Shown piece after piece: positions 1 through 64,000 of a stretch of DNA of 64,000 nt. The translations under genes were made by a program, and so were the position numbers. The number at the start of each line of letters is the position of its first letter. Position 1 is the first letter of the stretch. The notes below the pieces were generated by a model. That model was not told where the DNA came from, ran no database searches, and saw only the letters and a program-made list of their open reading frames with translations. The stretch comes from Trichodelitschia bisporula (Eukaryota > Ascomycota > Dothideomycetes > Phaeotrichales > Phaeotrichaceae), in NCBI GenBank assembly GCA_010356995.1, contig ML996704.1:41183-105182 (forward strand), given 5' to 3'.

Positions 1-219
1 ATATAGTCGCGGGAGAGGCGATATTCGCCAAGGTTCTTGTATTCTTGTCGGTTCTGAGCATCTTATGTGAGCTCTCATCACGGCCAATTTGACCACACCA
101 ATTGCAATAGCGGAGCTGGAGTCCGGGGAGATGAAGCCGTAGAGTATGACGGCGCTTGAGAGCGGGTTGCCGCATGCTCGGGGTCTGAAAATGGGGATGG
201 CATTGAAGTTCGTGGTCAT
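1..219 (-). CDS. Possible 5' end of a gene running off the left edge
   Basis: An open frame on the minus strand begins at an ATG at 219 and stays open for 73 codons to the window edge. The N-terminus reads MTTNFNAIPIF and a moderately hydrophobic stretch follows. Codon choice is only weakly biased and no family is recognised. It could be the first exon of a gene to the left or chance reading. Confidence 0.2.
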   Translation of the reverse strand, partial: MTTNFNAIPIFRPRACGNPLSSAVILYGFISPDSSSAIAIGVVKLAVMRAHIRCSEPTRIQEPWRISPLPRLY

Positions 220-381
220 GGAGCTTCGCTTTGGATGTAATCCAGGAGCAAATGAATTATAGATTCGGGTTTGCGAATCGCTATCGAGGAAATGTGAGCG
301 CCTTCAAATGCAGAGTGTAGTAATGATGCAGTGGTATCTCGCGCCTGGATGACCGCCTCCCATGTTCATCAGATACGCCTT

Positions 382-1446
382 TCAACAATCGTGACACACG
401 CCGGACTCCGGTAACACCTCCTTCGCCTGTCTAGAGAACCAAAGCCAATCCATCCAGCCCCTAGTATACTCCTTCTCATCCCCATCCCAATCCCCATCTC
501 CATCCAAATCCACCTTCCTCGCCTCCCCCATCCCCTCCTCCGCAATCACACCAATCTTCTCCCACTCCCCATACTCCAGTGCATCCTGACTAAACCTCAT
601 CGAAACCAGCGTGCGCACTTGCTCATACGGGCTGGGAAAAACCGGATACACAACCCCATTCCCCCCCATCCTCGTCTTCACAAACGGCATCTTCCTCAAC
701 GGCAACTCAACCCACCGCACATACGTCGAGCACACAAACCGAAACGGGTCCAGCTCCATGTGACATGGACTCCCCGTCCGGAAATGCGCCAGCATAACAG
801 GCTGCACGCCCCACCACACATCGCACAGCACAGCGCTGACATCGCAATCCACAAACGCCAGCGACGCGGGACTGCTCCACGCGCCCTTCCCCCGTTCCAT
901 CCGTCTCGCGGCAACTACATCTCCAAACGCCTGATTAAACGCATCACACGTCTCCGGCTCATCAATACACGTCCCCTCCCCCGGCAAACTCACAAAACTC
1001 CACTCCCGCCACCAATCCCCCCATCCCCGTTCCCCGCGCGCCCTCCCCCCGACATAAACCCACATCTCCTGCATCGAGTACTCCGCCGTCCAGTCCTCAT
1101 ACAGCTGCATCTGCGCCTTCCACGCTCCGCTCTGCAACTGCACGGCCTCCGGAATCAACGGATGTACCCTTTCGCTCCATGGCGTAGGCGGGGTGAGCGT
1201 CTCAGTGCTTAGATTCCACCGCTTGAAGGAGTTGTACGTGCTGTCGACCTGCGCGTACGCGGCCTGCTGGGCGAAGTACACGGCTTCGTGGCGCGAGGCG
1301 AGGTGCGTGGTGAGGAGGCCGGCGAGGATGGGGAGGGCGGCGAGGAGGATGGTGAGGCCGAGGAGTTTGGCTATACGTTTGCAGGTTAGGAGGGAGAGGA
1401 AGAGGCGCGCGTAGCGGAGGAGGGTCCGGAGGTGGAGGAGTTGCAT
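382..1446 (-). CDS. Membrane-anchored hypothetical protein, possibly thioredoxin-like
   Basis: This uninterrupted 354-residue frame starts with a basic N-terminus followed by one strong hydrophobic segment at about residues 27-47, as in a type II membrane anchor or uncleaved signal. The rest is soluble, rich in Trp and acidic residues. A segment around residues 199-225 (VDCD...LC...W.V...P...HF) resembles the region after the active site in thioredoxin folds, where a Cys-containing turn precedes a cis-proline, but no CxxC is seen in the usual N-terminal place. The last four residues are CHDC, a CxxC at the extreme C-terminus. I infer a secretory-pathway luminal protein. The function is unknown, and the thioredoxin resemblance is weak and unverified. 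Confidence 0.65.
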   Translation of the reverse strand: MQLLHLRTLLRYARLFLSLLTCKRIAKLLGLTILLAALPILAGLLTTHLASRHEAVYFAQQAAYAQVDSTYNSFKRWNLSTETLTPPTPWSERVHPLIPEAVQLQSGAWKAQMQLYEDWTAEYSMQEMWVYVGGRARGERGWGDWWREWSFVSLPGEGTCIDEPETCDAFNQAFGDVVAARRMERGKGAWSSPASLAFVDCDVSAVLCDVWWGVQPVMLAHFRTGSPCHMELDPFRFVCSTYVRWVELPLRKMPFVKTRMGGNGVVYPVFPSPYEQVRTLVSMRFSQDALEYGEWEKIGVIAEEGMGEARKVDLDGDGDWDGDEKEYTRGWMDWLWFSRQAKEVLPESGVCHDC

Positions 1447-1858
1447 TATTTTGGTGGTTGGCCGTTATTTTCTTTGACGGAGCGGCATCTGCGTTTAAAG
1501 GTTGAAGGGCGTGAGCCAGGGGGCGGGTGGTGGCGCTAGGCTGCCTGGCATGGACCGGAGGTCTATTTTAACGTAGCCTAGGATGCGGGGACTTGCTGGT
1601 AAGGGACGGAAATGGGGTCTGGTTCGGCTTCACGGCTTGCAAGTGGGACTATGAGTTGAGAAAGAAGTTAAGAATGGTTTTAAGAGTTGAAATTCAGGTT
1701 CGATGTCATTTTATTTAAACTTCTCGGAATAATAGAGACGCCCATCCGTCTTTTTGGACAGTGCGAAGTAAGCCCCTCGTTATCCACCTTGAGCCCGATG
1801 TCACCGTCAACAATCACGCAGGCACGATCAAGATATGGGTAAGACGTAGATTGTAAAG
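1447..1858. other. Intergenic region upstream of the 382-1446 gene
   Basis: This probably holds the promoter of the minus-strand gene ending at 1446. I see no ORF, RNA gene or clear repeat here. Confidence 0.5.
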
Positions 1859-2870
1859 CTACGGAGCAAAGATGTTAGGGGCTACGGGTAAGTAGGCCTG
1901 GTGTGTGAGTGTGAGTGCGGCGACTTGGCACAGTGCCAAGCCCCATACAAATCCGGTAATGGTGCGAGCCCATGGAGCAGCAGAACCGGTTGTCATACCG
2001 TGACACCCGACACCAGAAACACCGAGACCAGCCGCTCTGAGATGGTCTGAAATCAGGAAAATTGTTCCCCAGGCCACTTCTGAGAATGCTGAATTCTGGC
2101 GCTGGTTCTCGAGAACGTTGATGCCTTTTTTGATCGTGAACGTGCAATTCCGTATGATAGCTAATGGCGGAGACAGCTTGTTAATCACACCCGAGAGGGT
2201 CACGATGGCGGCGTGGGGGTTGGAGCGTATGAGGGCGCCGGCGCCGCCTGTCCTGGATAAGCAGCTAGAACTACGAAAGGGCCTACGGGGCCTACTGGAG
2301 TCAGCCTGATCGTCACTAGCCTGCTACACACTAGCTGGTTGCACACTTCGGTCTCAACAGCCCCGACTACGTGCTTGTAGGTAAGAGATGCAGAGTGTGG
2401 GGTCGTGCGCAAGTGGCGCGTAGAAATGACACGGTAGGCGTACTGGCTGTGGATTGAAGGCTTGAAGAACGATGTAGGAGTTTCGCGTGAGTGGTTGTGC
2501 ATGGACGCAGCGTGAGAGGCGTGTAGAAATGGCAGTAGGCGTGCTGGCTGCGGATGAAGGCTTGAGAGAGGCTGGGTACTCCGGGCTGATCTGCCGCTGG
2601 CGGATCTCGCGTCTTAGGACGGCCTTGATAGGCTTGAAGTTTGGATATTCCGTCGACAGCGTGGGCGCAGACTCGATCGAGCCGACTAAGCGAGCGGCGC
2701 AGTCGGCGATATCGGGATGGACCCTGACCATGGTGGGGGGGGGGGGGTGGGGTGGAGGTTGCTGCAGTGTAGGCTTACGTATGCGCAATGGCGATAATGA
2801 ACGACAAGGCGACAGAGTGCCACGGGTAACTGGGATATCGAGTGCAACTGAATGCGTGACTGAAGTAGGG
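1859..2870 (-). CDS. Possible multi-exon gene or decayed gene, structure unresolved
   Basis: Three coding-looking blocks lie on the minus strand. Block one (about 2870-2779) ends with a hydrophobic stretch (LSFIIAIAHT). A candidate intron at 2724-2778 (GTAAGC...13 C...GTCAG) joins it in frame to block two (2723 to about 2560; starts VHPDIADC, contains STEYPNFKPIK). Block three (about 2265-1859) contains GGAGALIRSNPHAAIV, then a C-terminal hydrophobic segment (about 2000-1910), and ends at a stop at 1859. I could not find a convincing splice connection between blocks two and three, and a ~50-bp direct duplication (2415-2467 / 2516-2565) sits between them. No family is recognised. It may be a real small membrane protein, a pseudogene, or a chance of GC-rich sequence. 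Confidence 0.3.
2415..2565. repeat. Imperfect ~50-bp direct duplication
   Basis: Copy A at 2415-2467 and copy B at 2516-2565 share gtagaaatg...gtaggcgt(a/g)ctggctg(t/c)gga...gaaggcttga. They differ by small indels and transitions, with a period of about 100 bp. Confidence 0.7.
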
Positions 2871-2922
2871 GTGTGGGGGTGTGGGTGAAGTGGAGTGAAA
2901 AGCCTGGTGGGGCGGGATATTA

Positions 2923-3053
2923 GAGGCAGCGGCCCCAGAACCCATAGAGGGATTGGAGACGCCCGTGAGTCCTGGAATAGTCGGGGTAGCGTTATATGTA
3001 GGTATGCTGCGAGAGGCAGCCCCAGAATCCTGGAGGGATTGGAGACGTCCGTG
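2923..3053. repeat. Imperfect ~43-bp direct duplication
   Basis: Both 2923-2966 and 3013-3053 read gaggcagc, then cccagaa, then a variable part, then gggattggagacg(c/t)ccgtg. The spacing is about 88-90 bp. Confidence 0.7.
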
Positions 3054-3218
3054 CGGATGGTAAGGCGATTAGAGGGAGCGCCGTCCTAGGGCTGCGCGGG
3101 CACCGTGAATCCTGGGAATGGAAATGCAGCGGTAAGATTGTGCCGGGCCGCCCACCTCGTAAGGCATCGGCATCTTCCTCAGCTCTTCCGTATAGAGTTT
3201 GAGTGACGATGTATGTCG

Positions 3219-3362
3219 GAGTGTTGAAGTGTTGAAGTGTTGAAGTGGTGAGGTGGAAAGTGAATAGGGGAGGAAGGTGTGAGATATATGTGGAGAGTTG
3301 AAGTGGTGAGGTAGACTGAGAACAGAGGAGGAAGTTGTGAGATATATATGTTGAGAGATAGA
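3219..3362. repeat. Degenerate ~65-75-bp tandem repeat with gttgaagtg core
   Basis: The motif gttgaagtg occurs in close tandem, followed by two longer copies of gttgaagtggtgaggt(g/a)ga...gag(a/g)aag(g/t)tgtgagatatat. The stretch from about 3060 to 3815 otherwise holds no supportable gene. Confidence 0.65.
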
Positions 3363-3815
3363 GAGGTGGAGATGTTGAGGAGAAGAAGAAGAAGAGCAGT
3401 GCGAGGAAGATATTTATCAAGCAAGTGGAGGTCCGTGCTGACGTGGTTGCCATTCACGGCAGGCGCTATCGGTGGATGCGGAGTCAGCGTCGAACAGTGA
3501 GGAAGGCACGAGGGGGCAGTTCCTCACCGCTGCAAAGTCTCAGCCCGATACCGGTATGACGCCGTTTGCAAGGCGTCATCGGTGAGGGAACTTGATAGAC
3601 ACCATTCGAAGGCCTCGAAGGCACTCAATCCCCTTAAGCCTCCTTCAGCCTTGTCCACGGTATATAGCAAGTGATAAGATCGATTCTGCTGAACATAAGC
3701 GCTTAAAAACAACACAGGCCATCAATCATATCCACATCCCATCCCATCCCATCCATCCCACCGCCCAGCAGCGCAAAGAACAAAGCAAAGGGTATCCCCC
3801 TCCAACAACAACACA

Positions 3816-6313
3816 TCAATAATCCACAAGCGTCAACTTCCTCCCCACCCCCCTCCTCCCCCTAACCTGTTGAACCGGCGTCGCACCCCCAGCCTGCCCC
3901 TCCTGCGTCTCCTCCTCCTCCCTGCTCGCCCTCAGCGCACTCTGCAACAACCCCGCGTCGAAGAAGCCATACCCGCCCAACCCTTCATCATCACTATCAG
4001 AACTCACAGCAGACACCCTGCTACTCCTCAACCCATCACTAAAAATATTCCTTCCCCTCCTCTTCCGCCTCTCACTCGGCTCAGGCGGCGGCAATGAGGG
4101 CCTCACACTCGGCGCCCTCTGCGTTTGCCGGAGCAGTTTCCGCACTTCGAGGAAATACGCCTCGAGGCCTTCCACGAAGCGTTCTGTTTGGCGGTGCTTC
4201 GACGAGGCGCAAATCGCCACACTCCCATCCTTAATAATATATCCGAGCCCAAACCCATCGCCGGACGTCGGACCGAAGCCAAAGTGCCGTAGGCTCGGGT
4301 TGCCGCAGTTGCTCGTGCTGAGCACAGTAGTATTCATCCGCTCCCACCCCGCATCGCCAAACAGTGCGGGCATATGCGCAAGCGGCGGACTCGAGCGGCC
4401 CGACGAACTCGCGCGGAGCCGCGGTGGCGAACAACTCGTCGTCGGGCTCACCGTCGAACTCGGACTCGGTGACGTAACCGGGCTCGGCGCGTCCCAAAAC
4501 GCCTCCTGCCCCCGCTGCCAAAGACAATACAACGCATAAAGATGCCGATCATGCCCCCTCGCCTTCGCACACTCGCGCGTAACCGCAACATGGCGCTCAC
4601 ACGCCTTCCTCAAAGCATCAATCTTAGCTTGAGCAGGCTGATCCGCCCAAAACGTGCGCACGAACTCCACGCTCTCGTCCGTGACGGGGCGAATCGCCTC
4701 CGTCCTTCCGTGGTAGAAGGCTTTCGTCATGGCGGGCTCGTACACGCATTCTATCCGCCCGTAGAGCCCGTAGTACGCCGCTTGGAACGCCATTTGCACG
4801 AATGCGTCGGGGGAGAAGCCGCTGCCGGTCATGAGCGTCTTTCCGTAGGCTGAGAAGTCGAGGGTTGCGAATTCGGATTGCTGGATTAGATCCGCGAGAC
4901 GCGTCTCGGCAAACCGGAGTGCGGTCCCGAGTTCGGGCTCCATGTCCCACTCGAGTTTATGCGGCGTAGTCTGCGCGTCGCCGAACGACGCGGGGTCGCG
5001 CTTGCTCGGGTCCGGGCTCGTACTCGCCCACAAACTAGGTGCTTGGCCGTTAATCGTGCGCGCAAAGCGCAGAATCGTATCCGTGTACACGTCGCTCGCG
5101 AACCGCAGCACGGTGTGCCCATCCACGCCCGTGTGCTCGAAGTTAATCCCCGCGGACCCGTTCTTGCACACTATGATCTGCAACTTGTCATACCAGCGAT
5201 TGGTGCACGTGCCGACCTGGACGCCGCGCTCGACGCGGCTCGTCCCGCAGAGCATGTTCATGCACAGCGCGGACCCGGTGGCCGGCTCGGTGTAATCGAG
5301 ACACAGGACGAAGAGCGCGGAGTCGACGATGGAGAGACACTCGCTGTTATTGCTCCCCTCATCCCTTTGCAGGACATCGCGGAGTCCAGACCAGATCTTG
5401 CGGTTTTCGGTCGTGAGGACGCCGACTGCGCCGCGGGCGGCGTCTTGGATGGGCACCTGTGCTGCATCATCAATAATGACCTGCAGGTTCAGCGCGAGGT
5501 TCTTCTCTGAGATGATGAGGTCGGAGTTATCGTCCAGCACGTCGAACCAGTAGAACTGGCCGTGCGCAAGGACGACGATGTGTTTCGCAGCCGGGTCCTG
5601 TCCGATTTGGCAGCCCGCTTCGGTGGGGATCCGGGCCGTGCCGAAGAGTCGGCTGTACTGGTACATGTCCAGGGGCTGGCCGCGGACGGTGTCGGGAGGG
5701 AGTTCCTCCTTGCGGACGGCGCGGACGAAGGCGAGTGCTGAGACGACGAGGGATGCGGCGCGGGTGACTTGGTTGTTGCGGGCCGGGGTCGGGTCGTCTT
5801 CGAGGAGGAAGAAGGGGTTGAGGTTGAGGACGACGGGGTTGTCGTAGTTGAGGTACGAATCATACCCTGAAAGGGGTCAGCCTTGCCTCCTCAAACAAGT
5901 AAAAGAGAGGCACACGTACAGAACTGCTCAATATAATTCGCCTTCCCCTTCGCATACTTCCTCAACTTCTCCTGCAACTCGGGCCCATCCCCCCTCAAAA
6001 ACTCCGCCACCGCCGCCTTCGTCTCATAATGCTCCTTAGGCGTCTGCAGCGGCCTCAACGAATCAAGATACTTCTGGCACGTGCTTTCCAAATCCGGAAT
6101 CGGCAGTTCAGGCAGGCTGTCCTGGCTCGCGAACGTGATTCCCGGCCGTGAAGCCGGGTTCGTATATGCCCCAAGCGGGTTTTTGGAGCTTTCGGGGTAG
6201 GCCTGCGCGGAGTCTTTGGCGGCCTGCGGGGAGCGGGCTGGTTCTTCAGGCATGGTGGCGAGGGCGAGGGTCCCGTTTAGGGAGGTGGGGCGGGTGAAGG
6301 TACGGACTGCCAT
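3816..6313 (-). CDS. Carnitine O-acetyltransferase, cytosolic FacC/Yat2 type
   Basis: The protein transfers acetyl groups between CoA and carnitine for acetyl shuttling between compartments, needed in fungi for growth on acetate or fatty acids. Two exons, 6313-5920 and 5866-3816, flank a 53-nt intron (5867-5919, GTACGT...CAG) and give 814 residues; the junction creates the Trp of the conserved sequence before SYLNYDNPVV. The catalytic His lies in FEHTGVDGHTV (about residue 377). The STSNCG segment and the ending GFGLGYIIKDG are typical of the carnitine/choline acyltransferase family. There is no mitochondrial presequence and no C-terminal SKL, so a cytosolic location is inferred. A Ser/Pro-rich insertion before STSNCG and a long charged C-terminal tail (RRKRRGR, acidic patches) match the larger Yat2/FacC branch. 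The gene is divergent from RAD57. Confidence 0.93.
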
Positions 6314-7617
6314 GGTCAGTCAGGGCGGGGGCATGGGATGTAGGTACGGGTAGCAGTAGCAATGAAACGGGGGAGGCGTGGTGTTCAAGTACTACCCCTA
6401 GGCCCTGACACCGGGAGCTGGTGTCAGGGCCCGGGCGGGTGGAACGTGGTGCGGGATATTCACCGAACACATGGACGAAGGGAAGTCGGGTCAGGACAGG
6501 GCGGGACGTACCTCGTGGGAGCAGCGGGTGTGGCGGGAGATCAAGCCGCGGGCCTTTGCGCGGAGGGCAAGGATCAGCAAGCAGCCTTACGGCTACGGTA
6601 CAGTACGAAGAGCGGGTGGGCGTGCGGAATCGCGGGTGAACGATGGAATCTCGTGATTACAGCAGGACCCGTGATGAGGGCAGCGGGGAGGTTGATGGGG
6701 CGGAAAAGGAATGCCGCGGGAGATGCGGTTATGTAGGCAGTGCCGGCGGAGGGATTGCGGTGCGATTTGTACGGGGGCTTTTTGGGGGGCGATGGCGATG
6801 GACGTGTGAGCGCGGCTGAGGGGATGCGCTGGGTGGGCAATTGGTGGGGGCGGGGGAGGGGAATCTGGGGTCTCCACGGGGTGAGGGAGATGCGCGTGTG
6901 GGGTGAGAATATGGGGAAGCGGAAGCGCGGACGAGAGGAAGGTGTTTGAGGAGGGGGAGTTGCCGAGATGGAGCTAGCGGGTGAGGGGATTATCGGAGAG
7001 GACTGGGCGGATGGAGGGCGAAGCTGTGAGGGACTGAACTTGAATTTGGGGTTCGTGATATTGGCCGCTAGGGGAGGTGATGATGATACTGTGGAGTCGT
7101 CGTCGAGCTGTCAGAAATTAGACATCTGGGCACGAGACAGGACTACCAGACGGAGAAGATGATGCCGTTAACAACAGACACCGTCGACAGAACGGCACGT
7201 ACCGGTAGCAGTAAAAGAACAAGAAGTGAGAAAAGAAGTCAAAAGAGATCACACCATCCCATCTCCCCCACACGAGGTGATCTAACCTCTCACGATCGCC
7301 ATCCCGTGCTTCCCCGCCCTCAACCCCGCGATGCAGAGACACCCCCCTCCCCCCATGACGCAGCCGTACAGCCCTTAACGATCCAGACCGCGCTCGGCGC
7401 TGCACATGTCTCCCCTCCGCGCTCAACACCACGCGGGGATCTCCGACTGCCGCATCGGGCGCAAATACCACCACATCTCCCCATCCGTCCTTCGCGACGT
7501 CCCTCCCCGCGTTGCGCCATCCCGCGCACGCCTCCCCCGCCACCCCCCACGCCCCCTCGCGCGCCGTGCCCAAACACCGCCGCACCGCGTCATGCACACC
7601 CCCCCACCACCATCCCA
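6314..7617. promoter_or_regulatory. Divergent intergenic region between carnitine acetyltransferase and RAD57
   Basis: These 1.3 kb must hold both promoters. The RAD57 frame stays open upstream of its ATG to about 7159, but that part is low in family similarity and is taken as leader. The one structured element seen is the inverted repeat at 6401-6431. Confidence 0.5.
6401..6431. repeat. Perfect 12-bp inverted repeat (hairpin)
   Basis: The arms GGCCCTGACACC (6401-6412) and GGTGTCAGGGCC (6420-6431) are perfectly complementary around a 7-nt loop. The element lies about 90 bp upstream of the carnitine acetyltransferase ATG. It could be a dimeric activator site or a 5'-leader hairpin. Confidence 0.8.
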
Positions 7618-7999
7618 ATGACCGACCTCCTCCGGACACTACCCGATTTCTCAACGGCGCCCTTCTCGCACCTCCTCCCGTCGCTAGATCGCACGCATAT
7701 CACAACGGCCGATCTCCTCACCCTCGATGCCGGCGACGTAGCGAAACGGGCACAGCTCCCCCCCGCGGAGGTCGCGAAACTGACGCGGGCAGTGGTTGAC
7801 GCGCTACACACGGACTTGGGCGTGGGAGATGGAGTTGGGGATAAAGAGAATGGCGATGCGGGCCGAAAGGGAGATCTCAGTAAAGATGATGGTTTTCGGG
7901 CAATCAGCACGCTCGACCCGGTCCTCGACGATGCGCTGGGCGGCGGCATACCACGCGGCTTCGTAACCGAGATCACAGGCGCGAGGTACATCCCCATAT

Positions 8000-8056
<57 letters not shown>

Positions 8057-8874
8057 ACCACCAACTAACGCCCCCCAGCGGCGCCGGCAAAACCCAATTC
8101 CCCCACCCCCTCCTCCTCTCCTCGCAACTCCCCCCCAACCCCAACCCCCCTTCTACCAGTATCTACATCTCCACCGAAGCCCCCCTCTCCACCCCGCGCC
8201 TCGCCCAAATCCTCACCCACAACACCGCCCTCCGCACCCTCCCCTCAGCTCACTGCCCCTCCCTCACCAACATCCTCGCCATCCAGACCCCGGACCTCGA
8301 ATCCCAAGACCACATCCTTTACTACCAACTCCCCGTCGCCATAGAGCGGCACAGTGCACGCCTCGTAGTCATAGACTCCATCGCCGCAAACTACCGCGCC
8401 GAAATCGGCACCCGCGTCGCCGGTGGGCCGCACCCGCTCGCCCTCCGCCGCGCGCACCTCCAACGCACAGGCGCGCACCTCCGCTCCCTCGCCTTAAAAT
8501 ACAACATCGCAATCGTAGTCGCAAACCAAGTCGCCGACCGGTTCGAAGCGGAGCTCTCCCCCCGCTCCGGCGGCGACGGTATCACGCCCGACCCGCTTGC
8601 ATTGGATCATCAGCAGCGGTGGTTTACAGGCTGGGGAGACGGGCCCACGAGGGGCCAGCCCAAGACGCCGTCCCTGGGGTTGGTGTGGGCGAATCAGATA
8701 GCGGCGCGGATAGCGCTGGTGCGGGAGGAGGAGGGGGAGGGGGAGAGGAGGAGGTGGATGAAGGTTGTGTGGGCGGCGTGGTGTGCGGCGACTACGGGGG
8801 AGGGGGTGGAGTATGAGGTTTGGGGTGGGGGGGTTAGGGGGGTGAGGGAGGAAGGAGGTGTACCCGATGAGTGA
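7618..8874 (+). CDS. RAD57: RecA-family recombination protein Rad57
   Basis: This Rad51 paralogue assists Rad51 filament assembly in homologous recombination, normally as a Rad55-Rad57 heterodimer. Exons 7618-7985 and 8079-8874 give 387 residues. Family signs are LDDALGGGIPRGFVTEITG leading into Walker A, GASGAGKT with Lys127; Walker B LVVIDS (about residue 220); ALKYNIAIVVANQVADRF; and LDHQQRWFTGWGD with KTPSLGLVWANQIA near the C-terminus. The intron (7986-8078, 93 nt, GTACAT...CTAACGCCCCCCAG) splits the codon for the Walker A Ser123 and contains 56 consecutive C. The intron is a multiple of three and free of stops, so unspliced RNA would read straight through as polyproline. I chose the ATG at 7618 because similarity begins there. 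Confidence 0.9.
8001..8056 (+). repeat. 56-nt poly-C run inside the RAD57 intron
   Basis: Uninterrupted C lies between the 5' splice site and the CTAAC branch sequence at 8064-8068. Confidence 0.95.
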
Positions 8875-9526
8875 TGGATATTGAGGATGTCTTGAGGACT
8901 GAACCATAGTGATTAGTGATATCAAGCTGAGAGACGGTAGAGCCTGAGTTGAGTGTCCTGCAAGCTGGCTACTTAGCGAATGGCAGGATATTGGGATTTC
9001 ATGTATCACATGTCACGAAGCTTCAGCGACGAAAATGCATTCAACCTAAAAAACCGCACCAGCAACCAAAACACCAAAAACACCAAAAACACCATCACCA
9101 CCCCCGTGACCACACCATCGTGACCACCACGTGCATCTCACGGACCATCTCCCCTTCCACTTCCCCTCCCCACAACGCTCACTAGATTCTTAAACCAGAG
9201 CAACGAAAACCCAAACCCAACTCCTTCCGCCTCCTCATAAACCCAACCCAACCCATCCACCCAAACCAAGCCAAAACCACCCATAACCATCCACAAAGCG
9301 AAGCGAAGCGAAGAATTAAGACGCATCAAAGCCCATACGAAAAAAGTGCCAGGCCATACTTCAATATCACAAAGCAATTCCCATCGAAAAAAAAACGGTC
9401 CTATCCACCCCGTCAATCGATACCCCACCAGCCGAGTATCAGTGAGTAACAACCATCCAGTTTCGTAGCCGACAAAATCACACGCTTCCCACAAGCATCA
9501 ATACCAAACCCCTCAAACCATGACAC
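8875..9526. other. Convergent intergenic region RAD57 / CBF1
   Basis: This is 3' flanking sequence of two converging genes. It includes A/C-rich simple sequence (about 9050-9110, caccaaaaacaccaaaa) and one CACGTG at 9128-9133. I see no gene. Confidence 0.5.
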
Positions 9527-10437
9527 CTACTTCCCGTCTCCAACCTCCACACTCCCCGCCTTCTTAAAGTCCGGCGTAATCCCCGCATTCTCACACGCAG
9601 CGCGGTACACCGCCAGCTCCTCCAGCGCCTGCACCTTCTCCGCCTTGATGCGGTCACAGCTCGCCGACAGCTCGTTGATCGCCTGGTCGAGAAGCAGCTT
9701 CTCCAGCGTCCACTTCTCAATGTTTTGAGATTCGTTATCCTTCAGCTGCGTAATGTACTGCACCGCACGCTGGAGGATCGATCCCTTGTTCTTCTCGCAG
9801 CCAGGTACAATCTTGGCCAGCTCATTGATACCTTCGTTGATGGTCTCGCGACGACGACGCTCGACTTGTGCGCGTTAGCGACACTCCGAATACGAAAACA
9901 ACGACGAAACCTACCCTCCTTGTGGTTGTCACGCCGCACACGATGCCACTCCTCACTCCCAACCGCCGGCTTCTGCGTCGGCGTCCCCTGCGGCCCACTC
10001 CCAGCCTCCTTCAACTGCTCCTCAAGCCCATGATACGGCGTACCACCCATAAACGACCCATCAGCCATCTGCTGCGGCGCCTGGTACTGCACGACAAGCG
10101 CCTCAGCGACACTGTTCGGCTGCGGCTGCGGAGCGAGGTTGTAGTGGCTAAGGGCTGCCTGCGCCGTGTCGCTCGCCGAGCTCGTCGCGACGCCCTGGCC
10201 TCCAGCACCGGAACCGCCGTTGGCATGAAGTTCGTGCGCGCCCGAGTTGTGGGCAATCAGCTGGCTCATGGCTTGCTCGTCGTACTCGATGTCGTGGTCC
10301 TGCGTCGCCATATCGGAGCCCCGCGTCGGCGGCGGCGGGTACGCGGGAGCGGGGCGCGCCTCGTGGTGCTCAGCCGCAGCACGCTTACGCTTATTCGAAG
10401 AATGATGCGAAGACGTCGTAGTTTCCTGAGCCATCAT
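9527..10437 (-). CDS. CBF1: bHLH transcription factor, Cbf1 (CPF1) family
   Basis: Cbf1 binds CACGTG boxes (RTCACRTG) as a dimer; in yeasts it serves centromeres, methionine genes and respiratory genes. Exons 10437-9915 and 9864-9527 flank a 50-nt intron (9865-9914, GTAGGT...AAG) and give 286 residues. The first half is low complexity with a nuclear-type basic patch (NKRKRAAAE). The bHLH starts at about residue 163, with EWHRVRRDNHKEVERRRRETI; His172, Glu176 and Arg180 are the three residues that read CACGTG. A loop and helix 2 (KNKGSILQRAVQYI) are followed by a C-terminal coiled coil with leucine heptads, as in Cbf1 homologues. The intron falls exactly within the basic region. Confidence 0.92.
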
Positions 10438-12344
10438 AGAGGCGGTTCTGCGTCAAAAGATGATGCGGCTGCTGAATGCACGACTGCTTGCTGCGGCTGG
10501 CGAGGAGAAAAAAGTTAGCCATGCTTGCTACGAAAATACAAGGCAATTGTGCCGTGATTGCTCCCCGGCGACGAGCGAGGCCACGACGGGAACAAACACG
10601 CGCTGCCCGCTGCACGTAGCCTGCCCCTCGTTCGCGCGGCCGTTGGGTCGCCTCATGTCGTTGCCAAGAGCAGCGTTGCGCTGCGGACAGCTGATAAGCT
10701 GCCTGGTGCTGCACCCCGCAAACCGCCGTCCACTGGCCCGCACCTCACTCACCCTCACTCACCACTCCACTGCGACGCATCGCAAACGTTGTCGACGCGT
10801 ATGAGAGCGCGCGATGCAGCATGCGCAGTGACAGAGGAGGTTCGCAGTGAAGAAGAGGCATTGCGGGCGCATGCGCCGCGGCGGCGGACGGAGACGTAGG
10901 CAAGCACAGCGACAACGACGACGCGGAGCCCAGGCGCAAAAGCGCAGTCGATCACAGTGATCTCAGCGATCTCAGCGGCTCTCTGCGCGTTGCAAGAGGC
11001 GAAAGGCGCGAGCAAACCGGCGCGGAATGAAGAAAGTGGTGAGGACTTACTCGTGGTGCGCGACTGGATGGTGTCAAGTCACGGGAAGGTGGAAGAAAGC
11101 GTGATCTCCAGAAAGAGGGTCGGGGCGTTGCGAAATGGTGGAGGAAAATGGGTTCAGACGAAGAGGCGGGGGGGTGGTAGGAAAAGAGATTTGGAAAGTG
11201 ACCGACGCAAATCGACAACAAGCTTTGCAAGGCGATGGCAGGGCGATATGGCAAGTTGCGTGAAGAATTATTCACCAGGAGTCGTTGCACATTCACTGAT
11301 TTCCTCTCCTCTCTCTCTCTCTCTCTTTCGTTGCTGATGCTGATGGATCGAAGAGGGTATGAGGTTGTCAGGTGATGATGATGAAGGTAACGTGAGAGAG
11401 TTTCTTGGAGGGTGGGGGGGGGGAAAGTGGCAGGTGATGAGGGCGGGAGGGGGAGGGAAGCACGGGGAAGAAAGTCTTGGGAGACGCGGAAAGAGCAAAG
11501 GGCCGCGGAAAGAGCAAAGGGCACGGGGAAACTGGACGGAGGGGACGGAGTGGAGGGAGTGGACGCGTCGGCCTTTCTATTGCCCACCCCCGTGCCCCCC
11601 ATCCAAGCCGACCAAGTCGAACCTGACCACTCACATCCAACCAATGATGGCACGCGCTCGCCCATCCCAAGTCGCCGCCAACCCCCTTCGGCCCAAGTCA
11701 CATGTACCACCCCCCCGTAAGAGCTTAGTCTCGCCTGACCTTCACGTGAACACCGTCTCATCCGGCCAATCACGGGACTGCCCCGCCCTCCCTCCGCCCT
11801 CTTCTCATTTGGCCGACGATATTGGGCTGATTTGAGGGCTGACAAAGCGTCGAGTCGGCCTGGATGGCGACTAACTTCGAGCCAAACTCTCGGGCTTCTC
11901 GGCTGAAATTGCCGAAACATACGGCTAGATTCCCTTGTTTCCCGTTTTGTCTATCAACAGGTCCGCGGATTGGAAGTCCGCAACAGAAGAGTAAAAGAAG
12001 TGGCCCTCGAGTTTCCGTTCCAAGCTCCATCGCTTTCCCATAGGCCACCAGCCACTTGAACCAGATTCCAAAGAAGATCCACACGCAAGAACGCTATCAC
12101 GACAATTCGCCCTCCAAGAAGAATGAACTCATCAGCTCCGCGGGCGATTGCCCTCCATCGCCTGCATCCCTAGCATCCAAATCCTGCCCAGTCCTACACC
12201 CAGTCCCACGTCCGACCCCTATTGCCGTACCAACCCCCCAAACGTCCCCCGCTATTAAACCCATAGACTGAGAAGAGCGCTGTCCCCTTCATAACCTCGT
12301 AACCCGTTCCCCAGAAACGCCAACGCTCCCGCTCCCAAAACTCA
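10438..12344. promoter_or_regulatory. Long upstream region of CBF1
   Basis: This 1.9-kb space separates two minus-strand genes and probably holds the CBF1 promoter and a long leader. It contains a (CT)n run at about 11308-11326 and a CACGTG at 11743-11748, which could be a site for Cbf1 itself. Long open frames on the minus strand here are CT/GA-driven and show no domain. Confidence 0.45.
11743..11748. promoter_or_regulatory. CACGTG E-box about 1.3 kb upstream of CBF1
   Basis: TTCACGTGAA is a perfect palindrome around the core that Cbf1-type bHLH proteins bind. Autoregulation is only an inference. Confidence 0.35.
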
Positions 12345-15300
12345 TCACGCCTGTACCGGCGCAAGCTGCTCCTGCAACCGCGGCACCACCCGCTCATACA
12401 CCATATTGCCCAGCTGGCGCGTCCATGCAACCACAGGCACCGCCGGTAGCTTGTAGCCCGAGTACCACCAGATAATGAGCGAGATGAGCAGCGGGAACTG
12501 CAATCCGTTAGCATCTATACCCAACCCCAGCAAAATGCAAAGACTTACCCAAATGTACCACAAATTACGATCATGCTTCGCCGGCGTAAGCTTCTGCTCC
12601 CTCAACCGCCTCAACTCCGCGGCCTCTTCACCACTCGGGCTAATCTTCCCAATATGCACCACCTCTCTTCCGCTGCGCCTAACCGGTCGCGGCGCCACAG
12701 GGCGCATCATCGCCGCCGTCGACGCACTCGCCTCAATCGTCTCCACCAGTTCCGGCGGCTTAGTATCAAAATCGTTATCCGCGCCCTCAGGACAAGCTTC
12801 ATGGTACGGCGGGGGCGGATCAGAGCTCGCCTCAGAGATAGCGTCGGACGCGGGCCGCGCACCATTGTACCGCGCCGGCAGCAGCGAGCTGATGCTCCGC
12901 CGCATAGTCGGGAAGTTCTGCTGGTACTCCTGGATAATGGGCGGGAGCGGCAGCTGCGGCAGGTTCGGCAGATTCCATCGCTGGCCCGTCTGGAGCTGGT
13001 TGATCTGTGCTGTGAGTTGGTCGCGCAGCGCAACCATGATGCCAGTCTCGGCGGCGTTAGCGGCGACGGTGGCGGCGGCGGCGGCCACTACGAGGTCGGC
13101 CCGAGACTCGCTGTTGCGCCGAGAAAATGCAACTGCACCGCTCGCCCGCCGTGATGCTAACCGGGTCTGCAGCGTGACCGGCTCGTCTTCCTCGCTGTCG
13201 TCGATCGCCGACTCTGATTCCATCGACGAAATAGTGTCGCTGACGTCCGACGACGGCGGGCCCCACAACGAGCGCATCGACACGCTACTGTTCGCGCGGC
13301 TGCGCAGGTAAATGGCACCCGCGCTGGCGGAGCGGAAGTGGCGGCGCACTTGGCGCAGACACGCCACGACCTCCGGCGACGCAGCAACGTCGATAGCAGT
13401 TGATCCCCGCAAGGTGCGCAGGTTCGTGTCCGCACCGCGCAGAATCACCTTGCGCACAATGGCCGTATGTCCGTTCATAGCGGCCATCATGAGCGGCGTA
13501 AAGCCCCCGTTGTCGGCGACATCGGGATCCGCACCCCGCGCGAGCAGCCCTGCGACGAGCCTCTCATAGCCAAGACCGCAAGCCAGCGAAAGCATTGTCG
13601 CGCCATTCACCCCTTTCGTATCGAAAAACGGCTCGCCAGGCGAGTCCATCAAATCAATCTTCTGCAGCATCGCCACCACCGCGTCCTCACTGCTGACCAT
13701 GCTGAGCACATTCGCATTGAAGCCCGAAGCCTGGCCGCCTGCAAAGCCGCCGCGCATGGATGGATTGAGCCCGAGCAGGTTCTGCGCATACTGCTGTGGA
13801 TCAGCCAGCGGGCCAAGCTCCCGCGCGCACGCCGTCTTAATTGCCAGCTCGAACAGCTGATTGCGCCGGTCGTCGATGTAGGTAAAGGTCTCGCGCTGCG
13901 TCGGCAGCGGCGAATACCCCTGCTGCTGCTCCTCGACGAAGCTCACAGGCACGGGTCCCGGCGTGCGGGATGGCGGTAACAGGCAGACTAGCGTGTTCGA
14001 GTTCCAGAAGGTCGTCGTGGTAGCCTTGGCGTCGCCAAACTTGACTTCCAGGTTGCGCGAAAAGTTGCTCCCGAGTAAAATGACGTCAATACCGCCATTC
14101 ATCGGTCCAGACTGCGGTGTCACCTTGAGGATGGTCGGCGTTTGTGCAGCTTGTGCCGTCGTCTCCTCCATGGTAAATGCGCTGGCAAACGGTTGGGGCA
14201 TCGCCGGCATATCCGAAAAAGCGTTCATCTGCGGGCGCACAAACGATAGTGGACTCGCGGCGCGACTGGGGTGCGCCGAATTAGGCACCGAAAAGTAGCC
14301 GTTCTCGGCGTCGCGCATCAGGTTGCCGCTAGGCGTCGGCGGGTTGGTGCCAAAGTGATTCTGCGGCATCTGCTGCTGCGCCATGGGCATCGGCCAGTCT
14401 TGAACATTGTTCATGCCGTCTGGCGACATCATTACGCTCGAGCGCGCGAGCGGACTCGTCTGCGGTACACAGGGGTGCTCGGGCGGACCCGGGCGCGTCA
14501 TTTGCAGCGTGGCCGGCAGCTTGATCTGCCCGCCCGAGCTCTTACGCTTCTTCTTCGGCCCGAGTTGCGAGGACGGCGACGCGGGCCGCGAGAGCACCGG
14601 GATGGCAGGCGCCGTCGGGCTCATCATGCCAAAGTTCCACTGGTTGTTCTGGGGGTGCTCGACCGACATCGACGGCAGGTCCGTGGCAGAGTGGTAGGCG
14701 CGGCCAAGGCCAAAGTCAGGCAGCCCATTAATGCCGTTCGGCAGGACACCGTTCGGTAAGTTCTGGCCCTGCTGCATAAAGTACTGCGCCTGGTCGAGCG
14801 GCAGGCCACCGCCGTTTATCGGCGCGTGCGTTTTGTGGTCATCGGTAATGAGAATCGACTGGGACATTTCCTGCGCGACCACGTTACCTTCGTGGTCCTT
14901 GATCGTAAATATGACCTGGAAGCCGAGTTTCTCCGATTGATGCCTGCAATAGCAGGCTATGCGCATGGGCGCGTCGACCTGCTGCGCGACGGGCGAGAAG
15001 CGGACAGTATCGGGATACTGATCGCATGCGTTCGGCGGATGAAAGTCCTTGTATTCGACCGTGTTGAAGACAATTATGCGGTCTTGCTCGTACTGGTACC
15101 AGATGTCTTCGTTTTCCTGGTTCTTGGCCTTTTTGCGACTCGCGCGCTTCTTTTCACGCCGCACGCAGCCCGAGCATATGCGCACGGGGCCGCCATTCAT
15201 CGGCGAGTCGGGATCTGCCGGGTCGGGCTCGCTGCCTTTTTTAGAGTCGTCCATTGACGGGCGGCGGACGGTGCTGTGGGGAATGCCGGAGCGGGCGCGT

Positions 15301-16391
15301 GCAAGGGCACGCTCTCGGTTCGCCGGCTTCTCCATTGCGCTGGTGCAAACGACCATGGTCGAGAGCTCAAGCGTGTCGGGCGTCTTGGGCGTCTCCTTTG
15401 CGAGGAACTTTGCTTTTGAGATGGTTTCGGTCGGTAGATGGAGGCGGCGGATGCCCTTCGGCAGCGGGTCGAGGGTGAGACGGATGTTGATCTGCGTCTC
15501 TACACGCGATTTTGTTGCAAACGGGGAGATACTAAGTTTGGGAGCCTGGCCGACGTCGGTCGGGTTGCACTTCTTGAAGAAGCCCGGTCCCATTCGGGTC
15601 GGCTGTGCGAAGCGTTGATCGCGGAAGCCGCGTGCCTGTTGGATGTGCGAGCGCCCGTCGGGGGAAAACTCCTGCCTCCACGGCGCGCTCTCCATGGTCG
15701 CCGACGGCGGCGTGTTGTCACGGCTCGACGTGCCGATGCTGAAGGTAGCGGGTGCGCGCGCGCTTCCAAACATCTAGAGAGTTAGCAAGGTGGGCAAAGG
15801 CTATGCAGGATGAAAGCTCACCATCTCGGACGGCTCATACTTGGGCTGCGGCGGAGTCGAAAAGCTCATCGCATTCATGTTCGGCGTCATAGCCATCTTG
15901 GGACTGTTCCCTGCGCTCGTAATGCTAAACCCGTGGAGCGTATTGGCATCAAACCCGTCTTGCAGGTATACTACAGGGTCAACCTTGGGGCGGCGCTTGT
16001 CGACTTCCATCGGGCTCATGTGGCCATCAAACGTCACGGGCGAGCTGTAGTTACTAAAGTCGTTCGGCGACGAGCTGGCCGGACTCTTGCGTTTGCGGCG
16101 GCCCGACGAGTCCGACGACGAGTCCTGACATGAGCTTTCAGGTGATGCCGACGACATGGCGGAGCGCTGCTGGACGAACTGCACGGCGGGCGGACGGACG
16201 AGCTTCGGCTGGTCGATGACGGTGGCGGCGGTCGGGTGCGGCGACGCAATGTACTCGGTGTTCACCCAGGCGTCGATGTCGAACTGATTTGAGGGCGTGG
16301 CTGCCGTTCCGGCATCGGCGTCGTCGAACACTTCGCTGGAGATACCCACCATTGCGGTGGCATTGGGTTTTTGGGTTGATGTGAAGAGCAT
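12345..16391 (-). CDS. MGA2: ER-anchored transcription factor, Mga2/Spt23 family
   Basis: Mga2/Spt23 proteins sit in the ER membrane through one C-terminal segment, sense lipid packing, and are released by ubiquitin/proteasome processing to activate the OLE1 desaturase gene. Exons 16391-15822, 15773-12549 and 12497-12345 give about 1315 residues. Order of parts: Ser-rich N-terminus with RRKRK; conserved Rel-like region (ISPFATKSRVETQI to ILITDDHKTHA, about residues 260-500, with RICSGCVRREKKRASRKK); IPT/TIG domain (about 735-820, starts ILKVTPQSGPMNGG); ankyrin repeats (about 900-1000, GGFTPLMMAAMNGHTAIV); acidic linker; hydrophobic anchor near 1258-1282 (FPLLISLIIWWYSGY). The intron of 48 nt (15774-15821) is ordinary. 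The intron of 51 nt (12498-12548, GTAAGT...CTAAC...CAG) is in frame without a stop and sits at the edge of the anchor. Confidence 0.92.
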
Positions 16392-16955
16392 ATTTCGCTC
16401 GGAAGGGGGGAGGGGGGAGTCCAGCGGACTGGAGTCGGCGGGTGAGAGCCGCCTGTACTCGACGGGATGCGCAGCCGAGCAATTCGCAGGCTATCTTGTG
16501 GCAGACGACAGGGAAATGGTAGGGTGTATATCGGGGTTCGATCGGTCGGAATGCTGAAGTCGAGAGAGGTTGTTAGTGCAGGTTGAGGTGTGGTGGGCGT
16601 AGAGTGGAGGTGGAAGAGCAAGCGGCGGTGACAGGCAGACTCGAGCGACACGAAGCAGGGGGGTCGGTGTGCGTGGGCGCGTGAGTGAGCGAGAGTGAAC
16701 GACGGGACACGCACACAAGAGACGGGAGGGCGTGAGATATCCACGCACGTTCGCTGTCCGCGTCCGACGGGTTCGACGCAGCAAATTGGTGTTAGTGGAA
16801 GGTGAAGCTGGGGGTGAAATGGAGGTGCGTCGAGATGAGATGGGAGGTGAGGTTGGCAGTGGAGTTTGGGGGGCCACTGGGGAGAGGAGGAGAGGGTGGA
16901 GAGCGAGAGTGAGACTGAGGCCAGAATTTGCTTGGAGCGAATGGAGAGAGAGTCA

Positions 16956-16957
16956 CT

Positions 16958-16996
<39 letters not shown>

Positions 16997-17010
16997 TGCT
17001 TGCAGCTCAC
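16956..17010 (-). other. Candidate 5'-leader intron of MGA2 with poly-C to the 3' splice site
   Basis: On the minus strand the sequence reads GTGAGCTGCAAGCAAA, then 37 C (genomic G at 16958-16994), then AG. The donor is canonical, and the C-run abuts the acceptor with no CTAAC-like branch sequence. Its position about 565 bp upstream of the ATG suggests a leader intron, but no transcript evidence is available. Confidence 0.5.
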
Positions 17011-18902
17011 TCTGCAGTTCCGCACTCTGAACCGTAAAGGGCAACAAAAGTTTATTATCGTCTGTTCCATTCGTCTTTCCCAAGTGGACTGTGATGTTCC
17101 TTTCCATCGTCTACGGAGGTAGAAGCTGTTCTTCATCTCGTCACTAGCTTTAGCATCGTCAATCAATCACCCGCCTCCTCTCGCCGTCCAAAAGAAGCAC
17201 TACCACCACAGCCACAACCACAACCTCCTCTATCACTACCACCACTCCATCCTTTCATCCTTTCAACCTTACACTGCATTATCACCAAACCCCGCCCGGC
17301 CCAGCACGGCGCATCCGCATACCTGCACACATCCGCCAACAAGATAGCCCACCTTGCCCAAGCCGCCTCCCCTGCACACTATCCTCATTCTCCCGCCAAA
17401 ACCCTCCGTCCAGACAGCAAAATCCCTACCCGCAGCTGCGTTCTTGAAGCGCAATCCCTCCAACCCCATCTGCAAGTCATCGAGGGCCAGGTTCGCGGCG
17501 AAGAACGGACATTAATCTGCCGCCATCCCTCCCCATCACATCCCATCCACGCCGACCAGAATGCTCCATCATCCCCTCGCAGCTCCACCATCAGCAACCA
17601 TCATGGCACCCAGCCCAGCATTCGCACCCTTGGCAATGCATGCACCGCACACCTTAGCCTGCCCGTGAAGCGGGCTATCGTCCTTTGAAGCCGTTGAACT
17701 GCGTATCGTGCCTGGGCGCTCACACTAGCAACCCCGCCTTGCACCTCAGCTCAGAAACACCGTCAGGGCCACAACCACATCGCACCCAAATCGCGAGCCC
17801 GTGCCACGGGTTTAACCCCCCCGCTCCCGTAACGCTGTAAACCCCCGCACTCCCGATCCCGTCGGGTACGCAGTCTCGCCACTCGCCGTATGGCACCGCC
17901 ACCTCAAGCCGCAGCAACGAAGAATTCCCGGAGCAGTTCCAGCCTGTCAATGCCATTGAAATTGATCCGGCTGTAGCCTTCATTGCCCGCGCTGCGGTAA
18001 GCTGATGGCCGGGATGACGATACGTCTCCTTGCGAGGGGTGCGGCTCCGCGGGGCCGGAATCGCCGCGAAAGGGCGCATCCGCCACCCTCGCGTGCTAGC
18101 TTTGACAGCGGGAAGCGATGCGTGCTCTGTTTATGCGAGACACGGCGATATTGCGTCACGGGACGACTGGGGGGAGAGTCGGAACGCACTCCGGCCAGAT
18201 ATGACCAGCTAGACATGAGGCAGTTTATAGTAGTTAGGTGTAATCGGAATTGCCTATTGGTGCATTCAAGCTGGGACCTGCACTTGCTAACGTACTGTGG
18301 TATGCGGAATGACGCTAAGCGTCATGACGGCAAGCGTGCCGATCACCGACGTCAAGCCGATCGCCGTGTCCCGGGTTTCGGCTTCATCGTTCTCGGCATG
18401 CCGGCTGAGAGGAGCCGCGTCAGTATTGAGGCCGGTGACATGTTATCGGTTTCCGCCATCTACGCTCGTAGTCAGGGCAGTCAGGGCATACCGGGAGATG
18501 CTAACACCATTTATGCATTGTATTGTCAGGTCCCGCTTCCCGCAGACCCTTGAACCCTTTGCAGCCCCATTCCACCCGCTCTTGTGTAGTGCAGGCACAA
18601 CCTCGACACGTCCAATGGCTACGGAGTGAAGTCAAAAGATTGTAAAAACACGAGAGACAGGAGGGGAATATGGGACGCTCGAGACTGAACATATTATGAG
18701 TGTCTAGCATCCTCAGCTACTCCTTCCTCCTGTCGTGCACACATGACATCATGTACGCCTTGGTATAGACGTGGAGGGAACACTGATATGGGAGAAAGGA
18801 GCATACTATTCTCGGGAAGGAACATGATGTAATGTGCGCATGATTGGAGGAAACAGTGTAGGAGGATACTTGGCATCACGTATTTTAGTTTTCGAAAGTC
18901 TC

Positions 18903-18950
18903 TTCCTCTCTTCCTCTCTTCCTCTCTTCCTCTCTTCCTCTCTTCATCTC
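18903..18950. repeat. (TTCCTCTC)n octamer repeat
   Basis: Five perfect copies of TTCCTCTC are followed by one copy with a single change (ttcatctc). Confidence 0.9.
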
Positions 18951-19278
18951 TTTGTCTTTTCACAAATCTTTTGCTTATACCGCGGCCTTATGCGTGTGTC
19001 GAGTCTATACTTCCGATGGGAGGGCAGACAGACTACGAGAATGGGATGCAGACGAACAACGATTTCCTTCCGCGCAATAAGCGCGCTATGTACAGTACAC
19101 ACTTCTAGACCGGGCCAGACGGGTATTCCCAACGAACCCCAAGCACCGAACGCCTACCATCCCGTCGCGCCAGCTACAATCACCGCACCTTATATAACCA
19201 AACCTCAAACTACACCCACCGCGGCACCATACGCCCTACGATCTAATCCAAGTAGGCAAGTACTCAAGCAGCCCAAGA

Positions 19279-21583
19279 TCAAAGCACAACCTCCAACACC
19301 CGCTCCCTCAACCTCCCCATCTCTCTCTCCCTCTCCTTCAACGCACCCTCCGCCCTCAAACACCGTTCCCGCCAAGCATGCATATCCCCCGCGTCCTCAC
19401 CCCCTCCCTCAGGCGTTCCCTCCATCCCCAGCCTTATCGTTCCCTCAACTACCACGTCCCGCATGCTAAACACCCCTCTAACACCCCCCACACTCCCCGC
19501 CCACTCAACATCAAAGCTCTCCCGCACACCCTCCTCCACCTCCCCCTCGCCCCCCTCCTCAACCGGGCTATCATACCCATCCCGTCCCACGCGGAACCGG
19601 CGCACGTGCACCATCTTCCGCTCCCCCGCTCCCCTACCCGGCCCACCCAGCCCCAGCCAACTCGCCACAACCTCCCTCCCCTCCTCCGCAACCCTCATCC
19701 GGCCAAGCATAACCGCCGCGAGGGCCCTAGCCTCCGCACCCTTCATCCGCCTCTCTCGTCCCCTAACCTCCGCGCGGAGCAAATCCGCCGCCAATGCCCT
19801 CTGCAAATCCACAACCCACCCCGCAACCCCCGGCAACAAGGGCGGCTTCATCCCGCCCCCGCTGACCTGCACCGGCGTCTGCCCGTAGTCAGGCTCAGTC
19901 GCGCTGCTCGCGTCGCTGAAGAACGTGCTTGCCGTGCGGTGGGAGGAGGCCGTGTTCATTCCCGTGCTACTAGCCGTTGGCAGCGTGGCGGGCGTGTAGG
20001 CCGTAGTCCCGGTAGCAGGCGTTGGCGTGGCGGCACTGCCGTTCGTTACGTGAGGTGGGGCAGGAGGCGGAGGGCCGTCCAAGCGGCCGTTTACGAGCAG
20101 CGTCGGCGTAACGAGGTGCACCGGCCCGCCGGTGTGCGGCGGTACTTGCAATTGGAGCCGCTCGGGCCGGCCCGGCGGCGGGGGATTGGGGACGCGGAAG
20201 TGCGCCGGTGGGGCCGGGGGGGCCGGTGATGCGGAAGGAGATGCGCGGGGCGAGGGGCCCGCGGCGGACGGGGTGGAGATGTGGTTTCGGGAAAGGTCAA
20301 TGGTGGGTCCTTCCTTTGTCTTTGGATTTGCGGGGAAAGTGACGAAGGGCCCGTCGCGGACGGAGCGGTTGGAGGGCGGCCGGCCGCGTAGCTTGCCGCT
20401 CGCTGTCGTCGTACTGCTGGGCCAGGCGGAAGACACGGCGGGGCCGTGACGGCGGCGGGAGCGCTTAGACGTCGGCGTCAGGGTAGCTGCGTCGTCGAAG
20501 TCGGGGTGTGTGGAGAGCGGGGTGATGGCGGAGAGCGGGTGCGGCGTGGAAGGCGTCTCGTTGCGCCAGCGATAATGCGGGCCCGCGGGCGCCAGTTTCG
20601 TCCCCGGCGTGAGCGCGGACCACTGGTCAGCGCTGGGGAAGAAGTCGTCCGCCTGGGCGGACATGGGCATTGCGCTCGACGGGCAGGCGGAGTCCGGGTA
20701 GTTGAAGGCGACGGAGGTGTCGAGGTGCGGGCGCTTGGGCTCAATGGCCGACGCGGGGTCCATGTCGTCGTCGTGGTCTTCGGCGCGGCGGCGCCCGCGC
20801 TTGGGGCGGAATTTGGGGTCGAGCGCGCGGATGGCGAGGTCTTCTTCTAGCGGTACGCCGTCGCGTTGGTCTGGGAAGGGGTCGGTGGGCGCGGGGATGG
20901 CGCGGAAGTAGCTGTGCGATTTGCCCATTAGGTAGTCGAAGAAGGCGTCGATGTGGAGGGCGCGCATCCAGCGCTGCGGTGGGGGGTTAGTCTGGTTATG
21001 GTAAGGGGGGGGGGGGGGGGGGGGGGGGGGTGGGTGGGGGGGGGGGGGGGGGGGGGGGGGGCGGGGTGCATACTTTTAGGCGCACAGAGTACTGCTGCAC
21101 CTTCTGCGAACTCTGCCCCTTGTCTGCGGACGGGCGCTCCACGCCCAGCGCCAGCGCTAGCTCGGTCCAGGTCTTCACTTCCTTGGCCTCGTGCTTTTGG
21201 ATCAGGCCGAAGAGTGCGTAGGTGCTGAAGCTCTTGCCGTCGGATTTGGGGGGGGAGCGGAATACTTTGCGCAGCTCGGCTGTATCGACGCTCAGTGGGA
21301 AGGAGGGGTTGCAGTAGAGGATGAAGGAGATGTAGGCGGAGTCTAGGGTGTCGTCGCGGACGTCGGGCGGGGGGAGGGCGCGGTCGCGCGGGATGTAGGG
21401 CGGTCGGGTCGTGGGGTGGGGGGAGAGGGGGTTGAAGCGCGGGGAGGGGTTGGAGGGGGTTGAGGGGGTGGCCAGGGGGGGGCGGTCGTAGAGGTGTTGT
21501 GCGTGCTGATGTTGTTGCGGTTGTTGCTGCTGGTGGTGGTGTTGTTGATGCTGGTGGTGGTGTTGTTGATGCTGCTGCTGCTG

Positions 21584-21634
<51 letters not shown>

Positions 21635-21871
21635 GATATCCAGATGCGACGGCGCAGGCAGCGTCCGCGTCACCTCCATTGCATGCTCGACCGGCGACAC
21701 CGTCTGCCTATACGTCGTCGCGAAGGGCGGCGGCGCGGTATGCGCCGTGTTATAGGGTGCGTGCGAGGACATGTGCAGCGGATCGTCGGGGGGATTGAAG
21801 TCCATGGCTAGACGGGCGGAGACGGTGCGCGCGGTGCCATGGGGGTACGGGGAGGCAGAGGGCGATGTCAC
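19279..21871 (-). CDS. ABP2: ARS-binding protein 2 homologue
   Basis: Abp2-type proteins bind replication origins in fission yeast; the role in filamentous fungi is little known. Exons 21871-21074 and 20973-19279 give about 830 residues (808 if the ATG of MDFNPPDD is used). The N-terminal part has a long Gln/His tract from CAG repeats (about residues 80-125). The conserved domain follows (about 160-300): ILYCNPSFPLSVDTAELRKVF, KHEAKEVKTWTELALALGVE and SQKVQQYSVRLK, continuing after splicing as RWMRALHIDAFFDYLMG. The rest is disordered, Pro/Ser-rich, ending in a Arg/Glu-rich coiled-coil-like tail. The intron (20974-21073, 100 nt, GTATGC...CTAACCCCCCACCGCAG) lies inside the conserved domain and carries two C-runs of 26. 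The gene is divergent from the peroxisomal carrier. Confidence 0.85.
21005..21061 (-). repeat. Double poly-C run (26 + 26) inside the ABP2 intron
   Basis: The genomic strand shows G at 21005-21030, TGGGT, then G at 21036-21061. On the transcribed strand this is C, upstream of the branch sequence CTAAC. Confidence 0.95.
21570..21631 (-). repeat. CAG trinucleotide repeat coding polyglutamine in ABP2
   Basis: CTG repeats on the plus strand encode Gln on the minus strand, interrupted by one Glu codon and followed by mixed Gln/His codons. The length probably varies between isolates. Confidence 0.9.
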
Positions 21872-22780
21872 GACGCTGATAGTGATTGTCCTGGTTATAG
21901 CGACGCTGATGGACGTTCAGACGGGGTCGTGGGCGTAGAGATGCTGTCAAGCGCTTGTGTGTCCGAAGGGATGTTGTTGATGAGGTGTGAAACGAGATTG
22001 GGGATGGGAGACGATGGTGCCGCGCGAAAGTGTGACTTGCGGAGATGAGCGTGCTGCACCTCTAATTGGCCAGTCCGGGCACGTATTTTTAGACGAGCGT
22101 GGCCAATCACGCCCACCCGCTGTTCCTCTTTCAGCCTGTTCACGCACGGTGATGGCGCGGGTGCTGAATCTGGGGCGGATGGCGGCGACGCGCGCAAGTT
22201 GCTGCTCGGGTTTTGCGTCAAGAGGCGTATGGAGGTGGGCAGTGAGTTTCATCGTAGACGCCGAGCGAGACCCAATCAGCGGTGGCGCGCGCGCATGAAT
22301 CCAATGAGATCGTGTTGGCCCCAGGCACGGCCCGGCGGCGAGGCGTGAAGGCATTTGTGCAGTGGTCAGGCAGCATGGCGTCAAGGCAGCAAAATCCAAC
22401 ACGTTCAGGCATCACGGCGTCAAGGCAGCAAAATCCAACACGTTCAGGCATCACGGCGTCAAGGCAGCAAAATCCAACACGTTCAGGCATTCGCGCGTGT
22501 AATCGATAAGCGCCCCCCCTTCCCTTCCGTCACTCGCCCATGAGCTACCGAGGCAAAACGGCTCGTCTCCTCCGTGACGTCCTCGAACCGAGTTGTCCGA
22601 CAAAACCGACGTTCCGAACGCTGACGAAGGACGAGGCACATCGAGATCTAGTTGCGCGAGCTCGGATTCTCCCTTTCTGCTCTCCATCTCCTCCTGCTCA
22701 GGTTTTAAAAGCTCTTTGTCTTGCCAATACAGCGCATCCGCGATCAGACCATCCACACGATCCCCATCCCCACATCCAAC
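21872..22780. promoter_or_regulatory. Divergent promoter region ABP2 / peroxisomal carrier
   Basis: This 0.9-kb region between divergent genes contains the 39-bp tandem repeat at 22377-22490. No gene is supported; the short frames across the repeat are multiples of the 13-codon unit. Confidence 0.5.
22377..22490. repeat. 39-bp tandem repeat, 2.9 copies
   Basis: The unit starts GGCGTCAAGGCAGCAAAATC and continues with caacacgttcaggcatcac. Copies at 22377-22415, 22416-22454 and 22455-22490 are almost identical, which suggests recent expansion. The last copy is cut short. Confidence 0.95.
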
Positions 22781-22910
22781 ATGTCCACCACCAACACCCC
22801 CCAAGCCACCCAACCCCCCACGGCGCAGGTGCAGCAGCCGGCAAGCGACAATGTCGCGCACGCCGTCGCCGGTGCCGGCGGTGGTCTCCTCTCCATGGCC
22901 CTCACGTACC

Positions 22911-22965
<55 letters not shown>

Positions 22966-23868
22966 ATAGCTACCCCCTCATAACCCTCTCCACGCGCGCG
23001 CAAGTCGAATCCAAAAAAGCCCGCACCAGCACCCTCGACGCCGCGCGCGCCATCATCGCCCGCGAAGGCATCAGCGGTCTCTACGCCGGGCTCGACTCCG
23101 CGCTCTTCGGCATCAGCGTCACCAACTTTGTGTACTACTACTGGTACGAGTGGTCGCGGGGCGCGCTGGAGCGGCGCGCGGCCGTCACGCCGGGACGCGC
23201 GAGTCGTAGGCTAACGACGTTGGAGAGCATGCTGGCGGGGGCGATTGCGGGGAGCGCGACGGTGTTGATTACGAATCCTATTTGGGTTGTGAATACGCGG
23301 ATGACGGCGCGGAAAGGGGAGGAGCTCCCAGGTGGGGCGGGGGAGAAACAGAAGAAGCCGAGTACGGTGGCTACGTTTGCGGGGATTGTGCGGAATGAGG
23401 GGTTGAGCCGGTTGTTTGCTGGGGTGGTGCCGGCGCTGATTTTGGTGATTAACCCGATCTTGCAGTATACGATTTTCGAGCAGTTGAAGAATGCGCTGGA
23501 GAAGAGGAGGCGCGTTACTCCGGGGGATAGTTTTGTGCTGGGGGCGGTGGGGAAGTTGCTGGCGACGAGTATTACGTATCCGTATATTACGGTTAAGAGT
23601 CGGATGCATGTGGCCACCAAGGAAGGACAGGAGACTATGGGGTCCACGCTGCGGCGCATCCTTCGTGAGGAGGGATGGGGTGGGCTGTACGGCGGTGAGT
23701 TTGGCTCTGGGAGTGGTGAGGGCTGTTGCTGATGATGATGATTCAGGTATTGGGCCTAAGGTCACGCAGAGCGTCATTACGGCGGCGTTTCTGTTTGCGT
23801 TCAAGGATGCGCTGTATGAGTCTAGTGTGCGGCTGCGGCGGACGCTAGCGGCGCGCAAGGCAGTTTAG
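22781..23868 (+). CDS. ANT1: Peroxisomal adenine nucleotide carrier (Pmp47/Ant1 family)
   Basis: This mitochondrial-carrier-family protein brings ATP into peroxisomes in exchange for AMP/ADP, for fatty acid activation. Exons 22781-22905, 22970-23694 and 23747-23868 give 323 residues. The three carrier repeats are visible through their signatures: MALTYPLITLSTRAQ in repeat 1, NPIWVVNTRM in repeat 2 and YPYITVKSRM in repeat 3. These variants are those of the peroxisomal subgroup rather than the ADP/ATP translocase. The first intron (22906-22969) is GTACCT, 54 C, ATAG and splits the codon just before YPLITLS. The second (23695-23746, GTGAGT...CTGATGATGATGATTCAG) is ordinary. The ATG at 22781 has a good context (AACATGTCC). 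Confidence 0.92.
22912..22965 (+). repeat. 54-nt poly-C run forming almost the whole first intron of ANT1
   Basis: The 64-nt intron holds only GTACCT before and ATAG after the C-run. The reading frame on both sides demands removal of exactly this piece. Confidence 0.95.
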
Positions 23869-24450
23869 GATGGTGGATGGGGGAGGGGGGGGAAGTAAAA
23901 TGTGGTTGGTTTCGATATCCGGGTGATGGGCCTTTGCATTTGGGTACCTTTTGATAGACGTTTTGCTGGAGCCGGCGCTTTAGCAATGTCGTTGTCGGTT
24001 TGTTTTGGGCGATCTTTTAAGGTTACTACTCCTGCTGATCCGTCGCTTCGTTTTTGATGGACTGTTCCCGGGTTTGAGTTTCCGTGTTGAAGTACATAGG
24101 CGCGAGTCTGCAATTCTGAAGCTCACTTGTCCCAATGCTCGCCTGAATGTCGGACTTCCACAGGAATGGTACAACTTCCAGTTCAGGTCAGAAAAGTGAT
24201 GTCGAGCGTAGAACGTTCCCCTCCTAACTGTACCCTTCCCCACATCCCCACATTTCCGCTCATGCCATCTCGTACAGCGTCATCTGGGTCCACATCCAAA
24301 GCATCGCTGGATATATATATATAGTCGAAGTTGTAGAATAGCATAGTACCAAAGCAACAAGAACACTTACTACTTCAACCAAAGGCATTGACTAGTTCTA
24401 CTCTAACCCACCACAACCCCTCAAGTCGACGGCCAGCCCCGCCACCCACA
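23869..24450. other. Intergenic region between ANT1 and the small gene
   Basis: This holds the ANT1 3' flank and the promoter of the next gene, with an alternating AT tract (24311-24323) that can serve as a TATA element. I see no further gene. Confidence 0.5.
24311..24323 (+). promoter_or_regulatory. TATA-like element of the small gene
   Basis: ATATATATATATA stands in otherwise GC-rich DNA about 130 bp before the ATG at 24451. Confidence 0.5.
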
Positions 24451-24788
24451 ATGAACTCCATCACCACCAACCCCTCCCAGCAATACAGGAACTCCTTCGT
24501 CGCAAGGGAATCGCTCGGTAACCGCCCTCTTTCCCCTCCTCCCTTCCTACCTTCTAACCTCAAGCAGAGGGCCGCGTCCACGACCCCACTGCCGGAAAGT
24601 CCACGAACTCCGGCATCCCATACTCCAAGATCCACGAGGTCACCTCTGGCAAAGGCGAAGAGCAGCGCATTGCAGAGGATCTAGCGGATCGCGGGGTGGA
24701 TGATGAAGGTGTCAGAGTCAGCCATATCGAGGATGTATGCTACGGGCCGATCGTAAGGGGGCCGGTTACGAGGAGCAGTGGGCAGTGA
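24451..24788 (+). CDS. Small hydrophilic protein, 95 residues
   Basis: Two exons, 24451-24517 and 24568-24788, are joined over a 50-nt intron (24518-24567, GTAACC...CTAACCTCAAGCAG). The spliced frame runs from MNSITTNPSQQYRNSF through a Gly/Ser/Asp-rich middle (GKSTNSGIPYSKIHEV, IAEDLADRGVDD) to VTRSSGQ and a TGA. It is very polar, with no hydrophobic segment and a single Cys, so it is probably disordered, like fungal hydrophilins or other stress-related small proteins; that comparison is an inference. A strong TATA-like element upstream and the clean splice signals support a real, perhaps inducible, gene. No family is firmly recognised. Confidence 0.65.
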
Positions 24789-25170
24789 TTGATGTAGCTT
24801 GACGCTGAGGTGTGAAGTTTAGCAAAGAAAGAATCCGATGTCACTAGAAGCATGAACGCCCTGGACATGCGAAGTCGTGCACACTGCCCAACGGCCATGT
24901 AAAAATGTGACAGCGCTATCTTTTCGAGGTCCCTGCTTCTTACTGAGCACAAACTTTGCCTATAAGCAGCTATAACTTTCCCACATGTCAGCTACGACTT
25001 TTCTGGCTGGCCCCTGCCCAGCCCCACGCACGCCCTCAGCCTTCCACCGCGCGGCAGAACCTTCTCCCGTCCCGCCACGCGCGGCTGTCCTCCACCTCAA
25101 CACCTCCCCGCGCCTAAACAATCCCCCAACACCACCACCTCTCCCACCACTTTCACTCCCACTGGCAGCC
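24789..25170. promoter_or_regulatory. Upstream region of the STRIP gene
   Basis: This is the promoter and leader. The STRIP frame is open upstream to 24985, but the ATG at 25171 (GCCATGGCC) has the better start context and is followed by an acidic N-terminus. Confidence 0.45.
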
Positions 25171-27711
25171 ATGGCCGACGACAACGAGAACGAAACCGAC
25201 ACCCTCCCCGGCCTCCTCACCGCCGCCTCCCTCTCCACCCCCAACCCCCCCCTCGACACAGTCGAAGCAGCGCGCGCGGACCTGCTCGGTGACAAACCCG
25301 GTCTCCCCAAAGAGCGCATCCCGCTCCCCACCCGCCCCGGCCTAGGCCGCAACGCCTCCGTCCCCACCTCCTCCGTCTCCACCACCCCTCCCCCGCTCCC
25401 GCCGGGCACCATCCTCGGCGAGCCGCGCCTGACATCCCCCGTCAGCCCCAGCAGCCGCATGGCCGGCAGCGCGTCGCCGCTCGACACGACGGGTTTGCGC
25501 GGGAACCCGCTGAGGCAGGACACGCCGATACATGAGGAGCGGCAGGATACGCCGATTATGGGGGCGGGGAGGGGGGATACGCCGATTGTGGGCAGGCTGG
25601 ATACGCCGATTCTCGAGAGCGGGGGGTATGGGGGGGGGCAGGAGGGGGATAGTCCGGCGGTTGGGGGGGATGTGCAGGATAGTTTGAGCTTGATGCAGTT
25701 GAGGCGGTTGGTGGCGGAGATGCCGAGAGTGCAGGCAGCGCCGTATGCGTTTGTGTATCGCGATGCGGCGATGTTGGCCGAGGAGGTGGAGGAGTGGTTT
25801 GCGTACAGTGTGGAGGAGAGGGCGCGGATTCTGAAGACGCATTCGAGTTTTACGGTTGAGTGGGGGCAGTACAAGAATCGGGTTTTTGTGAATTATGATG
25901 AGGGGACGTATGATTGGGTTAATGCGGCGCCGGAGCAGAGGGAGGAGTTTATGAGGAGGTTGGTGGGGGGGTTGCGGGAGGTGGATTTGGAAAAGAGGCT
26001 GAGGCAGTTGGAGGCGCTGCTGTATCTGGTCCTGGGGTGCTGGTATGAAGTTGCGGGTGTGCCGAAGCCGGAGAAAGAGGGCGAGGAGGAGGAAGAGGAG
26101 GAGGAAGAGGAGGAGGGGGAGATGTCGCCAGAGGCGGAGCGCGTCAAGGCGGTCAAGGCGGCGTATGCGCTATCCGCGTTGCAGATTGAGTGGATCAAGA
26201 GCAACGTCCTGCTGCTGTTCGAGTGCGGCGGCGTACAGGCCGTCTTCGATACAGCGTGCGCGGCGTGTCTGCGCGAGTGCTCGGTCGATCCGACGCGCTT
26301 CGACAACAGCGCCGTGCAGAAGGAGGCGGAGCAGCGCGAGGCATGGTGTGCGCTCACGGCGTTGTACTTTTGCATTGAGGTTGCGCGCAGTTGGGAGGAC
26401 GAGGGGAAGCGGCTTGAGCTGCGGGCGGAGCTTCGTACGTACACTGCTTTCTCCTTCATCAGGCTCACACTAATCATGAACAGTGTCCCTCGAACCAAAC
26501 CTCCTCATCGCTCTCTCCGAAATCGTCTCCAAGATCCGCTGGGACGACACGATCCAGCTCCCACTCCTCAAAGTCCTCCTCACGCTCTGGAAATCCATCC
26601 TCGTAATCATCGGCGGGCTGCCCGACGCCGAAGACGCGAAGAAGTCCTTCCTCGACCCGGAAGCTACGTACAAGAAGCCGCCGCGCGGGCCTATGATCAC
26701 TGCCTCACCGCTCGATTACCATACCTTTCGGCAGGAAATCAGCTCCAAGTACCCGGCCTACAATCCCCCGCCGGCGTACTTCCCGCTCGAGCCGGATGAG
26801 AAGTCGATCCTGCCACCGCTGCGTATTTCGACAAAGCCGCCTTCCATGCCTACTGCGCAACCCGCGCACGGTACGTCTATTCTCCACCAGCCGGTGCACA
26901 TCGCCACGCCGATGCCCTCCCCCCCCCCCTCCCCGGCCGCAGGCAAAGGCACCAAAAAGCAAAACTACCAAACGAACAACATGTTCCCCTTCCTCTACCC
27001 ACCCCTCGACGCAAGCAGCAACCAACTCGGCGGCAAAGGGGCCACAGATCTACAAGACGCGTTGGTCAGCCGCAAATGGGAGGGTCCCGAGATTCCAACG
27101 AGCATTTTGGAGGCAGCAGAGTTGTTTGCGGAGAGGATGCGGGCGACGAGGGGCTTGAAGCAGCTTTGGGAGGAGAGGGATGAGTTTATGAAATTTGAGC
27201 GGGGGTGGACGGATTTGGAGGGGGAGGGGACGGGGGATGGGGAGGGGGAGGAAGGGGAGAGGGGGGATGATGGGAGCTTTGAGAAGGTAGAGAAGAGGGT
27301 TGAGAAGTTACCGAAGCATACGTATGATGGGAGTGTGAGCGAGAGGCTGCAGAGGGTGGAGGACTTCTACGTATGTTTCCTGCGGTCAAGGAAAGTCTAA
27401 GCTAACCCGCACAGCGCGACGGCCTCCCCCACCTCCAGTCCATCGTCATGGTCCTGCTCAAAACCATCCTCGCCAACGTAACAGCGCTCATCACGCAAGC
27501 AAACGGCCAAAACGGCTCAGGCGGCTTCCACTTCGAAGGCGCCGCAAAGCCAGAGAACAACGGCGGGTCGGGCGCAAATCTCGACACCGCCCACATCTCA
27601 ACCGAGGAGCTAGACGGCATGCGCAGCCAAGAGATCACAGCAAAAGCAGTCTCGGGCATGCTAATCGTGCTGCTGAAATGGTTCAAAGTCTCGCGTGCGT
27701 CCCCTCCACCC

Positions 27712-27753
<42 letters not shown>

Positions 27754-28616
27754 TTCCCTCCTCCAGTAACTCCAGCTAACCCGACCAGACATCCTCAAAT
27801 TCGAATACCTAACCCAGCTCCTCGTCGACGCAAACTACATCCCCATGGTGCTCAAACTCCTCCAAACACAGGAAACCGAGAAAATAGTCAATTACCGCTG
27901 CGAGCGCGACGCGCTTAACTTCTTCCACTACTGTCGCGCGAACTCGCGCGCCGGGCTCGCGGAAGTAACCGGTGGGGGGACGGAACTCGATCTCGATGAT
28001 GATGACGACGAAGCTGCGCCGCCGCCCGTGATTAAGCTACGGCGTGACGAGCCGCGCGCGCCGAGTCCCCCGCGCGCACCGCCGGTGGTGCCCGAGGTCG
28101 ACGAGCTGGGGATGCCGACAACGGAACTACCCCTCCAACCCATCACAAGCTTCAGCTGGCGCAACTTCTTCTCCGCCATAAACTTCCTCCGCGTGCTGCA
28201 GAAAGTATGCAAGCACAAAGCGCACCGCAACCTCATGCTCATAACCTACAAATCCGCCACCTACCTCAAAAAAGGGCTCAAAGTCCCCCAACCGGAGCTC
28301 CGTCTCTACACGCTCAAGTTATTCAAGAACCAGGTCCCGTACTGCGGGCGCAAGTGGCGGCAGAATAACATGCGGGTTATTACGGCGGTGTATTTGCATT
28401 GTAGGCCCGAGCTGCGGGATGATTGGCTGTGTAATGGGGATGTGGATGCGGATGTGGAGCAGAGTGTGCCGCTGGAGCAGAGTTTGCGCGCGCTGACGCA
28501 TTGGTATAATTTGAGGAGGTATCCGAGGCAGATGGGGGCGAGGCCCGGGGTACTGGGGGAGGAGGCGGCCTTTTTTGCGAGGGAGGTGGAGAGGTTTGGG
28601 TGGGATGATGCTGTTG
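25171..28616 (+). CDS. STRIPAK complex subunit STRIP (Far11/HAM-2/PRO22), 3' end lost in assembly gap
   Basis: STRIP is the scaffold partner of striatin and PP2A in the STRIPAK complex, which in filamentous ascomycetes controls hyphal fusion and fruiting-body development. Exons 25171-26434, 26484-27370, 27415-27694 and 27789-28616 give about 1086 residues before the gap. The N1221 region is at about 175-490 (SLMQLRRLVAEMP; YAFVYRDAAMLAEEVEEWF). The DUF3402 region includes WFKVSH|ILKFEYLTQLL across an exon junction, and the strongly conserved end reads SFSWRNFFSAINFLRVLQKV, SATYLKKGLKVPQPELRLY and GRKWRQNNMRVITAVY. Acidic polyGlu and Asp tracts are present. Introns of 49, 44 and 94 nt have normal GT/AG signals; the last carries 40 C. 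The missing end is probably short, since the family ends soon after this point. Confidence 0.9.
27714..27753 (+). repeat. 40-nt poly-C run inside the third STRIP intron
   Basis: The intron at 27695-27788 reads GTGCGT..., the C-run, a CT-rich part, CTAACCCGACCAG. The frame and the family sequence on both sides fix its limits. Confidence 0.95.
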
Positions 28617-28716
28617 NNNNNNNNNNNNNNNNNNNNNNNNNNNNNNNNNNNNNNNNNNNNNNNNNNNNNNNNNNNNNNNNNNNNNNNNNNNNNNNNNNNN
28701 NNNNNNNNNNNNNNNN
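28617..28716. other. Assembly gap of 100 N
   Basis: Exactly 100 N is the usual placeholder for a gap of unknown size. The STRIP reading frame enters it open. Confidence 0.99.
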
Positions 28717-29887
28717 TATGGTATCGCTACGGCGGACTGGTGGGTCTGGTGTGTCTGGTGTGTCTGATATGTATCCGCGATATCCATAGATGGTAATACG
28801 AAATGGACTGCACTTGCCGACCTGCGAGGCCGTGGTGTGGACCATAGGCAGCTGATGCCGTTGAACTGCGACATGCAGACGGCCCGGCCCTGGACGGGAG
28901 CCTGCTGACCCAGCGGTCGTGCGTGCCGATATCAGGGTTGGGAGTGCTTGGTGGTGGGTCGGGGCAAGGCGGACCAGACCTGAGGGGTATGCGGTTCATG
29001 GCATTCTGCTTACTTGCTTACCGTACTTACTTTCGGGATAATGCGGAAGTGCTGGTGATGGTGATGCGGGAGTTGGTGGTGGTGAGGTGCGGGCCAATAG
29101 GCGCGGCTGTGCGATCGATCGCTCTTCTGCGCTGCGCTGCGCTGCATATTGCCGGCGCTCATGCATGCGGTATTGAACCGGGGTGATTCTTCACTGAAAT
29201 AGCATGCATATGTTTGGAGACAAGCCGGTTCGTCGACTCGTCGAGGCCATCACTCTGCGCCTCTCGCATTTCACGCTGCCGGCAGCACGAAACGACTATT
29301 ATACTCAGATGGCGGCCTCGACTGTCCGTCCATACTCATCCGATTCCCATTCTATCCACGGCCTACGGTGGTCCTCGGATTCCCATCCTATCTGATATTC
29401 TTCATTGTGTGGTGCGGGAGGCTGAGGCTGAAGCGCCCCCTCCCCCTATCCCCCCCAATCCAACCCCACCACCACCCCGCCCCCCTACCCCGCCCCCGGC
29501 CCACTCGTCACACGCCCCGCCCACTCACCTACCCTTTCACAATCCCTCCCGCCCTCCCTCCCGCCGCACTGCAATGCGCGAGGGCGCGTGCCTGCGGTTG
29601 GTTCCAGGATAAGGTGGTTCTCCCGGTGCGGCGGGAGCGTAGGCATATCAAGGCAATGGATTATCAAGGCATAAGGTGGCTTGAGAGGATGGGTTATCAA
29701 GGAAGTTGAAGGTGGCTTGAGAGGACGGGGGCTGAAAGAGATGGGGGGTGGTGAGACGGGGCTAGTTTGACAGCCATGGGCTGAGGGAGGAGTTAGGGGG
29801 GTACGATAAGCTTTGGAGATATATATCCACCCCACCATCTTCATCTTCAACGCGGTTTGCGCCCTGACATCCGCTCTGTGTGACAAC
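28717..29887. other. Intergenic region after the gap
   Basis: No gene is supported. Short direct repeats are seen: gtctggtgt in tandem near 28745, gcgctgcgctgcgct near 29130, (t/c)ggattcccat... near 29340-29390, and ggtggcttgagagga(t/c)ggg twice at about 29672-29730. Confidence 0.45.
29818..29826 (+). promoter_or_regulatory. TATA-like element before the 29888 gene
   Basis: GATATATATCC is isolated in GC-rich DNA, about 65 bp upstream of the ATG. Confidence 0.4.
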
Positions 29888-31233
29888 ATGGTCGACATCG
29901 CCTCGCCGCCCATTACGGGCATACAAGCGCCAGACAGCGACGTGACCGTCTGGTTGCTGCGTATCGCTCCACCATCTTCAACCTCACCAATATCCACATC
30001 ACCGGCGCTCTACCTCACCGCTATACCCTACCCGCTGCACGCCCTCCCGCCCTTCACAGTCCTACACCCTACTCCCTCCTCGGCCCTTAAGAAGCGCGTC
30101 ATAATTAATGACACCCAAACACTTACCGACGCCATCACACTCTCCTACCTTCAGCGGCACCGCGATCACGACCACAATGCGTACTTCTTCCATACCAGCC
30201 TCAGCATTCCCTCCCTCCCGCCTGCAGACTCATACCACCTCCTCCCGCGCATCTACGCCTCTGTCCGTCCCCCCTCCTCCTAATTCTAAACCCACAAAGC
30301 AAACCTAACTAACCCTGAACCTAGGCGGTATCAATCTCCATCCTCCTCCCCCCCTCAACCCGCCTCCCTTCACCCAGCACCCTCACCGCCCAAGCCCTAA
30401 CTCCTCTCGCCCATCACGCCCTATGGTCCGACGTCTCCACACTCCTCGCCCTTACCTCCCCCGCACCCAAGTCACTATGCACACCCACCCGCTCACTCCC
30501 CTGGACCGCCGTCGAAGAAGCAGTCGCAAGAATCCGGGCCGTCCTCGCCGGCGACAGAGTGGCGCATAACTTGCCCCTCGCTCGACTAGCGGAGTCTCCG
30601 GCAGCAGCGGGAATCGGCGCTATTGAAGCATGGAGGGCGTCTAAAGGCGGCGTGAGGGACGCGCTGCGGTGCTTTTCGGCGTACCTTAGGACGGGAGAGG
30701 AGGTGGGACGCGTGCTCGGCTTAGCTGGGGCGAGGGGGGAAGGGTACGCGGATGTTCTGGCCGGGGTGGTGCGGAGGGGAGAGGTGGATGGTGTTGAGGG
30801 CTTGAGGGCTTTCGCGGTGGAACTGGAGGGTTGGATGGGTGTGGGTGGGCGGGAGAGGGAAGAGGGGCTGGCAGAGGCGGAGCGCCTGCTTGAGTGGGTA
30901 GGCTGGCCGGAGGGTGTGGCACAAGGCATGGCATGTGGGATGGGACTTAAGGGAATGCTCACCAGTCCAGCCGAGATCGGAGGTTTGGCAGCGTGTGTGC
31001 AGGATATGGCAGGGACGATGGAGGGGAGGTGGCGAGGCGTTTGTGCTGCGCCGGTTTTGAGGGAGGTTCAGGCGGAGGATGAGGTCGAGGCTGAGGTTGC
31101 GCGGCTTAGGGCGCTACTTCGTGATTTGGACGAGTTAGAGGGGTGGTGTCGCCAGGTGGGCGAGGTGAGGGCTGAGGTTGCGGGGGTTGCGGGGGCGATT
31201 CGGACGGATGTTGGATTGAGCGACGGGGACTGA
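29888..31233 (+). CDS. Hypothetical protein, two exons, helical C-terminal half
   Basis: The proposed exons are 29888-30262 and 30325-31233 (427 residues). The intron 30263-30324 starts GTCCGT, a weak donor, but has CTAACTAACCCTGAACCTAG at its end, and the frames match. Exon 1 contains DVTVWLLRIAPP and SALKKRVIINDTQTL. Exon 2 is Ala/Glu/Arg-rich with long predicted helices, such as VEAEVARLRALLRDLDEL. There is no signal peptide, membrane segment or known motif. The ATG context AACATGG is good. The product is not recognised. If the intron is wrong, two shorter products would result. Confidence 0.55.
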
Positions 31234-31922
31234 GGGTGTTCGATGTCGGTGACGGGAACCCGCTGAGGGGAGGGTGCTGGTTTGCAGATTTCACATGGGG
31301 CTGACTTGTTGATGACTGAGGGGTATGGAATGGCATAAGAGGCCTCGGTTGTGTCGACAGTGATCCAATGGTGATGCTGTCAAGGCATCAAGTCCGGGGG
31401 ACGCGAGTCGGGACGTTGACATGCCGTGGACAAGGTCCCGGGTCCGAAGCATGTAGGAATTACCAATCCCCGGCCGCTCCCCGGCATCGATGAAGTAGTG
31501 GGTCGAGTAATGACGCGATCAAGGCCGCAAGTACGGAAACAAGCGACGTTAAACGTTGTAAGGCTGTGGACGAGGTCCCGAGTCCGGCCAGAGGATTCAC
31601 CAATTATCAGCTGCTCGCTACGTTCGATGAAGTAATACTGTTTTTCCGAACCAACGTCTACCGTGAGCAGCGAGGGAATACTGACTCGCCAGCCGCCGTG
31701 AGCCTGAGGGCATCAAACGTAGCCTCGTCGCTGCACGTGAAGGCTAAGGTTAAGCTTTGAGAAGCTTCCGAGGCTTGTGGGTTCGGTGATCGGTGTTGGT
31801 ATTGCTGATGGCCCATGACGACTTTGCGTTTTGCTGCTGAAAGTTAGCAACGGTGTCGTGCTTTCCTGCGAGGCTGGCGTGAGGCTGTCCTGTCCACCAT
31901 GAGCTAAGCCAAAGTGTAGCAG

Positions 31923-31932
31923 GTAAACAACC

Positions 31933-31969
<37 letters not shown>

Positions 31970-31990
31970 CCCACAATCCTCGAACTACAG
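31923..31990 (+). other. Orphan intron-like element with 34-nt poly-C
   Basis: The sequence reads CAG|GTAAACAACCT, C at 31934-31967, then AACCCACAATCCTCGAACTACAG|G. Size, donor, acceptor and the C-run match the genic poly-C introns here, yet no ORF flanks it. A noncoding or leader transcript on the plus strand would explain it. Confidence 0.45.
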
Positions 31991-32485
31991 GCAATCAGCC
32001 CCAGAACAAAAATAACGCGTGTAGAAATCCCATCCACTCACTCATCATCAACATTCCCAACCCCATCTCCAACCCACCAGTCCCGCTTCCTCCCTCACCC
32101 ACGCCACCCACGAAGCGGAAGGTGCGCTACTCGGCACCATGTGAAGCTCGCGACCTGCCAGTTACACTTCGATCACCATCAGGTCCCTTCTCACCACGCG
32201 GGGAAACAAGGGCTGTGACAAGGATCCCCGTGGGAGGGCAATTTCCCTCGCGCGGACCCGCGGGGATGTAATCCAGGTACGCGCGCGGCCTGCGTGAGGC
32301 GACATGCCTGTCGTGACTGTGGAGGAGTCGTGATGCTTGTTGAAGGCTTCAAGCGAGGTCGGTGAGAGGGATGTGTGGGGCTGTTGGGCGGTGGGATTGG
32401 TCTGAGGTGCGCCTGCCGGATTGATGCTGTCAGCCGCGCGGTGACGATTGGAGTTAGGGGTGAGCGAGGAGCATGTGAAGGGGGA

Positions 32486-32490
32486 TATAA
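32486..32490 (+). promoter_or_regulatory. TATA box of the HsbA-like gene
   Basis: GGGATATAAAGAGC lies about 95 bp before the ATG at 32581, a typical position for a strongly expressed gene. Confidence 0.65.
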
Positions 32491-32580
32491 AGAGCAGAGG
32501 GAGTTCACGATGACTGCCCACCATCAGCTCAGCGACTCTCACTTGAACACGCAGACGAAGACCATTTTCAACTCGGCAAG

Positions 32581-33177
32581 ATGCACTTTTCTCTTCTCTT
32601 CCTCGCCTCTACCGCCCTCGCCTCCCCCCTTCTCAATGTCCACCTCGAGCGACGCGACCTGGCCACCATCCAGTCAGCCTTCACCGCCGTCGGCAATGCG
32701 CTGACGACATTCGACAACAGCGTCACTCCCCTCTCGACGTCCGCAGATGTGACCAACAACCTCGACACCCTCGTCTCCCAGGCAGGCAGCATCGTCGACG
32801 CGCTCAACTCAGGCACCACCTCAGTGAGCGGAACCTCAGCCGTGGGGCTGACAGACGCTCTCTCGCTAGTCAGCGCAGCGAACAACCTCGTCTCCATCAC
32901 AAACACAACAGTCAACGATCTTATCACGAAGCACGACATCATCGACCAGGCTGGAGCCACAGCTACGGTGGAGCAGCAGCTGGCGAACGAGAAGGCGGCG
33001 GCACAGAGCTTTATCGCTGCTGTGGTGGGCAAGGTGCCGAGTGCGGTGCAGAGTATTGCGGCGCAGCAGGCGCAGGCGGTTATTGATGCACTTAATCGTG
33101 GCATTACGGCTTTTGGCGGGAGTGCGAAGCGCGCAGTTGGGTTTGGGGAGGGGATGGGGGAGGGGGTTGGCATTTAG
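32581..33177 (+). CDS. Secreted hydrophobic-surface-binding protein (HsbA family)
   Basis: This is a 198-residue, intronless secreted protein. The N-terminus MHFSLLFLASTALASP is a clear signal peptide with likely cleavage near residue 15-16. The mature part is Ala/Ser/Thr-rich, Cys-free and helical, with the spaced pattern of the HsbA/cell-wall galactomannoprotein family (LATIQSAFTAVGNALTTFD, QAGSIVDALNSG, LANEKAAAQSFIAAVVGKVP). HsbA of Aspergillus oryzae binds hydrophobic polymer surfaces and recruits cutinase; here a wall or surface role is inferred. Potential N-glycosylation occurs at NTTVND. The TATA box suggests regulated expression. The Gly/Met-rich last ten residues are unusual but short. 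Confidence 0.85.
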   Translation: MHFSLLFLASTALASPLLNVHLERRDLATIQSAFTAVGNALTTFDNSVTPLSTSADVTNNLDTLVSQAGSIVDALNSGTTSVSGTSAVGLTDALSLVSAANNLVSITNTTVNDLITKHDIIDQAGATATVEQQLANEKAAAQSFIAAVVGKVPSAVQSIAAQQAQAVIDALNRGITAFGGSAKRAVGFGEGMGEGVGI

Positions 33178-33677
33178 TTCTAGTTCTAGCTCCCGTTTGT
33201 GGTAGAGCGATGAAGCGGACGATGTAAAGTTTGGATAATGGGTGACTAGCTTCGAGGCAACAATTGACCGAATATGGTCTTGATGTGTATTGATCCTGAC
33301 TATGACCGTAGTTGAACCTTGGTTGTGATGGTTAGTGGCATCCGAATGCAAGATGGATATCTGCAGGCGGGAGGGAGCATGCGTACGGGCCGGATGGATG
33401 CATGCGACGTCAATGGTCGAATCTACGAGTTTCTTGCCGCATCCTCGATGTTTCGAAGATCTTTGTACATTCAACGGCATGGAATAGTAAGAACGGGCGT
33501 TTGTTGTCTCAGCGACTCTTGTCTCTTGGGGATATGTGTTTGGGACGATGACGCCGACGATGAGACGTGCGATTGGCTTGGTATGGATCGCTTGGTGTTG
33601 AGAGGACGGAAAAGGCCAAGCCACGGTCCAAGCATACGCAAGCCACTGCCCAGCCAGTGCGCAACGCAACACCAGCG

Positions 33678-33721
<44 letters not shown>

Positions 33722-34381
33722 TCGTCTTGTCTCTCACCCACCACTCTCTCTCTCCGCTCCGCTCCTCCTCCTCACTTCTCTCCCGACTAGATCTCTAGTC
33801 TCATCTCCTCCTTCTCTCCCCACACCCTCAAAACAATTGCGAGCAGTGAGAGTCGTCATCCTCTCATCTCGTTCCACCGTTCACTCGCTCACTCTCTACC
33901 ATCCCATCCCATCCCATCCCCATCTCACCTATCCCACTTCCCTCCCCCCACATGCGCCCGGCCGCCGTCCGGCTGCCTCGACGCCAACCGGCCTCCGAAC
34001 GACGCCATGGGATAGAATAGACGAGAGAACCGCACCCATTGTTCAACGTCAGTCAATGCAACCCCGCTCCTGCCTGCCATTCTATCGTAAACTTACCGGT
34101 TACTGGTGTACGCAGTTGGGTCCCTCGTCACCTCCACCAACTGCTGGGTCCTGCCAAGCCAGTTGCTGCTGCCCAAAACGACGCGGTATCCTTGTCTTGC
34201 TCGCAGCCGCTTTTGTTCTCCGCTACACACACACTACCTACTCTCTGCGTCGACAAACACAAACCATCACTTCACATACCACTATCACTCAGCCGCTACC
34301 TTCGCATACCGGATTCTCCCCTCGAAAACACACCCGACGAACTTCATTCTGCGCGCTTCTCACAACCACGCACCAGAGCAT
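33178..34381. promoter_or_regulatory. Intergenic region with (TC)n and pyrimidine-rich leader
   Basis: A (CT)n run at 33681-33723 and further CT-rich sequence lie on the sense strand before the 34382 gene, as in many fungal core promoters and leaders. The long plus-strand frame here is a product of the CT bias. Confidence 0.5.
33681..33723 (+). repeat. (CT)n microsatellite
   Basis: CT dinucleotides are interrupted once by a G. Confidence 0.9.
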
Positions 34382-36833
34382 ATGTCTAGCCGACCGGACA
34401 AGGAAATATTCAAGCAACCCCATGGCAAAATGAACCAGCGCGACCGCGACGACCTAAAGAAATTGGATAATGCTGTTGAACGCATGCTCAAAGTGATTCC
34501 AAAAGAGCCGTATATACTGAGCACCCCTGTCATACCGGGCTTCGAGTACCATCCCCCGCGCCACGAAATCGAGAACTGGCACCTCGGAACGCCGTTTCGC
34601 AACGACGAATTCCAGCTTCAGTACTGTACCTTCCTCCTTCCCGAGAAGGAGGAAACCGTCTGCGTCGCGCGTTCCCAAGTCGACGAGGAGCGCGACCGCC
34701 GCCAGCGCAACGGCACGCCGTCGCCCCTCAAAGCTATCCCCCCTCATCTGAACGTCAAGAGAAAGATATCCTTGGACGTCTACAACCGCCGCGGACATCT
34801 CCGCACCGGCTCCGACACCAAGCTCGAGCCGACGGCCGAGACGAAGCCTAGTGCTGCTCCTCCTCCACCCCGCGCACCTACCCCGCCAAAACGGTAAGTT
34901 CACTGCCAATTTGAGGTACTTAACTAACAGACAGTCCTTTCTCCTTCCCCGACGAACCTCCTGCGAAGAAAGCCCGCACCGACACGGCAGCACCGGTCCA
35001 CGGTCTTCCCCGCATGCTCTCCCCGCCGCCCCTTCCACTCCCGAACGGCCTGCCCTCCCGCATGCTCTCCCCGCCGCCCCTTCCACTCCCGAACGGCCTG
35101 CCCCCAATGCTGTCCCCTCCTACCCTCCGTGGCCTGCCGCCCTTCGGCCTTCCGCCCATGCTCTCACCCACACTCCCACCCAACATAGAAGAAGCTCTGA
35201 AGCGGAAGCGCTCAGGATCCGAGTCGAGCGACGACGTGCCGATTAGAGCATCGAAGATCCCGAAGCTCGACCTCGATGAGAAGCCAAAGATGAAAGCCGA
35301 ACCGGTCAAGGAACCGGAAAAGAAAAAGAGGCGCTGCAGTCCAGAGGAGAAGCCCGGGTGGGCGGAGAGGCTGGACTGGGAAGACGTTTCCAGTCCAGCG
35401 GAGCCGAAGCGCCTGCTTGTTCGGCTGAAGATTCCGCGCCACCAGCGGCAGCAGGTCGAGCGTCTGCTCCGCCTCAAACCAAAGTCCAAGCCCGCAGACA
35501 AGAAAATTGTCAAAGAGGAGAAGTGGGAGGAGCCACAAGCCGTCAAGGCAAAGGCCCGGAAGGAAGCCCCCGAGAAACTCCGCCTTGACGACAAGCCACC
35601 GCGCGAGCTCGAGAAGCCGCGCACCACACCACCCAAACCGATTAAAGCAGAGCGCAAGCCCGACCCCCCCGCCCGCAAATCCGCAGACAGCAAGCTCGCC
35701 ACCCCGCGCCCCAGCGAGGAATCGACAGGCTCATCTAAGCGCCCCCGCTCTGCGAACGACGCGTCCGAAACAACAATCAAGAAGGAGCGCCGCCCGCCGA
35801 GCCGTGAAGCTGAGCCTGTGACGCCGGGCGAGGAGCCCCTGGCGGTGGGGAAGACGGTGAAGAGTGAATCCCAGAAGAGCGCGTCGTACATCACGCCGCG
35901 TAAGGATTTGAAGGGCGTGGCTATGGCGCGGACGGGCTCGGCTGATAGCTCTGTCTCGACGCCGAAGCGCGCGTATGCAACGCCCGGTGGGCCTCCTGCA
36001 TCGGCGAAGGACAGCACGAAGTCAGCGGGGACGGGCGTGGGTGCCCGCACTGCGAAACTGGATTCCTGGAGTAGGAAATGGAATGACCTAGGCCGGACAC
36101 TGAAGCGCGACCACCAAGCCCTCGTCAACGAGGGGAAGGGCAAGAGCGCCGTCGCCGCGGCGGTGGGACTGGAATGCGTGCTGTGGGTACCCCCCCCCTG
36201 CTTTTTCAAAGTGAAGATGCTAATGACGACAGCGCGTACATGCTCGCCTTCACCTCCCGCGACGCCCTCATGCGCCTCCGCCGCCAGCCCTCGGATATAG
36301 AAACCAGCTGGCTCACGCTCCTCCCCCTGTACCGCCAGATCGGGAGTTGTATCACCGTCCGCCCGCTCCAAGGGCTACATGCTTATCTTGGTGTGGCGAT
36401 TTGTGCGCGGATTGCCGGGGGTGTGTCCGACCGTGTGCGCGCGAGTTCCTCCTCTGCAGACGCGGAGTCCCCGGCTTCGAAACTCGACGGCCAAAGTCAG
36501 ACTCAGAGCCAGGCGAGCGCGGCTGCGGCGCCTACGGGGGCGAATGCGAAGCTGTTGGCGGATACGTGGGCTCAGCTTCTGGGGTATGCAAGGGAGGCGG
36601 AGGGGAAGTTGGGGTTGGAAGAGGTTATGGAGTGTTTTCCTGAGACGTGGAGGGCGAGGAGTAGGAACGTTGGGGGGGAGAGGTTGGGGGAAGGGGAGAG
36701 TGTTGCGGGGCCTTGGGCGTTTCCCGTTGGGGTGGGGAGTGAGCCGGTGCAGGTTGTGCGGTTTGGAGTGAGGTTGCTGGGGGAGTGGAGGAAAGTGGAG
36801 GGGGTGCCTGGGCAAGGGAAGGTTGTGCTTTGA
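34382..36833 (+). CDS. Proline/lysine-rich hypothetical protein, probably nuclear
   Basis: Three exons, 34382-34893, 34935-36182 and 36233-36833, give 786 residues. The introns have good signals (41 nt, GTAAGT...CTAACAGACAG; 50 nt, GTGGGT...CTAATGACGACAG), and all frames agree. An N-terminal conserved-looking part is followed by two tandem copies of a 16-residue unit (MLSPPPLPLPNGLP). A long basic, Lys/Pro/Glu-rich disordered region follows with several NLS-like patches (KKKRR, KKARTD, KRPRS) and a LLVRLKIPRHQRQQVERLL motif near residue 340. A folded, helical C-terminal domain (WSRKWNDLGRTLKRDHQALV, AYMLAFTSRDALMRLRR, SWLTLLPLYRQIG) ends it. Nuclear location is inferred. No family is recognised. 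Confidence 0.8.
35011..35106 (+). repeat. 48-bp tandem duplication within the coding region
   Basis: The 48-nt unit starting CGCATGCTCTCCCCGCCGCC is present twice (35011-35058, 35059-35106), nearly identical. It encodes two adjacent proline-rich units. Confidence 0.9.
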
Positions 36834-39401
<2,568 letters not shown>

Positions 39402-41236
39402 GGTGATGGTTTTCTGTGTGTTGGAGTTGGGGTGTGTGGTGGTGGTTGGTGGTGGTGGTGGAGGTGAGAGGTGGTGGAGGTGGAGGTGACGACGCTCAGG
39501 TCGTGCCAGGCAGCAAGTCACCGGTGGGGCTGGGGCAGCCGCGACCGGGGTGGGGAGGGGGGGGGTGAAAGCTGGGCGGTGAGTGCCGGCGTGCCTCAGG
39601 CGGAGGGTGACTGATGAGGGGCGTGTGGCGGTGGCGGGTGACTGGCTGTGAGGAGGGACGAGAGCTGTGACTCTGCTGGTGACAACCTTTCACTGAAAGA
39701 ATATGCTTGTATGTAGGAGTGAGGAGAGTCCGGAGTGAGATGGGTATTGGGGGAGTGACAGCTCTTTTACGCAAACGATGGGTTACGGGCGCAGCTGCCC
39801 GTCGGGGAGCCGGTCTTTATAGCGTCCTTTGTTGGTCACGGAGCTTTCTACGCCTTCTGGGTCCTCCAGCTGGTACCTGCGGCGGTGTCATATGAGGCTC
39901 AGCGCCTGGGATACCGCTTTTTGTTTCGTTGGGATGACTGGTTTGATGGGGCACGTGATGGGTTTGTCGTAATGGTGAAGCTTACTTTGGTACCCGTGGG
40001 GAGCCGTAAGAAGCTCTAGAACTATCGTGTGGAAGCTTCATCGTGGGAAGCTTCACCACGGTACGTCTCCCACCTCTTCTCTTTCGTTGACCTTCTCAGA
40101 TATTGCAGGAACTGCATTCACCGCACTTCGTTTGCAGTACTCTACAAGGCAGATCCGCGCGCGCTTCAGCCACCAATCTTCAGCCCCCTTCGGCTTGCCG
40201 GCGCAAGTCATCATCAACACCGACACCGACATCGCCATTTACCGTAAATGCCGACATCAAGTAAAACAGACCACCCACCATATTCCGTCCCTATCTATCG
40301 CTCCCATCGCGCCAGCAACATTACCGGCCCCATTACTCCCCGCATATCGCCATGCACCCCAACGCCACATTCAGCCTTGCCCCACTCCCATCCGCCCATC
40401 CGCAGGCTATCGTGTACCTTAAATCCACGCACCCTAATAGTCCCGCCAAATACACCGGCTACTACACGGTGGCAGGGTCAAGGAAGCCACTACGGGAGGT
40501 TCGGCACAAATGTTAGAGATGGCGTAGGGGCATAATGTCGTCCAAATCTACAAGTATCGTACCATCGTGCATTTCGACATTTTAATTCAGCTCCGTAGTC
40601 CCGTCCAGTCCCGCTAAATTCACCACTTAGCTCGTCAGCCTTTGTATTATCGAGGTTCACTTATGGGCTCGATCCGAGTCACAAAAGATCTAATTCCGGC
40701 TTTTTTTTTGCCTGTGAGGGTTAGGGGACTTTTAGGGATGCATGATCTGCTGCGTGGTGATGTAAAAGGATTCAAATCGGCGGCTGAATGCATCTGATAT
40801 CCCCACGCTGCTCCTCTTTTAATCACGAAATAGGCACAGCAGGCTCAACGCCCTTCCGTTCAACAAGCACATCCAACGCTTAAAAATCTCTAGCTAACCC
40901 TCTTAACAACCTCTCGCTGCCTCTCTCTCAGCATCTCATGCACGATACCGAGGCTGATGCCAAGACCCCTCCCAATCCAGCCTAGCCCTCCCCGCAACCC
41001 CACATGTTCCAAGGAAACCGTTTCGCGATCATCACTTCCTCCCCGCCCCGCTAGCCTAGGCTATGCGGCCCAGCCTCGTGGGTCAGGAGGGGGAGGTTTA
41101 AACGCGCCGCATCTCGCATCTCTATTTCAGGTACGATTCGCCCTAACTCCATCTCGCTCGCCATCCGTCCCAATTGCCCTCCTCCAGTCCCTCCCACAAC
41201 TCCATCAACCAAAATTACGTCCGCCGGTCCACAGTC
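39402..41236. promoter_or_regulatory. Divergent region ATG8 / acyl-CoA dehydrogenase
   Basis: These 1.8 kb hold both promoters. A CACGTG box lies at 39952-39957. A local duplication of gaagcttca(t/c) is seen near 40030-40060. No gene is visible. Confidence 0.45.
39952..39957. promoter_or_regulatory. CACGTG box upstream of ATG8
   Basis: GCACGTGATG matches the Cbf1-type core and is about 550 bp upstream of the ATG8 start codon. Confidence 0.35.
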
Positions 41237-42618
41237 ATGAACTTCGCCCTCCCTCCCGACCTAGAGGCGTATCTCGCCAGGCTGGATGCTTTCATAGACA
41301 AAGAAATCACTCCTCTCCAACATCAAAATGACAACAACCGCTTCTTCGACCACCGCCGCGAACACGCCCGCACAAACTGGGACGCCGGCGGCCTTCCCAG
41401 GAAGGAATGGGAATCCCTCCTCAGCTCCGCCGTAACCCTCGCCGACAACGCCGGCTTCTACCGCCTCAGCCTCCCCCCCTCCTACGGTGGTCAAAACACC
41501 GGCTCCGGCGGTTCAGGGGGCAATCTCTGGATGGCCGTAATCCGCGAACACCTCGCGGCCAAAGGCCTGGGGCTCTTCAACGACCTGCAAACCGAGCACT
41601 CCGTCGTCGGGAACTTCCCCGACATAATCATGCTCCGCGACTTTGGCACCGAGGCGCAAAAGCACGAACTCATCCAAGGCCGGCTGGACCGGCGCGTCAG
41701 GATTACATTCGGCCTAACGGAGCCGCTGCACGGCAGCGATGCGACGCACATGGCGACGCGCGCGGTACCCGAGACGAGAGATGGAGTAGAGGGATGGTGC
41801 ATAGATGGGGCGAAGAAGTGGCAGACGGGGATGCATCATGCTACGCATTGTTTTATCTTTGCAAGGACGGAGGGGAGGGATGGGGATGCGAGGGGGATTA
41901 CGTGTTTCATTGTCCCGCCGGATACGCCGGGTTTTAAGATTGAGAGCTATGAATGGTATGTCCCCTCCACCCCTTCCCTTACCTATCCCACCATCACCTA
42001 CCGCCTTGTCTACCGCCTCGGCTAACCCCCCCGCCTAGGACCCTCAACATGCCAACCGACCACGCCACCATCTCCCTAACCTCCGTCTTCGTCCCCAGCA
42101 CCTCCATCCTCGGCCCCCTCCACCACGGCCTCTCCATAGCCCAAGCCTTCGTGCACGAAAACCGCATCCGCCAAGCCGCATCCTCCCTCGGCGCCGCAAT
42201 ATACTGCATAAACTCCTCCCTAACCTACGCCAACACCCGGCGCCCCTTCGGCACCCCCTTATCCCACAACCAAGGCATCCAATTCCCGCTCGTGGAACTC
42301 GCAACCCGTGCCTCCATGCTGCGCCAACTAATCCGCAAAACCGCCTCGGAGATGGATTCCATGCCCCATGTTGAAGTAGAGAAGAAACTGGCGATGGAGG
42401 TGAGCATGTGTAATTACTTCGCGAACCGTTTGTGCTGTGAGGCGGCGGATCGCGCGATACAAGTGCATGGCGGGAATGGGTATAGTCGTGAGTATCCATT
42501 TGAGCATATCTGGCGGCATCATCGAAGGTACCGGATTACGGAGGGGAGTGAGGAGATTCAGATGCGGAAGGTCGCAGCTCACCTCTTTGGTTTTGGCGGA
42601 CGCAAGGCGAAGCTCTAA
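41237..42618 (+). CDS. Acyl-CoA dehydrogenase family protein
   Basis: This FAD enzyme is expected to introduce a double bond into an acyl-CoA in fatty or branched-chain acid breakdown; the exact substrate cannot be read. Exons 41237-41955 and 42039-42618 are separated by an 83-nt intron (GTATGT...CTAACCCCCCCGCCTAG) and give 432 residues. The N-terminal helical domain precedes the FAD/substrate segment ITFGLTEPLHGSDATHM and WCIDGAKKWQTGM. The C-terminal domain has AFVHENRIRQAASSLGAA and the signature IQVHGGNGYSREYPFEHIW...RITEGSEEIQ. There is no clear mitochondrial presequence or PTS1 (ends GGRKAKL; KL is only a weak variant). The gene converges on MAK10 with 65 bp between stop codons. Confidence 0.9.
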
Positions 42619-42683
42619 ACACATCGTAACTACCGTAGCAGCGGATATCAATTGCTCAAACATAACTCTATGCTCAACCCGCC

Positions 42684-45205
42684 CTAACCCACCTTCGGCA
42701 CAACCCACCACTCATGATACCTCCTCCCCATCCCCGGAATCTCCACCTTAACCTCCCCCCCATGCCCCAACCTCGCACACGCCACAGACACCGCAAGACA
42801 ACTCGCCGTCAAAGCCTGGACATCCCCCTTCCACGCCTCAGGGCTTTTCTCACACCCGCGCGCCTGGGGTCCCGCTTCTTTCATCCGCGTAATCGCCGCC
42901 CGGGCCGAACTAAGCGCCAACCCAATCCGCGTCAGCATATTATCCTTCCCCTGTTCCCACTCAGCGGTAGGCGACGCGAAGGGCCCGTAGGGATGCGTTG
43001 CTTCTTCGAAGTCAGCGAAGGAGGGCAGGGCGGGGCCGGATGCGATGCTGAGGAGGGGTTTCATGCGTAGCGTGAAGCGGAGGTGGGGCGTTGTGTAGGG
43101 GTCCGGAGTGGCGGTTTGCGTGATTGCGCCGTGGTAGGAGAGCACCGTATAAAGCTATGTAATGGTTAGCTGGCAACGGTAGAGGAAAGGGGGCACATAC
43201 CTCGCTCAGCGCACTCGCCAGATATACAGTGGCATGCCCCTCCGCGCCCAGGCTCTCCAGCAACGCAACCGCCCTCGTACGCTCCCCGCGCTTCTGTGCC
43301 CTCGCAAACCCCGGATCGCGCGTTTCGCCCCTCGCCTGCACCTTGAGCAGCGCCGCGTTGAGCGCGACGGTGCGCTCCCGCGCCAGCTTGGCTAGGAACC
43401 AGTACATGCCGGCCATTTCATCGGGGAGGTAGATGTCGAGTTCGAAGCCGAGTTGGACGATCCATTGCATGGTTTTAAGTTTCAGGAGGTAGGTCCAGGA
43501 TGTTAGGGGAGAGGGGGGGGTGAGGGGGGTGAGTTCGGCGAGGGCGGCGTCGAGGCGGGGGGCCTTTTCGTTAGCATATTTCTCTCCTTCTCTCGAGGGA
43601 AGAGAACGAGGCCCTACCTCATTGCGCTGCAAATCATCCAGAGCATTCGCCACATGCCGCAGGTTCCGCCTCAACCGACACCGATTCGAGCACAGCGCGC
43701 GGAAATAGTCGATATACCCCCCATTCATCCTTACCACATGCCCCGTGAAGTCGTTGATAACCCGCGCCGTCTCGTACCGCCTGTCCCCAGGCCGCCCCGC
43801 GGCGACCGGCGCCTCGACGGTCCAGTTCACCGGATCGAGGACAGGGTCGTCTGGCAGCAGCGTCTCGGATAGGTCCTTGCGGAGGAGCATTTCGAACTCC
43901 GCGTCTTCGCAGCGGAAGAGCGGGGCTGAGAGACACGCGCGGGCGTAGGGGAGGGGCTCGGGGTTGCGCGCGTTGAAGGCGCACAGAAAGGCCTGTTCGT
44001 CATCAGTATTGGCTTGGTTCTCAAGGGGGACTCATACCTCAAGACGTGCAACGTTCTCCAAACCCACCTGGAGGATCCGGCTCGCTTCCTGGCAGTCCCT
44101 GATCAGCTGCTTCATCCTTGCTGCCGCATCCGCAAACCCAAGCTCGGCCATCGGCTTCGGCGGCACAGTACTCGCGAGCTTGCGCTGGATCTTCGGGCTA
44201 AAGCTCTCAGGAACCGGCGTTCCGAGGTCGTGCGTGTCGGCGACGGCGGAGAGCGAGTCGGATACCTCAGACCACTCGAGCGCCGCATCGGCGCCCTCAT
44301 CGCCATCCATAGCGATCAGCAAGCGGGCGCGGAACTCGAGGCGCTCGATGAGGGCTTCCCAGACGTTAGTCGCCTGGTCGGCGGACCGGTGCTTCAAGCT
44401 CTGCTCGGCGAGCCATCCTATAGCGTGGTCGAGGTAGCTTACAATCGTCTCGCGCGGGATGTCAGAGAGCAGCCAGCGGTTAAACGTGCCGGTGGAGAAG
44501 TCCTCTTCCTCGTAGATGTTGACGCGGCCGACCATGTCGTTCGTATCGTGGATCTTGCGGATCGTGGCGTCGCAGCTTTTGACCAGCGCGAGGCAGTATG
44601 CGCGCAGGACGAGGTGCACGATGGTGTTGGTTTTGGGCTCCGGGATGCGCAGGTCGTGGAATACGATCTTGTGTATGTGGACGGGCTGCAGGGGCAGTAG
44701 CCGGTAGATGTAATGGCTCGATAGAACCGTCTGCGATAGCGGGTACCCGCCGTGCCAGGCCATCTCGGCGCACAAAAGTTGGTCCATGATGCCGATGACC
44801 TCTTCGGGCCGTAGCTCGCGGCACACGTCGTAGTCGTCGATGAGCGCTTCGCCGGGCGCGAGACATCCAGTGTCCATTTTCGGATCCATGATCTGGCGGT
44901 TAGCCTAGGAGATTTTGGCGTAGAAGAGGCCTACCTCGAGCGCGGCGACGGATTCGAAGAGGGTGAAGAAGTCATCTTTGACCAGCACGCCGATGGGAAG
45001 TTCTGCGTTTGTTAGTGGGGGTTTGGAGATGGTGATAATCGTGACTCAGGTGAGCGGAGACCCCGAAAGTTCAGCGCACTCCGTGCACAACCCCGCAAAA
45101 TAAAATGAACAAAAGCATACCTCCAGCCGCCGTTCGGAAATCTGCCGTGATATCATGGTACTGCCTGGATGGAGGGGCCCAGGCAGCCCCCGCGGTTGTT
45201 TCCAT
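42684..45205 (-). CDS. MAK10: NatC N-terminal acetyltransferase auxiliary subunit Mak10/Naa35
   Basis: Naa35 anchors the catalytic Naa30 in the NatC complex, which acetylates nascent proteins starting with Met followed by a bulky hydrophobic residue. Six exons (45205-45121, 45002-44935, 44892-44038, 43992-43618, 43563-43201, 43154-42684) give 738 residues. The first short exons encode METTAGAAW... and LVKDDFFTLFESVAALE, leading into the family hallmark IMDPKMDTG. Other family regions are EVIGIMDQLLCAEMAWH, LPDDPVLDPVNWTVEAP and VNIYEEEDFSTGTF. The intron at 43564-43617 (54 nt, GTAGGG...CTAACGAAAAG) is in frame and stop-free, so it could be mistaken for coding sequence; family fit favours removal. 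All junction frames agree. Confidence 0.92.
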
Positions 45206-45836
45206 GATGGGCTCAACCTCAGCCGGCCAGGATTTGACGATATCCAGATACAGCAGGTCGACGATAACTGCTACGGAACTGTGATACTCGAAACTAAGAG
45301 GCTTCCGGGTTAAGAAGCAGATATGTTGTTATTAACTCCGTTGCCTTGCTTCAGTTGACGTCCTGTTGCGTGTGCTGTACCCTGGCTGTTAGCATGCAAA
45401 CCCCCACTTGGGCCTCTTTGATGGTACCTTCCCTGCCAACCTGCAAATGCTGCACGCTGAAGAAGTGCAAGGCTGATGTGTTACGATAGGCACTCTCCCT
45501 TGACGTCCGAGGTCTACGGTGCCAAGAATCTGAACTCTGGATGAGGTTTTTATAAAACTGAGTGGAGAGGACAGTACTTGATGAGCAAATCCAGGGGTCT
45601 TTGTCAGGGTAACGAGCATATCTACATCCCGGGAGTCACTGAAACGTAGTAAAAAAATGCCTTGTGACCATCACGACTGTCATTGAATCCACACCACGAC
45701 ATTCAGACAAAAAAGGTAGCCAGAAGATGGACGTTTTACGGCTTAAGAACGTGAGATCATAGTACAGGTCTATCAACACGCCATCCTTTCACACCCTTCT
45801 CAATGTCGAGATCCGGACCGTCCCTCAACCACTCTA
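45206..45836. other. Intergenic region MAK10 upstream / ATP15 downstream
   Basis: This holds the MAK10 promoter and the ATP15 3' flank. No gene or repeat is seen. Confidence 0.5.
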
Positions 45837-46411
45837 CTACTGCGAAGAGGAGGTGTGCTCAGCCATAGCAACCTCATTGGCCTTGGCCAGGTTCTTGTTC
45901 TCGCCCTGCTTGCCGTTCTGCACCCGTTAGCCGTGACCATGAAGTCCCCGCTGTCTATCAACGACGCCTCGCCTGGTCTGCAAAGAGCCGTCGCCGTCTC
46001 TCGCATCCCAGGCACCAGCACCATCTTCCACAATTCCAGAGCCAGTAGCAGCATATGTCACTACCCTCAATCCAGAAGCCCAGAATATAGACGTACCTCC
46101 CACTTGGCGAACCTGAGGTCCATCTCTCCCCGGCGCTCGGCCTGAACGCGAAGATCCTCCTTGAGCGAGCGGCGCACGACGCGCGAGGCGACGGCGAGGT
46201 AGCGGTTGTAGCTGAGGTGTGTCAGTAGAGTCCACCAGTCCAGCGAGGAGTGATGCAGGATGGCCGGCGCACGAAGGGAGACGCTGGCCGAGGTACCGCA
46301 ACCAGCAGCCAGGCGGCGCCTGGCTGCGCAATTGAGCGGTAAAATGCTGCAGAAGAGTTCAACAGAGGGAGTCACTTACGTGAGACCGGAGGCTTTCCAC
46401 GCGAATGCCAT
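45837..46411 (-). CDS. ATP15: Mitochondrial F1 ATP synthase subunit epsilon
   Basis: This small subunit of the central stalk of F1 is encoded by three exons, 46411-46380, 46211-46097 and 45917-45837, giving 75 residues. The sequence MAFAWKASGLTYNRYLAVAS is typical, followed by RAERRGEMDLRFAKWE-like sequence (here QAERRGEMDLRFAKWE) and a polar tail NGKQGENKNLAKANE ending at TAG. The introns (168 and 179 nt) are longer than others in the window. It is too short to appear as a long ORF because of splicing. It has no cleavable presequence, as in other eukaryotes. A perfect Cbf1-type site TCACGTGA stands about 100 bp upstream of the ATG. Confidence 0.92.
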
Positions 46412-46508
46412 TGTGATGTTTGACGGGTTGTCGTTGGGTGAAGATGTCCTTTGCTCTCTGGAGCTTTCTTCGGCTCTGCGCGCCAAGCCCGGTGTTCCCC
46501 ATTTGACG

Positions 46509-46516
46509 TCACGTGA
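46509..46516. promoter_or_regulatory. TCACGTGA Cbf1-type site upstream of ATP15
   Basis: GACGTCACGTGATTT contains the palindrome TCACGTGA, which fits the yeast RTCACRTG consensus. It lies about 100 bp upstream of the ATP15 start, a good distance for a functional promoter element. Confidence 0.55.
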
Positions 46517-46658
46517 TTTCGCACAGCAAAAGATATGGGCATCACATCGGGTATTGCGATCACGGTCAATCAGTAAGCAAAAGTGAGATGGTACATTGCG
46601 CTCTACTGTGTATCACGAAATGTCTAACTTATTTTACACGCCACTAGATATCACTTAT

Positions 46659-48232
46659 CTACACCTTCAGGCCCAGCTCCTCCGCGAACGGCAGAAGATG
46701 CAGGTCGCCAACGGCCGAGACTGACGCCTTGTGCTCGAGAATGCTCTTCGCAGCCTGCTCGTGTTAGCTAGCTTCACCCTCCTGGTAGTATTACATACCT
46801 GCTTGAGCTTCTCCGAAGTCACGCCGCCAATCGCGCTGGAAGTCTCCTCAATCTGGTACGGCTTGCCGCCCTGCACGAGGCCAGAGCCCGTCAGCTGGAC
46901 GCCAGCCGACTGGGACTCGCCGTACTCCAGCTCAGCAAACTTGGCATACGCGACAGCCTTCTTGAAGTCCTCGTTGCTGAACTCGCCCGCGGCAATGGCG
47001 TTAAGCGTCTTGACAGCGTCGAAAGCCACGCCAGCGACGTCCTTGGCGCCACCAGTGATGGTAACGGTCAGCAGACCGGCGTCCGAGTAGATGTGGCTCT
47101 TGGTCTTGATGCTCGCGCTGGGGTAGTTGAGACCCGCCTTGCTGAGCAGCGAGAAGCCCGAGGACCACTTGATGCTTGACTGGCCACCGAGCAACGCAGC
47201 AAGCACAGCAACCTCAGGCTTGTAGAAGCCACCCGTCGCGGAGCTCGATCCAGAGAACCCAAGGACGATCGCGTTGCCGCCAGCGTGAGCAATGCGCTCC
47301 TCGCCGCCGTAGTACTTGCTTTGCGAGCTGCTCAGCTGCGGTGCGCCCTGCACAGGCGACACCTGGTAGTCCCCGAAGAACTCGCCGACCCACTTGCCGA
47401 CCTCAGCGTTGTCGGCGCCGTTGGCAACGACGGCAATGTTCGACTTGGCGTAGGCAGTTGAGGCGTAGGCGCTGATCGTGGCGTGGTCCAGGTACTTTGA
47501 CGTCGGGCCAGAGGCAGCGGGATGGATGGAAGAGCCGAGTCCGCGGTGGAAGGCGACGCCGTGAGCCGAGTCCAGTGCAAGGGCCTCGGGGTTGGCAAGG
47601 AAGTTCTTCTGCGCGAACTTGATATGCCCGAAAACCTCCTCCTCAAAGATGTAAGCTATTTACGTCAGCACGCCACAAAACCACAATGCTTAATCCCGCA
47701 GAGACGTACGGAGGTACTGTGTCTTGCCAGCGACCTCGGACAGGAGCTCCATAAAGTACGGCAGGTCCTTGCGAAGGAACTTGGCATTGAGGGACAGCGT
47801 TTCCCGGGAGTGAGTAGCGTAGACCTCCGAGCCGAGCAGCTCGGTCTCGCGCACAATGCGCAGAGCAGACCGCCGCTCAGTGTTCTACCTGACATTAGAC
47901 GCCGTTGCGCGGCCATAGTTGTCCTCAACGCACCCGGAATGCAAACTTCTCCAGACCCTCGGCGAGACCCGGCAGGAACTCGTAACGGGTGCCGGCCTTC
48001 GCAACCAGTGCCAAAGTCGTCATCTGGCCGGGCACATCTCTGCTGGCATACTTGATGCCGGCAGAATCGCCAGTCTGGTAGTTGAAGCCCGAGGCGGCAG
48101 CTGGAGCTGGGTTAGCTGGGTGGTGCCGCTGAAGGTGGAGGGAGGGCTGTTACCAGCGTAACCGCGGCGCTGGCCGCACTGCAAGCAGCGTAGGGCCTTC
48201 GAGGCTGTCCGTACTGATGGGCGCGCAATCAT
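46659..48232 (-). CDS. QCR2: Ubiquinol-cytochrome c reductase core protein 2
   Basis: Core protein 2 of respiratory complex III is a catalytically silent relative of the M16 processing peptidases. Exons 48232-48154, 48100-47934, 47884-47711, 47656-46799 and 46754-46659 give 457 residues. The N-terminus MIARPSVRTASKALRCLQCG is basic and lacks acidic residues, a mitochondrial presequence. Family regions include LVAKAGTRYEFLPGLAEGLE, NTERRSALRIVRETELLGSE and the glycine-rich IVLGFSGSSSATGGFYKPE. The final exon ends LLPFAEELGLKV. Introns of 44-54 nt have normal signals, and the acceptor before NTERRS is GTAG at 47885-47886 rather than the earlier CAG, chosen by frame. The gene is divergent from RPC82 with 360 bp between start codons. 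Confidence 0.94.
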
Positions 48233-48591
48233 TGTGGGCGAGGAGCGCCAATTGATGTTGTGGGGTGTGAGGGAGGGTGGTCGAAGGTCGCGATGTTTCG
48301 GCGGTGTTGCTTGCTGGTCGACCTTCGGGTCGGATGAACGAATTGGAAGCGACCGAAAGAAAAACGCTTGGCCGCTTGGCACCGCGGGCAGAAGTCCAGA
48401 GGACTGTGGGCTGCAACCCTGACTGGCTCCGTGCTTCCCTGTCTCCTCCCTCTTGTCCCCGCCTTGAACTATTTTGACTGTCCAGAACTTTTTTCTTTAA
48501 CCACGTCAATTTCGCGCTCAGATGCACATGTATTTATATCGGTAGCACCTGTCGCCCTGCTGGAGATCCGAGGTGCTCTCGGCTCGTAAAC

Positions 48592-50625
48592 ATGAAAAAG
48601 GTACGCGATACAGCCCGAGCCTTGTGTCTATGGTGACCTCGAGACTGACCGCCGCTTATAGCGTCTATCCGAGCTATTAACTTTTGCCGTCGGCGACTTC
48701 TACGGCGAGTTTCACTCGGTATGTTTGACGCAACCTTTATGTAAAGCAAGCATCTAACCTCCCCAAGCGAGTCTTCGGTGCGCTCGTCGAAAACGGCCGA
48801 CTACCCTTCCGGACGCTCGTTGCAAAGTCCGGCCTTCTCCCAACACAAGTCCGTGGCGCTCTGATCACCCTCATCCAGCAGAGCTTCGTCTCCTTCCAAA
48901 CAACGGACGAGGGTGCTACAAACTACGATGCGAACTGGGAGAAGACGTATAACTTCGTAATCCGCTCGGGAAAACTGTTGCAGCTGGTCAAAGTGCGCTA
49001 TGGTGACGCTGCAGGGGTCGTGTGTGAGGATCTCTTCGAGGCTGGACATGCGCGGGTTGGCGAGCTCATAAAGGAGCGTGTTTCGGTGAAGGAGAAGCCG
49101 GCTAGTACAAAAGGCGGAGCAGTCAACGGCGATGGAGTCAATGGCGTGAACGGGATCAATGGAGTACACGTCAACGGCGTCACTGAGCCCGAAGGCCATG
49201 GGCCATCTCCCGAGCAGCGACGTCGGGCCCTCAACAAGCTTGTCCGTGCTGGATTGATCGTACCGCTGAATGAGCGGGACATGAAGTCTGTGGAGGACCT
49301 GAAGCGCTCGGCGGAACGGAATCTGATTGGCACCAAATACGACCATTTGCCGAAGACGAAAAAGGAAAAGACCAACTTTGCTTTGGACACACAGCAACTC
49401 CTTGACGGCTGGCGACACGAGTCCCTGAGGTATTTCGGCGACGGGGAATATTCCTCTATAAAACGCGGCAATCCTTTCGACGAAGACTCAGACGACGAGT
49501 ACCCTGCCAAACGCCGGAAGGTCCACGGACGTACGAATGGAGTCAATGCAGCTACCGGTCCTCACCCGGAGGTACGTGTGTATTTAGCATCATAGACGGC
49601 GCTAACATCACTAGACTGATCTTGTTGTCCGCCTTAATTTTGAAAAGTTCGACGTCTTGTTGCGCAACCAGCAGTTGGTCAAGATGGCAGCGCGCTACGT
49701 TGGCGAAACGACCTCGAAGGTTTATGACGCTTTATTACGGGCTTTGGAAACGAAGACGAGCCGCTGCTACGAACCTTCCCTGGACCACGAGGCTGAAGAC
49801 AAGGAGCAGCCGTTCGTCAAGACTCACGATATTGTCCCCTACCTCGACCCTAATCTCGATTTAAACGTTGGACTGTACGGGGAGGATGTTGCGAGTGAGA
49901 TGAACGGCCACAACGACGATGATGAGGAGCCTGTGTCGAGAAAACGGAAGCAACCGAGCAGTGACGCACAATACAAGGTCGAGCAGCATTTACGCCTCCT
50001 CGCCTACGATCCGCGGCAATTTGTGCAGAGCGAAGGTCGTGACTGGCGCGTGCCGTACCGAGCCCTCACGAAGCGTCTGCTCCAGAGCCAGATCGAAAAC
50101 CACCTTACAGCACGCTATGGAACCGTCGCCCCGCGGCTGATTCGCGTACTCTTCGCCAATGGGAGGCTAGAAGATAAGAATATTTCCAAGTTGGCCTTGG
50201 TTCCCCTAAAGGAGTTACGGGAGATGCTTTATGTACTTCAGAAGGCTGGCTTCGTCGAATCTCAAGAAGTGCCGCGTGACGCGAGTCGGACGGTGAACCG
50301 CCTGGTTTACCTGTATTTCTACGACCAGATCAAGGCACGGCGCGTGCTCCTCGACGATGTGTACCAGGCTATGGCGCGCATGCTGCAGCGGGCTGAGACA
50401 GAGAAGGCGAAGATCCAGGTCGTCATTGACAAGTCCGAGCGCACGGATGTCGTTGGCAATGAAGCCAAGTACCTGAGCAAGGCTGAGAAGGTGGCTCTGG
50501 AGAGGTGGAATCAGACGGAAGAGAAGCTGCTGCGGCAAGTCAATCGTATGGATGATCTCGTTGCCGTAGTGCGAGATTTCTACCCTATGGGACCGGACGA
50601 CAGCAACGAGGAGTTGTACGGCTGA
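48592..50625 (+). CDS. RPC82: RNA polymerase III subunit Rpc82 (Rpc3)
   Basis: Rpc82 is part of the initiation trimer Rpc82-Rpc34-Rpc31 of Pol III and opens promoters of tRNA and 5S genes. Exons 48592-48600, 48662-48718, 48768-49571 and 49615-50625 give 626 residues. The first exon is only nine nucleotides (MKK); the second encodes RLSELLTFAVGDFYGEFHS, and the third continues RVFGALVENGRLPFRTLV, the first winged helix. Later winged-helix parts are seen around YRALTKRLLQSQIENHLTARYG and LALVPLKELREMLYVLQKAG. The C-terminus is a coiled coil (EEKLLRQVNRMDDLVAVVRD). A repeated GVNGVNGINGV insertion between helices is low complexity. All splice junctions keep frame. Confidence 0.92.
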
Positions 50626-51051
50626 CGAACAGATGTGAAGTTGGAACCATTTTAGAATCATGCATAGCGACTGGCGTTTGGGCTCGTGGTGGGCATCACT
50701 GGGCATTTACCGGGGCGGGTGATTAAGAATCCCCATGGCGTGGATAGGAAAAGGATCAACGTGGGAGCCTAAGGTCGGCAATATTTGATGCAAATATCAT
50801 CTTGCTTCCTTTTGACTCCGGGTTCTTGAGATGGCTGTATTGACAAGCAGCGATTCGATACTAACAGCATGTTGTTGCCTAGATGACGCTGCAGCTAACT
50901 GAAATGAGGAGCAGGAACAGCATCACCGACGAGCCGAGCCCCGCTTGATACATCCCCTGCATGCAGGTACATATAAAAGGTACCATCAGCCTAACATGCC
51001 GACCACCAAACGATCCATCTTTGCTCTCCATTCTTCCATCAATAAATCAAA
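50626..51051. promoter_or_regulatory. Promoter of the SDR gene
   Basis: A TATA box (ATATAAAAGG, 50971-50980) stands 72-80 bp before the ATG at 51052. Just upstream is a perfect 12-bp palindrome CCTGCATGCAGG (50956-50967), a candidate dimeric-factor site. Confidence 0.6.
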
Positions 51052-52013
51052 ATGGCCTACCCACCCCACTGGGGCGTATCCTTCACCCCAACAACACACT
51101 CCAAACCCGCCGGCCCCACCCTCCCCACCTCCAACCCCCTCCCCACAAACTTCGCCGTCGCCATCACCGGCGCAGGAAAGGGCCTCGGGTACCACATCGC
51201 ACTCGCCTACGCCGCCGCCGGCGCTGCCAGAATCTCCATTTCATCCCGCACGCAGGCCGATCTCGACAAGCTGGCCACGGAAATCGCGAACCTCAACCCG
51301 GAGATTAAGGTACATGCGCGCACGTGCGACACGACGAAAGATGAAGATGTGAAAGCGCTGGCTGAAGATGTGATGAGCACGTTCGGGCGCATAGACGCCG
51401 TGATCGCAAACGCAGGCATCATATCCGCGTACATAACCGACAGCGACGGGCACCGGCGTCTGCCCGTCGGTATCGCGGCGGACGAGGATTTCGACCGGGT
51501 TATTGCGATTAACGTCCTTGGCGTCGCGCGGACGGCGAAGTACTTCGTCCCCCACCTACTGGGCACTCTGGATGGAGGGAAGGCGTTTGTGTTTATCAGC
51601 AGTTTGGCGGGGATGGCGAGTACGAGCTCCGTCGTGCCGGTTGCGTATACGGTGAGTAAGGTGGCGGGGAATAAGTTGGTGGAGGTGCTGGCGGAGGATC
51701 ATCGCGGAGAGGGGTTGGTTGCGTATGCGGTGCATCCTGGGGCGGTTGTGACGGAGCAGACGAAGGGGCATGAGGGGAATGGGTGGGCGGAGAGTGAGTT
51801 TAAGCTTGGAGTTTGGGATGGGTGGCGCTAATGAGCGCAGTTCTGGTGGATGATCCGGGGCTTTGTGGGGGGTGGCTGACGTGGTTGACTAGGGAGAGGA
51901 GGGAGTGGCTTTCTGGACGGTATGTGAGTGTTAATTGGGATGTGGAGGAGTTGGAGGGGAAAAGGCAGGAGATTGTGAGTGGGGATAAGTTGAAGTTTAG
52001 GATGATGGTTTAG
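51052..52013 (+). CDS. Short-chain dehydrogenase/reductase
   Basis: This is a NAD(P)-dependent oxidoreductase of the classical SDR type. Exons 51052-51793 and 51841-52013 (47-nt intron, GTGAGT...CTAATGAGCGCAG) give 304 residues. The Rossmann cofactor motif TGAGKGLG starts at residue 39, NAG at about 121, and the catalytic Tyr199-x-x-x-Lys203 in YTVSK. The second exon supplies LVDDPGLCGG and LSGRYVSVNWDVEEL, the end usual for a fungal SDR subgroup. Without splicing the protein stops early after VWDGWR and loses this end. The substrate is unknown. The strong TATA box suggests inducible expression. Confidence 0.88.
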
Positions 52014-52393
52014 GTGGGTGGGTTCAGCCTTGTCGATGGCGGACTTGCTTTGAACGGAAATCTGCACATAGACTCAGTTCAATATTGCAGTTAGATACTT
52101 CAACTGGTATCCATCGCGTATACAGAATTTACATTGAGTCGTGACAGATTTTCCGTTGGCTGTATCAAAGATGGGCTAGGTTTTCAGCCTTTGTCGACCA
52201 CAAGCCATGGGCCTGACTTCATTTGATAACAAGGTGGATTCACCTTCAGAAAGCAGTGGCGTCAAGGCTAACTTTCGGAACAGACAGCATCGGACTTGGG
52301 GAGCAAAAAGGAACTTCTCATAGTTTTGAAGTATCCAGACGACTGCCCTTCCCACATTCCAACCTCCACTTCCTCCACCAGATCAACCCCCGC
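52014..52393. other. Convergent intergenic region
   Basis: This holds the 3' flanks of the SDR and GXWXG genes. Nothing else is seen. Confidence 0.5.
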
Positions 52394-53041
52394 CTAAAAT
52401 CCCGTCGTATTCGGATACCTAAACTCGTCAGTCACTGCTCCCCACCCCAAGATGAACACTTACGGGTTCTTGAACGTAAAGTCAACCTTCTGACCCTCGA
52501 CCTTCTTGAGATAGAAGTACGCCGGCACCGCCGCCTTCCCCAGCAAATCACTCCGTCCAAGGAGCACGAGCTCCCCCCCCTCCTTCTTCACCACCTTGAG
52601 GTAGTCCAACAACGGCAACCGATTATACATAATCGTCGCCGTAACCACCCCATCAATCTCCACATTCCGCGCCTGCGCAATATCCGCTCTCGGATACGGA
52701 AACACAGTAGAACTCTGATTCCCCGGCGCCCGCGACAACAATGGATTAACACTCGTCTCACTGATAATCTGCTTCCCGAACCAGTTTATCGCGCTGGGGG
52801 CCCCGCCGTCGAACAGGCCGCCCTGGTATGTACCGATGGCTTCTGAGACGCGGATCGGGGGTAGAGCGCTCCACAGCGGTGCGAGCGTAGCTGGCGCCAC
52901 CGCCTTGCCTGAGCTGATGTGCGCTTGCACGGCGGCTTGCGCGGCTGCGACCGTCGGGGGGGTGGTGTCGGCCATGCGGGCGCGGAGTGGCATAGAGGCT
53001 GAGGCGAGGAGGGGGAGGGTAAGGAGCGTGGCGAGGTACAT
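52394..53041 (-). CDS. GXWXG/DUF4334 domain protein
   Basis: The proposed exons are 53041-52464 and 52418-52394, with a 45-nt intron (GTAAGT...CTGACGAGTTTAG), giving 200 residues ending NPYPNTTGF. If unspliced, translation stops directly at the donor (TAA in GTAAGT) with FKNP, so the protein differs only at its end. The N-terminus MYLATLLTLPLLASAS looks like a signal peptide, although the family is often cytosolic. The GXWXG motif appears as GTYQGGLFDGG (about residue 70) with Tyr in place of Trp, followed by INWFGKQI. The DUF4334 part (DGVVTATIMYNRLPLLDYLK) follows. The function of the family is unknown; a small-ligand-binding barrel is likely. Confidence 0.8.
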
Positions 53042-53496
53042 CGCTGATGTTAAGTAACGAGTGTGCTGGTTTAGTTGCTACATGTCTGCCGTGGAGGGTC
53101 TATTTGTACGCTCCGCCGGAGGGCAATATGCAGGTGCGCATTTCGCGCATTTCGCTCAGCGGATGCAGGTACGGGTATCGTTCGCAAGGTAACACGGATT
53201 GGGAAATGGCCGGGGGGGGGGATATATTGCTGAAGCGTAGTTAGGGTTCCGGGTCACTTGGGCCGAGGGGGCCGCGCTTGATGGAGGGGGGGATGCGATG
53301 TGATTTAGCATGACGCTGGAAGATATAGCGTCAGAACGTAGTTGTCCGCGCAATTGTGTGCTTACCTTTGCTCGAGTCCGGCTGGAACCCGTCATTTCAG
53401 TTATTGCACATAAAGTCATCAGCACAAGTTCGGCAGCAGATGCGGAAAGCATTCATTCAATGCACCCCAACGCCCCCAAACCGCCTACAATGCACC
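53042..53496. promoter_or_regulatory. Upstream region of the GXWXG gene / 3' flank of NEO1
   Basis: A short repeat gcgcatttcgc(gcatttcgc) occurs near 53135-53155. No gene is seen. Confidence 0.45.
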
Positions 53497-56400
53497 TCAC
53501 ACCCCCCTCACCTTCCGATAACTCGGCGGCCTCAACGTCCTCCCAATAACCTTCCCCGCATACGGCGGCACCAACGCAACCGCCAATATAACAACACATC
53601 TCCACAAAAACCCCACCGTAATAATATACTCCAGCTCCATGTACCCGCCCAAAAACGGCAGGGACCCAAAAAACACCAGCGCCGTCCCGATAATCGAAAA
53701 CACCATCACCGGGTGCCAGGTTGTGATTTCAGCGGCTACCATGAAGAGCTCGTTGAGCACGAGGCAGACGTAACTCACGGCAACCATGCGCTTGAATGCC
53801 TCTTCGCTGATGCCGACTAGGATTTGCGAAAGGCCTTGGATGATGGCGCCTTGGTACACGGACACGGCGACCCAGATGAAGAAGGTGCGGTAGGAGAGGG
53901 AGCGCCCGCCTGTGAGTTCTTTGTACAGCTCTGGGTACAAGTTTGCGAGGGACTCGTCCACATCTCTGTCGAGCACGAGGCTGAACACCGGCGCCAGGGT
54001 GTAGATAGTCGCGTACCCGACGAGCAACCAATCGCGGTACAGCGCGTTCGGGGCGAAGCGAGAAGCGATGCTGTACATCGTCTGGCACACGCTAATGATA
54101 AGTCCGCGGTGTATCACGAACTGCGCCAGCTTTGCGCTGCGCTTGTAGCTATTCCGCCCATGCCAGACGAGCAGCTTCGTCAGGTGGTGGAACTGGGTTA
54201 TGCTGAAGTCGGCCGCGAGACTGGCTTGTCGCCCTTCTTTTCCTACGATCCCGACGCCGACGTCTGCAGCTTGGATCATGGAGACGTCATTGCCGCCGTC
54301 TCCTATGCAGCAGATGCGTTTTTTGGTGTGACTGCGGATTAAACTGGCGAGTTGCGCTTTTTGGGTGGGGGTGCAGCGGCAGGCGATTACAGTGGGGAGG
54401 AGGACGGCGACGGAGATGAAGGTTTCACGGTGGTGGGTTAGCATGAGGGAGAGGGATTCGCCGTCTATGAGGAGGCAGGCGTCTGGTTTTGAGGTTAGGA
54501 AGGAGAGGGAGTCGTGTGCGGCGTCTTTGCGCTTGACTACTACTGTTAGCGGGATGGCAATGGGAGGGTAGAATGGGAATGGGAGGCGCACGTACGCTTT
54601 GCAATCGTGTGGATGTACTGCCCCCTCGCCACAAGTTTCGAGCTTATAGCCACGCAGCGCGCCGTCTCAACTTTATCCCCCGTCAACATCCAGATCTTGA
54701 TCCCGGCGTTGCGGAGCAGCTCCAGGGACGGTTTTACATCGCGCTGTAGTTTGTCCTCTACACCCGTCACACCAAGCAACTCAAGGTCTCGCTCGAGGAA
54801 TTGGGCTACGATGTCGGCCATCGCTATATCGCGGCCCTGGAGGGAGAGAGCTGCTTGTGAGTATTGACGCGTGAATTCGGTGAAGTGTTCGGTGGAAAGC
54901 TTCTTGCGGCCAACGACGAGTGTACGGAGTCCTTCGCGCGCCATGTTGGCTGTTTCTTCGTCGAGCCAGTCGTTAGCCGCGACGATGGTCGACATCACGG
55001 TGTCGGCACCCTTTTGATAGAACCAGATCTCGTCGGAGGTGTCGTTCTGGCCGTGAAGGAACTGGACTATGATACCCATGCGCTTGCCCTCTGAAGTGAA
55101 TGGAAATACGTTCAAGATCCGTACGCGCACGGTGTCGCGACCGCTCTTGACGGACCGCAAGACCATATCCGTGCGGTCGCGGTGGAGGAGTTGCAGGCCT
55201 ACGCTCTCCGTCCAGCGGACGATGGCGATCTCGTCTGGCGAGGAGGCTTGGTATGTGGTGACGCTTTGTCCGCCTTCCTCTTCCACCGTCGGTGTGACGT
55301 TATGGCACAGCGCCAGAGCGAGCACCAGATCGCGCACGCGAGATCCTATCTCCCTGCGCGTCCGAGTCGCCGAGCTCGACGCAGCCATAAATACCGAACT
55401 CGGCGTGACCAGGTCTCCCGCCTCGCCAAACGCCTGGCTCACGTACGAGGTGACCTCGTCCATAGCATCGTTAGCGTACGAAACCGTCCCGACATGGATC
55501 TTCTTCAGCTCCATCTCATTCTGCGTCAACGTGCCCGTCTTATCACTGAGCAGGTATTCCACGCGCCCCAGATCCTCAGGAATAGTACTCGTGCGCACAA
55601 CCGTGCCTGGTATGCCCTCGTCGTGCTCAATAAACCACGCGTACACAGACTTGCCCATGTCGAGGTTGACGCGCAGACTGATGGGCACGACGGTGGAGAA
55701 GAGGATCAGGAAGCGCATGACGGAGATGTACCACTCGCGCTGCTTCTCTTCGCCGTCGAGACGCCCGATTAAGACGAGGATGCAGGAGAGGGAGAGGGTT
55801 AGGAAGCAGAGGATTTTGGTGAGGGAGTTGATTTCGTATTCGAGGAGGCCAACTTTGGAGCGCGACGCGGATGTGGATAGGGCCTGGCGCGTTTGCGAGC
55901 CGGTGTAGATGACTACGGCGTAGACGGTGGAGCTAGACGCTAGCACGGTGTTTGCCCACGCTGTGTTGTCGATGGAAAGGGGCACGGATTTGGGCCGTTG
56001 GTTCTCTTCTTCCGTGTAGGGTGCATCCGGGTCCTCGACAAGGTCCAGCGTTCCGATGAACTCGTTGACCTTTTTGTCCGGCTTCCCCGCGGTGACCCTG
56101 AGCTTGGTGAACTGCTGGAGGTCCAGGGATTGTGAGAGTGGAGAGGCGAGGCGGAGCTTCCAGTCCGTTTCGCCATCCAGCTGATCTGTCCGAATGAAGG
56201 CCTCGCCGGTGGGGCCCGCTGCTGCGTGTGTGTTGGAAGCCGCAGCGGACGGAGTATCGGCGTCGGCTTCTATCAGTGAGTGAACTTCCTCTACGGCCTT
56301 TAAGGCCTCTGCTTCTGCTGTTTGTGACTCGGTTGCAATCGTCTGCAAGATGACCAAGTCCGCTGGTACGCGTTGGTTCTTGCTTAGCTTGAGGACGTCG

Positions 56401-57302
56401 CCAACTTTGAGATCCTTCGACGGCTTGACAATCTCGCTGATGCCTTCCGAGTTGATGGTGCCGTTGGAGGCTTTCTTTCCTTTTGAGCCTGTCTTCACCT
56501 CCGAGCTGTCACCGAACCGCAGCACCGTGAATGGCTCCGCATTCGCTTCTGCATCCCGTCTCCGCCGCGCAATATCGTCTAACGCCTCCTTCCCTAACGC
56601 AACCGAAATGACAAACGCCAGAGGAACAATGTATGTCGACAGGTAACCAATTCGTAACGCTGGAATGATTTGCGATAATGCTACAAGCAAAAAATACATG
56701 TTCAAGAAGAAGGAAAACTCATTGTACAGAGTGCGAGGTAGGAAGCTCCAGGGGGTGTACTTCGCGTTCGAGACAGCATTAGGGGGGAAGCGCGTGGCCT
56801 GCCGCTGTCCGATCGCGACGGTTCGGTTCGATGCAGGATCGTGCTCGTCCTCCGGTTCGGCATCATCAGCTTGCCCGTTGGCGGTGGGAGGGTGGGGAGA
56901 GTCTGCCATGAGACTCGGGAGTCGGAGATTGGTCCCCAGTCGCGAGAGGGTGCTCTCGGGTTGCCGCTTCCTCCTCCGGCCGTAAACAGGCAGAAGCGCA
57001 TCACTGTCGTGAACGCTGTCAAAACTCTCAGCAGATTCATGGTGCCCTTCATCATGAAGCAACCTCTGCTCATCCTCCTGCTCGCCGACTTGTTGACTGC
57101 GCAACCGCCCGGCCCTCAGGTTGCGCAGCGGTATCCGTCCGCCGAAGTCTGATGTACGGTGGCCATCTCGGGCGCGCTGCGGGTTGGAGGAGTGGTCCAC
57201 CGACGGGTCGAGTTCGTCGAGATCGAGGTCGAGGTCCGAGTCGCTGTCACCGGTGACAGAGTCCGGCGCATTTGGCTGGTGGTATTGATGTGGGAGAGAC
57301 AT
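53497..57302 (-). CDS. NEO1: P4-type ATPase, Neo1/ATP9 class phospholipid flippase
   Basis: Neo1-class P4-ATPases flip aminophospholipids in Golgi/endosomal membranes and, unlike other flippases, work without a Cdc50 subunit. Exons 57302-54596 and 54542-53497 (53-nt intron, GTACGT...CTAACAG) give 1250 residues. The N-terminus is long and acidic (SDSDLDLDLDELD). Features in order: PRTLYNEFSFFLNMYFLLVA at the first membrane pair; the actuator region with DQLDGETDWKLR; the phosphorylation site SDKTGTLT with Asp587; the nucleotide domain with SSPDEIAIV; MLTGDKVETARCVA; GDGGNDVSMI; and about six C-terminal membrane helices. The DGET motif and short loops are those of the Neo1/ATP9 class. Confidence 0.94.
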
Positions 57303-58060
57303 GCTCGGGCATCGAGGTGAGCACGAGGGAGTCTAGGAGCTGTCGACAAGCTCACCCAGGGGCCTACGCGATGAACGTTGCGAGCGTCAAAGGGACACGG
57401 AGGTTTGATGAAAGCACAGTGCCGTCGACTTGCAAGTGGAGGCAGGCACAGTCGCCAGATAAGAATCAGGGGCGCTGGTGTCTCGTCGGTGATCGGCGCA
57501 ACAATGTGAAGCCGTTAAGAAGAGACGAAGCCACATCCCCGTGGTGAACAAGTGAGCAAGGGTCTCTATCCCATACGCGGGCGCAGGCGGGCGAATACGC
57601 CGGAGTGATTGGCTGGAGCGGGTAATATACACGGCCTGTGCTCATATCTTCTTACGCGTGCCGTGATCTACGCGCGCGAAGGCTACAGTAATGACGCGAT
57701 GGACGCGAGCACAGGCCCCTAGCGGTTTGGCCAAGCCGTCCAGTGGCACTGACCCGTTGACCAGGAGCATGGACAAGGAGTCGGACGAACTTCTTCAACA
57801 CACGTTGCGTAAAGGAGACCAAACTTTCGCATCCTCTCTTACACCTCTTCTTCGCTTTTCACCTAATGCTCTGTTGACTGTTTGTCGCGCGCAACGTTTT
57901 CTTCCGCTCTTGTACAAGTAAGTCTCCCATTTCCCTCCCATCGGCGCCTGTCGCAATACTCCGGAGGTGCTCGAGTTCTGCCTTCAAGGCCGGTATCCGG
58001 TGCTGACAACTTCCCGCTAGTACCTTGATGCCTTTCAGTTATTGAGCGTTAATCAGCATC
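57303..58060. promoter_or_regulatory. Divergent promoter NEO1 / SEC16 with SEC16 leader intron
   Basis: Both promoters lie in about 760 bp. A likely 5'-leader intron of SEC16 spans 57918-58020 (GTAAGT...GCTGACAACTTCCCGCTAG), just before the SEC16 ATG at 58061. A short plus-strand frame at 57691-57921 is probably leader or an upstream ORF. Confidence 0.55.
57918..58020 (+). other. Probable 5'-leader intron of SEC16
   Basis: The sequence CAA|GTAAGT with branch CTGAC and acceptor GCTAG gives 103 nt, ending 40 bp before the ATG. Confidence 0.55.
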
Positions 58061-61000
58061 ATGGCTCCTGGCGCTGAGCCCGAGTATTCCTACGCGTCCG
58101 AGGGCGCATCGTGGAATCCCGCGCTCCGCCCAAATTCCTCTTCGCAAGTCCCAGAGCAGCCGAACGGAAAGATTGCGCCTTCAGACTCCAGCGCGACCGG
58201 CGACCGTAATGAGAGCGACCTGCCTGTCTCGCAACCTGGCAATGCGCCATTTCAAGTCAAGTTGGACTTTCCTGAACCCGAGTCCAATGGCGACAGTGAC
58301 TTCTTCGATCACTTTGGTTCCGGCGCGCAAATGCAGGTTGGCCCTGTTGTAGACACCGAGTCTCCGCTCCACGCACAAGAGTCCCTCACAGTTGGCCATT
58401 GGGGCGCGGAATCAGAAACGTCGTCGTTCTACAGCCATCAAGGCAAGGCTCCATCCGCCGCGGCCGTTCACGAATACGATACCTCGGACACGGAAGTCAG
58501 CCCTAAGAAGTCGCATGACGTGAATCTTGATCAGGAGAACACTGCAAACAATGAGCAAGACGAGAATGCTGGCAACGCCAATGGTAATTATGATTACCAG
58601 AGCGAAAGCACCGCATTGGATAAGGCTATTCAGGACCGGGCCGACGCGCCGTTGGTTAGCGACGATACACCGAAGGCGACTCCTCTCGATGAATGGGGTC
58701 CGGTAGCTGGTGACTTCGACCTTGGTCCACTGGCATCGTCTGCTGAGCCTCGCATGACGGACAGTTCAGCGGCTGATGTACCGGCGGCTGAAGTCTCAGC
58801 AGTCGACGACTCAGCGATTGAAAACTCAGTGAATCACCTCTCGGCGCTCAATGGTGCCCCACATGCAAGTGCTGCAACGGGCACCAACGACCCCGCAACC
58901 AACACCACTGAACATTCCGACCACCGAGATTCAACAACGACCAATTCCCAAAAAATGGCTGAAGAACCTAATCAGACCCAGCCTGACATTGATTGGGGTG
59001 ATCTTGACACTGATTTCGAAATTCCTGCTCCTGCTTCTGCGGAGCCAGCTGCTGGATCTTCTACAGACGCGAATGGACGAGCACAGGACAACCTGGCTGC
59101 ACAATGGGCGGCGGTACTGGATGACGATCTTCTACTTGACAATGACTTCCTCTCTGATCCAGAGAACGCTGAAGGAGAGCATCCGGCTCCCTTCCCCTTC
59201 GACGACCACGACGGTTTTCTGGAGGACAAGCCTGCGGATGCCCAAGCTCCGGAAGTGAAGCCGGTCAACCGGTACGCGCCAGTTGTCCCGCAGCAGCAGC
59301 AGTCTGCAGCTCCAGCCGTGAGCAACCCATACATTCCTGCGGGCCCGCCGAACCAGAATGCGCCAGGCGCGAGACCCGGACCTACACCCTACCGATCCAC
59401 CTACTCGGCACAAAGTCCCTCCCCGTATCAGTCGAGTTACCAGGCGCCGGCTGCTCGCCCACCCCTCCCGGCAGCTGAGAGCTTTGTCGCCAAGTCCAAA
59501 GGTGGTTATCACTCGCCCTACGATCTCCCGGATGACATCGCGGTGCCTCGGAAGCGCCACGTTGCACACCATGTCCCTCCTGTCGTTGGACCTCCCGTTG
59601 CGCCTCCTCGTTCGAGTAGCATGAGTGTTCCCTCGGGTAGCATGGTTCGCGGTCCTCCGCCGCCTCCCCCGACGCGCGGTTACACACCTCCGTCTTCGAG
59701 CCATTCGGTCCAGGCGCCGCCGAGCGCGTTTTCCACGCAGCCACCTGCGGAACAGCCGAAGCCATCGGGGCTGCGCCGCGACAGCAATGACTTCTTTGCT
59801 GAGCTACCCATGGTGACGAAGCCAAAGCATGCTACTTCCAGCCGGTTCGTGCCTCAAACGCTTCCGACTCCTCCGCCGGCCCTGGCGCCTCCTGCGGCCG
59901 TTCGCACCGTCTCCGCAACTGGTCCTCCACCGGTAGCCTCTGCGCCGCAGCTGATCACTCAGTTGCGCGCGCCAGAGCCGCTTAATCCGTACTCTGAGGA
60001 TCGCCTGTCGCCCAATCGCTCGGCTACCATGCCGCTGCCGTCGCCGACCAATCGGTACTCACCAGCTCCGACCGGCGTGCCTCCTGCGAAGAACCGCTAC
60101 TCGCCCGTTCCTCCGTCAGGTCCGGCGGGAAGTTCAGCTCCTGGGGCACCGCACCAGTATCCGACTGCTCCTCCGGCTCCGGCCCGTGCTGCGACGTACA
60201 ATCAGTATCCGTCAGCTCCTCCGGCGCAGGTTGCAGCGCCGCCTAGCCAGTACGCACCTGCTCCTATGGGACATGATGCGAAGCCGCTTCCTTCGGTTCC
60301 GGGCCCGTATGCTCATGCTCCGCCTCCTGCTTCCCCGGCTGAGCCGCCTATGGCATCTCAAAACCGGTTTGCGCCTCCCCCGCCTCCTCGCGGTCCGAGC
60401 CCGGCTGGCCATACGCGGTACGCCTCGGAGCCTCAGAAGGCGCCTTGGTTGCCGCGTACGTCGAGTCCGTTGGCGTACTCCGCCACACCTCCGCAGCCAC
60501 ACCACCATGGTTCGAGCTCCTTGGGCGCTGTGGAGACACTCCCGCAGCAGGATCACACGCAGAACCGGCCGCCGATGGACAAGGCTACGACCTTCCCGGT
60601 TCTTCCCGTTCATGGAGGCCATCCGGTCCTTGAACCTGTTGCTGAAAATGAGACGTACGATGCTATGGCGCCTCCGCGCCCCCAGGCCCCCCAGCATGAC
60701 ATGCCGCGCTCGACTGCCACCCCTCCGCCTGGTCGGGGCAGCACGTCGTCGCAGTCATCGCAGCTTAGCTCGCCTCGGCGTCGTGGACACTACGCTCCAT
60801 CTGCTCAGGCTACGGCTCCGACGGCCGATCCAACGTTTGCGCCTCCCCGCCGTTCGCAAACTTCGTCTCCTGGGAAGGTGTACAAGCCTCTGGGATTCAC
60901 CGCGACAGATCGCCCGGCTTCGGCCCATGGGCCTGTCCAGCCTTTGCATAGCATGGCGGCCCCCAACCTGATGCAGGCCGTTGCTCCTCAGCCGGCGTAC

Positions 61001-64000
61001 CACGAGATGCCGCTGGTTCCTCCGCAGGATGAGCGTATGCACGATCCGCTGGAGCGCTGGAAGGGCGCGCCGATCTTCGCTTGGGGCATCGGTGGTGTTG
61101 TCGTTACTTCGTTCCCGAAGTACATTCCTCGATATTCCGCTGGCCAGCTCGACCCTTTCATGAAGCCGAGCCAGGAGGAGATCAAGACGACTACTATAAC
61201 GGACATCATGCCTCTTTCCGATATGGTCACGAAGTTCCCGGGTCCTCTCAAGAAGGGCAAGAAGAAAGAAGTCCTTGCCTGGCTCAAGAGCAACATTGAA
61301 GAGCAAGAAAAGAATATCAAGGACATGGCTTTTGGGGCGGGACTTACTGTTCCTGCCAACACGCTGCTTGATGAGAAGCTGCTGCTCTGGAAGGCCATGG
61401 CCCTCCTGACTGAGCACGATGGCGTGCTCGAAGGCAACCCTACTGTGGAGCAAGCTGTTCGCGACCTCATTGCGGTGCAAACTTCCGAAGTGATTGCATC
61501 TCCGGTCGCCACTACTCAGCCTCCCGCTCTGCCCGAGGCTTTCGATCCTAATGCCTTTGGTGTCCTGCGGAATCATCTCACGAAGGGAGACCGCGAGCAA
61601 GCTGTTTGGCACGCGGTGGATCAGCGCCTCTGGGCTCACGCGCTGCTGATTGCCTCGACCCTCCAGAACACGGATATCTGGAAGCAAGTGGTTCAGGAGT
61701 TCGTCCGCAAGGAGATTCGCAAGGCTGGCGACAACACCGAGCCGCTGGCTGCGCTGTACCAGGTCTTTGCCGGAAACTGGGAGGAGAGCATCGACGAGCT
61801 CGTGTCGGTTTCGGCTAGAGCCGGCTTCCAGATGGTTGCCGTTGATGGCAGCGGTGCCCAGAAGGACGCCCTTGCCGGCCTGGACAAGTGGCGGGAGACG
61901 TTGTCGCTCATCCTCAACAATCGCAGCCCTGGTGACGCTCAGGCTCTCGTGTCCCTCGGCAAGCTTCTGGCTGGATACGGCCGCATGGACGCTGCCTATC
62001 TGTGCTTCATCTTCGCGAGGTCGGCTGTTAGCGTCAGTGGGGCTGATGATCCGAATGCCCACTTCACGCTCATCGGGAGCGATCGTGCTTCCCAGGGCTT
62101 AGATTTTGGGAAGGATCTCGAGTCCATCTTGCTTACCGAGGTGTACGAGTACGCCATGACGCTCGGGACGCCTCCTGCGCCCCCGATGCCGCATCTTCAG
62201 GCGTACAAGCTGTATCACGCTGAAGTGCTTGCCGAGAATGGACGCCGCACCGAAGCGATGCAGTACTGCGATGCCATCGGCACAGCGATCACCTCGAAGT
62301 CGAATCGCTCGCCGTACTACACCCAGTCTCTGATGCAGTGGCTCGACGAAACCATGAAGCGTGTCTCGCAAGCTCCAAATGAGGCCTCGTCCTCCTGGAA
62401 GCCGAGCATGGAGAAGGTCTCGAGCTCGCTCTGGGGCAAATTCAACAACTTCGTCGCCGGCGAAGAACCCACCCCCAGCGTCCGCAAGCCAAGCGACACG
62501 CCCCCCGTCAGCCAATCGCCCGTGAACGCGGACCTCTACGGCGCATACCTAAGCGGCGCCCCCCCATCCTCCTCAGCCCCTCCCCCGACCAACTCGCGCT
62601 ACGCCCCGCAAGTCCCCTTCGCCCCGCGCGGTTCCCTAGAAGGTTCCCGTCCGAGCTACTTCCCCCAAGCGCAGTCCGCGTACCCCGCGCAATCCTACCA
62701 GTCTCGTGCGTCCCTCGAGTCAGCGCACAGCACCTACGAGCCGCGCCAGTCTACCGACAGCGGCCCCTCCTCGAACTCGCCCCGCCGCACCGCGAGCTAC
62801 AATCCTCTCCCCGGCGCTGCGCCTTACGCTCCTTCCCAGCAGCGCGCGGTTTCGGGGCCGGGCTTGTTCCCCCCTGGTGATGGCGAGGGTGTAACGGCGG
62901 GGGCGTCGTATGTGGCTACTCCGTATATGTCAGCGCAGATTACGCCGCAGGCGTCGAGTTATCAGACGCCGCAGCCGGGGTTTGGGGGGTATGCGCTGCC
63001 GGAGCAAGGTGCGCAGTATGGCGGGTATCAGCCGCAGGCGAGTGAGGCTCGCGATGAGGCGGGCCAGGCGAATGGTGAGGACTTTAAGCGTCCGAGTCTG
63101 GGCGACATGCAGAGTTCGTCGTATGAGCCTCCGTCGTACACCCCGTACGAGCCGGACGACAAGCCGTGGGACGCGGACGAGGACGATTCACCCAAGGAGT
63201 CAAAGCCCAAGAAAAAGATGATGGAAGACGACGACGATGACGCGGAGTTCATTCGCCGCGCCGCGCAGCTCAAGAAGGACCCGCCCAAGGCGCCGGCCAG
63301 CTCTAGCGGCAGCCACGAGGTGGACGACATAGTCAAGCGCGCCGCCGAAGCAGATGGTAAGTTCCCTACCCCTCCCCCCCTTATCACCGCCCACTAACAA
63401 CCCTCGCAGCGAATAAGCCCCCCCAAGAAAAGAAAGGCTGGTTCGGCTGGCTCAAAGGCTCCAACACCTCCGGGCCCATCAAGGCTAAACTCGGCGAAGA
63501 GTCGTCTTTCGTCTACGACCCGGAGCTCAAGAAATGGGTTAATAAGAAGGCGGGGGCTACTACGGAAACGGCGAGTAAGCCACCGCCGCCGCCGCCTAGT
63601 CGGCCTATGTCTGCGGTGCACACGCCGACGCTGAGCCAGGCTGGTGATGGTGGGGGTGGGGGTGGGGGGTTTGCCCTGAGTAGTGCGCCGAGTATGGGTC
63701 CGCCTCCCGCTCGTGCTACTCCTCCGCCTCCTTCGTCAGCGGTGGAGGGTGGGATGCCCGCGCCTCCTGCGGCGGTGGCGGCGCTCGCGGGTGCTGGCGC
63801 GGGGCTCCGGTCGGCGAGTCTGCCGCTTCTGCAGCGGCCGCCGAATAGTGCGCTTGGTCCGCCTAGTCGGCCGGGGACGGCTACTAGCCAGGCGAGCGCC
63901 AGTGCTAGTGATCTTGATGATTTGATTGGGACGGGGACGGGGACGGTGAGGAGGGGACAGAAGAAGAAGAGGGGGGGGAGGTATGTGGATGTTATGGCGG
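58061..64000 (+). CDS. SEC16: COPII coat assembly scaffold Sec16, cut by the right edge
   Basis: Sec16 organises ER exit sites and gathers COPII subunits. Exon 1 is 58061-63356 (1765 codons); the intron is 63357-63409 (GTAAGT...CTAACAACCCTCGCAG); exon 2 runs 63410 to the window end, still open. Order of parts: acidic N-terminus with WG and D/E-rich motifs; a Pro/Tyr-rich disordered region (about 400-970) with repeated RYSP/QYPSAPP motifs; the central conserved domain from about residue 996 ([19 protein letters not shown]); the helical ACE1-type Sec13-binding domain to about 1450 ([37 protein letters not shown]); another disordered region; and the C-terminal Sec23-binding region ([30 protein letters not shown]). 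The C-terminus lies beyond the window. Confidence 0.95.

Follow-up and report, generated by a model that had tools for sequence, protein, structure and literature searches.

Homopolymer runs and the introns that carry them

The window, i.e. the whole 64,000 nt stretch of DNA that was analysed, contains a small number of very long C and G homopolymers. On the + strand the C runs lie at 8001-8056 (C56), 22912-22965 (C54), 27714-27753 (C40) and 31934-31967 (C34), and the G runs at 16958-16994 (G37), 21005-21061 (G26+G26) and 2735-2747 (G13). Homopolymers of A or T have a maximum length of 9. The longest C/G run in 30 windows simulated with an order-3 Markov model was 13, regardless of whether the long runs were kept in the training text or removed from it. 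Runs of at least 26 are far beyond chance expectation and, being pure repeats that exceed the chance length, they are putative mononucleotide microsatellites. The C13 at 2735-2747 equals the simulated maximum and is therefore not beyond chance.

The genes and introns that carry these runs are the following:

7618..8874, + strand: RAD57 gene, 387 aa once spliced
7986..8078, + strand: RAD57 intron, 93 nt (3n), GTACAT...CTAAC...CAG, with C56 at 8001-8056
19530..21805, - strand: ABP2 gene (ARS binding protein 2), a tiny last exon call being excluded
20974..21073, - strand: ABP2 intron, 100 nt, sense C26-ACCCA-C26, branch point CTAAC
22781..23868, + strand: mitochondrial-carrier-family gene, 323 aa, Pfam Mito_carr 3e-51
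22906..22969, + strand: intron 1 of this ANT1-like carrier gene, 64 nt, with C54 at 22912-22965
25171..28789, + strand: FAR11/STRIP gene, N1221 and DUF3402, containing a 100-N gap
27695..27788, + strand: FAR11/STRIP intron 3, 94 nt, with C40 at 27714-27753, branch point CTAAC

An earlier note on this DNA had placed pure-C runs inside four coding-sequence introns, and this was borne out, as in each case the limits preserve reading frame and protein family. All four introns have GT-AG ends and the protein family continues over the join, as in U2-type introns. In the case of RAD57, the join falls in the Walker A motif and the alignment to the Rad57 chain 9q2c_B is ungapped. The Abp2 profile (positions 1-170) is uninterrupted after splicing (2.7e-81). 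The carrier gene, whose name we take to be ANT1/PMP47, gives an alignment that crosses the join of intron 1, and splicing raises the Mito_carr score from 138.5 to 171.6 bits. In FAR11/STRIP the DUF3402 profile is unbroken across the join of intron 3, which is also spanned by the alignment to the STRIP1 chain 7k36_I. RAD57 was not called by a simple gene finder.

A CTRAY branch point lies 9-13 nt before the 3' end in RAD57, FAR11 and ABP2 (in RAD57 the branch point A is 10 nt before the intron end) and is absent in the ANT1-like intron, in which no YTRAY motif was found anywhere. This last intron reads GTACCT-C54-ATAG, so that only 10 nt are left without the run. Minus their runs, the FAR11 (54 nt) and ABP2 (48 nt) introns have the usual size. 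At 37 nt, the RAD57 intron minus its run falls below the 44-76 nt of the other 14 introns, and part of the run must therefore be original. The residues after the RAD57 run are GKTQFPHPLLL, compared to GKSQLLMQLAL in the PDB Rad57; the two prolines in the P-loop helix may hint at a sequence error or at strong C pressure.

An introner-like (transposed) origin was considered and rejected: after removal of C runs of at least 5, the longest word common to any two poly-C introns was 5 nt, and they share no intron sequence beyond the splice signals. Searches with the C-terminal part of FAR11 returned 529 pattern matches in genome_contigs, none confirmed as a relative, and 68 in viral_contigs, again without a relative; an ANT1-like exon had no match among plasmid sequences.

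Three further elements had been read as introns of the same plan:

2735..2747, - strand: C13, intron status unsupported, length within the random maximum
16958..16994, - strand: C37, ~600 nt ahead of the modelled start of MGA2, intron status unsupported
31934..31967, + strand: C34, outside every modelled gene, intron status unsupported

This reading was not supported. The best intron scores on the C strand (31.9 kb, -0.7; MGA2 leader, -0.5; 2.7 kb, 1.2) lie within the range of 600 random noncoding positions (median -1.0, 80th percentile 2.0). The G strand scores higher at all three (0.9, -0.4 and 2.1, respectively), and their 'sense' orientation is thus an assumption.

Position and orientation of the C tracts

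Modelled CDS introns, runs excluded, make up 1.4% of the window, and they contain four of the six loci with runs of at least 26 (P ~6e-7). Counted from the 5' splice site, the runs of the four poly-C introns begin at +7 to +20, and four other introns have shorter tracts in a similar position (C9 at +8, C5 at +9, C5 at +8 and C7 at +18). A C5 in FAR11 intron 2 does not fit this position, as it lies downstream of the branch point. In the accessible part of PMC5677156, a polypyrimidine tract is quoted as at least 6 nt with at least 3 T and no A. In Fusarium, 83% of such tracts are situated after the 5' splice site and before the branch site, mostly at a distance of 8-40 nt from the former. The RAD57, FAR11 and ABP2 runs share this location; being pure C, they fall outside a definition that requires T.

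Orientation was analysed in 18 introns from hand-trimmed models, with statistics covering one 64-kb window. This list is incomplete, as an acyl-CoA dehydrogenase-like gene at ~41-42 kb and other ORFs are without a model, and it includes a gene model at 9.5 kb that is unconfirmed. Calls with tiny or unsupported end exons were excluded, namely ABP2 19466-19529, P4-ATPase 54532-54591, SEC16 63848-63891 and RPC82 48601-48661 and 48719-48878.

A tract of at least C4 is present in 10 of the 18 introns and absent in 8, and none has G4 or longer; exons contain 149 C4+ and 150 G4+ runs. Among the homology-confirmed introns (n=11), sense-C exceeds sense-G by 7 to 0. The five excluded introns include two with G4 or more (G6, G4) and one with C4, and adding these five weaker calls gives 11 versus 2 in 23 introns. 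Five looser calls on top of these, contributing one C11 and two G4, give 12 versus 4 in 28. The 14 run-free introns together have 195 C and 180 G. Altogether, introns show a moderate sense-C bias. For the long runs alone, 4/4 sense-C corresponds to P 0.125.

These counts also delimit what had been claimed for the runs in general. That the run is always C in the RNA is correct for the four supported introns, but is assumed for the three candidates. That no run lies in coding sequence is valid for lengths of at least 13, but not for a coding C11 at 26919-26929 in the FAR11 model, which a looser gene model covers by an intron without branch point and with a weak 5' site. Comparable A or T runs are indeed missing, the longest being 9. 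Short sense-G runs are present in exons (modelled exons contain 5 C and 1 G runs of at least 8).

Polarity of third codon positions

In most exons, third codon positions are C/A at the beginning and become G/T towards the end, and this course starts anew at introns; some blocks exceed 90% C/A or G/T. A restart, i.e. a rise in C/A, was detected at 9 of the 11 homology-confirmed introns, with a mean rise of 0.67 that was reached in 0 of 10,000 random placements. In a wider set of 17 introns, from which the 9.5 kb model was omitted, the mean rise was 0.53 (0 of 4,000 random placements as large); the dropped introns are absent from both tests. Restart is not seen in QCR2 (three introns) or RPC82, ANT1-like intron 2 is reversed, and in P4-ATPase and SEC16 the composition flips within long exons, where no intron lies. 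On the level of whole nucleotides, analysed with the 9.5 kb model included, only the C-G part restarts; A outnumbers T before and after introns alike. Codon positions 1 and 2, analysed without that model, show a weak correlation with position 3 (rho 0.21 and 0.30), and beyond start and stop the C-G skew continues in the flanking sequence.

The poly-C introns fit into this pattern, as the exon downstream of each is strongly C/A at third positions. Introns flanked by exons of higher C/A bias have a longer maximal C run (rho 0.89 for 18 introns, including the unconfirmed 9.5 kb model; 0.79 without the four poly-C introns). Exons downstream of FAR11 introns 1 and 2 and of the CRAT intron are equally C/A-rich (+0.67 to +0.79), and these introns have no long run. 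When each of the six long runs is read in its C orientation, the 200 nt on the 3' side are C-rich (mean skew +0.46) and the 5' flank is neutral on average, the ANT1-like run being reversed (5' +0.38, 3' +0.22). The flanks of 231 C5-9 sites are equal, and the flank difference of the long runs was matched in 5 of 10,000 draws of six such sites; the 3' flank alone is less striking (P 0.025).

The C-to-G polarity of whole fungal genes is already published, whereas its restart at introns was not found in the literature searched, nor did a search for within-gene third-position skew in fungi return a paper. The restart is the more interesting result than the runs themselves. Tentatively, and with the odds against it, splicing or intron position could reset a strong strand-asymmetric mutational or selective regime, of whose C side the poly-C runs would be the extreme product; every exon would then show anew the C/A-to-G/T course that the sources found describe for entire genes. 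Hypotheses on introns are found in the accessible parts of PMC3118952 and PMC1863416.

Origin of the runs

We consider it somewhat more probable than not that a short C tract near the 5' splice site of GT-AG spliceosomal introns was expanded into a repeat of 26 to 56 C, most likely by slippage. In this GC-rich and probably filamentous fungus, such a tract, lying behind the 5' splice site, would serve as the start point, and replication slippage would then lengthen it into a mononucleotide repeat. The sense C would follow from the local C/A bias and from C tracts being better tolerated than G near the 5' splice site. Such a course would need no special process acting on introns and no function of the runs. 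Of the explanations offered in the earlier note, expansion of an intronic pyrimidine tract is the one that fits best, given the start of the runs at +7 to +20 and the similar placement of shorter tracts. The shared orientation of the runs most likely reflects the location of the introns, at points where the coding strand becomes rich in C.

For the same reason, namely that the poly-C introns sit where the sense strand turns C/A rich, a splicing- or transcription-coupled C-making process is not needed for the bias. We regard it as improbable that such a process enriches sense C at introns, with the runs as its extreme and the gradient from C/A to G/T along exons as its general trace. The third positions, C/A rich after and G/T rich before introns, would agree with it, and the weak following of positions 1 and 2 and a skew that passes start and stop are what mutation pressure would give. 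However, QCR2 and RPC82 lack the restart, ANT1-like intron 2 goes the opposite way, the P4-ATPase and SEC16 exons flip without an intron, and only the C-G part restarts at the whole-nucleotide level. Moreover, several introns come from one gene and are hence non-independent, and selection against local RNA structure could also produce such blocks, as folding is less stable in six of eight genes than in their synonymous shuffles (12 each, z 4 to 12). The remark that the runs could form R-loops points in the wrong direction, since R-loops are favoured by G-rich RNA and not by C-rich RNA.

The main rival, less probable but deserving weight, is an artefact: assembly or base calling would have produced the long runs, or real short C tracts would have been inflated, e.g. 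by gap closing with low-quality poly-G/poly-C reads. The ANT1-like intron without branch point looks as though its interior had been overwritten, the two ABP2 runs are each exactly 26, and the RAD57 prolines directly follow the run. In public stretches, poly-C/G of at least 30 lies within 200 nt of an end, an artefact-like place, in 196 of 240 among the matches listed (two sets of 120; a stretch end is not always a contig end), so artefacts of this type do occur. In the window, by contrast, every run is internal and the closest is 864 nt from the 100-N gap at 28617-28716. The runs follow introns beyond chance, for which an artefact would have no reason, three of the four poly-C introns keep normal branch points, and shorter C tracts occupy similar positions in other introns. 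The earlier statement that the orientation bias argues against assembly error was nonetheless too strong, because of the ANT1-like intron without branch point; at least this run is odd enough to warrant an assembly check.

Very improbable, finally, is a function of the runs as a splicing or expression element, e.g. bound by poly-C-binding proteins, or as a length-variable switch. In 4/4 poly-C introns the run comes after the 5' splice site, and retention of the RAD57 intron, which is open and 93 nt long, would keep the frame. The other three are 3n+1, however, and their retention would shift it; 8 of 18 introns have no C4 tract, and no common pathway is seen among the genes.

Implications and comparison with known systems

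It is unusual for introns to contain long poly-C runs of one polarity, and such runs would serve as markers of slippage and of splice-site tolerance. For annotators, gene finders can stumble on such introns, as the missed RAD57 illustrates. Because translation cannot see introns, a restart of skew at introns would make the cause of fungal gene skew testable, be it transcription, translation or RNA structure. Should the pattern hold generally, co-transcriptional splicing would leave a record in compositional polarity, and a reset within a long exon might point to an intron that has been lost.

The comparisons that follow refer to the accessible parts of the sources. Like the fungal U2-type introns of PMC5677156, those described here have GT-AG ends, CTRAY near the 3' end in three of the four and a tract close behind the 5' splice site. 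The Fusarium tracts of that source are 6-25 nt and contain T by definition, whereas here they are pure C of 26-56 and one intron is without branch point. Daphnia (PMC3152781) likewise favours pyrimidine motifs on the sense strand of introns, but these are poly-T, CT and other T-rich motifs instead of poly-C. Mononucleotide runs of more than 30 occur in genes of several fungi (PMC2621210), although that study concerned coding regions without introns.

The closest known parallels to the polarity are skews at gene ends: in unicellular fungi the two ends show opposite GC skew (PMC3315797), and a C skew has been described near starts in fungi and plants (PMC555766). As here, the coding strand is C-biased 5' and G-biased 3', also at fourfold sites, promoters and 3' UTRs. 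In PMC3315797, as far as its accessible part goes, the word 'exon' is absent and 'intron' occurs once. Unlike in these systems, the polarity described here restarts at introns inside genes and exceeds 90% C/A or G/T in some blocks.

Poly-C runs and their introns

The window (64 kb, about 59% GC, a single 100-N gap) holds the fungal genes RAD57, MGA2/SPT23, ABP2, a mitochondrial-carrier-family gene (ANT1-like), FAR11/STRIP, a carnitine acyltransferase (CRAT), NAA35, QCR2, RPC82, a P4-ATPase and SEC16; the assignment of the genes to a fungus, like the labels ANT1 and FAR11, is partly presumptive. All runs to which the earlier note had given a length are present in the sequence at that length. 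The features are:

7986-8078, RAD57 intron, 56 C
20974-21073, minus strand, ABP2 intron, two runs of 26 C
22906-22969, ANT1-like intron (gene 22781-23868), 54 C
27695-27788, FAR11/STRIP intron (gene 25171-28789), 40 C
16958-16994, minus strand, run in the MGA2 leader, 37 C
31934-31967, run at 31.9 kb, 34 C
2735-2747, minus strand, run at 2.7 kb, 13 C
28617-28716, 100-N gap within the modelled FAR11 coding region, the downstream frame being uncertain
21504-21631, N-terminal CAG/polyglutamine tract of ABP2
22366-22490, tandem repeat, 39 bp x 3.2
35009-35103, tandem repeat, 48 bp x 2

Because 30 windows simulated with matching order-3 composition gave no run longer than 13, runs of at least 26 are far beyond chance and the 2.7-kb run is not. 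The limits of the four poly-C introns are fixed, and every splice join was tested. In the case of RAD57, a gapless alignment to the PDB Rad57 chain passes through the Walker A motif, the site of the intron. The Abp2 profile is continuous (1-170) once ABP2 is spliced and falls into halves (1-101 and 101-170) unspliced. An alignment to STRIP1 spans the FAR11 join, where the DUF3402 match is continuous. In the ANT1-like gene the UCP1 alignment crosses the join with a few residues on the 5' side, and the Mito_carr score increases from 138.5 bits unspliced to 171.6 bits spliced. The other three runs had also been taken for intron-like elements, a reading that is not supported: the score of the best surrounding GT-AG intron falls inside the spread seen at random noncoding positions, and the opposite strand outscores it in all three. 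These runs should be counted neither as introns nor as evidence of strand bias.

Our intron list comprises 18 introns from 12 genes. A YTRAY branch point occurs in 17. In 16 of these, one lies 8 to 14 nt from the end, whereas the sole candidate in FAR11 intron 2 is 33 nt away from it; the search found none in the ANT1-like poly-C intron. The long runs start at +16 (RAD57), +7 (ANT1-like), +20 (FAR11) and +13 (ABP2). Shorter tracts are found in other introns (C9 at +8, C5 at +9, C5 at +8, C7 at +18), and FAR11 intron 2 has a C5 positioned 3' of the branch point.

Regarding orientation, tracts of C4 or more occur in 10/18 introns and of G4 or more in none (two-sided sign P 0.002), while modelled exons have 149 C vs 150 G tracts of 4 or more. 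The sense-C to sense-G count is 7 to 0 in the 11 homology-confirmed introns; the four long runs alone give P 0.125. Adding less certain, previously excluded introns yields 11 to 2 of 23 (P about 0.02, by hand), and adding looser ones as well 12 to 4 of 28 (P about 0.08, by hand), so that the bias weakens once less certain introns are included. The observation that long runs are intronic and always C in the RNA was confirmed in part, and its interpretation is partly supported.

Strand skew restarts at introns

Local C-G skew is very strong, with an sd of 0.37 (200-nt windows, 16-32 kb) vs about 0.09 for independent bases, and of 0.22 at 48-64 kb. Strand asymmetry is greater in 1-40000 than in 40001-64000 (sd 0.35 vs 0.23), and all runs of at least 26 lie in 1-40000. 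Third codon positions form blocks of up to 92% C/A or 96% G/T (50-codon bins), which positions 1 and 2 track weakly. Across 3816-63847, C/A and G/T blocks alternate in genes of both strands, with C/A at the start and G/T at the end. Block variance far exceeds that of within-gene synonymous shuffles, with z of 41 in FAR11, 34 in ANT1-like, 28 in CRAT, 23 in RAD57 and NAA35, 21 in ABP2, 16 in g35 and SEC16, 11 in P4-ATPase, 6 in MGA2, 2.7 in QCR2 and 0.4 in RPC82. The 100 nt upstream of start codons have a C-G skew of +0.38, and the final 100 nt before stops one of -0.47.

At introns, this polarity starts again. The third-position score, (C+A) minus (G+T) over 30 codons per side, rises by a mean of 0.67 at the 11 homology-confirmed introns (positive in 9), matched by 0/10,000 random same-gene placements. 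At 17 introns the mean rise is 0.53 (13 positive, 0/4,000 as large), and with the four poly-C introns excluded it is 0.51 at 13 introns (0/4,000); in these statistics, which draw on the 18-intron list, introns of the same gene are non-independent. For 27 exons of at least 40 codons, the score is +0.37 over the opening stretch (up to 30 codons) and -0.35 over the closing one, with the opening higher in 22. Exon sequence has a C-G skew of -0.20 in the 50 nt directly upstream of introns and of +0.23 in the 50 nt directly downstream; at this whole-nucleotide level the C-G part alone restarts, because A is more frequent than T on either side. Exceptions are QCR2 and RPC82, which show no restart, ANT1-like intron 2, where the change is reversed, and the P4-ATPase and SEC16 genes, in which long exons switch with no intron present.

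Transcription-linked mutation and selection for open RNA are both candidate causes. Selection for open RNA would fit the weaker local folding of six of eight coding sequences (RAD57, ABP2, ANT1-like, FAR11, CRAT and NAA35; z 4 to 12 against 12 synonymous shuffles each); RPC82 and QCR2 give z 1.7. It has been proposed that introns may shield exons from R-loops (PMC1863416). A gain of sense-strand G/T with distance from the intron would fit this proposal, and the C/A excess directly after introns would seem to need something more than such protection.

Origin of the runs

Once runs and splice sites are removed, intron composition correlates with flanking-exon composition (rho 0.83 for 18 introns, 0.72 without the poly-C four), as does the longest C run per intron (rho 0.89 and 0.79). 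Exon starts after all four poly-C introns are strongly C/A (+0.72 to +0.85). A C/A zone is not sufficient for a long run, since three introns without one (CRAT and FAR11 introns 1 and 2) share it (+0.67 to +0.79). Around the six long runs, C-oriented, the mean 3' flank is C-rich (+0.46) and the 5' flank neutral; the ANT1-like flanks are reversed (3' +0.22, 5' +0.38). At 231 C5-9 sites the flanks are equal, and a difference as large arose in 5/10,000 draws of six (3' flank alone, P 0.025). Sense-C is therefore expected from the location of the poly-C introns. The simplest account is that slippage would expand a C tract at a C-biased, splice-tolerant site.

Three features raise doubts about whether the runs are genuine, and each makes the reads worth checking. 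As assembled, the ANT1-like intron (GTACCT, C54, ATAG) leaves no room for a branch point; the ABP2 intron has, at 21005-21061, two runs of exactly 26, 5 nt apart, in a 31-nt unit of two copies; and RAD57 8079-8120, GAGKTQFPHPLLL, places two P-loop-helix prolines, which the PDB Rad57 chain does not have, right after the C56 intron. A wholesale artefact is argued against by the internal, intronic position of the runs and by the shorter C tracts at similar sites in other introns, whereas among public stretches poly-C lay within 200 nt of an end in 196/240 of the matches listed.

Comparison with known systems

Polarity at the scale of the gene has been described in unicellular fungi, where it extends to fourfold sites, promoters and 3' UTRs (PMC3315797). 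We found no report of a restart at introns in the literature searched; the available part of that paper has 'exon' 0 times and 'intron' once. The restart merits more follow-up than the poly-C runs. Fungal pyrimidine tracts are known to occur mostly between the 5' splice site and the branch point (PMC5677156), and the intronic poly-C runs belong to a known kind, intronic pyrimidine-tract repeats.
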